NCBI GenBank assembly: GCA_949358305.1
Contig: OX442323.1
Location: 5,766,001-5,830,000, forward strand
Source of the DNA: Strigamia acuminata
Taxonomy: Eukaryota; Arthropoda; Chilopoda; Geophilomorpha; Linotaeniidae
DNA length: 64,000 bases
Direction of reading: 5' to 3'
Part shown: piece by piece, positions 1 through 64,000 of the stretch
Layout: each line of letters opens with the position of its first letter
Position numbering within the stretch: the stretch's first letter is position 1
Notes under the pieces: model-generated
The model's database searches: none
Told to the model about the DNA's origin: nothing
Seen by the model: only the letters and a program-made list of their open reading frames with translations
Position numbers and translations under genes: made by a program

Positions 1-2
1 GC

Positions 3-800
3 CGTAGGCCCGAGCACGTCCTCAATACCCTACACGCTCTTAAGCATGAAGAAGGGACAGCCATTGACTTTATTAAGAAAGTTCTCCACTTGTGTTCATT
101 TGCCAGACCAGCCCTCAGTGAAACCCAGAAAATCAACTATGTCTATCAGGCTATGAAACAGCCGATAAAAGACAGGTTGATGACAGTTTTTCCTACAGCT
201 ATGGATGATTTGATGGAAAGAGTTCAGCTTTATGAAGCCCATGGAGTGAAGGAAGATCCGTCGACAGCTTTACTGACCCTTGTACAGAAACTTGTGGCTG
301 ACAAGGCGACCGTCGCACCGTCAACTTATTTGACTGGAGTGGCAGAAGCCCCAAAGTCGCTCGCAGAACTTGTAGCAGAAAACAACTTTCTAAAAGAACA
401 GAATATGTTTTTGCAGAATGGCGTATTGCAAGAGACGATCTCTCCAATTTTCCATCAAGGGACTTGGTTTACCCCAGTCAACAATCAGCGTCAAGGAGGA
501 AAATTTTTCCAAGGAACCCAGCAGAAGCAGCAGCAATTCCAGCAAAGTTCTCCGCAGAACTGGCAGAATTTTCAGCAGCAGCAAACTGGACCCGGATGTT
601 TCCATCAGCCCAACTGCACCTGCTGTGCGTCACAAAACAGAGGTGGCGGTGGGAAGAGGCGTGATACTTGGCGTTATAATAATAAGAATAATGAAGAAAA
701 TAACAGTAACCAAGGAAATGGTCCTGCTAACAATAACAGCGGTAATAACCAAGCAAGAAATCCACCTGGGAATCAAAAACAACAGAACCGGGGAAACTAG
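3..800 (+). pseudogene. LTR-retrotransposon gag fragment, 5' truncated by window edge
   Basis: An open frame runs from the left edge to the stop at 798-800. The first part (MKQPIKDRLM, FPTAMDDLMERVQLYEAH) looks like the capsid-type helical region of a retrotransposon Gag. The middle has a leucine-rich coiled-coil-like stretch (LVAENNFLKEQNMFLQ). The tail is rich in Gln, Asn and Gly, with a short Cys cluster (NCTCCASQNRGG) instead of a clean CCHC knuckle. A protease-like frame follows at once in another phase. I call it Gag from composition and from the downstream DSG motif, not from a recognised family member. It is probably a dead fragment, because no reverse transcriptase follows. Confidence 0.6.
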
Positions 801-802
801 TA

Positions 803-1069
803 GTGCCACAAAGACAGTTAAAAAGTAGGCGTAGGAGAAGAAGAATGAGAAGGAAGTTGGAAATAGTTGACATTAACACCACTGAAGAAATGCTGACAAT
901 ACCTGTCGTAGTGAACAATTTAGAAGTCAAAGGTGTATTGGATTCAGGTGGATATAGAAATATTATAAGTGAGGAACTGGCTGATAGATTGCAACTGTCA
1001 CGTCGGCTTTGCCCTTATATCACACAGCGCTTGGTCCCACCCCGCCTTTCCAAATTCATAGAGATATAA
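803..1069 (+). pseudogene. Retroelement aspartic protease fragment
   Basis: This frame follows the gag stop by 2 bp and is shifted relative to it. It encodes a basic stretch (RRRRRRMRRK) and then TIPVVVNNLEVKGVLDSGG, in which VLDSGG is the active-site DSG/DTG motif of retropepsins, followed by the usual helix (ISEELADRLQLS). Coding similarity stops near position 1000 and the frame ends at 1067-1069. No reverse transcriptase, RNase H or integrase is visible downstream, so the element is truncated. The gag-to-protease frame change may be an original frameshift site or decay. Confidence 0.6.
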
Positions 1070-4000
1070 TTTGATTATCATTCTTGCTTTCTTGCTTTAT
1101 GTTTATGTAAAATAAAGGATTATGTTTATCATTTGATTTTGTTAGGTTTGTAATAAGTCCCATAGAATAAAAGAGATTTATTTAAATGATAAATCAGTTC
1201 TCTCAATCATTTCACCTAAAGGATTTCAAGGTCTTTGCTAAATTAATTAGCATTTGTTATGTGTGTGGATCACCCCAACCCACACGTAACAATATACACA
1301 TATTGCAATATTAAAATTATAATATCGCATTTGCACATCGCAATTAAATAATCGCAAACAATATAACGCATACTAGGGCGCGCCCCCTGGCGGAACCTTC
1401 TTTAAAGTACTGAATTAACTTGGACAAGCCATAAATAACATCATTTATTTGTTATTCATACAATTTATATTTTACGTCATATCTTCGTAAAATTTGCAAT
1501 TATTATGCTTATGCAATTTTCAATATATTGCAATCATATCATATTCAAATTCACTCATCATATCGAAAAATAATCGCACAAGCCTAGTCTCTATCGATGG
1601 ATCTCAAATCCAAATCTAAATCTTTAGCTCGATCTTAACAGGTGACTTTTGACCCTACAAACGCTGCTAAAATTTCATTTCTCCAGCTTAAATCTATTCT
1701 CTGCACTTTTGGACCACCCAGTATATTTTAACGCAAACTCTTACATTTCTTTTTCTATTCCTAAAAACTTTACCCTCCCTTAGCAGTGTGACAAAAGATT
1801 TAGCTTATATATAGAAAAGCAGTTGTCCCCCTTCTGTCTTCCGAGTATTTGCGGTTGAAAAATTTTTCAATCTTCCCCGTGGGTGCTTCTGCCTTTCCCT
1901 CATCTCAACCTCCCTTTCTGCTCTTTCTCTCCCGAAGCTCCAATAAGCGCAGGCGTGTCGGACAAGTCTCAGCAATAAGAGAGAGTGAGGACGAGCAGGA
2001 CTGAAGAGAGAAAAAGGACACCTCTGATGGATGCTCAAGCTCTTGGCCCTGACAGCTTTCGGGTGGCCATGGAAAATAAATTGGAATCAATCAAATCTTC
2101 ACTCTTTAATGCTCCCTTCCCCCCAACCCCTTTCCTAACGTACATTCTTATAAGAGATAATGGAAAATTCTGATTTTCTTCTTCTCCCTTCAATTTTAAC
2201 TTGATAAAAATATGCGAAGCGAAAATCTTTCCTGATTTATGATTGTAAATCATACAAAAAATTTTTTTTTCAAATTTTTTTAAAAAAGTTTTCTTATAAA
2301 AAAATACTTAAATTTGGTTGCACACTACAACACACCTCTAGCAATTCGAATTAATTGCAATCCCTGACGATGACATGCGTTTAACCAACTGCAGAGGGAG
2401 TCTATTTGGTGCACAAAGGTTTGATTCACAGTCTCCCTTTTCATTCTAAACATTTGCAAAGCGTCCCACGTCCCAGCTTGTCATGCTGATGTCGACTTGC
2501 GCGCTGTATCCAACCCCCTTTTCATTTTAATGATAATTGTATTTTAAAACGCTCCCTCATCATTTCTTCTTCTAACCGCCCCTTATTGTCGACCACCTGC
2601 TGGGTCCCAAATGTTAAAGTTACGTCATTGTTCCATTACAGCCGTAGAAACACGTCTTTGACAAGGCCTAGATAATTAATGACTTTGTGGCTGCGATAGC
2701 AGAGTGCAGAGCCAGTCTAATGGCGACTTAATTAAGTCAAAATCGGACGAACATATGATTATTACGTAGAGCGCAAACTTGTTAACATTTTTATTAATGT
2801 TTGCGAGATTTTATAATTTTTTAATTTATTATTAATTTAGTTTTTAAAAAAAAATTAATTTCCGAATTCAGTTTAGCAGATTTTCAAACCAAATCAATTT
2901 GACGCATTGTATCATTGCGTGCATCTATTTGCTCCTTCCACTCTAATGAGTAATAAAACCGTTACATATTACAATACCAGCCTATGCAAAAATGCAAAAA
3001 ACACACAATTTCATCACGAAACGCCAAATTTTCTAGCAAATCATCGTTCGTTTACATCAATCAACTTCAAAAACAATTTAATTTCACAAAAAAAAATAAT
3101 AATAAAAAAAAAAAAATTACAATATTTTATCAAAAAAAGCGACTATTCTCGACCTTTATCTCGCCAACAACATCAATAACACATTACCACTAAAAGTTAT
3201 TCCAAATAATCTAAACAATCGATCTGAAATAGCATAAATCAAATCGATATCCACTGTCGTTCACAGTAAAGCTTTAAATCAAATTAAAAACTTATCACAC
3301 GCAGCATTAATAAGTGTCAAACTTCACATCCCAATCCTCAGCAACACCAAAACCCAAAACTCCAGTCCACTACATCACATAAACGCATCTCCACCTGACA
3401 TCAAGATGCACCAATCGAGATGTTAAAACCAGTGAGAGATTGCACTGCCCCTAGAGACCATTCCGGCCACTGTACTCAGCAATGGCCGGGAGCAGCTGGA
3501 CGAGTCAATCTTAATGGATGCCATCTCCGAAGAGGCTTACAGCTAGTGCAAACAGACGAGCCGGTTCCCGAGCGAAAACTGACCATCTGGGCTCGACCGG
3601 GGAAAGGGGAAAAGAGTTCCTCTGGGTAAACTCTCGCCACATTCGAAAAGGACCGAGCCAAACATCAGATTGGAATCTTAACTTTGGCAAACTGCGAACG
3701 ACTGGACAATATTTACACTTGAAACAAGACTTTTTTTTTATCTTTTTTTTTGTCTTTTAGAATAATTCATTTTGAGCTTAAATTGATTTTTCATTTCTTC
3801 TTCGGGATTTGATCGCTGCAGAGCAACTTTTTGATTGGATTTTGCAGTTGCCAAAGAAACCACAAATGAAATTTGTTGTTCCCCGCACAAAATAGATGCT
3901 ATTATCATACGAAAATTACAAAAGTCCCTACATTATCTAGTTTTGCCATCACTCGAGGCATTTCCAAGCAGAGAGCAACTCTGCACACGAAGTACAAGCA

Positions 4001-4258
4001 AGCTGTGGGAGGTATCCACGAACAAAGATGGCCTTGTCATTTTAATCAAAAGTCAAAACTTTAGAAAATTGCCCACGCCAGACCCGATGGCAGTTTCATC
4101 GGCCTAGCAGCCAACAGGAGAAACTAACGAAATTACGCTTTCCACCGCTATTTTATATTCGCACGGCTTCACCGCACACGTCAATGGCTGGACAACTCCA
4201 AAAATTGGATACTTCGCTACGAAATAACGAAGTATCCAATAACGCAAAATATTAATCA
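1070..4258. other. Non-coding AT-rich stretch, no gene recognised
   Basis: Contains an AATAAA near 1110, A/T homopolymer runs (for example 2265-2300 and 3090-3120) and short open frames without recognisable domains. A locally GC-richer patch at 3430-3660 is open in two frames, but I see no conserved motif in it. Remnants of the truncated retroelement's LTR may lie at about 1260-1640; I could not define the ends. Confidence 0.5.
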
Positions 4259-4791
4259 CACTAACTGCATTCAAAAACTAAAATATTTTGTGTTTTACTT
4301 CAATTTTAAACCAAAAATGACATCATTTCGTGTTTAACCCTCGCAGCCCCAACATAAAAAAAAAATCCTTACTCACCCAACCCGAGTCATTTTTGACCCA
4401 AAGCCGAAAAAAATTTTCCGAAAATGAGTGAAAATGATTTTATTCTTTGAGTATTTCATGTTTATGAAGAAATTTCAGCAAATCGGTATTTGTCAAAAGA
4501 GAGCGACAAAAATAATTGACATTGCATTCAAAAGTAGTGAGTAAACAAAGGAATTTTGTTTAATTTTTTTTTGCGATTTTTAAATCTATTATTTTTTTAT
4601 TGTTTGTTATGATGTTAAATGAAAATACATGAAATTTCAGAATGAAAATCCCAATAGTTTTTGAGAAAAAAATAAAAACACTTTTGGAGGTCAAAATTGA
4701 CCCTAGGTTGGGGTGGGGACAGTTAAACGCATGTTAAAACTTAAAATACACTTAAACTAAAATTGTATTTTTATTTTTGAATGCAGCTAGT
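4259..4791. mobile_element. MITE carrying a nested TTAA-flanked MITE
   Basis: The outer element has inverted ends: ACTGCATTCAAAAACTAAAA on the left and, on the right, TTTTTGAATGCAGCTAGT. A near-identical uninterrupted copy of about 147 bp lies at 19437-19583. In this copy a 385-bp segment (4338-4722) interrupts the homologous sequence and is flanked on both sides by TTAA (4334-4337 and 4723-4726). The insert begins CCCTCGCAGCCCCAAC and ends GGTTGGGGTGGGGACAG, an imperfect inverted pair. It also has TTTTGACCC/TGACC subterminal motifs in opposite orientation. TTAA duplication with C-rich ends is typical of piggyBac-like elements, so a non-autonomous piggyBac-type insert is likely. Confidence 0.7.
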
Positions 4792-4794
4792 AAA

Positions 4795-4962
4795 ACGTCG
4801 ATTATCCGAACTGATCGAGGGAAATAAAACCGATTTGTTCGCATAATCAGACATTAGATGTATGTATATACCGTACTGTACATGAAAATAAAGAATCGAT
4901 TTAAAAGTCGATAAAAATCTAAAACTGCTGTTCGGATTAACCGGTCGTTCGCTCTACAGTAC
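4795..4962. mobile_element. Degenerate pogo/Tigger-like MITE remnant
   Basis: The left end reads GTCGATTATCCGAACTGATC and the right end GTTCGGATTAACCGGTCGTT. These form an imperfect inverted pair of the kind seen in Tc1/mariner-pogo derived short elements. Neither target duplication nor coding capacity is clear. The family assignment is tentative. Confidence 0.35.
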
Positions 4963-6310
4963 GAGAGGGTACCCAAAAATTCGCTTCTGGTGGGCAGGCC
5001 CCTTCTAGTATAAGATTATCCCGCTAGGTGAGTGTTCTAGGAACCCATCTGCATCAGTCTGCCAGCTGGAGTTGCTGTTAACTTAAGGTGTTGCAAAAAA
5101 TATACACGCACCAATTAACTTTCAATTAATTTATTTCAAAATTTGAATTTAAAAAAACAAATAAAAATATAAAATAAAGAGTGCTTTTGTGACAAACAAT
5201 GCTAATTACCACCTATTCTTTAAACCGGTGTGTGCATGTCTTACGCGATCCATTAGCATGACCTCTCAACACGCTGATTGGCTTAGTTAAGAAAAATATG
5301 AAACATCTTTCTTCCCACGATTTACTCCCCATCACCTTGCATCCTTAAAAAAATATTGGATCGATAATGCACAACATATACTCCCGAAGAAAGTAGAATG
5401 GGCAAAGAAAAAAAAGCATAAAGCAAATTCCTAAAAGCACCGGGATTTGCAGTCAAGCCCATTCTCCAACGCACCCCTATTGCAGCGAAGCCCATTCTCA
5501 ACAGTGTAATACCAAACTCATTTATTTCCATCATGTTATTCCTGCCGTTTAAAGATATATCTATTGGAAATTGATTCCACTTTTTCTCTCCATCTACGTC
5601 ACAATTCTTTCTGATCTCATTTGTCATGCATGGAAAAAGTTTAATACCATTTTCTCATTTCCTTTTAACACGGAGACAGGACGCAGGAAACAAAAGATGT
5701 GCAAATTGCTCTCTGGTTTGCGTCGCTTCTTATTGAATTCTTGTTTCTTTCATTTAGAAGCAGTTTAGCTTGTGAGTCGTACCACCCCCACCCCATTTTC
5801 TCGATCCAATTAAACTAGTCAGGCGTTGTCAATGCCTAATGAGACGAAGGCAAGGAAATTGGAGGACACAAGCTCAGACAATAAAACATGCGCCTTCCAC
5901 CCATCCTCCTTACCATTACCCGCAAGTCCAACTTTGGCAATAAATTCAAGACTTTGGCAGAGGAAGACAAAAAAATTAATTCGAGATGACTGTTGACTGA
6001 AAAACAAGTAGACATTTTTTTTTTAATTTAAAAAAAAAATTTATACATAATCCAGTCAAACAAAAACCTAATTACTGTCAATAAAGCTTTAATTATCCTG
6101 CAATTCTTTACCTTGTCAATTTAGCCCTTGCAGAAAGCTCTGCGTTTTGACAAATTGCAAATTCCACGTAGATTTCCTTTAAAAAAAATTAAATTTGACT
6201 GAAACTCGCTCAAGTCATCAAATTAGTCCAATTTTTTTTATTTTAAACATCCCGTAAATACTCTTATTGAGCGCGGGATTGTAACTAAACGCGATACGCG
6301 GGTCTAAATT

Positions 6311-6648
6311 GAGTAAAACGACTAAATTCACTATCTAAAATGACCAAAACAACTAAAATAAATGTCTAAATTGAACAAAATGACTAAAATAAATGTCTAA
6401 ATTGGACAAAACGACTAAAATAAATGTCTAAATTGAACAAAACGACTAAAATAAATGTCTAAATTGAACAAAACGACTAAAATAAATGTCTAAATTGAAC
6501 AAAACGACTAAAATAAATGTCTAAATTGAACAAAACGACTAAAATAAATGTCTAAATTGAACAAAACAACTAAAATAAATGTCTAAATTGAACAAAACGA
6601 CTAAAATAAATGTTAACATGACTGAACCAATTGAATTCAATGTCTAAA
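6311..6648. repeat. 31-bp minisatellite, about 9-10 copies
   Basis: Unit TAAATGTCTAAATTGAACAA followed by AACGACTAAAA (31 bp) repeats head to tail with very few substitutions in the centre (6420-6610) and decays at both edges. There is no spacer variation, so it is not CRISPR-like. Confidence 0.9.
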
Positions 6649-7253
6649 TTGTGGAGAAAATCTATGTTCTGTCAATAGAACACGAGTATTCTATCACAGC
6701 ATGGGTAAGTTACGTGTTAAATTTACATACACAAACTCTAGTTTCCGATGTTTATCAGACAAGAGTTTGTGCTCGCACATCCTGGACCTTACTGACGGAC
6801 CATAAGCACCCACAGGTCGAGTGCGCGGCTTTTCAAACCGCGTAAAAGGGTCAATATTTCAATCACAAACTGCTAGAACGTGTCACGCACCCTTACCTAA
6901 TTATTGCTAACTCTGCTCCCGTGATTGCGCCCTCGAGCGGAGACAGGTCATGGCACGGGCACCTGGCAGAGATTGCCAAAGGAGGTAGCAGAGCAAACTC
7001 ATCGCACTTTCCTCTTAGGGTCAGTTAATGATGTCAGGAGCAAATGCATTTGCCAGTCTTTAATGCGTCATTTATTCTCCCCACCAAATACCGACGCTTA
7101 ATTTTAAAGCGCAGCATTTAGAAACTCCAAAAAAAAGTGTGCGCGTTTAAAAACCACACGGTAGACGTCAAACTTCACGATGCTGCGAAACGACTAGCAA
7201 AATTTAATTGTTTGAAAACATCGTTAAACCAGTAACGATACTAATACCTAGGA

Positions 7254-7399
7254 CAGGGGCCGGCAACCTTTTGAGACGGAAGAGCCAAAAGTTACAATTA
7301 AAGAGCCACTAACGCGGCTGTCAGCTGTCCGTCTACTCTCTACTCTACCTATTCTCACTGTTCTCTGACATCGAAAGAGCCGCAGGTTGCCGACCCCTG
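7254..7399. mobile_element. hAT-type MITE, 146 bp
   Basis: Begins CAGGGGCCGGCAACC and ends GGTTGCCGACCCCTG, the CAGGGGTCGGCAA-type inverted ends of hAT elements. The flanking octamers are ACCTAGGA (7246-7253) and ACCTAGTG (7400-7407), matching at 6 of 8 positions as expected for an aged 8-bp target duplication. No transposase is present. Confidence 0.7.
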
Positions 7400-7436
7400 A
7401 CCTAGTGAAATCCAAGTTGTCCCGCATTGTTAGAAC

Positions 7437-7669
7437 TTTTTGCGGGCAAATGGCGGAAAACTGACATCCCGCATTTACATTTTTGGCGGACGTTATCACT
7501 ATAGTTCAACTTTATTTAACGTTTGATTTAAAAATAATGCCTGAAAATTATTTATTGTATTTTTAGATATTATTTTTAAATCAAACGTTAAATAAAATAG
7601 GATTACAGTTATAACGTTCGCCAAAAATGTAAATGCGGGATGTCAGTTGTCCGCCATTTGCCCGCAAAA
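7437..7669. repeat. Long palindrome / foldback MITE
   Basis: Two arms of roughly 100 bp are inverted copies of each other. The left arm starts TTTTTGCGGGCAAATGGCGG and the right arm ends CCGCCATTTGCCCGCAAAA. Internal segments such as CATCCCGCATTTACATTTTT and TTTAACGTTTGATTTAAAAA recur in reverse complement. A short loop near 7536-7565 separates the arms. The structure fits a foldback-type element; it starts 37 bp after the hAT MITE. I see no coding capacity. Confidence 0.75.
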
Positions 7670-8741
7670 TAACGTCATTTTGCACCGTTTCGGTCGGATG
7701 GCGTCACAAACACAAGACAGAATCGCATTACAGTCTAACAATTAAATTGTGCTAGATGTGAAGTCCTGTAGTTGATCGTCCTCCTCCACTCACTTACTAC
7801 GTCGCTTCCGTCACTCATTCGTCATTTCTACATTGAAATCGCGACAGCACCAAAAGAAGTTTCACTTAAAATAAAAAAAATTACACTTTCCATCTTTTTA
7901 CTCATCTCCAGTTACTCCATGACCCAATTTTCCCCACACACATTTCGAATGCGCGTGTCATTTTTATCTCACACCGTCATCAATCATTTTGTCACTACCA
8001 TAGACGACACCCCCACGTCTAATCACCCTTAATTTTTTTTTATGTTATTTTTTATTTTTCTTTAAATCTCCCAAGTTTAGCGAGCAAAACCACACCTTTG
8101 ACCGAGGTGCGTATGCGCTCCCTGGAGCGTCCCTTGACCATCTAAGGTTGCTCCTCTTCCCTTGATGAGTTGATACGAGCGCCACGTGTGGATATTAAGC
8201 TCAACGGATCCCCAGACAACAATTTTCTCGTTTTGTAATCAGATATCCAACACATTCTCATAACCCCCGAGGACTACTCCACCACATACCCAACTCAACT
8301 TTAATCCGAACTTGGAGAGGTGGGGGGCTTCTTCTCGAACATTTTCTCCCTCGCTGTTCATTTGCTTACGAAGTGCCTTCATTGGTGAGCCAAATGGCCA
8401 CCACGGGCTATAAGGGCGCACCGATCGACACTTGATGCACTTTCCACCACCCCTGCGCACTTGATCAAAAGACGCTCAACACAGCGAAAAATGCTTCTCC
8501 CAGAGGGCAACGGTCGAGCAAAAGTGATGCTGGTGGTCATTCACTGGAATCCATATATAGCTTAATCTACTTTCTCTCCAGTTATTGATTTCGATTATTA
8601 ATCTCCTGAGTCATCGTGCAAGCAAATTGATAAAAGGCATTTTCTAAAACATCTGGAACCATGTCCGTTCGAGATGAAATTCCGTCTTTGTGTACTCGCC
8701 ATCTGCCAATCATGCACGCATACAAAACAACTCCACTCAAA

Positions 8742-9048
8742 TTTATTGATATTTTGATTTTGGATTCTCGAAATAATCGATATTTTCAAGTTGCATTCTC
8801 CAAATAATTGATATTCTCTGCTTGCAATCTCCAAATAATCGATGTTTTCGTGACAAATTCTCAAAATAATCAATGTTTTCGTGATAAATTCTCAAAATAA
8901 TCGATGTTTTCGTGATAAATTCTCAAAATAATCGATGTTTTCGTGATAAATTCTCAAAATAATCAATGTTTTCGTGATAAATTCTCAAAATAATCGATGT
9001 TTTCGTGATAAATTCTCAAAATAATCGATATTTTCATTTCCTATTCTC
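8742..9048. repeat. 31-bp minisatellite, about 10 copies
   Basis: Unit CGTGATAAATTCTCAAAATA followed by ATCGATGTTTT (31 bp) is repeated head to tail. It is more diverged at the left edge (ATCGATATTTTCAAGTTGCA type units) and nearly exact from 8879 to 9020. The sequence is unrelated to the 31-bp array at 6311, despite the shared unit length. Confidence 0.88.
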
Positions 9049-10718
9049 GAAACTGTCTATAGTTTCACATTTACTTCAAATTCCACCCCAGTAGAAAACT
9101 TTCATTCCAAAAACATCAATTTTTTAATTCACGCAAAACAATATTCTGTGTAATTAGCACTGTCCGTAATAACCGCCAGATTCGCACACCCCTGAATCAA
9201 CACCCACGCCTATCTCCCCATTTTAAAAACCCCCGACTAAAAAAAAATCGATCAACTTTTGGCTCACTCCTAAAACAAAACACTTAAACAACTGTTAACT
9301 GTTTAATGCATGTAGTACATTCATTCTCGCATCTCCCATTTTTCTCCGTAATCCAATCGTGTATCTTCGCTTACATTTCGTCAATTCGAACGACTTAAGA
9401 AAAGCTCTCACTCCACCGACTGAAACGAGGGGTGGAAAAAGATCCGATGTCTGTCAGTAAAGAAGAGTGCTTTGCAATGCTCGAAAAAAACATTTGCTCT
9501 CGCCTAAAGTATTTCCTGAAATGGACGCTGCAAATGAAAATTTATTCGTTTGTTTGCTTCCACCAGGCGCAGGAAACCCAAGCGTTTGCATTGTGCCAAG
9601 GGTTCCCGACCTCAATAAACTTGCAACTAATGAATGATTACGGGTTGTTTTGCATGCGCTCTCTGGATCCTTCCTATCTGCCTGCTCCAATAAAACTAAA
9701 CCATTTTTTTAAAACACCAAAACATCCGGAAAAATAAACAACAAAAATAAAATATAAAAACCTGACGCCCACAATTTTCACGCGGCTCAATCACATTCAT
9801 TTCCACCAAATTCCGCGCTCTTTTCACTCTAAATATTTTTATATCCCAATTGCGAGTGAAAAATTATGAAAAACGGAAGAAAAACATGTCAAGAATCCCC
9901 CCACGGAAATAAAAAAAAAAAAAAAAAAAACTCTTTGTCATCACTTAAAAATATAATTTGCACCGAAAACCCTTTCACACAAAACCGTACATTTGACAAA
10001 ACTAGCGAATAAAATAATTCGACCTTCGGTAGGCAGATGAAAACAACGTAATAAAAAATTGTTTAAAAAAAAGGAGATACTGCCTCTTAAAAATGGATTT
10101 ATTTTACGCACAAAAGTCGACTCATCTCGGATGAAACTGCGTGCACGCCTCAGCTAACCGAATGTGTAACTAGTGGAGCGTTTTTAATTTGAAATTTTGT
10201 GACCAAAAGGAAAAGGGGAAGAAAAAAAAAAGGTTTGAGACTCACTTTCACTTGCAAATAACCGGGTACGTGCGCAGAAGCAAAGAACAAACAGAACCAT
10301 CGTAATTCGCAGCCGAGTCCAATTGAGTCTGACAGTATTCATGCAGTTCAAAAACAAGTCAAACTTTTTCCTTTCCACTTTGCACAATGTTTGTTCAAGT
10401 GAGCGCGCAGCATGGGAGGAAGTAGATGGGACAAGTCTCTAATCCATACAACTAACATGGCAAGCCGCCATAACAGTTTAACACGTCGGAACAAACCTTC
10501 TGAATGGCTACTTTTTTCGGCAATCAATACGTAACATCTTTCATTCGTGTCAACCCGAAAAAACCTCACCTGTATTTCAATAAAACAAGAACAGAAATAC
10601 CTAGACTCTAATACTTTATCTGGCAACCGATCTACCAGTATTTCATTACGTGATACATTTATGGCTGCTACGTGAGGCCTATGCGCATTGCAGGCAAGCC
10701 ATTCCGTCCCACCTTATA
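9049..10718. other. Non-coding stretch, nothing recognised
   Basis: AT-rich, with a 20-bp A run at 9911-9930. A 306-bp open frame at 9432-9737 has no recognisable domain and no splice context I trust. I see no repeats or RNA gene. Confidence 0.4.
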
Positions 10719-11088
10719 CAGTCGAAACTCTTTATAACGAATCGCGATATAACGAATTATCGATATAACGAATACCCAAAAATGGCTGGTTTGGTTGGCT
10801 GCCCATAGAACACTATGTTAAAAAATTTCGATAAAACGAATTCTCATTACAGTCGAAACTCTTTATAACGAATCGCGATATAACGAATTATCGATATAAC
10901 GAATACCTAAAAATGGCCGATTTGGTTGGCTGGCCATAGAACACCATGTTAAAAAATTTCGATATAACGAATTATCGTTATAACGAATCGATTTTTCGGG
11001 TCCCATGCGATTCGTTATTAAGCGTTTCGACTGTATAACGAATGAATTTTTCAAGTCACTTGCAATTCGTTATAAAGAGTTTCGACTG
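10719..11088. mobile_element. pogo/Tigger-type MITE with a second copy inserted in it
   Basis: The outer element runs from CAGTCGAAACTCTTTATAAC to GTTATAAAGAGTTTCGACTG and is flanked by TA dinucleotides. Inside it, 10850-11033 is another copy that also starts CAGTCGAAACTC, ends GCGTTTCGACTG and is TA-flanked. The body is rich in TATAACGAAT repeats. TA duplication plus CAGT...ACTG ends and TATAACGAA-type subterminal repeats are characteristic of pogo/Tigger-derived MITEs. Diverged relatives occur at 11440-11490 and 15366-15530. Confidence 0.78.
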
Positions 11089-12476
11089 TACCTAAAATAT
11101 ATCTATCTCAATGCACACTTTCTTTGTGATAATAATAAAGTGATTTTAATGACATTAATGGCACTCTAAACCAAGGCTTCTTAAACTTTTTCCACTCCCG
11201 AGAAATTTTTATGTGACCCCGTGTGTATATCGTATTTATTCGAATTAAAGTCACCCTTGATAAAACGATCATCTTTAGTCGTCAAAACAATCTAAGTATA
11301 CCTCGTTATGTCCATTAAAACTGGTGCATTAAAAAAATTACTATCAAAATTAAGAAAGTTGTTTATTTTTGCCGTCAATTAATCCATTAAAACGTAATTC
11401 GTGTAATTCAATTTTTGAAGCAAGAGTTGCTTTTTTAAAATCGCGGTATAACGAAATCGAGATCGCATATAACGAACAATACCTGGTAGGTTGATATATT
11501 GATATCAGCAATATAGGCAAATTTGCCCATCAGTCATTGTTTATAAAAGAAAACGAGAAACATCCAAATATTTCCATAGTTAGCTATATATCACTTCCCG
11601 TTTCCTTCTCGTTCGGACATTCAAAATTAAATCACTTCCCCAACATTTCCATCATAACAGCTTTCACCACCAAGTGCATCTATGAGGTTATTAATTATTC
11701 CGCAAATCCACACATGAAATGTGACAAATCGAAATAGGAAATCTCAATTCAAAGGTCACAAACGCCCGAAGCAAATATAGTTGTAATTAAAATGTTTGCA
11801 AATCAGTCTCCGACCAAATTTTAATTACCCGCACTGCCGTCCACTATAATTTCAACTATCCACCAACAATAATCAAAAACCCGGCGTTACATCGCACTAA
11901 CTAACGGGTTAGTTATAGCATCGCTTCGACCAACCCCTTGTATGACTGGGTGCAACGACAATGGATAAGGACTGCAATCTATTGGATTCTATTGGATTCA
12001 TCCCCTCGACATGTTGCATGAGAGCACCTGCAATCATGCGCGCATGGAACTTTCCGCTCGCTTCTCCCAAATCACGCGGTCATCTCTGCTCTCGAGTCTC
12101 CAGTTAGTCCATGCCATGATGAGCAACAGCCTCTGATCTCCCGAGAGCCTCGTTTTCAACTTGAAACGTGTCGTTAATACCAACCATTACATAACGCCCG
12201 GTATAATACACTCGCATCAGTTTATCTATCTAACACAATTCCATCTCCATCTAATTTAATATTACATCATCCACCCGAAACCGGCCTCGTGTGCATCCGT
12301 GACACTATTTCAACGCGCACGTCTCAAACATGAGTTTAAAGCTTGATTAATCACATTAATGGCGCTAAAATCTAACAAAAACAAACATAGTTTTTCAACC
12401 ATCTTGCGATAATAGTCAGCGAGTCAATTTGGGATGCTTCATATACAAGAAGAGCGGGTATTCCTAGAACATCATG
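11089..12476. other. Non-coding stretch
   Basis: No gene is supported. At 11171 AGGCTTCTTAAACTTTTTCC resembles the terminal sequence of a hAT element and may be a remnant; TATAACGAA motifs at 11446-11482 are pogo-MITE remnants. The remainder shows only short frames. Confidence 0.4.
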
Positions 12477-12779
12477 TACCAGGTGGCCCAAATAAAACCG
12501 GCCCAACAATACTCGGAGGTTTACTAAGGGTTTCTCAAAAAATGTATATAAAACCTGAAAATTGGCAAATTGGGACAAAAATTGATTAAAATCGCAAGTA
12601 TATTGAGAACGAAAGCTCTGATCGTCAAAAACTAAACACCAAACGAACGAACAAAAAAAACTGCACCAGAAGCATTAATTAAACAACACTGCCCACAACT
12701 AACGATTAAATTGAACAGTCTATACATTTTTTTGAGACACTCCGTATTGTCAGGCCAGTTTTATTTGGGCCGCCCGGTA
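12477..12779. mobile_element. 303-bp MITE with 26-bp terminal inverted repeats
   Basis: The left end TACCAGGTGGCCCAAATAAA and the reverse complement of the right end TACCGGGCGGCCCAAATAAA match at 18 of 20 positions. Pairing continues through ACCGGCC/ACTGGCC. The ends coincide with TA, as in Tc1/mariner (IS630) derived elements. There is no transposase. Confidence 0.7.
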
Positions 12780-13574
12780 GAAAAAAGCTTTAGATGCATG
12801 GGCCAAAATCTCTAAGGGTTTTTTGACGTAGAACTATGTCTAGGAAGACACTCCACCACCAAACTACGTCTCGGAGGACAATCTATGTGACCAAAGTACC
12901 GGTAATAACCCGAATAAACAATACCACGATGAAAAATAATTCCAGAAATAAACAGTGCCACAATAGAAAGCAATTCCCATCAAGAGATGGCACTAAAAAC
13001 ACAACAAACAATCTCCTCCCCATGTACACATTGCAGCACAGTTACTACTGAGTCCCCTCTGAATTTTTTCTTTAAACCTTTTTCTTTCCACTATTCTCCA
13101 CTACAGCTCTCTGGCCACCATGTGACACCACTGATTAAAATTCTTGCCTGGAAATTAGAAACGAGTCTCGTTGTCCTCGTTGCTTTCCCATTTGGTGACA
13201 TCGAGCTTGTGTTCCCATTCTACGTCCAGGTTTTGTGCCAACCGTCAATATACCTGAAAGAATTTAAAGAAACTTTTGTTAATTTTTTATTTCCTGCTTT
13301 AATTGGTGTCAAGATTAACATTCACTGCACATGACCCTTAATTAATGACAAAGATTTTTTTATCATTATCCAATTAATCAAGGAACTGTATCTTTATAAG
13401 CAGAAAAGATACGACATGCTTGATTAGTCCGCCTTGATTACAGTAAAGATAGACCAAAGTTAATTACAAGAAGTAAAGAAATCTAATTGATTTTTAAACT
13501 CTTTGAAAACTATGCTGCAATTGTCGTCCCAAGAAGCCGAAACCAAACTCAAACCAACAGGTTTTTAATCGAAC

Positions 13575-13880
13575 TTCATTTATTTGTACACTATTTTCCC
13601 TTATTTTTACACTAGAAGAAACTAAATTTTACACGACCCCACTTTCTTTTTTCTATCTAACCTAACCTAACCTAACCTAAACCAGTCCTCGACGTGTATG
13701 AATTTTTTAGTGTAGAAATAAGGGAAAATAATGTTGGTTTTCAAAAATTTAGTGTAAAAATCATGGATTTTTAGTGTAAAAAATATGGGAAAATAGTGTT
13801 GGTTTTTAGAAATTTAGTGTAAAAATCAGGGATTTTTAGAGTAAAAAATATGGGAAAATAGTGTAAAAATAATATAATCT
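13575..13880. repeat. Degenerate repeat block with interstitial telomere-like CCTAA tract
   Basis: AACCTAACCTAACCTAACCT at 13660-13680 holds four perfect CCTAA (TTAGG) units, the arthropod telomere motif. The flanks carry repeated AGTGTAAAAAT / GGGAAAATAGTGT segments on the right and an inverted version (CACTATTTTCCCTTATTTTT) on the left, so the tract sits inside a degenerate inverted-repeat element. Confidence 0.6.
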
Positions 13881-15365
13881 CTTTCTAATCAAAAATACTA
13901 AACAAAATAAAAACAGACGTAAAAATTGTACATTTAGACTGATTAAAAAAATCTAAACAAGTTTCGAGCGACTAAAGATTTATTATTTAGTTGATAACGA
14001 ATTTCTCCAATATTTTTAATCCTTTCCGAAAAACTTACCGATCTGCTCTGGGCATCGAGTTTATAGATGCCTACGTGGTTAAATCAACCTGATAAATTTT
14101 GATTGAGACGAGTTTCTGTTGGAGGTGGCGCAGAGGCGAAGAGCAATGGGAACCCTCCCGGCTGCGCGGAATGCAGCGTCGCCTCGCATCACTTAAAGAG
14201 CTTTGGATAATCTGATTACCTATGCCTGTGGAATTGTGGAAGAATTTTACACACGCAAAATGTATATGAAATGATCCCTCTCCTTACCAATTCTTAATAA
14301 CATCGTCGTCTTTGAATTAATGAACATTCGCTTCAAACCTATAACGCCAAAAAAAGAGAGAAAGAGAAAATAAATTAAATTAACTCAAAAATGCCAATAA
14401 AATTCCAATAAAATATAATAAATTTTTATATTTTTTTAAAAAAATATCAAGTTATCTAACTTTAAGGTCAAATATTTGAGTAAATCTGTTTTACAATAGT
14501 TTCTGCTTCAAAACTTAAAGGAGGTTTGTACACCACAGGGAAAAGACTTGGCTGATGGGGAAAATGAGAAAGGTGGGGGTAAGTGCTTGTGAAAGAAACC
14601 AATCACTAGAAAAGCCCTCGAGAATCATCGCTATTGATTTTCATTTCGTCGAAGTGAATTCATTTCGAACATTATACCTTAGGATGAATCTCTCTTTTAC
14701 TCGAAAGAAAGAAATGAAAGGAAGGAGAAGAATCAAAGTGGGCTCTCATAAACTCAAATTTTTAAAGAATTTCATTTTTTTTTTTCTAATGTGAAAGTTG
14801 ACTTTTCATTATTTCAAAATATAAAAAAAAAAAAAAATTAAACTCCAAGTGATATTTGATTCCACCTATGGGAAACCTGACATTAACAGTAAATGCACTA
14901 GTGTTAAAACTTTCAAAATTTTTAATAAAAAAAAAAAAAAAAAAATTAAAAAAAAAAATTAAAAAAAAAAAAAAGAAAAAAGGGAGTTTTTAAATTGAGT
15001 ATCAAGTTCATTATTCTCGAGTAGCAGGGAATATTTTTCACGCCTAATGCTTTTAATTGCTAACAATTTCAGTTGGGGATTCTATCTTAGATTAGCACAT
15101 GCAACCAAAATTTTCATTGGTTCAAGTTAAATGAAAACCATACCCATACAACGTTAAAACTAACGACTCGAGCACTTCCTAGAAAGATGTCTCTCGTCCC
15201 GCTCTCTTTTTCTTTCACCATCCACACGCAAGAGCCAAACCCTTAGACAAAATGGCCGCCTTAATAAAGTTTAGATTAATAGAAATAAATACAAATTATT
15301 AAATTTGTCACCAAAGGCCTTTCGATCTTTCGATCATTGTCAGTGCTGAATTTTATTTGAAATTA
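13881..15365. other. Non-coding stretch with long A-rich tracts
   Basis: Long A runs occur at 14823-14836 and 14930-14975. Short frames exist, but I found no domain, splice pattern or RNA gene. Confidence 0.4.
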
Positions 15366-15530
15366 CAGCCGAACCTCGTTTTACAACGAACCGCGATATA
15401 ACGAACTTCTTATTATAACGAATAGTTAAAAATGGCTTGGTTGGTTGGCCATGTAAAAAAATTTGATGTAACGAACTTTCGCTATAACGAACAGATCTCT
15501 CCCTTGCGATTCTTTATAACGAAACTAATA
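15366..15530. mobile_element. Diverged pogo/Tigger-type MITE copy
   Basis: Starts CAGCCGAACCTCGTTTTACA and contains GCGATATAACGAACTTCTTA and ATGGCTTGGTTGGTTGGCCA, the same internal order as the element at 10719-11088. It ends around CGATTCTTTATAACGAAAC. It is diverged and its right inverted end is incomplete. Confidence 0.6.
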
Positions 15531-15928
15531 TATATATCACATTTATTTGATTGTAAAACGAACCCTATTTTCAGAGACGTTGTTAAGAAGAAATGCATCT
15601 TAAAATCGAAGAAATACAATATATACACAATGGGATCTGTAACGTCAATCATGCTTATCCGGTCACTCTGTTTACATGAAGACGACGGCAAGTGAAGCTG
15701 GAACTCACTATTGCAGAAGTGGAGAACCTTTTTCTGCCAAGAGCCATTTGGATATTCATAACATCATTCGCAGACCATACAAAATTATCAACTTACAAAT
15801 TAACCTGCTATATTTGGTCAAACATTTAATTAACTCGCCCCTAATGTGATGTGATTGCCTTAGCAGGGCCAGACGTTCCAAAACCCTCTTCTGTTATCTG
15901 TATGATTGTTTCCTCATTTCCTCTAAAC

Positions 15929-16212
15929 CAGCGGTCGGCAACAGGAGGCGGACCGCGGTCCGGATACATTTTAGCGATGTTTTTCCCACGGTTTCTTTGG
16001 TTTTACAGTGTTTTTTTTCTTGTTTTTCCTGTTTTTTAGGTTTTATTGGTATTTTTTGGGTTGTGTGTGTTTATTGGGAGGTTTATTTGGTTTTTAAGTG
16101 TTTTTTCCATTTTCTTAGGTTCTTAGTAAGGTTTTAAGAGTTATTTTTCTGCACCTCGATAAAAATTTTCAATAGTATCCGGACCTCACTTAAAATAACT
16201 TGCCGACCCCTG
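15929..16212. mobile_element. hAT-type MITE with perfect 8-bp target duplication
   Basis: Begins CAGCGGTCGGCAAC and ends GTTGCCGACCCCTG-like sequence (ACTTGCCGACCCCTG). It is flanked by CTCTAAAC at 15921-15928 and again at 16213-16220, a perfect 8-bp duplication diagnostic of hAT insertion. The 284-bp interior is T/G-rich and non-coding. Confidence 0.85.
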
Positions 16213-17389
16213 CTCTAAACAGACCTCCTGCTATTCCTAGATGGCTTTTCCATGGCCACCTTAGAACTTCACTTAAATCCAAACTGAAAGAAATACTTAC
16301 CAAACCTCAATTTTAAATAAAAAAAATTTTTAAAAAACCCGAAGAAAATAAATTAAAATTGGTTTCTATTGAAAGGTTTATCAGGTAATTACAGTATGCA
16401 GCAAGCCATGCATCGGTTTATTGATTGACATTCTTGCGAAGAGTAATTCATCATTAGAATCAATTGGACATGACACATTCTCCTCTTTATCAAGAATCCA
16501 CGTCTCGTCCCTAGTGACCCAACGGAGATTTCTGCCCAACTTAATTGGATGTTGGCATCTGCGTATTTTTAAAAAAATTAAAAGAGAAAAAAAAATTCAT
16601 CTACTTAGTTTCCCTTTCATCTATGTTGCGAGATAATTGAACAGGAGGGAGAAGTTAAGGTCAGGCATCGTTGCTTTGATGAGACATTGGCCTCTAAAGA
16701 CAAGGGAAACTCATTAAATTCACCCGACTTATATTGTGCAACTTTTTCAAATCATATCGAACGGAAATCTGCAACTTATTTCATCCTTCATCCAAAAATT
16801 AAAATTTAAAAAAAAAAATTATTATTGTTACAATTTCTTTTTGGTGTTGACTAGAAAAAATGTTTGAGAAAAAGTAAATAAATTATAGTTAACTGACATC
16901 TCTTTCAGCTGTCCAACAACATCCATCAATCATTGATTTGGTTGCAGACATTTTTGAGCAAATTAATCAACCGTGAATGAAACGACTCCATATATAAATC
17001 AATAGCTAAAGAAACCCCACATGATAAAATATAGGTTACATGAATCAAAATGTCTACCACTGATGGAAAATAAAAAGTTGAAGCAAAAAAAAAAAAAAAA
17101 AACATAGAAAAAACTTGAATTAAAATGTAATTGAGTGGAAAAAAAAAATTTTTTTCGTTCTCTCTTGCATCTCGACAAAGCTGTCTTGTTCCTAACAAAT
17201 GGGTTTTAACATGATAAATACAACCGTAGCTCGTTAAGTTGATGCAGAACATTTCAAATCTAGTTTTCATCAGTGCTTAGTTCACCAAATACTACGAGTA
17301 TATGGATATATGAATTGTGGCCTGTGCTCGTGCAAGGGACTGGGGTTACTTGGCATTGATGCATTAAACACCATGTCCAATCAAGCACC

Positions 17390-17742
17390 GATTTTGTTGT
17401 AAAAATCACCGATTTTGCTGTAAAAATCACCGATTTTGCTGTAAAAATCACCGATTTTGCTGTAAAAATCACCGATTTTGCTGTAAAAATCACCGATTTT
17501 GCTGTAAAAATCACCGATTTTGCTGTAAAAATCACCGATTTTGCTGTAAAAATCACCGATTTTGCTGTAAAAATCACCGATTTTGCTGTAAAAATCACCG
17601 ATTTTGCTGTAAAAATCACCGATTTTGCTGTAAAAATCACCGATTTTGCTGTAAAAATCACCGATTTTGCTGTAAAAATCACCGATTTTGCTGTAAAAAT
17701 CACCGATTTTGCTGTAAAAATCACCGATTTTGCTGTAAAAAT
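17390..17742. repeat. 21-bp minisatellite, about 17 copies
   Basis: ATTTTGCTGTAAAAATCACC G (21 bp) is repeated head to tail almost without change; only the first unit differs (GTTGT for GCTGT). Because 21 is a multiple of 3, two minus-strand frames stay open through it (repeating IFTAKSV and DFYSKIG). These are by-products and not genes. Each unit holds a short inverted pair, GATTTTTAC/GTAAAAATC. Confidence 0.95.
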
Positions 17743-19259
17743 CGGTCAAAACGATATATACTAACTACAGATTGACATACATTTCAATGTTAATCGAACC
17801 AGACTTATATTTGCCTCAAAATTATTAATAAAAACCAACGAAAATAAATTTCGATTTAATAAAAGCGATAGAAAAAAAAGAAGCACACGAGCTAAATCAA
17901 TTTCTTAGCTATTCAAAACCCCCTAATGGATATGTCTATAATAAAAACCAACAAAAAACATCCTCCTTGCAATCCAGCACGTAACGCCACACATTTGCAT
18001 TCAATCTTCTTGTCAAAACAATAATTTTCCATTTTCCAACAAAACAAAATCCACGTTAAATACGAAAACAGCATCCGCAAGGGTTAGAAACATTAAAAGT
18101 TGATGCAAAATAACACTCGAAAGAGATTCTAGTACACAAAATCCCAATTTGCCTGTCGCCCATAACCCTAACAAACAAGTTATAAATTTTTATTTCATTA
18201 ATACCAACTGCAATTGTCCGCTTACAGCTCAAGTGCCATTTCATTAGCAGGCAATTAGCCAGTCTCCGAGAAAGCGCCAACCAGTCGGACAGTATTAAGC
18301 AGAAAAGGGAACTTCTTCACCCAGCCCTGCTGTTGCCATTTTCTGCTCGGCTGATTTCAATTTGCAAGATGCAAGAGAATTTACCCCTCTTCTGCATCCA
18401 TGGAGCCTTGATCCGACTTAAAGCGGCGGCTCATTTCAAGAGAAGCCAGTGGAAAGCGCGAGCCATAGAGATGGATCTATCTGCTACCACAACACACTGG
18501 CGTAATAACAAAACTTGAAACAAAATTATCTTTCAACTCTCTGCTCTCTCTCTTTCTATCGCCCTGCACTTTAATTACGCAGCTTTAGTTGCATTAAGAA
18601 ATTAGCCCAAACATACTTATGTTCAAACTTTCCAACACCGTTGTGTATATCTTTGTGGTTTCATATACCAACTCGCGTTTTCCTTTCGGGAGATTTTTCA
18701 TAGTCTCGCAAATTGAATATAATCTTCTTTTAAAAATGGGCACTGCATTCAGATTATGCTAATGCTGATCACTCGCAACTTTAATATCTTGTTCTTTTTA
18801 CAAAGTATTAGGATTTCCATAAATAATTCCCCGTGCAAAATAACGCCTTAGAAAAATCGATACTAACTCAAGCAGATGGATTTCTTCATTCTTTTTTTAT
18901 CTTTCAATTTATTTTTATTTTTTTTCAATTGTTTTAAATTCAAAAAGAAAAACCAAAAATCTGCGATTAACTCCATTACGTTTTGTTATGCATCAACGCC
19001 ATCACAAACTATCAAGAGGTCCCCAAAGTGGCCGTGCCTTGACGACCCAGAGGGTCTAAATCTGGCACTGTAAATTATAGTCACTTGTGATTCAGACAGG
19101 CAAGCGCAAAGAGGCATATTCCTTGAGGAAATTTCTAAAGGAAGATAAGTGACCCAACTCGGTTAACTTTAATAGCTTGCCTTCTCCGAGCGCCAAAAAT
19201 TGGTCACGTCACATTCTATACTTAAAGAAAAATATTCTAAACAGTTGACACATTCACAA
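17743..19259. other. Non-coding stretch
   Basis: I found no supported gene. The short frames at 18056-18518 lack domains and the base composition is otherwise unremarkable. Confidence 0.4.
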
Positions 19260-19365
19260 ATGCACTTTCAACTTGTAGTTAAACATGTTTTGTTGTTTAA
19301 ATGTCGTGCGCATGCCCACTGCGACTGCAAACAGACTAAATCGGCCGCCATTTTTGAAGTTCGAT
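19260..19365. mobile_element. Fragment of the ATGGCGGC-bearing MITE family
   Basis: GTTTAAATGTCGTGCGCATG followed by CCCACTGCGACTG, and then CGGCCGCCATTTTTGAAG, are the reverse complement of segments of the element in a VAMP7 intron (32494-32692). They also share the CGGCCGCCATTTTT core with the element in RRP8 intron 2. The fragment is truncated on both sides. Confidence 0.55.
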
Positions 19366-19436
19366 CAAAACGAGCAGTTTTTAACCCTTTCAGCGTCAAA
19401 CCCGTAAATTTACGTTCTGCCCGACACTGACGGTCC

Positions 19437-19583
19437 AACAGTAGCTGCATTCAAAAACTAAAATATTTTGTGTTTTACTTCAATTTTAAACAAAAATGAC
19501 ATCATTTCCTGTTTAAACCCATGTTAAAACTTAAAATACACTTAAACTAAAACTGTTATTTTAATTTTTGAATGCAGCTACTG
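19437..19583. mobile_element. Uninterrupted copy of the GCATTCAAAAAC MITE
   Basis: The left end CAGTAGCTGCATTCAAAAAC and right end GTTTTTGAATGCAGC-type sequence (TTTTTGAATGCAGCTACTG) form inverted repeats. It is collinear with 4259-4791 apart from the 385-bp TTAA insert there, so it serves as the empty-site reference. Confidence 0.75.
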
Positions 19584-19885
19584 AAAAGAGTAAAAAGTAG
19601 TTTAAATACCGCAATTCTTCGATTCTAAAACACCAGCAAACAGAAAAAAAGCTTTAGAGATGTTCATATGGGAAAAAAGTGCGTCTTAGAATCAAAGATA
19701 TAACGTATGTTATTTAAAATGCTGTTTAGTCGATATTACTTCATGAGTGCGCCTAATGAGCAGGCACAGAACGTCTCCGGTTAATTTAATTTGCTTCAAA
19801 ACACACATTCGGCTCTCCGTCTTTGCTTTATATTTGGCACTACACATGCAAGTTGCAATGCACGTCTCAAAAATATTTTACACTC

Positions 19886-19925
19886 GCAGAGGCAGAGGCA
19901 GAGGCAGAGGCAAAGGCAGAGGCAC
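19886..19925. repeat. AGAGGC hexanucleotide microsatellite
   Basis: About six copies of GCAGAG/AGAGGC, with one AAAGGC variant. The repeating RG codons in the plus frame are a by-product of the repeat. Confidence 0.8.
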
Positions 19926-20884
19926 CCTTACCAAACTCGAATGCGACCCTAGTCAATAATAGCATTGGACCGTAGCTCGTGAATTTGATTAGTAGAAAGA
20001 AGAGCATCTCCCTTCACCTTCCTTTCTTCTCTCTTGTTCCCTCTTACTCAATCACTCTTGCCAGCGAATACAAGAAGATGCAGCCGAAGAGTGGCTCCAT
20101 TATTTTATTAACTTAGATCTACCCCCGCACACACGTGTCGAAAGGAAATGTCTCTTTTCTCCCTTTCTCCCGCACAAAAACTAAAATAAAATAAAATAAT
20201 TTTTTTTTCATACTTGTGTCCTCGGAGCAGCAAATTTAAAGTTGGCGAGTTGGGGTCGCCAGAAATGTGTTCACTGAGAAAGGAAAATCAATTGTATACT
20301 TTGTCGATGATTGTTGGAGTATAAGAAAATAATGATGCATCTTGGGTGTATAGGTGGTCGAATCAGTTGTTGCATGAGGACAATTTCCCCACGGAAAAGC
20401 AGTGAAGAGAAAATGATCCTCAATCGAGATCAAAGGGAAAAGGATTTAAAAATTGATTCGTACAAAGTGAATTATGGACCCACACGAGAAGAAAATTGTG
20501 TCTCGATTTACTCACTAGAATTTTATATTTTCATCTTGTTTGCCCATTTATCGCGCTAAAGCCAGTCAATGAAATTGACTCTGGCAACTCGTGTATGATA
20601 GCCAATCATTACATTGGTCAAGATTCGCTTTCTCCAAGGTGATTGAAACTAAATCTAATAACCTTCAAACCGAAAGTAATAAATTGCAAAGGCCAATATC
20701 AAGTTATGTATCGAAACTCAGTCGATTCCTTGCATTTTGTACATTTTGGCCAATTAACGGAATTTTGTTCTAGAAAAATATAACTTCTATTTCTTATGCA
20801 TAACACTTTGGGTTTTAATAGAAAGATTTAAATGACAACAAAAAGTGCGACCTAGAATCGAAGAAATCTGGTGTGTACGGGGGT

Positions 20885-21085
20885 ACAACATAGGTGAAAA
20901 ATGTGTACGGGATTCCTGGAATCCTGGAAACTCAGGAATCCTCGAGAATCTCGTGAAATCTCGCAAAATTTCACAAAATCCCATAAAATCTTGCAAAATC
21001 TCACAGCAATCCTGAGATTCCAAATTCAAGAGATTCCCTTGTGGAATCTTAGGGTGTACGAGATTCCATCCCTATGTCGTACCCC
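20885..21085. repeat. Degenerate short-period GATTCC/AAATCTC repeat
   Basis: Starts GTGTACGGGATTCCTGGAAT and ends GTGTACGAGATTCCATCC. The interior is a drifting series of 10-11 bp units (AAATCTCGCA, AAATTTCACA, AAATCCCATA, AAATCTTGCA). The common edges suggest a duplicated or inverted boundary, but no clear target duplication is visible. Confidence 0.5.
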
Positions 21086-24000
21086 TTGGGTGTACAGAAA
21101 AATTCACAGTCTTTACTCCCACTTCCATCTTTCTGGTTGAAAAAACAAAATGGCTCGGACTCCGAAGAGTCGTGAGTGCAAATATACTTACTTCAGTCTT
21201 TTGTTTCACCAAGACGAACTCAATTTTCAGTCACATGATGTCGAGTTCAGTGTCACCTAATAAAGTAATAAGAGTCAGTTAAGTCACTTAAAACCTGCAA
21301 AATTAAACTGAGCTACTAAAAAAAAAAAAAACATTTAATCTTGCTATTATCAGCTTTAATATTAATATTCTAGCAAGTCAGGTCAGCGAATTTGCATGTG
21401 TGGATGGATTTTTTTGACCATCATTTATCACATGAACCGTTCAAATAAATAATGATCTTTCATCACAAAAACCGAGTCTGGATATGGGGATTTTGAAAAA
21501 GCATCAACAATCCTTGAATACCACTAGAATCTTTGCTTTTCTCATCCTCTTATGAGCCAGGGATGACACAGCCTTTTTCACAGGTGTTTGCTATCAATCT
21601 GCCCTTTCGTTTTCATATATATATAATTTTTTTTTTTCCCGTCCACCAATAACTTTTTACATTGATTTTTTGTTCTCTTTCCATTTTTGTATCATGACTA
21701 AACTTGAACTGAGAAATTTCAATCAAGTAAATTAATCCCCTTACTTTCCAGTGTCATTATTAGAGGGAATTAAACGTCAAAAAAATCTTTCAGTTAATTT
21801 ACTAATTAGATTTTTTTAGTCTGGGATTTGATCCGACTCTCAAACATTAGCTTCTTTTTTTAATTTTTTTTTCTTCTTTAAATCTACTTTTCTTTTGTCC
21901 GTGTGCAACTGCAAGTTCTAAATACAACAAAGATTAATTTTTTTTGTTTATTTCTACAACTGATTACTTATTTAATAATAAATTCGTAAAAATTGATTTC
22001 CCTCTCGATGTAAAATTCTCACGACAAAATGGCGACCAACAAAAGAAAAATTTAAAAATGATAAAATAACGGATTTTTTACCATGATGACAACAGATCGC
22101 CCGAAATTCATTGTAAACGGAGTTCAACATGAGTTGAATGTTCCATCCGCTGCTGTAAATAAAGTTAAAATTGTACAAAGACCCTATTTAGATCGCAAAT
22201 TGTTCGGCCATGCTCGCCATACCTTGCTCGCCATTGTTCTGTGTAGCGGGAAATTTTAACAGTTGAAATCAAGCGTTCAGATCGTAATAAAAACCAAATA
22301 TAAGTCAACACACATTTTCATTTTACATCATAGAAACATCGTTCGACTTTGTACGTAAAAAACAAACCGTTGAAATAACAATAAATCGGCTCGAATATCC
22401 CGCAAATACAGACAATAAAACTAACCTGTTTTGCAACGGTGAGGGCGCTGTCATCGGATGACGTAATTACTCACGTGATCACTTCTATTTGTTTGCAATG
22501 GCCGCGCGTGAATACTTTTCACATTTTTATTTTCATTATTCCCCGCAGAAAAATAGAAATAGAGAAATATATAGAATGTCCAGTTCAACCGAAATAAAAT
22601 TATTTTGTCAATTTTCTCCATTGTTTTCTCTCTCTCTCTGCCAATATTCGTAATGTTGTTTTTAAGTTTCATCTTGCTCGCAGTGTTGCTTTTTCTCAAT
22701 AGAAAACAAGCTGCAACTCAGAGTCTGGATAGTCTCACAGTCCGAATTTCATTTGAGTCACGTCCGGATATTGAACGCCTGCAGCGTAGGTGATTTCTCC
22801 TTTTGCCTCGAGTTCAACTTGTAGCACTTCTATGCGATCGGCCCCGGAATTAGATGGAAAGAGAAACCTCTACAGATGAGCCAGCGGCATTTCCATTTGC
22901 AAGGCTTCACTGAATTTGCTTATCACACTCGTGGACACTCATCTCGTGGGAAAAACGATCCATGATTTCATTTTTACACCCAAAGTAAACTCATCCATCT
23001 AATATTTGCTAGGCTGGTGCCAAGCCTTTAAATCTTGTTAAGCAGTAAAGTAGTTTTTAATACTTTTGAGGATTCATTTCTGCTTGTCAGATTTATCTTC
23101 TTTTGTGTTATACGATATGCTGTCAAAGTTATAACACAATAAAGCCGTGTAATTTTCTATTTCGGATATAAATCACTATTAAGCGACACTTGGTTTCCAT
23201 CTCGACAAAATGTAAACGGAAAAATGTTCCTCCAAAGTTATAAACATCCGCGTGGAAAATAAACACAACAACGGTTGCGATTTGATTTAGGTTGCTAGGA
23301 GACGGCTACAAAGGTACAACCAGGACCGAATTAAGTGTCCCAGGTCTCCTTGTACACGGTACACGTAGAAAATGCATTTTTTCAGATAAAAGTGCTTGTT
23401 TACAGTGCATAAATGCATTTTTATGCAGATAAATGCATTTTTTTTGTCCATAAATGCTTTTTTCTGTCCATAAATGCATTTTTCCGTCTATAAATGCATT
23501 TTTCTGTCCATAAATGAATTTTTCTGTCCATAAGTGCATTTTTTTAAATCCATAAGTGCATTTTTTCTGTCCATAAATGAATTTTTTGTCTGAAAATGCA
23601 ATTGTTTTGGCTGAAAATGCATAAAATAAATTAATTTTTTTACATGAAAGTGTCATTTCTGAATATTTATGGCAGAAACTGATTTCCGGTCTGGAGGGCC
23701 CTACTCACGCCAAATTTTGGGTCCCTAATTGAAAAAAAACGTCCAAAAACAATTATTTTCGAAAAATTTTCTTGATCAAAAATTTTTTATTTAAAATTAA
23801 GGAACCCCGCTGCCCCATGTGCCCTTCACTGCAAGAACCGACAAATCCGCTCGCGATTTTTCCAAAGCAACTTCTTTTGATCCGTTTTAGTCTCGTTTTA
23901 GTCTCGGTCATTTACCAAACGCGCATTAAATACATGCTCTCGGTTTGGCCTGATGAGCTTTTGCTAACACAGTACAACGCTGCTGTTTACACGAGACCCG

Positions 24001-25034
24001 ATAAAGTCACTGGCTACAGCCGAAATTGGTCCCTGGTTGGACCGAGTAAGCGTGGCCGCGGTCACTGCTATCGTAGCGCTTGATGGGTCTCCCGAGAGCC
24101 ATCTTAGCCGCGTCCATCCTAACTTGCACCAAAGTTATTTCTACGTTGGTCTTAACGATAACAAGTGGAAACCAAGAATACAACATCTGAACGGAATTCT
24201 TAAGCGATCTTACTGCTGATGTCTATCAAAAACAAAACGATTCTAGTTCCACTATCTCTCGCTAGGAGAAACAAATGGATGCGGGAAAACAAGTGAAAAT
24301 GGATACAATTTGCCATGAAATAAATCAGACTCAAGCTCAGCGTTTAATTGAATGTAAAATGGAGAAGAGTGGACTCATTTCAGATTCACTTTCCAGCTAA
24401 TTAATTGCCATTGGTCGATTGAGACACCTTGTGTCAATTAACCTCAGGGTGCCAAGCAATGGCGGAATAATACATGAGCTAATTGGGCCCCCTAACGGTC
24501 ACATACAGCTCGAAATTCATTTATTTCAACGGTTTTCTCGCACTTTCCAATTGCTTTTTCATCATTTTGACGCTAGGGTGGGGCACCTGGTGTCTATTGT
24601 TGTCCCTATATTGATAAATCTGATTTTTTTTTTTTTTTTTTAAAAAGATTTTATTTTATTTCAAAGTAAAAATTCGATCATTATTTGTTATTTAAATAGA
24701 GAACCTGTTGCGGAAAATAGAAATCTTTAATTAAAATAATAAAAATTAAAAATTAAAAATTAAAAAAATTAAAATAACTACAGTCAAAAATCACAAAAAT
24801 GAGCAAATAATCCTCACGAAGAGTTGAAAACAATGATAAAATTGCAACATTTTTCAGTCGCAGCTTGTTTTTTTTTTCTCTTGCGCATAGACAGTTTAAA
24901 ATCGATACCTTATGCAACAGGCGAACAGTAATGAGGTTTTCTATTCTTGTCAGTTTATCTACAAATGATGAACTCTCCGTCTTCTGATGTGTTTCAGTTC
25001 ATTATTTCTTCTTTTCTTTTGTCTTCATTTGATC
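21086..25034. other. Region downstream of VEGF-like gene A; no supported gene
   Basis: AT-rich with several T runs. A short frame at 22653-22793 starts with ATG, encodes a hydrophobic stretch (MLFLSFILLAVLLFL) and ends near a GT, but nothing downstream continues it convincingly. The region 22445-22500 holds CRE-like TGACGTAA and E-box CACGTG sequences. No domain was recognised. Confidence 0.35.
23400..23640. repeat. Imperfect minisatellite, about 22-24 bp unit
   Basis: Units of the type TTTCTGTCCATAAATGCATT repeat about nine times with small length variation and decay into TCTGAAAATGCA at the right edge. Confidence 0.8.
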
Positions 25035-27600
25035 TCAAGATGTCGGCCTTCTGTGGCGCGGAACTGTAGATCTGAGCCAAGGATTTTTATAAATCCTTGC
25101 GTAAGCGACTATTTCTGCCATGCTGCGACAACTACGTGATAACAAACAATGAATTACAACAAATAATTCGCGAAATAATTCGATGAGTATCTCACCGGCA
25201 AGTTCGAGGGTCAAAATATGTTCCTGTGCTGCACTCATCGGCTTCTGGACATTTACATTTACAGTCCCGCTCACTCCATACCTAAAATTTACACATTTTT
25301 ATGAATTTTTTGGAACATCAATTCATTTTTAACGCGCCATTTTTGACAAGAAAATATTTGGTCTTTCACAATAATCCCACCAGATGGCACATGACAACAA
25401 CATGGTTGATTTATTTTTCTAAATTCGTGTTGTTTGATGTTTTATTTACAAATTTGACTTTAAACACATAAACAGTTTAAAATAAATAAATTTGACCCCT
25501 AAATTTGTTAATTAAATAAATTAAATTAATAAATTTTTCCATCTTTGTTTATGGTTTACCTTTGGGACCTTACACTTGAGCTGAGTGGCACTTCTGGGAC
25601 AAGTGCATCGGCAATTGTGTTTATTGTACACCTGATTAGCGCTACAATCGTCCGGTTGAACCTAAAATTTATTACATTAAATTAAATTAATAAATTAAAA
25701 AAAAAAAAATTCCACCAACTCACTTTGCATTGGCATTTGCATCTCGCATGACGTTGGATTTTGATAGTGGTCACCTTTTCAAATTCAAAATATTCGGCGC
25801 CAGCATGGGGGTACCTCAATGCCACAACCTAAGATAAGACGAGCAAAAAAATTAGCTCAAGTATGAGTCACAAGTGACTAATGATCGCACCAAAAGGTTG
25901 CGAGAGATAAACAATTTAAAGAGTTCAAGCAAAAAATTTATGAACATTTTTTCGACTCGGACCAACTTTTCGACCAATCGCATCAATCCATCACCATTAA
26001 CCCTCCCGTACGCGTAACAGCACTTACAAATTCAATCGAAACATAATTCCCACTTTGTTTAATAACTCAAAAATGAATAACAACGATAATATGTAACCTT
26101 TCGCGTCGCATTCCTCGTGAGTGACGGTACGCACTCGAAGAGTTCGTGGGCGCAACATCCTCCGCATCGTTCAATTTGTATGCACATGGGTTGATAAATG
26201 AGCATCGGATCGGTCGGTTGAGGCACATGTACGGGCACTCTGCGCGGCCTGCAGAACGCTCTTTTATCGAAAATCCGTCCAATGTCCTTAGGATTGGTTG
26301 TATCTGAAAGAAAGACCACACAGGACGTCAGTCAGACCGTGTTGTAGTCGGTTTTAAGCTTCGGAATGCGCGTCAATATTGTTTTAATTGGTCAAGACCA
26401 GATGTGGAGGGTCAAGTGATGTTTTTTCAACGTGCATGAGAGTGAGAACACAGGGTGACATTCTCTCCTAACAAGATGAATCATTTGTAAATAATAAAAT
26501 TTAAAAAAAAAAAAAATAGAAGACGAAAAAAAAAGCTATAACATGAATGTGCAATTAAATGTGTAATTACCTCATCCGACTTATCAAACGGGAGCCACGA
26601 AGACTCGATAACCATATGTAAATTAGTAAAATGTGTTCTACTTAAATTTAAACTAAAGATAAATCACTTTTTAAAATGAATTACATCACCTGACCCATGA
26701 CTCACTTTATTTCCAGTAAAGTGATGATTAAATGTCAACCCAGACTTGGTCATTCGCGATTTCCCATTTTCTTGTTTTTGTTTCGCGCTTTAATTACGAA
26801 CCATAAACACCAGTCGAACTTAAAACTGTCTGAAATTTGCTGTCACCCCTGGTGACTAATTTACAAAACAGTATCAAGTCTCGAAATCGCGAATGCTGGT
26901 TTAATGTCATCGAGACCTTGATAAGAAATGGCGCCTCGGAGGTCTTCTTTATGACGGGCGCGTACAAAACATTATATCACAAAAGATGGCCAATGAACTT
27001 ACTGGTCAATCCTAACTTCAGTTGCCTCGCACCGGTGGCTGCTAGGATATTAGGATTACTGCGGAAACTCCTCGTTACAAATCTTCTGCCCGGCTCGATC
27101 AATTTCTGCATCAGTTCGTCATAACTTTCAATCTCCGACAGACGTTTCAATAATTCCAGAGGAATCTATAAATAAAAATACAGAAATTAAATCTAAAAAA
27201 CTAATTTCTCATTTTTATCCCACCTTTTTATCCGGCGTTTTCAATTGTGAATCCCACGAAATTTTATCAGCTTTCTGCAACTAAAAAACAAATTTCATTT
27301 TGTGAAATGTCAAGGTAGAAATATAAATCAATAGTGATTCAGTCCTTTGACTAATCCCAAGTCACGCACGATCAATACACGATAAAAATCGCATATCTAA
27401 TACACACAATACAGCTTAAAATCAACATTTAATTAGTATAATACCTGGATGAACTGGTTGGAATCCAAAGCGGCCATCCCCGAGTCGTCTTCGCCCTGAT
27501 GCGACTCGTTGTTGTCAACATGCTGAGCGCTGGTGACGTGACCCATGAAAAAGGTAGCGAGCAGGAGAGCCGCTGTTTGCGCTCCCCTGGTCGCCCCCAT
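25035..27600 (-). CDS. VEGF/PDGF (Pvf)-like secreted growth factor A
   Basis: Eight exons join in phase on the minus strand: 27600-27445, 27280-27224, 27165-27033, 26303-26098, 25828-25724, 25661-25560, 25281-25196, 25131-25035, giving 313 residues. All introns are GT-AG; the exon 4 donor (GTTACA) is weak. The start is the ATG before a signal peptide (GATRGAQTAALLLATFFMG). Exons 4-5 (residues about 116-219) hold the cystine-knot growth-factor domain with PMCIQIERCGGCCAHELFEC, the PDGF-family P-x-C-x(4)-R-C-x-G-C-C signature, and end CKCQCK. Exons 6-8 carry CxCxC repeats (NCRCTC, RDCKCKCPEADECSTGTY) like the BR3P tail of VEGF-C/D. Such proteins are secreted disulphide dimers that bind VEGFR/Pvr-class receptors. 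It is paralogous to the ligand at 36698-38616. VEGF versus PDGF naming is not meaningful for arthropod Pvfs. Confidence 0.9.
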
Positions 27601-30085
27601 TGCTCTCGAGTTGTGAGGTTGCGGAAGCCAATTTTCCTTTCCGAATTCTATGCAAAACAGCGGCCAAGCGCAGCGGCGCCACAAAGGCCGGATTTCCTTA
27701 CTTCAGAGACTTTGAGCGAGAAACTTTTGCGGGCCCCCTTTCGGGTCTTGGAGCTTGCTGGCTGTAGGTCTCGATATATTAGATGCCCGGATATCCTGCG
27801 TAACTATAGTGGACAATAATTTGTTTATATTTTAATGCGTTTGTGTTTTCCGTAAGGCTTATTTTTCTTCTTTTATTGTTCGTTTCGATCGTTTGACTTT
27901 CGTTAAATGCCATTGCTGATCTTTGGGTAGATTACATTTGTAATTAATCATTGTTTTGCCCAAATTAAGTATTCTTAGAATGCTCTAAAAAACATAAACA
28001 AATCCGTGAAATATTTATTTTTGCATTGGTTTCTAGTTAATTAATAATTATAATTTAGTGTGATTATAGAAAAAAATAAATTTTTTTTTTGATCTTTTGA
28101 CCTAAATTTTGATAAATTTAAAAAACAATTTGTTTTTTATTAGGATTTAATTTGATGTTCAATTGTGCCGCTAGGGGAAGTTTTTGGGGGGTAAGGGTCA
28201 TTTTTTTTAAAGACTTCCTCATTTCTGGCTTAATCTTGATTTTTAAATTCATAAATTGGAGTTATAAGGGGATAACGACGAAAGGAAATAACAAATTTTC
28301 TAGTTGATCAATTTTTTTTTTTAAATTTTCCCATTCAAATTGAATATTTAGAAACATTTTTTCCCCTCATTCTCAAAATCGCAGTTCGAATCCTTGAAAA
28401 AACATACCGGTATTGTACAACTCAAAAACATACTGGCATTACGCTGATAACATGCAAATCAAACAATTCTAACGAGTGAAACTGTCGCAACTGATCGGAA
28501 ACATGCGAGAAAAATAGTTTTCAAACGTTCATCCAAAGCAAACAAACAAAAAAGCAGTAAAAATGTAAACAAATGTAGTTGATGCTCTAACGAGAACAAC
28601 AGAAAACAGATCTTACTTTGATGGATCAGTCACCGCCTCCCAGATTCCAACATGATGTATATAATCCACAACCACATCCACCGTACACTAATTTGAATAA
28701 AGTCCTGCTCTATCTCAACGCGATTTGTTGGTTTCTCCTCCTTCGATCACTTCCTGTGAGAGTAGACAAGACAACGTTTAACCCCTTGCGACCTCGAGTT
28801 AAGCACAGGACTGTGGAGCACCATCACATGACGATCAACGATGCCACTCCTATGATAATTGCCAGTGTAAAACTCACGCTTCCTCTTTGCTAATTCCCTT
28901 GAACTGCAGTTAATAAGCCAAAACCTACGTAAGATTTCTCCTACTAACAAATAAGATCCGTGTCGGATTGGGCGAATTACTAATAACCGAGCGAAAACAA
29001 GTGCACGACCTTCTGTGAAATGCCAAGTTACATCATCATCGTGTGTGTAGTTTATGGGGAAAAAAGCATTTGAACATTCGGAGAGGAGAGAAAAAAAGGA
29101 AAACGAGTTGCAAATCTTTTTCAATTCATTTGCATCAACGCTATTTATGGTTGTTGACTTAAAGCAGATGGATCTTACTCACCTCGGTGTCGGAATCCGC
29201 GTGTCGGATGCTGGATGCGCAGTTTTGGCGTCGATTTTTCGGTGAATTGTCAATCGCAAGGTGGAGTGTAAGTTTTTGCTTCTTATTCCTTGTGGGACGG
29301 ATGGGGAAAAAAAGTTACGTGGGAAAAAAAGAGCAAACACGCAGCGCCATGCCAAAAATAGGGCTGAAACAGGTCATTCCCAAGTTGAGTCGTTGAGCTC
29401 TCTCTCTCTCTCAACACTCATCTGTCTAAAGGTGGTCTGCAAAAAGACAGTCGTGACTTAGTCACGGCGACCCGCGCCTCCCTTCAAGGTTATCTTCTCT
29501 TGAAGGGAATGTTTTAGAGGAAAGTTAAATTATTTTGTGCGATTTTCGGGTTTGATCGTTTGAAGAATGCTGGGGTAATTTGATTAGACGGAATCAGGTG
29601 TTGCGGTTGTCAGAAAATAAAGATGGAGGATCTTCAGCCTGTGAATGATTAAATGTGACCAATTTACACGTTTTTTTGGGTTTTTTTATTTTTATTTTTT
29701 TTATTTGTTTTATTTTTTCTTCTTCTCGGTCATTGACAAAACAGTTTGCACTCTGCATAATGTGTTTTATTTTTTTTTAAAATTAAATATGTGACCTTCA
29801 GTTCTTTTTCTGTGACATTTGAGTCGAAAAGTTATGAATTTAAAAAGATTGTGCGATTAAAATTGAAATTAAATTTTTTTGTTGATCAACATTTCGATAT
29901 TTAATCTCTCCCTTCAACCGGTTTAACCTTTAATTTTTTTTAGATGTACCAAAATATTATTAAAAATTTCTCATATACATTGAGAAATCTGATAAATTCT
30001 TACATCATATCTATCTTTGTATAGACCAAATCCCACACCGCAAACTAAAAAACAGAACAAATCTCCGTGTAATCTCCGCGCGCAC
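27601..30085. promoter_or_regulatory. Divergent intergenic region between VEGF-like A and RRP8
   Basis: The 2.5-kb space between two divergently transcribed genes must hold both promoters. I see no TATA element I would stand behind. Notable content is T runs at 28081-28090 and 28312-28325, a CT-rich (CTCTCTCTCTC) tract at 29400-29415, and unsupported short frames. Untranslated exons cannot be excluded. Confidence 0.35.
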
Positions 30086-31639
30086 ATGGAGAAATTCACG
30101 CAGAAACGGCCGATTTCGATGGATAAAACGAAGGATCGAGAAAACAGAGGACCAAAAAAGACTGCTAAGACGGAGAAGGGCGCCAAAGTAAGCCCCGAGT
30201 TGCAAGCGGCGCCTGTCAAAAAGAGAAGACAAATTAAGAAGAAGAAAAAGACGTTGAATAAAAGAAACAAGTATCTTCACCTCGTTTTAGCCAAAGCACC
30301 AATAAACAATCGCGTTGCTGACGTGCAACACAGTGCAGAAAAGCCCGAAAAAAAGAAGATTGATGAAACTAACGATCGAAAGAAAAGGAAATTGAAATTA
30401 AATCCAGATGAAGAGAAACTCGTTTTTGCGAAGAAAGTTAAAACGGACATTTCCAACGCCAAGACGAAGAAAAAACGGAAAACGGACATGAACGATCCGA
30501 GAGAAATCAAACGGAGATCGTCGTCTCTTAAGGACAAAGTGATGCAAAGATTAGCCGGCTCACAATTCAGATTTTTGAATGAACAGTTGTACAAAACAAC
30601 AAGTAAATCTTGGCTTTATTTTTAAAACCTGTCCCATAATTATTAATAGTCTTTTTTGTTTTTTTCTCCTCGAAATTCTTTAGGTGATGAAGCTTTCAAG
30701 TTTTTTACCGAAGATCCGTCGCAGTACCATGTTTACCACAACGGATATCAAATTCAAATGTCAAAATGGCCGGTCAAACCGCTGGATATAATCGTCGAAG
30801 AAATTAAATCGAGGTTGAAATAAGAGTTGTAATTAATCAGACGTGTTCATAAAGGAATTTAGACTAAATTAACATATTTAAACTGTTTTTATTAGTCTAA
30901 ATTCAAAAATGGCGGCCGATTTAGACATTTAAACAGCAAAATATGCTGTATCACCCCGCTTTAAGTCGCATAACGTTGTGTTTAAATGTTTAAATGTCTT
31001 TATGAATAAGCCTAGCAATTTTGTGTCATGCTTTTTTTTAATAGTTCGAAGAGTCTAGTCATTGCGGATTTCGGTTGCGGCGATGCCAGTCTGGCTACGA
31101 GAGTGGCAAACACGGTACATTCTTTCGACTTGGTGGCTCTAAATGATAGGGTTACTGAGTGCGACATGTCGCATGTAAGTATCGAATGTTGCGTGACACG
31201 AGACGATTTATTTTCGAATTATTTTTGGGTTTTAACAGGTCCCTTTGGAGGATAGAAGCGTCGATGTTGCTGTGTTTTGTTTATCTTTGATGGGGACGAA
31301 TTTTGTTGATTATTTAGTCGAAGCAAATAGAGTTTTGAAGTATAGGTAATTTGTTAGATTTTATTTTATTATCTCAAGGCATTTTTAATTGCAATTTCGT
31401 TTTAATTTTATTTGCATAATTTATCTTTCAGTGGTTCGTTGAAAATCGCGGAAATCAAAGCCAGATTCAAATCTACAGATATTTTCATAAAAATTATTCA
31501 AAGATTAGGATTTAAGTTATTGAATAAGGACGAAGAGAACACAATGTTCGTGTATTTCAATTTGATGAAATGCAACGGAATAACCAAGGGAGGAATTCCA
31601 AAACTGAAATTAAAACCTTGTGTGTACAAAAAACGATAA
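30086..31639 (+). CDS. RRP8: Ribosomal RNA-processing protein 8 (nucleomethylin) methyltransferase
   Basis: Five exons, 30086-30602, 30684-30813, 31045-31174, 31239-31345 and 31432-31639, encode 363 residues. The N-terminal 170 residues are Lys/Arg-rich (nuclear/nucleolar). The C-terminal half is the RRP8 Rossmann-like SAM methyltransferase: the segment before it contains [19 protein letters not shown], motif I is [13 protein letters not shown], and then come [20 protein letters not shown] and [19 protein letters not shown], ending [10 protein letters not shown]. The family installs m1A on large-subunit rRNA and in mammals acts in nucleolar silencing. The start is the first ATG in frame with the basic region; the open frame continues upstream without ATG. 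The exon 2 donor (GTTGAA) is atypical. Intron 2 contains a MITE. Confidence 0.93.
30846..31007. mobile_element. MITE in RRP8 intron 2
   Basis: The inverted ends are TTCATAAAGGAATTTAGACT on the left and GTTTAAATGTCTTTATGAA on the right. The core AAAAATGGCGGCCGATTTAG is shared with the element in a VAMP7 intron (32494-32692). It is non-coding. Confidence 0.65.
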
Positions 31640-31785
31640 TTAAAAAGTAGTTAATTAGAGTGCATAATCTTTTCGCGTATTAAAAATGTTAATACAACGG
31701 TAAACATGTACAAATTATATATTAACATTCAAGTAGATTGTATGAAAAGATAAAATAAGCGTCAATTGTAATCTAATCTTTAATT

Positions 31786-33091
31786 TTACACGCAATTTGG
31801 CCAGGCGAGTCCGCCGCAAGAAAGCGACACGATGAAATAGATCACCAACTGCATAGAAAAAGCAAATTAGTATTAGAAATCCAACAAAATACTCAACAAA
31901 TACTCAACTGTAACAACCACGACAATAATTACGGTCAGTTTGATGTTTTTCCAGTAAATTGAACGAGCTAAAGTTCTACTTCTAACTCTAAACTGGACAG
32001 ACTGTGCAAAAATGTTGATTAATTGTTTTATAAATTTAAAATAAATCGATTTTATACCTCGGTACATAAATTGTCGGTTTTGCTGACCAATAATTCTAAT
32101 CTTTCGCCACGGGTTGCGATATTATCTGAATTGAAATAAATTAATTGCTGAGAACTAACAAAAATTAATGCCGACTAAAACCATTCCTTACCTATATTCT
32201 TCACCATAATATCTTTCAATTCATCCAGTTCTCCTTGTACTTTAGAAACTGTGTCGAAGTCCTTTGCTTCCGAAAAATGTTTCTACAAAATTATTTAATT
32301 TAATTCAACATTCAATTAATTTGTACAACAAAACGAACCATCTGAGCGGCCAAAATGCGAGAAAACTCGCTGTTCATAGCAAAAGGTAATGCGGTTTTAG
32401 CTCTCTCGCCATACGACGTTTGGAACCTAAACGAAATAAAAAATATTTTTTAAAAAACATTTTCCAACTTATTGCGGTATTACAAAAGACACATTCATAA
32501 AGTAATTGAACTAAACAACATATTTAAACAGCTTGTCTCGATCTAACTTCAAAAATGGCGGCTGATTTAATATTTTCAGTCGCAGTGGGCATGCGCATGA
32601 CGTTTAAACCAGGGCTTCTTAAACTGTGGGTCGTGGCCCTGGTTTAAACAACAAAATATCGAAAACTGCAAGTTAAACTCGACTTTATGAATGCTTTTAC
32701 AAAATATACTAACCGTCTTTTAATTTCACTGAGATAACAAAACGCTCGGGATCGTTCAAAGTCCTGGAAATAATTTTTAAAAACGTTGTTTGAGCAATTT
32801 GAATTTGAATGTGAAAAAATTCACTCACATCGTCTGTGATACACAAATAAATTATCCTGTCTTCAGACACGTAATGAAACAAATAACTGCAAATATACAC
32901 ACTGTTAAAGGAAAAATCGACTTCTCTAATTGACGTTTAACGTACCTTCCGTGGGAATATGTAAGTTTTCCATTCTCAGGTGCAATTTTGGCTAAAATTT
33001 GCTCAGTTACTTCTGCAAAATTGCCAGCACAACTGGCGTATTTAGCCAACACAGTTATGCCTCGCGCTACAACGGAATATAGAATTGGCAT
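31786..33091 (-). CDS. VAMP7: Vesicle-associated membrane protein 7, longin R-SNARE
   Basis: Eight exons on the minus strand, 33091-32946, 32886-32829, 32763-32714, 32426-32339, 32282-32192, 32125-32058, 32001-31909 and 31848-31786, join in phase to 218 residues, close to the 220 of animal VAMP7. The order is an N-terminal longin domain (MPILYSVVARGITVLAKYA, LFHYVSEDRIIYLCITDD, FERSRAFCYLSEIKRRF), an R-SNARE coiled coil with the zero-layer Arg in NIATRGERLELLVSKTDNL, then a C-terminal membrane anchor (KLTVIIVVVVT-LVIYFIVSL) and the family tail CGGLAWPNC. It acts in late endosome/lysosome and secretory-vesicle fusion. It is transcribed head to head with POLR1D 288 bp away. One intron carries a MITE with a tiny hAT insert. 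Confidence 0.95.
32494..32692. mobile_element. MITE in VAMP7 intron, with a 32-bp hAT remnant inside
   Basis: The inverted ends are TTCATAAAGTAATTGAACTA and GTTAAACTCGACTTTATGAA. The core AAAAATGGCGGCTGATTTAA is shared with 30846-31007. Within it, 32610-32641 is a 32-bp segment starting CAGGGCTTCTTAAACTGTGG and ending GGCCCTG, flanked on both sides by GTTTAAAC (32602-32609 and 32642-32649). That is an 8-bp target duplication around an extremely deleted hAT element. Confidence 0.7.
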
Positions 33092-33379
33092 GGTCGAAAC
33101 TCACGATTAATAAGCTGAAATTGGAACAGAACTGTTGAATTTGTTTATTTAAAACGCACAAGTTTTACCTACAAACCAGGAAAATGACTAACCAAGTCTC
33201 TGCCCCCTGATAAACGAATTACGTCACAAACACATGATTTTCATTCTGGGATTTGTCGATTGGTTCTATCCGTTTGTTCCGGCCAATCAAAATCGAGTTT
33301 AGAATAGAGGATTTGGGTTTGAGGTTATTTGGTCGTTGATTTCGAGGCTAGTGAAAAATAAAAACAGTATCTCTACAAC
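33092..33379. promoter_or_regulatory. Bidirectional promoter between VAMP7 and POLR1D
   Basis: Only 288 bp separate the two divergent start codons. ATTGG at about 33257 (an inverted CCAAT) and CCAAT at about 33283 lie some 25 bp apart in opposite orientation, near the middle of the interval. No TATA box is obvious. This is typical of housekeeping bidirectional promoters. Confidence 0.55.
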
Positions 33380-33872
33380 ATGGCTGCGCCCAGTGCTAAT
33401 AGTCGAAAATTGCAAGTGGTAAGAAAGAAATTTAGACATTTATAACAATTTATTTCAATTTTGATGACTCGCAGGTGCAATCTGATAACCCAGATGGCCC
33501 GTTCCAAACGTTCGTTTTTCAAGGAGAGGATCACACGTTGGGAAACGCTTTAAAATATGTAATTTCGAAAAAGTAAAATGAATTTAAAAATATATTTAAA
33601 ATAAAAATTTAATAATTGGTAATTTTTCAAGTCCCGAAGTCCAATTTTGTGGTTACACAGTCCCACATCCATCAGAAGATAAAATCCACTTCAGGATACA
33701 AACTTATGGTCAACCAGCAGTCGAAGTGTTAAGACAAGGTCTAACCGATCTCCACGACATCTCTGAACACATCGAAAAAACATTCAAAGTAAAAATCTAA
33801 AATTTAAAATTTAAAAATAAAAATCTAACAAAAAAATTCATTTTTTTCCAGAATTCCGTAGTACAAGAATAA
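33380..33872 (+). CDS. POLR1D: DNA-directed RNA polymerases I and III subunit RPAC2 (AC19)
   Basis: Four exons, 33380-33418, 33475-33572, 33632-33788 and 33852-33872, encode 104 residues, the usual length for a compact AC19. Diagnostic segments are FVFQGEDHTLGNALKYVISK (the RpoA-L/Rpb11 dimerisation motif with HTLGN), VQFCGYTVPHPSEDKIHFRI and the C-terminal helix VLRQGLTDLHDISEHIEKTF. AC19 pairs with AC40 to form the assembly platform of RNA polymerases I and III. The start ATG gives MAAPSANSRK. It is divergent from VAMP7 and converges on the gene at 33982-35178. AATAAA signals lie at 33870-33900, followed by an A tract. Confidence 0.94.
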
Positions 33873-33907
33873 ATATCAAACATTTTCAAACGAAAAATAA
33901 ATATTTT

Positions 33908-33910
<3 letters not shown>

Positions 33911-33943
<33 letters not shown>
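33911..33943. repeat. Poly(A) tract after POLR1D
   Basis: A nearly pure A run of about 29 bases lies between the convergent 3' ends of POLR1D and the neighbouring minus-strand gene. It is probably simple sequence near the cleavage sites. POLR1D has introns, so it is not a retrocopy. Confidence 0.7.
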
Positions 33944-33945
<2 letters not shown>

Positions 33946-33981
33946 TTTAATCCAACGCATTTAATTTAAATGCGTATTAAA

Positions 33982-35178
33982 TCATTGAATGTAGCTCATG
34001 TAAGTGTCGCGCGGGGAATAGTTCCCTTCCTGCCACGGAAACAGCAAAACGTCCAAATCGTAGCTCGAGATGCGATTAGCGGACCGCCGCGTCGAAGTGT
34101 GGTACTGCGACTGCATCGGCACCAACGGCTCACTCCTAAAATACCTGACCTGCAGCAACTCGGACGCCCAACGAACCTTCTTTTTCGGCTTAACCTGGCA
34201 GCTCTGCACGGGACGTTTCAAAATGGACCCTTCGGGGGCCGGCAGTTGCAGACAGTCCAGCGGAATAATCGAGCGCGCGCCGTTGTTGGACAACATTTTG
34301 CTCGTCGACTTGCACACTTTGGCCTTGCGGAACCACCTTGCCGGCCCCTTGGACGACTTGAGTCCGTCCGCGTTGAAGGCGCATATGAGGTCCTGCGAGT
34401 CGCTCGCCGCTTCCGACTGGCTGGACGCGAGAAAATGGCGCATGGCACTTTTCGACTTCTTCCTTTTCTTCTTCGACTTCAAGTTGGGCGCGTCGCCGCC
34501 CTTCTTCGACTCGTGCGACTCTTTTTTCACCGAGTACGCGATCTCCATCGGGTGTTTGCCTACGCACGGCACTCTCATCCACGTCGACAGAACGCTGCTC
34601 GTGTTGAAGCGCGACGCGTGGCTTTCGTGGCGCGCGCTGTAGTCGCTCGGCTGCTCGCTCTCGTCCCATTTGTCTGGCTGCTTCGGCGCCATCTGCTCCC
34701 GGCAGCGGAACCAGTCCTGCTCGAACCCGGAGTCGGACGTCACGTCGCCCGCTTCGAGCGCCGGACTCGCGCACCACGAGTTGGAGTTGAGGTAGAGCGC
34801 GTTGTGCTCGTCGTCGTCCATCTCGGCCTCGTCGTCCGTCAAAAACGAGTCTTCGTTCATGTTGGCCGAGCCCAGAGACCAATTCCGGGACTCGAGCAGC
34901 GTCGGCGAGTCCAGATCGATTTGTATCGCGTCTAAGTAGACGGTGTCGGACGATTTCTTGCGCTGTTTGCGGACGTGGCGTCGCCGGTTTCGACGCCCGG
35001 AGTTCCTCTCCGCTTGGCGCGTGGCGGAGAGCTCGATTATGGACGGCACGTGGTCTTCCTTGCCGGGGGAAGGGACGGCTTCGCCCGCGCATAGGTCGGC
35101 CGTGTCGCCGCAGCGGCGGAGCCACGGGTGTTCTTGGCACGCGAGGAGAGTCGCGCTCGGTGCGGAATCTTCGGTCAT
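33982..35178 (-). CDS. Unknown GC-rich single-exon gene with a PP1-type RVxF motif
   Basis: A 398-residue frame on the minus strand begins with ATG (MTEDSAPSATLLACQEHPWL). I do not recognise the family. It has a basic patch (RRNRRRHVRKQRKK, about 62-75), an acidic Asp/Glu stretch (FLTDDEAEMDDDEH), a central Ser-rich disordered region with a Lys run (KSKKKRKKSKS), and a C-terminal block SILKRPVQ followed by KPKKKVRWASELLQVRYF. KVRW preceded by basic residues fits the RVxF docking motif for protein phosphatase 1, so a PP1-regulatory role is possible but unproven. There is no signal peptide or membrane segment. The block is strikingly GC- and CpG-rich compared with its AT-rich surroundings, so the other frames are open too; this frame has the most protein-like composition. 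Upstream exons cannot be excluded. Confidence 0.6.
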   Translation of the reverse strand: MTEDSAPSATLLACQEHPWLRRCGDTADLCAGEAVPSPGKEDHVPSIIELSATRQAERNSGRRNRRRHVRKQRKKSSDTVYLDAIQIDLDSPTLLESRNWSLGSANMNEDSFLTDDEAEMDDDEHNALYLNSNSWCASPALEAGDVTSDSGFEQDWFRCREQMAPKQPDKWDESEQPSDYSARHESHASRFNTSSVLSTWMRVPCVGKHPMEIAYSVKKESHESKKGGDAPNLKSKKKRKKSKSAMRHFLASSQSEAASDSQDLICAFNADGLKSSKGPARWFRKAKVCKSTSKMLSNNGARSIIPLDCLQLPAPEGSILKRPVQSCQVKPKKKVRWASELLQVRYFRSEPLVPMQSQYHTSTRRSANRISSYDLDVLLFPWQEGNYSPRDTYMSYIQ

Positions 35179-36416
35179 TCTCGAGGGTTTCGCGCAGCAC
35201 TTTGGGCAGTTTTCCTCGCTAAACAGAGGGACGGTCGAGTCGGCCGCCGAGTTTCCTTCGTTCCGAGAGGCGGCACGGAGACACGAGCTCGAAGCAGCTG
35301 CAATTAGGCTTATTTTTTTTTTATTTTATGGAATTATTTTCGACTTTTATTTCATTTTTTGGTTGTTTTTTTACCAGATAATTTTTGTTGGGTTATCATA
35401 TCCACCGATTTTTGCCGGTTTTAACGTCCCGTTTTCCACGTTAACTAATAAAAAAATTGGATTTTATTAATTTTGTTTTTGTTTAAATTTTTTTTTATTA
35501 TAAATAATAATTACCTCATTTTTTTGGAATTTTATTATTTTTTTTTAATAATTTGGTCGTTTAACTAACTCAATTTAGAAATCCCCCCCTGCGAAGGCAG
35601 CCAAATGACACGAGAAAATTATAACTGATTTAGATTAGTGCTACAACAAAATGGAAAATCCATGTTTTTAAATTTTAATAAAAAGACTTTTCCACGGCAT
35701 TCTGGGATTGTTTGCGCACTCTAGCGGCGATCGATCTCACTAAATTTCATAACAGTAAACACCGAAGTCGTATTTTAAACTCTGTTTAGTCATCATGTTT
35801 CTAAAAGCTGACAAATTGACTTGCAAATTTCTTTCCTGTTTCGCCAACACCTGTTTCTGATAAAAATAAATCGCCGATTGCCGGATTCTCTATCGGATGA
35901 CGTCAAACGTCTGATTTAAAACGAGAAAACGCGTGGGAAAAAAATCCCCTGGAAGGATATCAGGGTGTATTCGGTAATTCCATCTTTAATCACCGACTAT
36001 TTCGAAAAGAAAAATACGATTCCGCATAAAATTCTTTATTTATACTACGTTACTCGACGTTACGAGCGAAGAGTAAACACAAACTTTACTGCGCGCATTA
36101 CCACGTCAGTACGTCACACACTTAAACTATTTAATCTTTATTATCGGATTTCAAGTTTGAGCCAACATTTTGGACTTTAATTCCAGGTAAGGTGACACAA
36201 AACACAATAATATTAACAATCAATGTCAAAGTGATAAAACGAACCAACTTGTTATTTCCAATCTGTTTTTGTCGGTTTGCACAACTAAACAAATAAATAA
36301 TTCAGCGCTCTCATTTCTATATTTCTATACAATAAATTCCAAGGTCAATTTTCAAAGGAATTTTTATATTTAAAAAAAAAATTATTATCATTATTTATTT
36401 TTTTTTTTTTAAAAAT
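35179..36416. other. Intergenic region upstream of the unknown gene and of VEGF-like B
   Basis: The GC-rich character continues to about 35310 and may be 5' UTR or promoter of the minus-strand gene. The remainder is AT-rich. ACGTCAGTACGTCACAC at 36103-36119 contains paired CRE-like half-sites. I see no coding exon here. Confidence 0.4.
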
Positions 36417-36487
36417 ATGTTGCATAACTCGACAGTTGTTACCTTTAATTTGGCGATAGTCTTATCTTTACTGAGTGGAAGAATTTT
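36417..36487 (+). other. Orphan signal-peptide-like exon candidate
   Basis: An ATG opens a 23-codon segment (MLHNSTVVTFNLAIVLSLLS then GRIF) with a classic hydrophobic core. It ends in a strong donor, T|GTAAGTT, leaving one base in the last codon (phase 1). It cannot encode VEGF-like B through the acceptor at 36674-36675, because the junction gives an early stop. It is in phase with exon 2 of the Ig-domain gene (58308) and with several VEGF-like B exons (37448, 37572, 37699). Possibilities are an alternative first exon of the receptor-like gene, an alternative first exon of ligand B, or an upstream ORF. Confidence 0.35.
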
Positions 36488-36697
36488 TTGTAAGTTAAGT
36501 GGGTCATTCACCTGCCAATCACGAGCATTACTATCCGGAATGACGCGCAGTGTGGCGGGAAAAGCCACTTTTGAGCAGGTCGTGTCTCATTCGCTCGGAG
36601 GAGGAACGGAGAGCGAGCGCGGTGTTGAAATACAAACTTGAGTTGCATCTCTGCCAAGGTCTTTTGTCGTTTCAGTCAAACTATAAGTGAAATCAAC

Positions 36698-38616
36698 ATG
36701 ACTCTGCTGCTTCCAATTGTGGGTCTTGTGATCATTGGGTTGAGGATCGACACGTGTACTGCGATGGGTGGTATTCATCGAGTGAAACATGAAATTATAC
36801 CGACAACAACAGGTGCGAGGATCGTATTTCCTGGTCAAGGAAGTGGAAAATCTAGTCAAAAGCCACGTCCAGCGCCGACGATACGTGAGAACGAATCTAG
36901 TGCAAGTCAGGTTCGTCGATTTTTTTACGCTTCTAATTTTGTCTCAAATATTTTTATTTTTTTATTTTTTTAAAATTTTAATTTGGTTTTTCTCATCCTG
37001 TTTATTCATCTTTATGGAGCCATTTGGATAAATATTAAACTTCCAGGATTATTCATACATTAAGTGATTCATTTTTTTTTTAATTTCTCTATTGATCTTA
37101 CATCACAAAAGAAAAATATTTTTAGATTTTTAAATTTTTAAATTAATTTTTTTTTTGGGTGAGGTTAATTTTTCTTAAATATGTCCCAAGAGGTATGGGT
37201 CAAGATGTTAACGCTCTTTTCCGGGAATCGAGCCATTGGCCCCAATATTCATGATGGTAGTGAACTTTCTCTAATTTAAATTTTTAATTTTTTTTTTTTT
37301 TTAATTTCTTAGATTCCAGTTTCACTATTTTTAAAAAACACAATCACAAACACCGAAGATTTCATAAAAGATTTAGTAATCAACAAAGGTAGAAAAAAAA
37401 TAATATTTTTTAAAATAAAAAATTGCGACTTTACGTCCATTTTTTAGATGACCTTCAATCCGCTATCCCCGCATCCGCATATCCAGCCAACGCCAGCAGT
37501 AAGTCGATACAAATTTCTCAATTAAAATTACCAGTAATTAACTAATTAAATTTTTTATTCCGTAATTATAGTCTTAATGCGCGCCAATTCCGGTGGTAAG
37601 TCAAAATTACGCAAATCAATCACTCCAACCCTCCACACCCGTTTCCTTCACCTCTTGACCTTCTCTTTGACCCCTTTTATTTACACACGTATGTATAGGT
37701 TCATTCTCTTTTGCTGACATAGTGCGCACGGGAGATTTAGTCCAAATGGCCCAATGCGAACCTCAATTGACGCCGGTAGTATTGGATAAATCGAGCGACC
37801 CATCCGTCATTTATTTCCCTTCCTGCACTCGCGTGGAAAGGTGCGGCGGATGCTGCATGCACGATCTTTTGGCGTGCGAGCCAACCAAAAAAGAAGTTCT
37901 ACAAGTAAAGGTAAATAAAAAAACAGCTGTTTTTTGTTGTATCTTCGATAAAAAAGACCATCTGCGAATTTCTGTGCGAAAATCGAACTAATTCGACGTG
38001 TTTGTTGACGTTGCAGGTGATGGTTGCGCGTTATCAGCCGGGCATCGATGGCTTTAATCACGAAGGTTTTAAGCATTTAGAGTTGGAAAAACATTCCAGA
38101 TGCGAATGCAGATGCAAGTGAGACGATTTGGATTTAAAAGTTTTTTTATTGGTGTTTGTGTTTGTGTTTTAATTCGTGTTTTTCAGGACGAAAGAAGAGG
38201 ACTGTAACGGGCTTCAAGATTATCATCCGAATGAATGTAAATGCGTGTGTCGGAATGAGAAACAAATTGAACTTTGCACGGGAGAAAACCGATTCTGGGA
38301 TCCAATAACGTGCGAATGTCATTGTAGGAACATTCGTGAGTGCTCGACAGGATTTTATTACGATACCGCGACGTGCTCGTGAGTTTTTTGAAATTTTAAT
38401 TACAATTTCTTAAATATAAATATGTATTTTTAATTTTTTTTTTAATTTTTAATTGAATTTAGATGTATCGCCGAGCGTAATACAGCGCCCGTGTATCGAG
38501 TGCCCAGTGGATTTAACTGGAGAAATTCTGCACAGAGTCCACACAACTTCGACGCTGCGTGGTCTTCGTCTTCTAACGGTGGAAGATTAGTCCGGAGGAG
38601 CGCAAACAGCGGATGA
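36698..38616 (+). CDS. VEGF/PDGF (Pvf)-like secreted growth factor B
   Basis: Eight in-phase exons, 36698-36910, 37313-37388, 37448-37498, 37572-37595 (24-nt microexon), 37699-37910, 38017-38117, 38187-38378 and 38463-38616, give 340 residues. The start ATG precedes a signal peptide (MTLLLPIVGLVIIGLRIDTC). Residues about 122-226 form the cystine-knot domain with PSCTRVERCGGCCMHDLLAC, and end HSRCECRCK. The tail has VEGF-C/D-like BR3P Cys repeats (NECKCVCRNEKQIELC, TCECHCRNIRECSTGFYY). The knot-domain boundary (phase 0 before VMVARY) matches that in ligand A (VVALRY), which supports common ancestry. Ligand B has fused the two A tail exons. AATAAA occurs at 38701. It is predicted to be a secreted dimeric ligand of a VEGFR/Pvr-type receptor. 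The upstream acceptor at 36674-36675 implies a non-coding first exon. Confidence 0.9.
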
Positions 38617-40211
38617 TTAATATGTTTACGGGCAGCAGACGAAAGACTAGTGGTTTAATCAAGTGGACAATGAAAAATAATTTTTATGGGAAAAAGTGAC
38701 AATAAATGTGAAATCACAACAAGACAGGGTATTATTATATTGATGTTTTTATGGCATTCAGGCTTTAAAAAAATTTAAAAAGTGCAGATGATTATATAAA
38801 TCTGCAATGAAAAAGGTCACAATCTTCGAGTATTTTTTTTATTTAATTTAAGTTGTTGTGAAGAATATTGTGTAATTTAATTCGAATTTTAATTGTTTTA
38901 TTCAATTAAACTAATATTTATTCCTGTATTTCATGTTGTACATTTTTAATTTTATCAAAAATCAAGATAATGGTGTAAATATTGTGACTGAGGTGCTCTT
39001 TAAAATGAAATAAAATTGCTGTACTTACGTCTCGACTTACGTTGCTGTTAATTATTAAAGCGCTGGATCTCCGGGTTTATATGCATTTAGTGTTCACGAT
39101 TTACCGCCAGACGCCACTAAAGCACAGCAAATTTTGAAAATAAATGTTTATTTCTTATAATTTTCAAGCTTTCGAATTTCTTCTCTCTAATTACTCACGA
39201 AATAAAATTTTTAAACATAATTTTAAAAAAATTCTATCAAAATATCCACTACCTCAACCCCTCTCGGAAGATCTGCTGTTACTTCAAGATATACGTGAGA
39301 AGGAATCGTTTGTTATACGCTTCACCCACTGAAGTTCTTCGGTAGTACAGGGGAGATAGTGGGGCCAAATCTGTTCGGACCTGACCGGTCTAAGAAGGCC
39401 CCGAGTCGCTTTATATAGAAACTGAAATTTCCCTCCTGAATAAAACGAGTCGTAGCGCATACAACTCCATTTATTAATTAACTACTTCAGTTATTGATGT
39501 AAAATTCTTCAAATCCTTGAAAATCATATAATAAACTATTTATCTCTTAACAAAAACATTAAATTAATATACTATAATAATAATAATTATTATTTTCAAT
39601 AACAGGCGGAGCGAATAAATTTCCTTCATATTTCTTTGATCGATGACCCTTAATTATATTTATTTCCTGAATATTCTACAATTTTTTTCTGGAAATTCAA
39701 TTCCTAGAGAATTTTCCTTTCGAATTTTCCGTCTTTTTAGTATCAGCAAGAAAGTTTACTTTTTACTTTTGTTTGCATTGCATTTTATTACAGAAAACCA
39801 GAGATAAAGACGGGTCTGTTTTCTTTCACCACTTCGTCTGCACCCAGGAGCTGTCCTGCAATGTCAGCACATCAGATTTAATTTCAAAACGAGGTTAAAT
39901 CGAGGTTGCATATTCCATTAAAAAAGAAACATTAATTTTAACTTTAGTCACCTCCATAAATTATTATATTTTTTTTTACTGCATTTGGTTTTGCGCAATT
40001 AATAAACAGCAATGTCTCATTACGCGCAAGGATTAGTTCATCAATCTACCACATGATGGCGTTAAAAATGCAATTTTTTGTTGCTCCAATTTTACTGGGT
40101 CAGTCTAGTTGTCTGGCGTTAATTTCACTCGCACATTTGCAAGCGAGATATATATTTTTTGTCATGCACCTGCAATACTCCGAAGAAATTAATTGAAAAA
40201 GCAGTGGCAAT
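38617..40211. other. Intergenic, 3' UTR of VEGF-like B and spacer
   Basis: Poly(A) signals AATAAA at 38701 and about 39010. The remainder is AT-rich without recognised repeats or exons. Confidence 0.4.
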
Positions 40212-43200
40212 ATGCACGCGACGGAACACTTATTGCAATTGTCTTTATTTTGGTTTACAACTTTCACAATTAATGGAGCGCACACACGAAAAGGTAAAAA
40301 AAATATCATCCAAATTAAATATTAGTTTCGTTTATTTAGATCAGTTAAAACCGTAAAAAGTTGACAGAATAAAACGACCTTCAAATTCGTAATGAGATGA
40401 ACTGATTACCTAAGACCTTGATGGGTCATCACCTCTTTCATTCCCACTTTCCATTTATTTTTTAAATCCACAATACAATTCCACGAAACCCATCATTCAA
40501 CTTAAGAGTATTTCATCTTGCAGCTGTTAGTTATCGCAGTCTAATCAAATAACACTCATATCCTGTTTATCTCTCCGCTCAGCTTCTTAATTTTCATCCT
40601 ATTAGCAATTTCTTACGTCAATTGTGCTCTTAAAACATACATTCTACATATTTAAGCCAATCTTTCTTGTTTAGTTCCATATTAGCTACATTTACTTCAC
40701 TTATCGGGGTATTTAAGTGTCTTAAAGCCAATTTAAATGTCAATTACCCGCATTTAACACCCCAATTTCTATTAGCCTCAATCGAATTTATTCACCATAA
40801 TCTTCCACCGCTGTTTCCGATTAAGAAAAAAAATGTTGTTCCACCCACAAAACCAGTTGAGATTTTTTTTAACTAAATATAAAATGTGGAACTACATGAA
40901 ATCCCGTTTATGGGTCTACGACCTCGCGAATAGCCTTTTATTTGTGTTTTCATAAATACGTATGTGACGATTACCTTCTGGAGATAGCAATTGCTAAACT
41001 AAAGTGTGAACTATCTGTGTGAAAATGTAAAATATGCAAACCTGATGTTTTCTCAAAACATATAACATTTATTCCGGTTTGAACCTTATATAAATACTAT
41101 GCCTACAAGTGGCTAAAATGACGAGAAGTTAAACTATACAGTTGTTTGGCAAAAGCCCTGAAATAATATCATTTGAAGGCTTCAGTCATGCAATAAGAAT
41201 TTGTAACGGTCTTATTGCTGTGACGTAAAAGATGTCATCTATGAATGGCTTTGGCTTCTAAATGGTCCGGGGTTTGGTTCTAAAAGGCGTGTAAATGGTT
41301 AGGCTGGGTGGGTTATATCCGAGAGGTGCGGTTGACTTTTCTGTATCGTCACACACATCGCATCGCAGATAATTGTTGTAATCAATAATTACCGCGAGAT
41401 GTAACAATGTGAGAATAAATATTCATATTAATTCTATGGAATTAATCATGATATTTTAGAGTCACAAACTTAACTAAAACTATGAAAATAAGTAAAATAT
41501 ATTAAAATAGCGCCGAGCTATTTTTTGCCCCGAGTGCAATCAACATCTAAGTTAGACTTAAATGTTCCGTCAAACCAATAACGAATTGAATCGAAATATC
41601 TCGCAGGAAAGGTTATCCATCGCCGGGAAATTACTCCACTCGGTCCTGGCTGGCGGGAGAGTAACCGGGAAATTACTCCGCGTCGATTACTCTGATAATG
41701 CGTCTGTGAAATATAAATACTCCACTCTAGATTCTACATTACCAATGCGTCTGTGAATTTTACTCCACTCTAGATTCTGCACTCTACAACGGAATGTTGG
41801 CATGAAGCTGGAGGGAGTGCGTCTGTGGGTTGTACCCCACTCTAGATACTACACTTAAATGTGTCTGTGAATTACTCACTCTAGTTACAACATTTCTACA
41901 ACGGAATGTTGGCATGAAGAGGCGGGCAGTGTGTCTGTGAGTCTTCTACCCACTCTAGATACTAATACCTTGTTCGCACCAAAATGTTTGGGCTAGCCTA
42001 ATTTTTAAAACTAGTTCTAGCCTGACATTAGGTTAAAAAGTTCAGGCTAGAGCGTTCGCACCAAAAGGCATAAAGCCACAAATCCAGGCATGTGTGAACG
42101 ATCAAACAGGAAACAGGAACAATGCAATCCAGGAGGTGATCTCAATCATTATCAAAATGGCTGCACTAACAACACAACAATTTGAAATGATGCTGTTTGT
42201 TATGTCTTCGAAGTTAAATGAAGTGAACACTCGAATAGCAGCAAACCACCACAGATTGATGCAGCTGTTGCGCCATCGCCAGCGCCGCCAAATTCGTCTA
42301 CGCAAAATGGAGTTAATTATTACCACATACTTGATTCAAATGCAGAGGGCCCAGCCTGTTTGTTGGTCACAAGTAAAATCAGACGAATGGTGGGTAATTG
42401 CGAAAAATATGTCTGACAAGCGGTGGAAAGACAACTTCAGAGTCTCGAGAGCAACATACAACTATTTGTGCACCCAGATGAATGAAATGACACGTGAAGA
42501 CACACACTACAGACGGAGCATTGAATTAGATAAACGAGTTGCGATTGCATTGTACACTCTTGCCTCAACAGCCGAATTTAGAACAATTGGACATTTGTTT
42601 GGGATTGGCAAGACGTCAGTCTGCGAGATACTACATGAATTTGTGTGCTTAGTTGTTGATAAGTTGATGCCTGAACATATAAAGTTCCCACAAACCCGGG
42701 AGGAATTGAAAATGAAGGCAGAAGAGTTTAAATTGTTATGGGAATTTCCTCAGTGCATCGGGGCAATAGATGGTACACATATTAAAATTGGTCCACCCAA
42801 AGAACATGCAGTTGATTATTATAACTACAAAAGTTGCTACAGCATTGTTTTGTTAGCAATTTGTGATGCTGCGTACAAATTCACGTACATTAATGCTGGT
42901 GCAGCAGGAAGAAACAATGACTCCCATGTGTTTCAAAATTGTGGAATATTTTCTGTAATGACAAAGTGTCAATTATTACATGATCTTGGTGAACTGTATA
43001 TGGGTAAAAAAATTCCTTTGCTGTTGCTTGCTGATTCTGCCTTTCCACTAATGCCAACGGTTATGAAACCTTTTCCAGATAATAATGATTTACCTGATGA
43101 AAAAAGATTATTTAACTATCATTTGTCCAAAGCTAGGAGAGTTATTGAAAATGCATTTGGCCGTTTGAAGGCACGATTTCGATTTGTTAGTAAAAGAATA

Positions 43201-46200
43201 GAATTAAATTTAGAAAATGTGTCACAAGTAGTCCAATGTTGTTGCACATTGCATAATATTTGTGAGCAATTAAATGATAATGTTGAGCAAGCGTGGCTAG
43301 ATGAATTGAGTGTTGCTGTAAACAACGAGGGTCATGCAACTGTGCTTGGGGAGAGAGATAATGGAGCTCAAATAATCCGAGAGGCACTTGTTGAATACTT
43401 CCAGACCCTCCCGTGATAAAAATTCCAAAAATAGACTTGTGTACTTTCTGCATGTAAAACCAACTAAAAAGCAAATAAAATAAATGAGTAATATATGTTT
43501 TTATTTATAAAGTGAATTTATTTTCTGTTTAAATAATCTCCAAACATTTGATTGAAATTGCGTTGCAATTCCACACTTTCACTGAAAAGGTTATTTTGAT
43601 CCTTTAACAAAGTGTGAAATTGTTCATCACTTTTTTGTGATTCCAGCCGGTCCTTTTTAATTTCTTCCAGCATCTCCACGATGATGGTCTTTGGAGTTTG
43701 CTTCCTCCTATTTTTCCGCTCTAGAAATTTAGCTCTAGCAGCGGAAATAGTTGGTGTTTGGTCTAAAGTCCCAGTGGCATCCGAGTCTGATATTTCCCTG
43801 TTTGCATCTGGGGCCAAAAGGTCACTTTGGGAAGAGTATTCCCCCACATCTATAATAAATGATAATTTTAGTTATTTTAAATTTTTTTTTTACTTTTAAG
43901 TTGTAATAAATTAACTTATTTGCATATGATGATAAAAAATTAATTTTTTATGGCTATTTATAGCCATAAATTAATTATGAAGGCTGTAAATGCATTATTT
44001 ACATGTTAAAACATATTTTGTATACATGGAAATTAATTTTTACAGGTATAAATACATCTTATACATGTGAAAATTAATTTTTAAATGTATAAATACACCT
44101 TATATGTGAGAACATCAATTTTTACAGGTGTAAATACACTTAATAAATGTGAAAATTAATTTTTACGGGTGTGAATACACCAAATACATGTAAAAATTAA
44201 TTTTTACGGGTGTAAATACACTTAATAAATGTAAAAATTAATTTTTACGGGTGTAAACACACCTAATACATGTGAAAATTAATTTTTACGGGTGTAAATA
44301 CACTTAATAAATGTAAAAATTAATTTTTACGGGTGTATATACATCAAATACATGTGAAATTTAATTTTTACCTGTGCTGAGATCTCCTAAATCATCAGCA
44401 ACTTCAGTTGTTATTGCCTGAAAAATTGCAGCTGGAGTCTGTGGTGTTTGGGGAACATTTATTTCTTCTCTGCTGGTGTTGAGATTTCCAAGAGTAGATT
44501 CTTGCATTAAATATTCATTGTTGACAGGCAGACAACCAAGAATTTCATGGATTGGATAATAAAAGCGCCATGTGGATCTTTTCCCACCTGATGGTCCAAT
44601 TGCACTTTTTTCTTTCCTGAAATTTAAATCGGAATTAAAATCATACTTGAAAATGAGTAATTCTTTATCAATAAATAAACTTACCTGTAGTCTGCAGTGA
44701 GGTTTTTTATTTTTCTTTGGATCGCATCCCATGTCCGCGTGTATCCATTTTCACTTAAACTAGCCGCCATTTTTTGATAAACAATACGGTTGCGTTTAGT
44801 ACTCCTTAAATCATCAATGTTTTCCCACCAGACTTGGATGAGAACAACAATCTCGCTATCTTTCCACCGCTCTTTCATTGTTTTGTCCTTTTGAGCACGT
44901 GGAATTGTCGAAGCTGCACGTTGCTTTTCAGCCGCCATTTAATTTTAACTGTTGCACGCAGGGAATTGTGGGAAAGTTTTGGGCTAGCTTTGGCAATTAT
45001 CTAGTTCACAGAACTGGCTTTTAATTATCTGGTTTAAACATTTTTAAACTAGATAATTTTGGGCCAGATGCGTTCGCACCAAGAAAAAGAACTAGATTTA
45101 AACTTTGGGCTAGCCCAAACATTCTGGTGCGAACAAGGTATAACACTAAATACAAAGTATTTCTACAACGGATTGTCGGAACGCAGAGAAGTATAATATG
45201 TGCTCAAGTAATATCAGTATCAAACAAAAACAGAACAAGAGCGAGCTATATCCGTTTTGCAGGGGGATATATACTCGGTGAGGAGAATAGCTGTTCAGTG
45301 ATCCAATGGGATCACTGGGCAGTCAAATCCATCCAATCCCAGATCATAGGAAGTGGATACTCAGGACATAGTCTTCTACTAGGTCCACTACAGGAACTGG
45401 ATACGCAGGACACATTTTGGATTAAGTCCCTTTGACTATAATCCAAAAGGAGTCCAACTCACAGTGGGTGATGGGGGGTGACTTCACCAGGTGTAGAGTT
45501 TGCACATAATTCAATAGAATTATGTGACAAATAAATCAACTAGTTTTTAAACATCCAAAAGTATTTAAAAGTGTCTAAAGTTGCAGTGGAATAAAATATA
45601 AATAGTAATTTATATTTTATTCACTCAAAAATTGTCGAAATTTGAATTTACCGCTAAAACGCATCAGCGCCATCTATTGGTGAAGTAATCGTCCTATACT
45701 AACAAAGTGCATGACAGTGTAACCGTCACAAGTCCCCCTTAAATATATGTTAATACCTGTATTAACATACTATTTATTCCGAATATCTTGAGGATCAAGA
45801 CCACACTGTCATCTAGGGGACTCGAGCTGTAATCCTTGGTAAGTAAAAACCTTTATTTTATATCTTAATAGTATAAATAAAGAGTATTTCTTAATCAAAT
45901 GCTTCAAAAAATATTTATTAGGGTTATAAAACTTTCAATTATCAATAATAACTTCCATCTCTCTTTACAGGTGGACTTACAACTGCATCAAGAAAAGGCG
46001 ATAACTTAAACTAACATCAAACTCTTGTACCAAACAAATGATTAATAAAATTTAACAATTATTTTCACAAAACTTAACTTCTCACTGGAAATATAATGAT
46101 TTGCAAAATAACACTTTACACGTTAAAATTCAAGTATTAAAATTAGTATTCATATAAACAAACTCACATTGACTCGTAATCAAATTTTAACAGAATTGTT

Positions 46201-49200
46201 AAATTAACTATTAAAGATCTTTGAATTATTCACAAAAACGGCATAAAATACACCTGAACCTGACTAACTCTTGATTTCATCTCGGGTCAAGAAATGGAGA
46301 TGGAGAAAATGGACTCGTTACTTCTGGTCTTGCCTAAAAGGGGAAGATATCGGGAAAGTAACGGATCTCGACATCGTTGACGCTTTTCTAGTCCAACTCT
46401 TCATCCTCAATAAATCCTTCCATGGATGTAACAACTTCCGAGACGGCTGCGGGTGGAGAATTAAGTTGAATAGCTACCAATTCCGGTACTACATCTGGCT
46501 CAACGTCATGGATCAGTGGATTTAGGAGCATTCTGTGTTGTTCTTCGGTGAATACTTCCAGGGGATCAGGCCCTCCTAACGGAATGGTGTTAGCGCTGGT
46601 TGGCTCGGAGAAAACCAAGTGATGGTCGGGTAAGCCAGAGTGCCATCCCTCACGAATCAACGGGTGTGCTGCTGCTGAGACCTGCTGTAAAATCTTACAC
46701 CAAATAAAAGAGCGAGTTTGAAAAGATTCCGGCCGGGATGGATGAAAAATCCATTGGATCACGGCCAGTGGCACGCTCAAATCTGGAATTCGGTCGTTTG
46801 AAATCGACACACTAATACGTTTAGCTGCTTCCAATAAAATTGGGAAATAATGTTCCACTTCTGCCTTCGTTTGTTCCGTGAGTGACATGTCTGGTCTCGG
46901 CATATATGGGTGGACCAGTAAAATAACCGGTTCAGCAGCGTTGTTTACTTCGGGGAGCGGAATAGTCGCTACGATCATGTTGTTAGCCGAAGTTCCCTCT
47001 GGAGAAGCGGCGGCTTGCGGACCAGAATCGGCTGCAACCGGCGGAGAATCAGACGCAGTAACTGACGTTGGTTCGTTCGTTGGGAGGTTTTCCGCCGAGA
47101 CAACCGGAGTTCCATCAATCGCAGGGGTGGGAGTTTCCGGCTCGCGTTGTGGCTCCGTAAATCCTCCTCGTGGAGTCGAGGTGCTGGACATTTGTGCCGG
47201 GTCTACATAAATAGCCTGCTCCGGGCCCTGGTGGATGAGGCCACATTCGCGACACATCGCCCAATTGCGTGCTGTCGGCGTACTTAGCCCCTTGACGATA
47301 AATGGAAGAATTTCTTCATTCCACATGCTGGATATGGCAACGCGTTTACCACCGTGACAGTTCACGCAGACTACGGCGTGAATGCCGGATAACAAGGACG
47401 ACAACCATCCGCATCCTGCGCACAATGGGCAGAACATCAGCTTCGACTTTGGCATGATGTTAGTCCCCAAGGCGGCAGCTTCCATATCTCGAAATACGTG
47501 TTCTCTTCGCTGCTTCCGGTAACTTGGCAAATTTAGCTCCGATATCGAGCGAGCCTGCGATGTTGGGCGGGTCAGCGCTTCGGATGAAGATGCCAACGTG
47601 GACTTGGTGGGTCCTTTGGATTTGCCAGTCTTGCCTCGACTAGCGGTATCACGCGGATTTCGTGGTCGGGCAAACTGCCTGCTGGTAGCTGGAGGCGGAG
47701 CTTCTTCAACCGATTCTTCTTCTTGTGAGAAGTCATCTTGGCGCCGTCTCCTCGAGGCAGAACGGGAGTATTGTGACGAGTCGTCAGAAAAATCCCAATT
47801 CGGCGCATCATAGGTTACAACACGCTGACTAGCTTGACGGCCTCTGGAAGGACGCGAGTCGGTCGGGCTAACACCCATGGCGGTCCTAATTCGTGGCGGT
47901 ACGAGATCCGGGTTATCACGGGCCCAGTTGGCAACGAGCTCGGGGTCAGAGGAGGGATTAACGAAGCGATAATCCGTCTCTTCCGACTCTTCTGGATCCC
48001 AATGCACGTACTGTCGCTTGCTAGCACGACCTCGGCGACTCATTGCATCTTCAAGAAAATATAAATTTTATTTGAGAACATGAATCAACCGTCGGAAATT
48101 AATTTAATTTCAAATTAAATTAATTGTCGACCAACAACTGGATTAATTTCATAATTAATTCTTAAGTTCCCTTGTTAGTGTGTTTCCTCCATTTGTCGAA
48201 TAATTATTAAGATTAATAATTATTCTCGACTTGGCATATAATTTCATTTTATCGTTTAAAACAATATCGCTGATAAAATATTCAAATTAGTGTTTATTTA
48301 ATGAAATAAACCTAATTTTTGTATCTACACGACATAATAACTAAAAAACATATAAAAATATTAAAAAAAAATATTTTTGTAAGTGTTTTTTAGCATCCGA
48401 CAATAGTCATTTTACATGGTTTTAATTGTACGAATAATTCCACAATTCGTCCGAGTAAATAATTTACTACCGACATCTGGTGGCGTTTGCCCCTATCATA
48501 CACGTGACTTGTTAACACATGTCTGCTCACCAATTTCCAAGGAACTTAAGAGATATTTTATCTTTCATAAAATAAACACTTACTAACTAGGTGTAGTCCT
48601 AGAAGGGTATACTTGGCTAGTTTAATGTCTAGTTTCACGTATTTGCGAGGGCTGTTCGGTTCCGGCGATGTTGGCCGATAAAAACGTTGTGCGGCGCGTG
48701 CGAATTCTAAGTCCGCCGTAATGAACGCTTAACCAAAATAAATGTTGTCAATTAATGTCAAAATATTATAAATTTTGACAAAATATTGCTTAAATGTTTA
48801 CCGGGAATTCACTTAGTGAGTTCGTGAAAGGCTTACTCGCGATTTTGTCCACGAGATGGTTTCGATAATCAGCGTCGTGTCGATAATTTCTGAATTTGAA
48901 CTGATATTCGTCAAATGAAAAAATCAGTAAAATAAACGATAAGTGTTCAAAATCATCTAGATTTTAACTCACTAAATTTCAGCGAAAATCCGTTAAAGCG
49001 TCGAAGGGTCGAGAATAATCCTTGATTTCAGTCCAGTACAAAACTTGGCGAACAAGTGAGTGATAATCTCAAACCAGGGGTTAAGGGGAGTTTCGAGGAG
49101 TAATTTGATTGGTTTGTAATTACTCATCTCGAAGTTTCTATTAACCCAAAGGGGGAAACACAGTTTCAAGTAAATGTTTACACGTAGATTAATTTGAATA

Positions 49201-52200
49201 CAATCAGCTTGTGTAAAAAATAACTCAAACATTTGTTAAATTTTATCCACATCAAAAAAAAAATGTTTTTAATTAATAAAATTTAACAATTCTTCGTGAA
49301 TATGATTGGAAATATTTATTTAAAATAAAATATTTTCAATATATTGTGTCCTAACCCAACTTGACTTGTTTTAGACAATTTACGAGTTGTACAAAATCGG
49401 TCACGTATTTTGTGTTCGGCTTGGGTCTACGTTTAGACTGTCGAACGGGAGATGGAAATCTTTTCCTCTTTTTAGACGGATTTTGAGGAGTTTCGTCCTC
49501 TTTAGAAGAAATCTGAGAAGTTTCCTCCTCTTTCTCTTCAACTAAATCCTCTGTTTCTATGGACACAGGTTCATTTATTAATTCTGAAGAATTAATAACC
49601 TGACCTGCCATCCAATCTGGAGTCGGGTGTGATTCGTTGGTACCGACTTTCTGATCTAATGTCCATTCCTCAATCGGGTAACTTGGGATATAAGGCATTA
49701 AATCCTGTATGTTGATCGCTTTTGCTTTCGTGTTATCAGAAAGCTTACGTAGTGTGTAGGAACCTCCGCCAAGAACAGCCGTAATTTCCCAAGGTCCATC
49801 ACGTTTCTCAGCGAATCCTGCCGAAATCCCTTTATCTTTATTTGATAAAATATGTGTGGCTTTCCACACGAGATCTCCTTTGGCAAATTGACAAATATAA
49901 TATTTGTCTTTATGTAGTCGATCATGCTTTTCGTAATTCGATTGAATTTTCCGATGCATTTCGCTGTGTGCACGTCTAATTACGTCTAAAATGCTGTAGA
50001 CGTAGGCTTCGGGATTCTCTTTGTCGAATTTGATGGCGTGTTTAGTAATACGCGGGTCAAATGGCAAAGGAACGATTCTTCCTGTATTAAGAATCATCGG
50101 AGAACAATTTGTTGCCTCGGACTTAGCGGTGCGCATCGCAAAGGCAAAAGAATTTAAATATTTTGGCCAGTGAGAGTGAATGTCCGAGTATAAAGCTAAC
50201 ATCATTTTTAAAGTCCTGTTAGCCCGCTCTGTAATATTAGCGGCAGCGTGATATGGGCTAATGTGAGCAATATCTACGTGATTTTTTCGACAAAAATCAT
50301 TAAATATTGTTGACACGAATTGTTTGCCGTTGTCGGAGATTATCTTTTTTGGATATCCCCAACGGTGGAAAACTTCGCTCATTTTATTAACGATGCATTC
50401 ACTTGATGCAGTCGCTAGTGGGAAGACTTCAATCCATTTTGTACAATTATCAATGATTACTAAAATCCATTTTAATTGCGAACGACCGGCTGGTTTTGGT
50501 CCCATCAGGTCAATGCTTACAGTCTCCCACGGGTTGGTCATGTTGTGAGGTGTATAGCTTGCCCGATGCTTTTGGTGTTGACTAGGTTTGTATTGTTGGC
50601 AATGAGTGCAACTGCGAACGTAGTTTCGAGTGTCTTTGCTCATTCTAGGCCAGAAATACATCTGTTTTGCTCTATCTAGGGTTTTGCTCATGCCGGCATG
50701 TCCTGTAAGTGGGTGGCCATGGCATGCGAATAATGCACGTCTCACGAGAGAGCGTGGAATTACCGCCTTAAACCCGTTGCCGGAGTCGTTTAACTCTTCC
50801 TCATCGGTCGGAGCAAAATAAATTAGCATAACACCTTTATTTTCTTCCGGTTCGTCGAGAGTGTAGCCACGAATCGCGTTTAACCAATGTTTATCCGTGA
50901 CACGATTTTTTAATTTTTCGTCTCCTTTTAGGTAAACAAGGATTTTACTACATGCTGGATCTTTAAGCTGCGCTTCGATAATTTCGTCTCGCGTCGGCGG
51001 AACTACTTTTAGGATATCTGTTAGCGCAGTGTGTACATTTTCGTGATTACAATTGTGGACATCTATATGTCTGCAATTTTCTCTTGTACATCCTTCTTCC
51101 TCCCCCTTTTCTCCAGAATCATGAAATCTAACTGGATTATATGATTCTGAGAAAAAGTCTAAACTAAGGCCAACATTTGTAAGAAAATGTTTGCGCTCAG
51201 TTTCCGTCACTTGTAAAGATGCACACCTGTTTCCATTCCAAGTTGGATAGAAATGGGTGATCTCCTCTGGTTCGATATAATCATAATCCGGAGTGTCTAG
51301 TGCAGACAGTGGAGCGCGTGATAATGCGTCCGCTACTTGGTTCATTGCGCCGCGTCTAAAAATAATTTTAAACGCGCCACATTGTATTTTGACGGCCCAA
51401 CGACCAAACCTTCCGGATGGTTCCGGCGTACTCATCAACCAGCTAAGGGCTTTAGCATCGGACTCGAGAGTGAAAGTCGTGTATTCTATATATGGGCGAA
51501 ATCTCTCGGTTGCCCATACAACGGCCAAACACTCCAATTCCGGCGTAGAATACCTTACTTCGGCCCCGTGTAACACTCGACTGGCGTACGCGACTGCTTT
51601 CGGGACCATAATTAATTTCTGTTTCTTTTCACAGAATAATTCGACATCTTGGCAGAGTACTGCACCTAAGCCTGAATGAGAAGCATCTGTCAAAATGACA
51701 AAAGGCTTATTCATATCTGGCATGTGGAGAAGGGCTTGGTCCTTGTCACACAAAATATCTTTGATAGTTTCGAATGCAGTTGTTTGTGGATCATCCCACA
51801 CAAACTTTGCTTGATCATGCATAATATTGGTCAATGGACGAGCAATATTTGCGATGTTAGGAATAAATTTTCGGAAAAAATTCGCAAGTCCTACAAATCT
51901 TTGAATGTCTTTAGAGCAAGTCGGTTTGGGGAAATTCCTTACAGCCGAGACTTTGTCAGGGTCTGGAAGAAGAGATCCCTCCGAAATTAAATGGCCTAAA
52001 AATCGTAATGATGTTCGACCAAATTTTGACTTGTCTTTATTGATAGTTAGATTCGCGGCATCCAACTTCTTAAGTACGTCTTTAATATGTAATAAATGAT
52101 TTTCCCATGTGTCGGAAAAAATAATTATATCGTCTAAATAAACCAGAGCATGTTTATATAGAGAGTCACCCAATACGGTAGTCATGAGGTGTTGAAAAGA

Positions 52201-55200
52201 ACTAGGTGCATTACAAAGACCAAATGGCAATCTCTTGAATTGAAATTTGCCTTTTGGGGTGTAAAAAGCAGTTTTGCTCTTATCCTCCTCCTCCATTTCC
52301 ATTTGATGATAACCTTTAGTTAAATCAATGGATGTAAAGTACTTGGCCTGATTAGTATGGTGAATTAATAGGTCAATACTTGGCATTTGAATTGCATCAA
52401 CTTCTGTGATCGCATTCAACCAGCGGTAGTCGATACATAATCGATACTTCCCGCCGGGTTTAGCCACTATGACGGGGTGACTTATATAAGGGCCAGTGGC
52501 AGGTTCGATCAACCCATCGGCCTCCAACTCCTCGACCAATTCCGTCATAATCGCCTTCTTGGCCGGATTGTACATTCTATATGGCTGGTGTTTCCAAGTA
52601 GCACCAGGTTTAAACTTGATGCTGTGCTTGGCCACCTTCGTACAGCCCAGTTGGTCTCGAAATACGTTTTTTAATTGTACAAGAACGTTTACGAGTAACT
52701 GTTTTTCTTCCGCCGAACTGTTGCAGCCTTCGACGAGTTTTTCTGCCCAGTCCGGTGAAGTGGGAGTTCCTTCACCTTGGAGACCCAAAGTCTTAATGCT
52801 TGCTAAGCAACAGTTAAGTTCAGTGGTCTCGTACGGGGCTGTCCATCCGGGCATGTCATCACAGGTGAACACTGCTCGTCGGGGATTAGGGTTTATCCCC
52901 GTTCTACGCATAAAATTGTGACCCAAAATTAACCCACATACATTCTTGTGTAGAATTATGAAGGTCATAGGTGTAACTCTCCTTTTATCGGCCCATTTGA
53001 CACAAAGACAAACTTGACCGATAGGTCGGTGATCTATTCCGACCGCGCAGACACGCATTCCCCGGGGACATTCTTGTATGAATTCCACCGGAATTTCCGT
53101 GTTTGAGAGGAGTTGTACTCCAATAAAACATTGGGTGGCTCCAGAGTCCATTAGTGCGTTGTAATCCAAACCTCCAATTTGGACATTCATACGCGGATCA
53201 TCTTTGCCACCATTAATTAATTTGCTATTGCAAAGTTTGCCAAGCAATACTTTTCGTTCTTTCTTGTTCCATTTTTCAAGTTTAAGAAGTTTTCTTAACT
53301 TGAAAACCTTGGGTACAAGCGGTTTCTTGGGTGCATTCCAGCTTCCACTGAAAATACTCAAATTTTCTAGTTGGTCTGTCATGACTTTTAAATTTTCATC
53401 GACACCGCCAGTAGAGCTGCTAGTCTTTCGACAGACAGGTACGGCTTCGTAAGAAATGACCAACGATGGTGGTTTATTCTTCGAATCATCGACATAAGGT
53501 ACTGTGAGATGACTAGGCTTATGTCTTAATTTAAATTCATCTTTTCGTAAAAATAAATCATTTGACAATTCCGAGAAAGGAAACAACTCTTTAAGCGGGG
53601 GTTGGGCAACTTGAACAACCCCCTGAATCAGTTTTTTGTCTCGTCGGGAGTGACTGACTCAGTGGCTGCTGGTAAATGCTTAATTAACAGGTCAACCATG
53701 TTTTTCTGGAAGTCAGTAAATTTGGAGTCTAAAGTTTCTGACGTAACCCAATTTTGTTTGGGTCGTTTAAACTCGGGGTTGGGAGCAGAGTGGTTAAATC
53801 TTTTATTTGAATTTAACGAGTCTGATTTCCCTGCTAATTTTTTGGCAAGAGCGGGACATTCTCTTTTAAAATGTCCAGGCTCGTGACAGAAAAAGCATTT
53901 TCCAGTAGTCTTTTCATACTGGGCGGCAAATAATCGCTCCATTGAACCATCGTCAGTTGAGTCGTCATTTTCCGACTCGTCTTCATTTTCAACTTCATCT
54001 TGAGTTTGCGTTAAACGTAGTGAAGTTTTAGAAGGAAAAATCTTAGATTTTTCGTGAAGTTTGGGAGTAGGATGATTCTCTCGATTATCGTACTCCAATT
54101 TTGCTGCAAGTTGAGAACTTTCAAACTTAGAGCGATTTGCTCCTACATATTGTAGAATGTCATCTACTGTAAAGTTACCATACATTCCTTGTGTACATAA
54201 CGCCGTGAAACTTTCTTGAGTTAAATTGTCGAATAATTGCGCACGTCCAGTTTTATCACCTGGCGGCACTTCACCTTGTTCTTGCGTATAACGCAGAAGA
54301 AAACTATAAAGTGACTCGTCGGCTCGTTGTTTTACATTAAGAAGTCGCCTTTCTCTTGTAAGTGGAACGAGGTCGAAACAATCGAGAAAAGAGGCTTCGA
54401 AAGTTCGCCAACTGTTAAAAGTATGGCGTTGCTTATGGAACCAACGTTGTGCATGGCCTAATAGTCGTCCAGGTACAGCAGTGTGTACCATGTCGTCTAA
54501 AGGGATGCCTTTCCCGAGTGCGACAGCTTTGACGATTTCAAGGAATCGCGCAACCTCTGTCTGTTTCCCGTCAAAAATAGGAATCTCGATTCCTTTTCCA
54601 AAATTCTGACTGGGATTACTCGGGCTTCGGATTTGACCAACTAAACCCTGAATAATTTGTTTTACATTTTCGTCCGACAAATTAGAAGCAGAGTTCGAAT
54701 TGGGTGTAGACCGACTTCCTTGGTCTCTGGGTGGTGGATTTGGCTCTCCTTGAAAATTTTGATGTCTATCAGGTGGCGGTGGAGAACGAGAATTATTACG
54801 TCGGTGGAAATTATTGTTATAATTTCCCCCTCCACCAGCGTGAGATTCGTCACTACTCGAGTTAGGATCGGAGTCACGAGGATCACCAGGAGCTCCGGGA
54901 AATCGTTGATTTCTCGGCGGAGCTCGTCCACCTTGAGAGCGGGAATTTCTATAATTCCTAAAATCTCCATCAGATTGGGTGTGAGATTGAAAATTTTGAT
55001 AATTTTCATTTCTCCCCCTTGGTTGGACCGACAGATTAGTTCGAGGCTGTGGAACTCTGAAAGAATCATTCAAATTCCCAGTGGGAGCGGGTAAAATATT
55101 ATTTACAGCCGTCGCACTTGGTAAATTTCGGGAAATTGGCGCAGAAATATTTCCTTGTCCGGAATTTCCCATTCTTTCGGCCGAATTCGATCGCCAAGAA

Positions 55201-58200
55201 CTAGTTGGTAACTGAATCAAAGGTTGAACAGATAGTGAAGAATTTAACTGCCCATTGTCGTCACGAGCAACATTCATTCGCCATCCAGGCAATTGCTGGT
55301 AGCGATATGTGGCCGGCGAACGAGGGCCAGTTCGATCTATAGAAACACTTTGTTCGTTGGTTACAACTACATCGGGAGTAATTACACGATTTCTCTCGTG
55401 ATGATTATTCGCCGTGTATTGTTGAGCTTCACACAAAGAGGAAAACTGCGTCACTTCCAATTGGTAATGGCGACAGTAAACTTCTAAATCATGTGGGACT
55501 GATAGTGGATCCGTTCGAGAACTACCTGGGTTGGAAACGTCTCTAGGAACATTTTCTTCCCCCTGGCTTTCTAGATCAGACTCCACAATTCCTCTTGGTG
55601 TTTCACACATACCACCACGTCGTCGTGCTCCACGATTTCCTCGTGTTCCACGAACTCTTACAGGTCTACGGGCCATAATACTCAAAGAAATACACGTACA
55701 ACAAGGAAAAATAAGATTTTAACTGAACTAGCGTAAATGTAACACGCTTAATATTAAACTAAGAAATAATTTGAAAAAATACAACCTTAGCTGCTGAAAC
55801 TGAAGTGGCTTCGGAAAAACTGTCCTATTGCGTGGTCAAGAATGGTCCAAACGGGCACTGGTCACAAAGGCACAACTGGATGGTCGCACTGTCGAAAAGC
55901 AAGTGTGGCTGAATATTGGTTGTCAAACTAGCTTCCGGAAAATCTCCTTTGTCAAGACAGTCTGCTGTGATTGGCGATGTTGACAAATTCCTGATAATTT
56001 CTAATCCGAAATTCTCAACAATGTCACATCTGGATGACCTACTCCGAGCTGCATCGTGAGTGGTTCTCTTTGTCACATTCTTTACTTTGTTAAAGATTAA
56101 AATAATAATCAAAAACATTGAAAACAGAACAATAGAAACTTGGTCAAGTTTTTAACCAGCAAAATAAAATACTTTAACTTTTATTTTTCAGTCAGCAGGA
56201 TTTCTAGTCAAATTCGTTTTTTGATCAAAATTCAAGGTTTCGAAATTTTCCAGAATATAGCTGAATATTCTGGGAAACTCAATAAAATCATAATAGATTT
56301 TTCGTAAGAGATTCGGAATTATAATGAGTTTTTTTCAAAATAATCCAAAAATTCGAATTCAGATATTTCCAAAAGATAATGAGAATTTTTTGAAAACAAA
56401 TGGATATTTCACAGTAAATTTATAGAGAAAAATCGGAAATTTTCTAATTATAATATCTATATAAAATAATCAAGAAAATTCATTTTTCAATTTTACACTT
56501 TGATCACAGAGTTCACTTCGATAAAATGCAACCTATCTCGGTGGAACCTCCACGTGTGACGATTACCTTCTGGAGATAGCAATTGCTAAACTAAAGTGTG
56601 AACTATCTGTGTGAAAATGTAAAATATGCAAACCTGATGTTTTCTCAAAACATATAACATTTATTCCGGTTTGAACCTTATATAAATACTATGCCTACAA
56701 GTGGCTAAAATGACGAGAAGTTAAACTATACAGTTGTTTGGCAAAAGCCCTGAAATAATATCATTTGAAGGCTTCAGTCATGCAATAAGAATTTGTAACG
56801 GTCTTATTGCTGTGACGTAAAAGATGTCATCTATGAATGGCTTTGGCTTCTAAATGGTCCGGGGTTTGGTTCTAAAAGGCGTGTAAATGGTTAGGCTGGG
56901 TGGGTTATATCCGAGAGGTGCGGTTGACTTTTCTGTATCGTCACACACATCGCATCGCAGATAATTGTTGTAATCAATAATTACCGCGAGATGTAACAAT
57001 GTGAGAATAAATATTCATATTAATTCTATGGAATTAATCATGATATTTTAGAGTCACAAACTTAACTAAAACTATGAAAATAAGTAAAATATATTAAAAT
57101 AGCGCCGAGCTATTTTTTGCCCCGAGTGCAATCAACATCTAAGTTAGACTTAAATGTTCCGTCAAACCAATAACGAATTGAATCGAAATATCTCGCAGGA
57201 AAGGTTATCCATCGCCGGGAAATTACTCCACTCGGTCCTGGCTGGCGGGAGAGTAACCGGGAAATTACTCCGCGTCGATTACTCTGATAATGCGTCTGTG
57301 AAATATAAATACTCCACTCTAGATTCTACATTACCAATGCGTCTGTGAATTTTACTCCACTCTAGATTCTGCACTCTACAACGGAATGTTGGCATGAAGC
57401 TGGAGGGAGTGCGTCTGTGGGTTGTACCCCACTCTAGATACTACACTTAAATGTGTCTGTGAATTACTCACTCTAGTTACAACATTTCTACAACGGAATG
57501 TTGGCATGAAGAGGCGGGCAGTGTGTCTGTGAGTCTTCTACCCACTCTAGATACTTACACTAAATACAAAGTATTTCTACAACGGATTGTCGGAACGCAG
57601 AGAAGTATAATATGTGCTCAAGTAATATCAGTATCAAACAAAAACAGAACAAGAGCGAGCTATATCCGTTTTGCAGGGGGATATATACTCGGTGAGGAGA
57701 ATAGCTGTTCAGTGATCCAATGGGATCACTGGGCAGTCAAATCCATCCAATCCCAGATCATAGGAAGTGGATACTCAGGACATAGTCTTCTACTAGGTCC
57801 ACTACAGGAACTGGATACGCAGGACACATTTTGGATTAAGTCCCTTTGACTATAATCCAAAAGGAGTCCAACTCACAGTGGGTGATGGGGGGTGACTTCA
57901 CCAGGTGTAGAGTTTGCACATAATTCAATAGAATTATGTGACAAATAAATCAACTAGTTTTTAAACATCCAAAAGTATTTAAAAGTGTCTAAAGTTGCAG
58001 TGGAATAAAATATAAATAGTAATTTATATTTTATTCACTCAAAAATTGTCGAAATTTGAATTTACCGCTAAAACGCATCAGCGCCATCTATTGGTGAAGT
58101 AATCGTCCTATACTAACAAAGTGCATGACAGTGTAACCGTCACACGTAATTTATATTTTCTGCCTCACAAACTACAAAGCATGCAATAGTCCTCAATCTT

Positions 58201-60325
58201 TTGTGCAGTGATGTTGAAAATATATTGACGTTCGAAGGAGAACTTCTTTATGTGAATCTGTTCTTGTAAATCATGGTTATTTTTTTCTATTTCCATTCTC
58301 CATTCAGGTGTGGCAAGAACCGAGTACGACCTTGGCCCCACTATGAACATACATTCTCCGTATCTGGTGGTGAAAACTAACTCAACCTTGAGTATTACCT
58401 GCGAGGGTTATCATCCAATCCTGTGGAATAGCACCTTTGACATAGTAATGACTCCTTCCTTTTATTTATTGACAACTCAATGATAACGTTGTTGAACTCG
58501 TGTTTTTATCACTTCAACTCGAGTGAAGTGTCTCTTTAACCCCTCTTATTCCCCCACAGTGCAATTACACCCACTTGGGATGAAAGATGGGAAAATGAAG
58601 TGAAAACAAGAGCGTTGTTTGTTCTCTTTTTGGTTTAGTTTGAGTTTTCCCACACTACTACATTAGAGGGGCCTTACAGCGCAGCTGTTTTAACGACACA
58701 ACGAACTAATTTGACGATATCAGTCAAAACAAATGAAACAAAGTCATTTTTATTGTATAGGAAATGGATGATCGTGCTCAAATCCACGAAAGACAAGTGA
58801 AGAAAGGCTACAAATCAACTCTGACTGTCGAGAATGCAATTTATAAAGACACTGGCAGAGTTTCTTGTTATTATGCAAATTCAAATATGAAATTTTCGGA
58901 TATTTATGTCTATGTTAAAGGTAATATGTTCTAATTATATTTATATGTCGATTACATCTCTCGTTGTTTGTGCAGATCCAAATAATTTATTCGTTCCTTG
59001 CAACACTTTTGTTGGTCATTTCGGCTTCGGACCAATTACAGAAGGTTATGAAGGGGTCATTCCTTGCAGACCCACAGATCCATCTGTGAATATGACTTTA
59101 ATTAAGTTTCCTTCGGATAGTCAAGTAGTGAGTTTTGTGCGTCTTTTTATCGTAGGATAATTCATTAACTAACAATTTTTTCTTTAGGTTCGTCTTCAGG
59201 AAGATGATATTGAATACGATCCGACGCAAGGATTTATTATTAAATTTCCAAATATATTTTTTACTGGTTTATTCGAATGCACGGCGATTTTAGGCACGAA
59301 TGTTGAAACTAGGGAATATCATATGCATTATTTTGGTCAGTGTTTTCGCTGGGCGGTTTTTTAAATATAAAAATAAAAAATTTAGCAAGATTTACTTTCT
59401 TCTAAATAGAAATTGAAGGCAAACCGCCGCATCCTTACATCAGAAACAAATCCACAGCTCTCGATGTGAACGAAGCCAAAGTTAAACTTGTGTGTGTTGT
59501 TAACGTTAAAACAAACAGCAGTGTGCAAATCAAATGGACTTATCCTAATCTCAAAGTAAAAGATTATTGAGATTGAATATTAGTTTATTAAACATTAAAT
59601 CTTCTTTCCAGAATGATAAACTCCGTATTTTTGATACGGAAGAAACATTTATTCGCAGTGCTAACGGATATAACTTCGTGAAACTGACGAGTGTGTTACA
59701 AGTAGCAAACGTTACGTCATCGGATGGAGGACGATATTCCTGTTTTTCTGTGGGTTCAAACAAAAAATACGAAGAGGATTTTGTATATATTCCTATTGAA
59801 AGTAATAGAGAAACTTATTTGAGGTTTTTTTGTGTGGAATTTGTATGAAAAGTGTGCAAATTTACAGGCGCTGCACGCATTGTGAGTAGTAATATGGACG
59901 GGTTGGTTTTGAACAGCGAAATGGACGACGAAATCAAATTGATGTGCGTTGTTGATGGATATCCCAAACCGAGTATCGAATGGTTCAAAAATGGAAGTTT
60001 AATTGACGAATCGATTGACAGAAGATATAATTTTTTGGACCATCAATTTGTTTTCGTCATCGATGAAGTCATCGCGTCTGACGCCGGTTTTTATTCCTGT
60101 TTAACGGTTAATCGATTAGGAAGTGCATCGAGGAATGTTACTATTCATATCGTCGATAATGGTATTTGTTTGGATATTTAGTTATTAATTTTTATTAATT
60201 ATTTTTTTATTTTTATAGATGCATCTCTTCATCAACAACATCGGGTGTCGATATCCAAAAGCAATATTATACAATTCAGCGTCAAACTTCTTATTTTTCA
60301 TCTCTTTATTCGATTATTTTTGTAA
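40212..60325 (+). CDS. Kinase-less VEGFR/Pvr-like protein with four Ig domains
   Basis: Exons 2-9 are firm: 58308-58444, 58761-58920, 58976-59127, 59188-59335, 59410-59555, 59612-59801, 59868-60161 and 60219-60325, all GT-AG and in phase. Exon 1 is a candidate at 40212-40293 (signal peptide MHATEHLLQLSLFWFTTFTI, phase-1 donor); 36417-36487 is the alternative. With exon 1 the product is 471 residues. The four Ig domains have Cys pairs in TCEGYHP/VSCYYAN, IPCRPTD/FECTAIL, LVCVVNV/YSCFSVG and LMCVVDG/YSCLTVN. Domain 2 (GYEGVIPCRPTDPSVNMTLI, then GFIIKF) and domain 3 (SSVQIKWTYPNLK) match the order and motifs of VEGFR/PDGFR domains 2-3, the ligand-binding pair. Instead of further Ig domains, a membrane segment and a kinase, the protein ends in a short tail FSVKLLIFHLFIRLFL and a stop. 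It is secreted or GPI-anchored. A gypsy element fills intron 1. Confidence 0.82.
42157..43416 (+). CDS. Harbinger (HARBI1-like) DDE transposase
   Basis: A single 419-residue exon starts at the ATG of MAALTTQQFEMMLFVM; an open upstream stretch lacks an ATG. It has an N-terminal helical segment, RDTH-like EMTREDTHYRRSIELDKRVA, a helix-turn-helix region (LASTAEFRTIGHLFGIGKTS), and the DDE nuclease: first Asp in IGAIDGTHIKI (about residue 205), second in AGRNNDSHVF (about 255), a further Asp in LLADSAFPL, and the Glu in RRVIENAFGRLKARF (about 331). These are the conserved blocks of PIF/Harbinger transposases. No stop or frameshift is present, so it may be functional. It works with the Myb-like partner encoded convergently. 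Confidence 0.95.
   Translation: MAALTTQQFEMMLFVMSSKLNEVNTRIAANHHRLMQLLRHRQRRQIRLRKMELIITTYLIQMQRAQPVCWSQVKSDEWWVIAKNMSDKRWKDNFRVSRATYNYLCTQMNEMTREDTHYRRSIELDKRVAIALYTLASTAEFRTIGHLFGIGKTSVCEILHEFVCLVVDKLMPEHIKFPQTREELKMKAEEFKLLWEFPQCIGAIDGTHIKIGPPKEHAVDYYNYKSCYSIVLLAICDAAYKFTYINAGAAGRNNDSHVFQNCGIFSVMTKCQLLHDLGELYMGKKIPLLLLADSAFPLMPTVMKPFPDNNDLPDEKRLFNYHLSKARRVIENAFGRLKARFRFVSKRIELNLENVSQVVQCCCTLHNICEQLNDNVEQAWLDELSVAVNNEGHATVLGERDNGAQIIREALVEYFQTLP
43518..44938 (-). CDS. Harbinger Myb/SANT-like accessory DNA-binding protein
   Basis: Three exons on the minus strand, 44938-44685, 44616-44372 and 43849-43518, join in phase to 276 residues. Exon 1 carries a trihelix Myb/SANT-like domain (ERWKDSEIVVLIQVWWENID, then IVYQKMAASLSENGYTRTWD and AIQRKIKNLTADYR). 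Exon 2 has the conserved middle piece STWRFYYPIHEILGC. Exon 3 ends in a coiled-coil-like helix (AKFLERKNRRKQTPKTIIVE, then LDYLNRK-type tail). In this superfamily the partner binds the transposon ends and helps the transposase enter the nucleus. Intron 2 is largely a 41-bp minisatellite. Confidence 0.88.
43985..44371. repeat. 41-bp minisatellite inside the Harbinger Myb-gene intron
   Basis: The unit TTTTTACGGGTGTAAATACA continued by CTTAATAAATGTGAAAATTA A (41 bp) occurs about nine times, with ATACATG/ATAAATG variants. The last unit runs directly into the donor of exon 2 on the minus strand. Confidence 0.88.
45731..45741 (-). other. Gypsy polypurine tract
   Basis: On the minus strand AAGGGGGACT lies directly before the 3' LTR start TGTGACGG, the position where plus-strand DNA synthesis is primed. 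Confidence 0.7.
46388..48043 (-). CDS. Third ORF of the gypsy element, zinc-binding, unknown function
   Basis: A 551-residue frame from a true ATG (MSRRGRASKRQYVHWDPEES) sits downstream of pol, in the position where errantiviruses carry env. It does not look like an envelope: no signal peptide, furin site or membrane anchor. Residues 1-180 are Arg/Ser-rich and disordered. Residues 205-267 hold three CxxC pairs (CPLC, CVNC, CREC) with an extra Cys, suggesting a zinc-binding fold. A Pro/Ala/Thr-rich linker follows, then a helical region (TKAEVEHYFPILLEAAKRIS, FIWCKILQQVSAAAHPLIRE). It is separated from pol by 1.3 kb of non-coding DNA, so it is probably expressed from a spliced or subgenomic RNA. 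I do not recognise a homologue. Confidence 0.75.
   Translation of the reverse strand: MSRRGRASKRQYVHWDPEESEETDYRFVNPSSDPELVANWARDNPDLVPPRIRTAMGVSPTDSRPSRGRQASQRVVTYDAPNWDFSDDSSQYSRSASRRRRQDDFSQEEESVEEAPPPATSRQFARPRNPRDTASRGKTGKSKGPTKSTLASSSEALTRPTSQARSISELNLPSYRKQRREHVFRDMEAAALGTNIMPKSKLMFCPLCAGCGWLSSLLSGIHAVVCVNCHGGKRVAISSMWNEEILPFIVKGLSTPTARNWAMCRECGLIHQGPEQAIYVDPAQMSSTSTPRGGFTEPQREPETPTPAIDGTPVVSAENLPTNEPTSVTASDSPPVAADSGPQAAASPEGTSANNMIVATIPLPEVNNAAEPVILLVHPYMPRPDMSLTEQTKAEVEHYFPILLEAAKRISVSISNDRIPDLSVPLAVIQWIFHPSRPESFQTRSFIWCKILQQVSAAAHPLIREGWHSGLPDHHLVFSEPTSANTIPLGGPDPLEVFTEEQHRMLLNPLIHDVEPDVVPELVAIQLNSPPAAVSEVVTSMEGFIEDEELD
48044..49350. other. Non-coding spacer between gypsy pol and third ORF
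   Basis: 1.3 kb of AT-rich sequence internal to the element without a supported frame. On the minus strand it would supply leader or splice-acceptor sequence for the third ORF. Confidence 0.5.
49351..53627 (-). CDS. pol: Gypsy pol polyprotein (PR-RT-RH-INT)
   Basis: Open over about 1411 residues from 53586, and open further upstream across the gag stop, so it has no ATG of its own near its start and is probably made by -1 frameshifting from gag. The order is aspartic protease (ALMDSGATQCF, about residue 147), reverse transcriptase (RLPFGLCNAPSSFQ, LVYLDDIIIFSD), RNase H (VILTDASHSGLGAVL), integrase with the HHCC zinc finger (HPLTGHAG then SCTHCQQYK), and the D-D-E core (SIDLMGPKPAG, IISDNGKQF, ANITERANRTLK). 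It ends in a GPY/F-like C-terminal module (GPWEITAVLGGGSYTLRKL). RT before integrase defines Ty3/gypsy. No stop codon interrupts the domains. Confidence 0.95.
53628..55676 (-). CDS. gag: Gypsy gag polyprotein
   Basis: A 682-residue frame from the ATG at 55676 (MARRPVRVRGTRG). The N-terminal half is Asn/Arg/Gly-rich and disordered. The capsid-like core follows (IPIFDGKQTEVARFLEIVKA, then VPLTRERRLLNVKQRADESL). The nucleocapsid has a single CCHC knuckle, CFFCHEPGHFKREC. The frame ends with a TGA at 53628-53630, immediately after a slippery heptamer that shifts ribosomes into pol. It is intact. Confidence 0.93.
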   Translation of the reverse strand: MARRPVRVRGTRGNRGARRRGGMCETPRGIVESDLESQGEENVPRDVSNPGSSRTDPLSVPHDLEVYCRHYQLEVTQFSSLCEAQQYTANNHHERNRVITPDVVVTNEQSVSIDRTGPRSPATYRYQQLPGWRMNVARDDNGQLNSSLSVQPLIQLPTSSWRSNSAERMGNSGQGNISAPISRNLPSATAVNNILPAPTGNLNDSFRVPQPRTNLSVQPRGRNENYQNFQSHTQSDGDFRNYRNSRSQGGRAPPRNQRFPGAPGDPRDSDPNSSSDESHAGGGGNYNNNFHRRNNSRSPPPPDRHQNFQGEPNPPPRDQGSRSTPNSNSASNLSDENVKQIIQGLVGQIRSPSNPSQNFGKGIEIPIFDGKQTEVARFLEIVKAVALGKGIPLDDMVHTAVPGRLLGHAQRWFHKQRHTFNSWRTFEASFLDCFDLVPLTRERRLLNVKQRADESLYSFLLRYTQEQGEVPPGDKTGRAQLFDNLTQESFTALCTQGMYGNFTVDDILQYVGANRSKFESSQLAAKLEYDNRENHPTPKLHEKSKIFPSKTSLRLTQTQDEVENEDESENDDSTDDGSMERLFAAQYEKTTGKCFFCHEPGHFKRECPALAKKLAGKSDSLNSNKRFNHSAPNPEFKRPKQNWVTSETLDSKFTDFQKNMVDLLIKHLPAATESVTPDETKN
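53631..53637 (-). promoter_or_regulatory. -1 ribosomal frameshift heptamer A AAA AAC
   Basis: In the gag frame the last codons read ACA AAA AAC TGA. The heptamer A AAA AAC fits the X XXY YYZ rule exactly. A -1 slip continues in the pol frame (CTG ATT CAG), which stays open. Placement directly before the gag stop makes function likely. Confidence 0.8.
56535..56552 (-). other. Gypsy primer-binding site for tRNA-Gln
   Basis: The plus strand reads ATCTCGGTGGAACCTCCA, which equals the 3' end of animal tRNA-Gln (CTG) with CCA. The minus-strand element therefore has an 18-base complement, starting TGG, two bases from the 5' LTR. Confidence 0.8.
56555..58144 (-). repeat. Gypsy 5' LTR, 1590 bp
   Basis: The uninterrupted copy of the LTR. 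On the element strand it starts TGTGACGGTTACACTGTC and ends GGTAATCGTCACA. It contains several short internal repeats of the type CACTCTAGATAC and TGCGTCTGTGA (57290-57555). Confidence 0.93.
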
Positions 60326-60784
60326 TTATATTGTGATACAAGTACTTACGATGATCTCAATCCAAAGGTTGTCATTTTGATACAGTTATTGAGGCTTTAA
60401 ATATTTTTAAATTTCGTATTTGACATTAAATTTTTTTTTATTTTATCATTTTAATTTGTATAATTTCAATCTGACACTTAATTTCTCTCGCTCCTACATA
60501 GTAGATTAAGTATAAATTTATATACATGTATAATAAACTTAACTGCAGCAGTAATTTAATTAAAACCCTAGATAAAACTATTCTTTAAAAGTTAAATAAA
60601 AATATATTTTCAAATTTACCGCCCTTGTGTCGAAATTAAAACTTACGCCGCCAGCTGGCAACAGCCCTCAAAGGCGCCAATCTTCGAATGAGTAAAACGC
60701 ACAGCTGACGCACGGTGAAGGGTACCTATACCTATAACACAAGGCTAATTGAATACTACAACACACGAGCTTTCGCACTTTATC
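60326..60784. promoter_or_regulatory. Short intergenic gap between receptor-like gene and Gemin5
   Basis: Only 459 bp separate the stop of the Ig-domain gene from the Gemin5 start, both on the plus strand. AATAAA at 60532 is a plausible poly(A) signal for the former. The gap leaves no room for transmembrane or kinase exons before the next gene. Confidence 0.6.
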
Positions 60785-62127
60785 ATGAAAGGAATTGGTT
60801 TAGCTCCTTCGCCCAACTGGTATTGCAGCAGGGTCAGCGACTGTACGACCGACGGTCTTTTTGCATTTGGAATCAATCAAAATATCGCGCTACTAAAATT
60901 GACAACAAATCCACCGACGTACACCGGCGTTTTGAACGGACGTACGCTCCACGACCGCGTCGTCGGTGTCCGGTTTGCGCCGAGTCAGACGGAATTAGTC
61001 TGTGCGTCCGAAAAGGGAACCGTTACCATCTGGAACGTCCACAGCCAAGTAGAATTAAAGCAATTCCACGGACATCAAGTAAAAAAAACCGAAATGTGAC
61101 AATTTTTTTCTATTTTTTATTCAATTTCTTGGATTTTTTCAGGAGAAAGTCACTTGCGTCGATTGGTCGCCGATTAATTACGATTTGATCGGAAGCGGCG
61201 ACGAAAAAGGAACGATTTGTCTCTACGTGAATGGCGGCGTTAAGAAATACGAAATTCAGAAATCGGGAAAAGTTTCTGTCATCACGTTTTCGCCGTACGA
61301 CCAAAACCTCCTCGCCGTTGGGTAATTTTAATTGTTTTTTTAATTATTTTGTTAATATTGTTTTTAATTGTTTTTAATTATTTGGAACATAGGTTTCGCG
61401 ACGGTTTGATTTTGGTTTTGAATGCCTCGAATTTACCCGCGCATTTGCACCTTTTGCGACGCCACGACGACGAAATTCAGAGTTTGTCGTGGTTCACAAC
61501 CGGCGGTTTAAACGAACTATTCTCAGCGTCTGGCGGCAACGATGCCACGGTGCGGCGATGGGACGTTTCCGAGGCAAAACTTGTCACGACGCATAATATC
61601 CCCAAATTTTCGTCCGGTCATCGGAGCAATAAGAGTCGATTATGGGTGACGCTTTACTGGTGCAGCGAGTTGGAAACGCTATTCTGCTCCGGATATCAGT
61701 AAGATTCTTAAGAACAACCCTTTGAATCGATAAAATAATGAGTTTTAATTGATTTATTTGACAGAGGGGAGTTGTTATCGATGAATTTGTCGAAGGAATC
61801 GTCGAAGCAACAGTTGGAAGTTTTGAACAAGGAATGTCCGAGGCACAACGGAATCATTTTTAATATTTCCGGGTTTGAGTCGATGGCGTGCACCATATCG
61901 ATGGACAGACAAGTATTTAATCAATTTAAATTCGGATGTTTTATCGATTTAAATTATTATTTTTTGTTTAGATTATTGTTTGGGACTTGGCGACTAAAAA
62001 GAGCGTTCATTCGGTTGCCACGTTGGGTGGGTTCGTGTACGGTTTACACTTTTCACCGGTCGATGCGAGTTGTTTAGCGGTGGCCGTCGGTGATAATATG
62101 ATCCGTGTTTGGAATAATTCGATGTCC
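60785..62127 (+). CDS. GEMIN5: Gem-associated protein 5, N-terminal WD40 region (partial)
   Basis: Five exons, 60785-61078, 61143-61321, 61393-61698, 61765-61912 and 61972-62127, join in phase to 361 residues. The start MKGIGLAPSPNWYCSR matches the conserved N-terminal PSPNWYC motif of Gemin5. WD40-type repeats follow (VVGVRFAPSQ/GTVTIWNVHS, VTCVDWSPINYDLIGSGDEK, RRHDDEIQSLSWF, GGNDATVRRWDVSE, SMDRQIIVWDLATKKS, VGDNMIRVWNNS). Gemin5 is the snRNA-recognition subunit of the SMN complex, reading the Sm site and m7G cap through this tandem WD40 region. The family protein is about 1500 residues, so most of the gene lies beyond the window. The last visible exon ends at a GTGTAG donor, and a copia element starts 20 bp later; if that donor failed, translation would stop one codon further on. 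Confidence 0.9.
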
Positions 62128-62147
62128 GTGTAGTTTTTGTTCTAATA

Positions 62148-62344
62148 TGTTGGAGGCATAAAAATGGAGACGCTTGGCTTTTTGGTGAAATATTAACAGT
62201 GATGGTTTTAATCTAAAACAGATGTTTAAAAGTGCGCGGAGCACTAAATACAAAACAGGGCACTGATTGGTCAGTGCCAAATACAGGTGCACAGGTGGTA
62301 AAGACACCTGGCGGACAGGAATATAACATTCAATAAAACAACAC
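62148..62344 (-). repeat. Copia 3' LTR, about 197 bp
   Basis: On the element strand it starts TGTTGTTTTATTGAATG and ends ATGCCTCCAACA, with the 5-bp inverted ends TGTTG/CAACA typical of copia LTRs. The partner LTR lies outside the window, so the ends are inferred from this and from the adjacent polypurine tract. Confidence 0.75.
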
Positions 62345-62465
62345 TTCCCCTGAATGGCAATATTCCTACATTTCAAAATTCAAAACATTTTTCTTAAGCA
62401 ATTTAGACATTTAAACATTAAAGTATTCATTCACAAACAATTCAAAATATTAAAAACAATATTTC

Positions 62466-64000
62466 TTAAACAATTTCCTTCAATCCAAATTGGGCGATCA
62501 ATTCTTCGTGTTTTGGCTTAAAAAGCCCCTTGGTCAACACATCGGCGACCATCTTCTCACTCTCCAGGAATTCTATGTCGATATCTCCCCGCTCACATGT
62601 TTCTCGAACAAAATGGTGGCGAATGTCGATGTGCTTGGTTCTGGAATGAAAAATTGGGTTTCGCACCAATTTGTGTGCCCCCTGATTATCGCTATAAATG
62701 AGGGTCGTTTCTTTCTTCTTGTTGATGTATTTAATTTCGTCTAGGAAGTTTCGCAAGTAGATTGCTTCTTTTGACGCGTCGGCCAACGCCATATATTCTG
62801 CTTCGGTCGACGAGGTTGCGACGGTCTTCTGCTTTCTTGCTTCCCAGCATATTGTCGCGTTCGCGAGTTTAAAGCAGTAGCCGGTGTACGAGCGACGGTC
62901 GTCCAAGTTTGCTCCCCAATCTGCATCCGTGTAGCCGACTAAGTCTTTTCCGGTCTTTTCGAATTTTAGCCCGAGATTCGATGAGTGCTTCAAATATCTT
63001 AGGACGCGTTTTGCTGCTGTCCAATGAGTTCCGGTGAAGCACGTATTATATTGACTTAATGCGCTGACGGTGTAGGAAATATCGGGTCGAGTGCAAACGG
63101 CGAGGTACATGAGTGATCCGATTAAACTTTGGTACGGGAACTTCTCTGGATCCAGTAGCTCTTCGTCGGTCCCATCCTCCTTTTTCTTGTTTTTCTGCAA
63201 TTTCTGATTTGCGTCGAGTGGAGTTGTGTTTTTCGAGCAGTCTTGCATTCCGAAACGATTCAGTATGTCCTTAACGTATTTTTTCTGCGCCATCGTGATT
63301 GATTTCGTCTTTTCGTCCTGTTTAAACTCGATTCCCAAGCAGTAGTGAATTTGTCCTAAATCCTTCATTTTGAACTCGCTCTTCAGGTTCGATTTTAATT
63401 TCTCCAAGTTTCTTTTGCAGTTCGTTGCGATGATAAAATCATCCACGTAGATTGCGACGAGCGTGATGACTTCTCCATTCATTTGGTAATACACGCATGG
63501 GTCTGCGTTTGTTGGCTTCAGTCCGTGCTTTTGCAACTTCTCGTCCAGTTTTTTGTACCACTGGCGACCCGACTGCTTCAATCCGTATAACGCCTTTTTC
63601 ATCCGGCAGACTTTTCCTTTCTTGATTTTTATTCCAGCAATAAATTCCAAATATTCGGGGAATTCCATAAAAATTTCCTCTTCGATTTCGCCGTTCAAAT
63701 ATGCCGTTATCGCGTCCATTTGGTGTACGGTCAATCCCAACTCGGCTGCGATTGCCATCATCATTCGAATTGATCCCGGTCGTGCGACGGGCGCGTAGGT
63801 TTCAAAGTAATCGATGCCTGGCTGCTGTGCATATCCTTTGGCGACCAGTCTGGCCTTTCTGCGTTCGATTGACCCGTCTGCTTCAAATTTCGTGCGGAGG
63901 ACCCATCTACATCCGATTACGTTTCTATTTTTTGGTCGGTCGCACTCCTCCCACGTTTCGTTTTCGATTAAAGCGTCGTACTCTTCCTTCATCGCTTTCA
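62466..64000 (-). CDS. pol: Ty1/copia pol, reverse transcriptase and RNase H (partial)
   Basis: Open from the right edge to the stop at 62466, over 508 residues from the first visible ATG. It starts in the copia RT (EYDALIENETWEE, RWVLRTKFEADGSIERRKAR, LVAKGYAQQPGIDY, ETYAPVAR), with the catalytic loop YVDDFIIAT and the connection LIGSLMYLAVCTRPDISYTV. RNase H follows (GYTDADWGANLDDRRSYTGY, VATSSTEAEYMALADASKEA, SDNQGAHKLVRNPIFHSRTK). RT and RH at the C-terminus with no integrase after them is the copia order. The frame is intact in what is visible. Confidence 0.95.
   Translation of the reverse strand, partial: KAMKEEYDALIENETWEECDRPKNRNVIGCRWVLRTKFEADGSIERRKARLVAKGYAQQPGIDYFETYAPVARPGSIRMMMAIAAELGLTVHQMDAITAYLNGEIEEEIFMEFPEYLEFIAGIKIKKGKVCRMKKALYGLKQSGRQWYKKLDEKLQKHGLKPTNADPCVYYQMNGEVITLVAIYVDDFIIATNCKRNLEKLKSNLKSEFKMKDLGQIHYCLGIEFKQDEKTKSITMAQKKYVKDILNRFGMQDCSKNTTPLDANQKLQKNKKKEDGTDEELLDPEKFPYQSLIGSLMYLAVCTRPDISYTVSALSQYNTCFTGTHWTAAKRVLRYLKHSSNLGLKFEKTGKDLVGYTDADWGANLDDRRSYTGYCFKLANATICWEARKQKTVATSSTEAEYMALADASKEAIYLRNFLDEIKYINKKKETTLIYSDNQGAHKLVRNPIFHSRTKHIDIRHHFVRETCERGDIDIEFLESEKMVADVLTKGLFKPKHEELIAQFGLKEIV

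Follow-up and report, generated by a model that had tools for sequence, protein, structure and literature searches.

A kinase-less VEGFR/Pvr-like gene next to PDGF/VEGF-family ligand genes in Strigamia acuminata

In vertebrates, VEGF is trapped by soluble VEGFR1 (sFlt1), which arises from the kinase gene as a splice/poly-A isoform, and there is also PDGFRL, a separate kinase-less gene that is related to the ectodomains of class III/V receptor tyrosine kinases (RTKs). Flies have one Pvr. Kinase-less receptor ectodomains are described also in relation to insulin: Drosophila SDR is described as binding circulating insulin-like peptides and antagonising them (PMC9067537, PMC7041946), and the kinase-less receptor form DAF-2B of C. 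elegans as sequestering insulin peptides (PMC7041946). The principle that a separate kinase-less receptor gene serves as a ligand sink is thus not new, because SDR is known as such a sink for the fly insulin receptor. Of the Pvf/Pvr system it has been reported that two or more Pvf genes are common in insects (PMC10328876), and that between two and five Ig domains are detected in the PVRs of crustaceans, with up to several genes per species (PMC11024359). In flies, Pvf/Pvr signalling has been described for haemocytes, for the closure of wounds and for cell growth, and in shrimp for immunity. The titles and first abstract lines of a part of the open-licence papers on this system mention no kinase-less VEGFR/Pvr gene of an arthropod, which is weak evidence of absence.

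Ligand genes and layout of the locus

The window, i.e. the whole stretch of 64,000 nucleotides that was analysed, contains two VEGF/Pvf genes (A and B) and a kinase-less VEGFR-like gene (R), all inside 35 kb. The models of the three genes were rebuilt exon by exon, whereby every intron was found to be GT-AG with consistent phases; the exon borders are models that were built without transcripts, and a single genome was examined. The outer coordinates of A, B and R agree with those of the first-pass annotation of this DNA. Ligand gene A (25035..27600, minus strand) has 8 coding exons (27600-27445, 27280-27224, 27165-27003, 26303-26098, 25828-25724, 25661-25560, 25281-25196 and 25131-25035) for 323 aa, with matches to PF00341 (54.4 bits, Pfam cut-off 27) and to the CXCXC family PF03128 (26 bits, cut-off 15), and in a PDB search VEGF-A came out best (E 4.3e-11). 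Ligand gene B (36698..38616, plus strand) has 9 coding exons (36698-36910, 37193-37256, 37320-37388, 37448-37498, 37572-37595, 37699-37910, 38017-38117, 38187-38378 and 38463-38616) for 359 aa; PF00341 matches with 54.0 bits (cut-off 27), and VEGF-B is the best PDB match (E 1.1e-11). C-terminal CXCXC (BR3P) repeats, a feature of VEGF-C/D and many invertebrate Pvfs, can be seen by eye also in B, where PF03128 was not reported at E <= 0.01. A and B had been proposed to be cystine-knot ligands with an RCGGCC signature, and this is what was found: both are multi-exon genes whose PDGF/VEGF cystine-knot domain scores above the PF00341 cut-off, and both contain RCGGCC. In the genome, PF00341 has six places, and RCGGCC is present at two of them, namely in A and B. 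The other four PDGF-domain places (C9:8651460, C5:4723160, C4:3664294 and C9:9989202) have RC-x(4)-GCC at this position and represent a divergent ligand-like subfamily.

The stop codon of B and the ATG of R are separated by 1,596 bp, and the two genes, both on the plus strand, are direct neighbours. It had been suggested that they become neighbours on the same strand once a mobile element is taken out; adjacency and strand are as claimed, but the element lies in intron 1 of R and not between the genes, so that the 1,596 bp hold regardless. Also the claim that A and B share a locus with R stands as far as the 35 kb are concerned, but A is on the opposite strand, and at least three genes unrelated to it separate it from B. 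Two of these were identified by Pfam, one as coding for an RRP8-like methyltransferase (PF05148, 249 bits) and one for an RPAC2-like subunit of RNA polymerase (PF13656, 100 bits); the third, a VAMP7-like SNARE gene, was named by eye. On the other side of R, the next gene starts about 460 bp 3' (start read by eye); its WD40-family matches are weak and below the cut-offs, and it may be Gemin5-like.

A receptor-family gene directly beside an RCGGCC ligand gene is expected about 0.001 times by chance, according to a post hoc arithmetic with 4 VEGFR-family genes, 2 ligands and an assumed number of 15,000 genes. No kinase receptor locus has any of the ligand genes found nearby, the closest pair on the same contig being 2.6 Mb apart. 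The proximity of A, B and R is suggestive of a module, as a hint and not as proof; the linkage may matter, and the adjacency could also be due to chance.

Some further features of the window can be noted. A GC-rich block (about 50%) at 33970-35470, between the RPAC2-like gene and B, contains long overlapping ORFs on both strands, and three ORFs between these two genes gave no Pfam family. At 17386-17743 there is a 21-bp tandem repeat with 17 copies and 99% matches, which accounts for the long ORFs that overlap on the two strands at this place. On the minus strand at 62200-64000, just past the WD40-like gene, the sequence resembles, by eye, the reverse transcriptase of a copia-like element, and a 119-aa ORF therein gave no Pfam match. 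An Rfam search of the window returned nothing at gathering score.

Gene R and its kinase-bearing paralogues

R (40212..60325, plus strand) has 9 coding exons (40212-40293, 58308-58444, 58761-58920, 58976-59127, 59188-59335, 59410-59555, 59612-59801, 59868-60161 and 60219-60325), across which the reading frame is open for 471 codons. The first exon (40212-40293) is signal-peptide-like as read by eye. The following exons encode four Ig domains, of which the first two are of VEGFR type: D1 (exons 58308..58920) scores 38.2 bits with PF22854, the family of VEGFR N-terminal Ig domains (cut-off 35.4), and has its best matches in the D1s of three paralogues, and D2 (exons 58976..59335), in VEGFRs the main VEGF-binding Ig domain, matches the VEGFR D2 family PF21339 (52.6 bits, cut-off 27). 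D3 (exons 59410..59801) is matched best by D3 of the kinase receptor at C1:35.47M. Among solved PDB chains, VEGFR2 is closest to full-length R (3v2a, E 3.4e-41). Because the fourth Ig is an I-set domain, a type with matches to titin, Robo and others, D1-D3 were also searched alone, and all of the 22 distinct PDB sequences found at E <= 0.001 are VEGFR1-3, PDGFR alpha/beta, CSF1R or KIT, again with VEGFR2 as the best. An assignment of R to the titin, Robo or contactin-family Ig genes was rejected, since these match mainly the later part and D1-D3 match class III/V RTKs only. By Pfam and both PDB searches the Ig domains fit VEGFR/PDGFR above other families.

The fourth Ig, encoded by the single exon 59868..60161, corresponds to the membrane-proximal D7, which in VEGFRs is a domain of receptor-receptor contact. 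It reaches z scores of 26, 25 and 22 with the D7s of three kinase receptors and of 15 and 9 with two D4s; in the controls, each D7 gave 17-32 with D7s and 2-11 with D4s, and each D4 gave 13-15 with D4 and 2-10 with D7s. An identity as D4 is thereby out. The first-pass annotation had read the Ig domains as domains 1-4 of VEGFR/PDGFR, which holds for the family match of D1-D3 but not for the fourth; judged from these comparisons, the order of the ectodomain is D1-D2-D3-D7. With four Ig domains R differs from the seven of VEGFR and the five of PDGFR, and four are found also in the kinase-bearing paralogue at C1:45.86M.

The terminal exon (60219..60325) encodes 35 residues with a hydrophobic tail that is followed by a stop codon and no kinase, and poly-A-signal motifs lie 100 and 207 bp past the stop. 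It has the position of a transmembrane (TM) exon: a phase-1 intron follows D7 in R and likewise in two of its three kinase-bearing paralogues, and in those two the next exon encodes the TM helix. A phase-0 intron inside D7 is present in all three kinase receptors and absent from R. A homology of the last exon to the TM exons has no support from the sequence, as position and phase agree but the similarity is not significant (z 1.35, -0.04 and -0.55). The mean hydropathy of the tail is 1.92 over 19 residues, including K, H and R, in comparison to 2.8-3.8 for the TM helices of the paralogues. Judged by hydropathy, the tail is not clearly a GPI signal, nor clearly a TM segment; R may be tethered (by GPI or a tail-less helix) or secreted, and since its C-terminus is hydrophobic, a soluble R seems doubtful.

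No split tyrosine kinase belongs to R. Ten kinase peptides from the receptors at C1:35.47M and C1:45.86M gave nothing credible in the window and the 10 kb downstream, where the best score (E 0.033) falls on a tandem-repeat stretch near 23.4 kb, while as a positive control all ten match all three kinase receptor loci (E 9.5e-8 to 9e-49, self-matches included). When a single joined kinase was searched against the whole genome, with 137 of 163 candidates scored, 62 matches reached E <= 1e-6, and the window has none of them. R as a receptor with its kinase further downstream was therefore rejected, no kinase exons having been found within the window or up to 10 kb beyond it. The earlier claims that the gene lacks a kinase and that a trap-like protein is encoded separately beside the ligands are borne out, the latter as anatomy, in that R is an open gene of its own.

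Intron 1 of R harbours a 17-kb gypsy-like LTR element (40963..58144, minus strand) that is antisense to R and has its long ORFs, 49351-53658 and 53628-55718, on the minus strand; a 559-aa ORF of the element (46388-48067, minus strand) gave no Pfam family at E <= 0.001. On one side its LTR is split into 40963-41963 and 45143-45730, and on the other it spans 56555-58144. These LTR parts show no difference over 1001 and 588 bp, and a 4-bp target duplication (CGTA) flanks the element, which is why the insertion is regarded as young. The break in the LTR match (41964..45142, plus strand) is due to a second insertion, nested in this LTR, with a DDE_Tnp_4 transposase ORF (42037-43416; PF13359, 124.7 bits). 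Without the element, the intron would have about 828 bp, and no modelled exon is touched. The insertion could lower the expression of R in this individual.

The genome was found to contain at least three kinase-bearing VEGFR/Pvr genes, a lower bound, which answers the call for a full-length Pvr elsewhere. A genome search with R, in which 90 of 176 candidates were scored, gave 101 matches at E <= 10. Nine of these belong to R, and exon matches in ordered groups point to three other loci, C1:35.47M, C1:45.86M and C11:3.21M. Each of the three carries HRDLA with ARN or TRN, as well as DFG, and their kinase exons, joined by eye, match PF07714 with 306, 288 and 283 bits; the models exclude the first, signal-peptide exons. 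By eye, two of these receptors have seven Ig domains and the one at C1:45.86M has four, with a 58-bp intron that joins D3 directly to D7, so that this receptor (C1:45857936-45863703) has the plan D1-D2-D3-D7 in common with R. At C1:35.47M, two differing stretches that look like exons for the latter half of D2 lie in tandem (C1:35471319-35471169 and about 35470808-35470704), which are possibly alternative exons that would alter the ligand-binding domain. TTAGG telomere repeats lie at the start of contig C1, as fits an arthropod. The profile PF21339 gave zero matches in the genome, which is uninformative because the known copies, with D2 split over two exons, were missed too. A search for viral relatives, with an alignment of three of the four receptor-like proteins, gave 19 pattern matches, and none was confirmed.

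In the D1-D2-D3-D7 ectodomain, R shares 28.5-33.3% identity with the three kinase receptors, which share 29.3-34.7% among each other. Resolved by domain, the identity of R to the receptors versus that among the receptors is 33% versus 29% for D1, 42% versus 38% for D2, which is the best-kept domain of R, 23% versus 30% for D3, and 28.5% versus 30.4% for D7, and R and the three receptors have retained eight of the eight Ig cysteine columns. The conservation of D1 and D2 together with that of the cysteine columns is evidence against a decay of R, and a recent truncated copy of a kinase receptor was rejected, as the identity is just 28.5-33.3%. R thus appears to be an old, constrained paralogue, with D2 probably under constraint and D3 drifted. 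Concerning its origin, a tree prefers the four-Ig receptor at C1:45.86M (RELL 0.70) but rejects no alternative (AU 0.74, 0.35 and 0.19). A descent from that receptor would fit this tree and the common four-Ig plan, whereas other aspects are against it or neutral: the pairwise identity of R is lowest to C1:45.86M (28.5%) and highest to C1:35.47M (33.3%), D3 of R gives a z score of 5 with D3 of the former and of 21 with D3 of the latter, and the introns common to R and C1:45.86M are found also in C11:3.21M.

Possible functions of R

Our preferred reading, to which we give a better than even chance, is that R is an old VEGFR/Pvr paralogue that lost the kinase and whose exported product would bind Pvf dimers and restrain or shape Pvr signalling, much as SDR does for insulin. 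A VEGFR/Pvr paralogue would have lost the kinase and kept D1-D2-D3 and D7, with the coding sequence ending about where a TM helix ends. The product would be exported and bind Pvf dimers via D2-D3, the first candidates being A and B, and the hydrophobic tail would hold it on the membrane (with a GPI-type or tail-less anchor), or it would be shed. As it cannot phosphorylate, it would act as a ligand sink, as a local gradient-shaper, or as a dominant-negative partner that joins the kinase receptors via D7. Export, tethering, ligand binding and the direction of the effect are what we infer from this anatomy. The drifted D3 is part of the VEGF-binding site and may indicate that the choice of ligands has changed or that binding is weakened. 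A wider version, in which a D1-D2-D3-D7 VEGFR/Pvr gene lost its kinase in an arthropod lineage, became a standing brake on Pvfs, and stayed by the only two RCGGCC Pvf genes for co-expression, would make the place a dedicated growth-factor/antagonist locus, and this can be put forward just tentatively.

A co-receptor role or a dominant-negative pairing via D7 fits the anatomy nearly as well as a sink does. As a tethered co-receptor or ligand-presenting protein, R would concentrate Pvfs, pass them to the kinase receptors and promote signalling; that D7 is kept although D4-D6 are absent agrees with this, as does a tail that suggests membrane attachment, but no sequence feature shows such a role, and SDR, the known separate gene for a kinase-less RTK ectodomain, is described as an antagonist (PMC9067537, PMC7041946), so that a promoting function is rather unlikely. 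R may also have been released from growth factor binding and have taken over another role, e.g. in adhesion. The lower conservation of D3 would suit this, and so would the many adhesion-type I-set domains that the fourth Ig matches among the best 60 of 312 matches of R, but it is difficult to reconcile with D2, the main ligand-binding domain, being the best conserved one and at or above the level seen among the kinase receptors, and such a release is considered a little more doubtful still.

That R is a pseudogene or the dying fragment of a receptor that lost its kinase part, with an accidental place beside the ligand genes, could be thought of in view of the missing kinase, the young 17-kb element in intron 1 and the single genome that was examined. 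It is very improbable, as there are nine intact exons with 471 open codons and canonical splice sites, and the complete set of cysteine columns as well as VEGFR-family scores above cut-off are found at an identity of only 28.5-33.3%; an unconstrained gene so old would be expected to be broken. Least credible of all is an artefact of assembly or gene modelling, in which the true gene runs on into misplaced kinase exons. Although the exon borders are models without transcripts, R has a terminal exon with a stop codon and poly-A-signal motifs, the WD40-like gene follows after about 460 bp (by eye), there is no kinase exon in the window or 10 kb beyond, and the VEGFR-type kinase exons that were found cluster at three loci, each with an ectodomain of its own.

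Comparison with known systems

If the preferred reading is true, the kinase-less receptor would add a layer of negative control that is invisible to work in flies with their one Pvr, and VEGF-sink proteins would have arisen both as isoforms, as in sFlt1, and as a separate gene. In comparison to the arthropod Pvr and PVR1-PVR2 proteins, which belong to the same family as the three kinase paralogues found here, R differs in that those have kinases and R has none. With sFlt1 it has in common the VEGFR ligand-binding Ig domains without a kinase, but R is a gene of its own, has the order D1-D2-D3-D7 and ends with a hydrophobic tail. PDGFRL, like R, is a separate kinase-less gene; among solved chains R is closest to VEGFR2. 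DAF-2B is unlike R in being a splice isoform of the insulin receptor and not a separate gene. Like SDR, R is its own gene for an RTK ectodomain, in which the ligand-binding domains are kept and the kinase is absent. As to secretion, R has the signal-peptide-like exon recognised by eye, but its hydrophobic tail favours tethering; and while SDR belongs to the insulin receptor family, R is a member of the VEGFR family.
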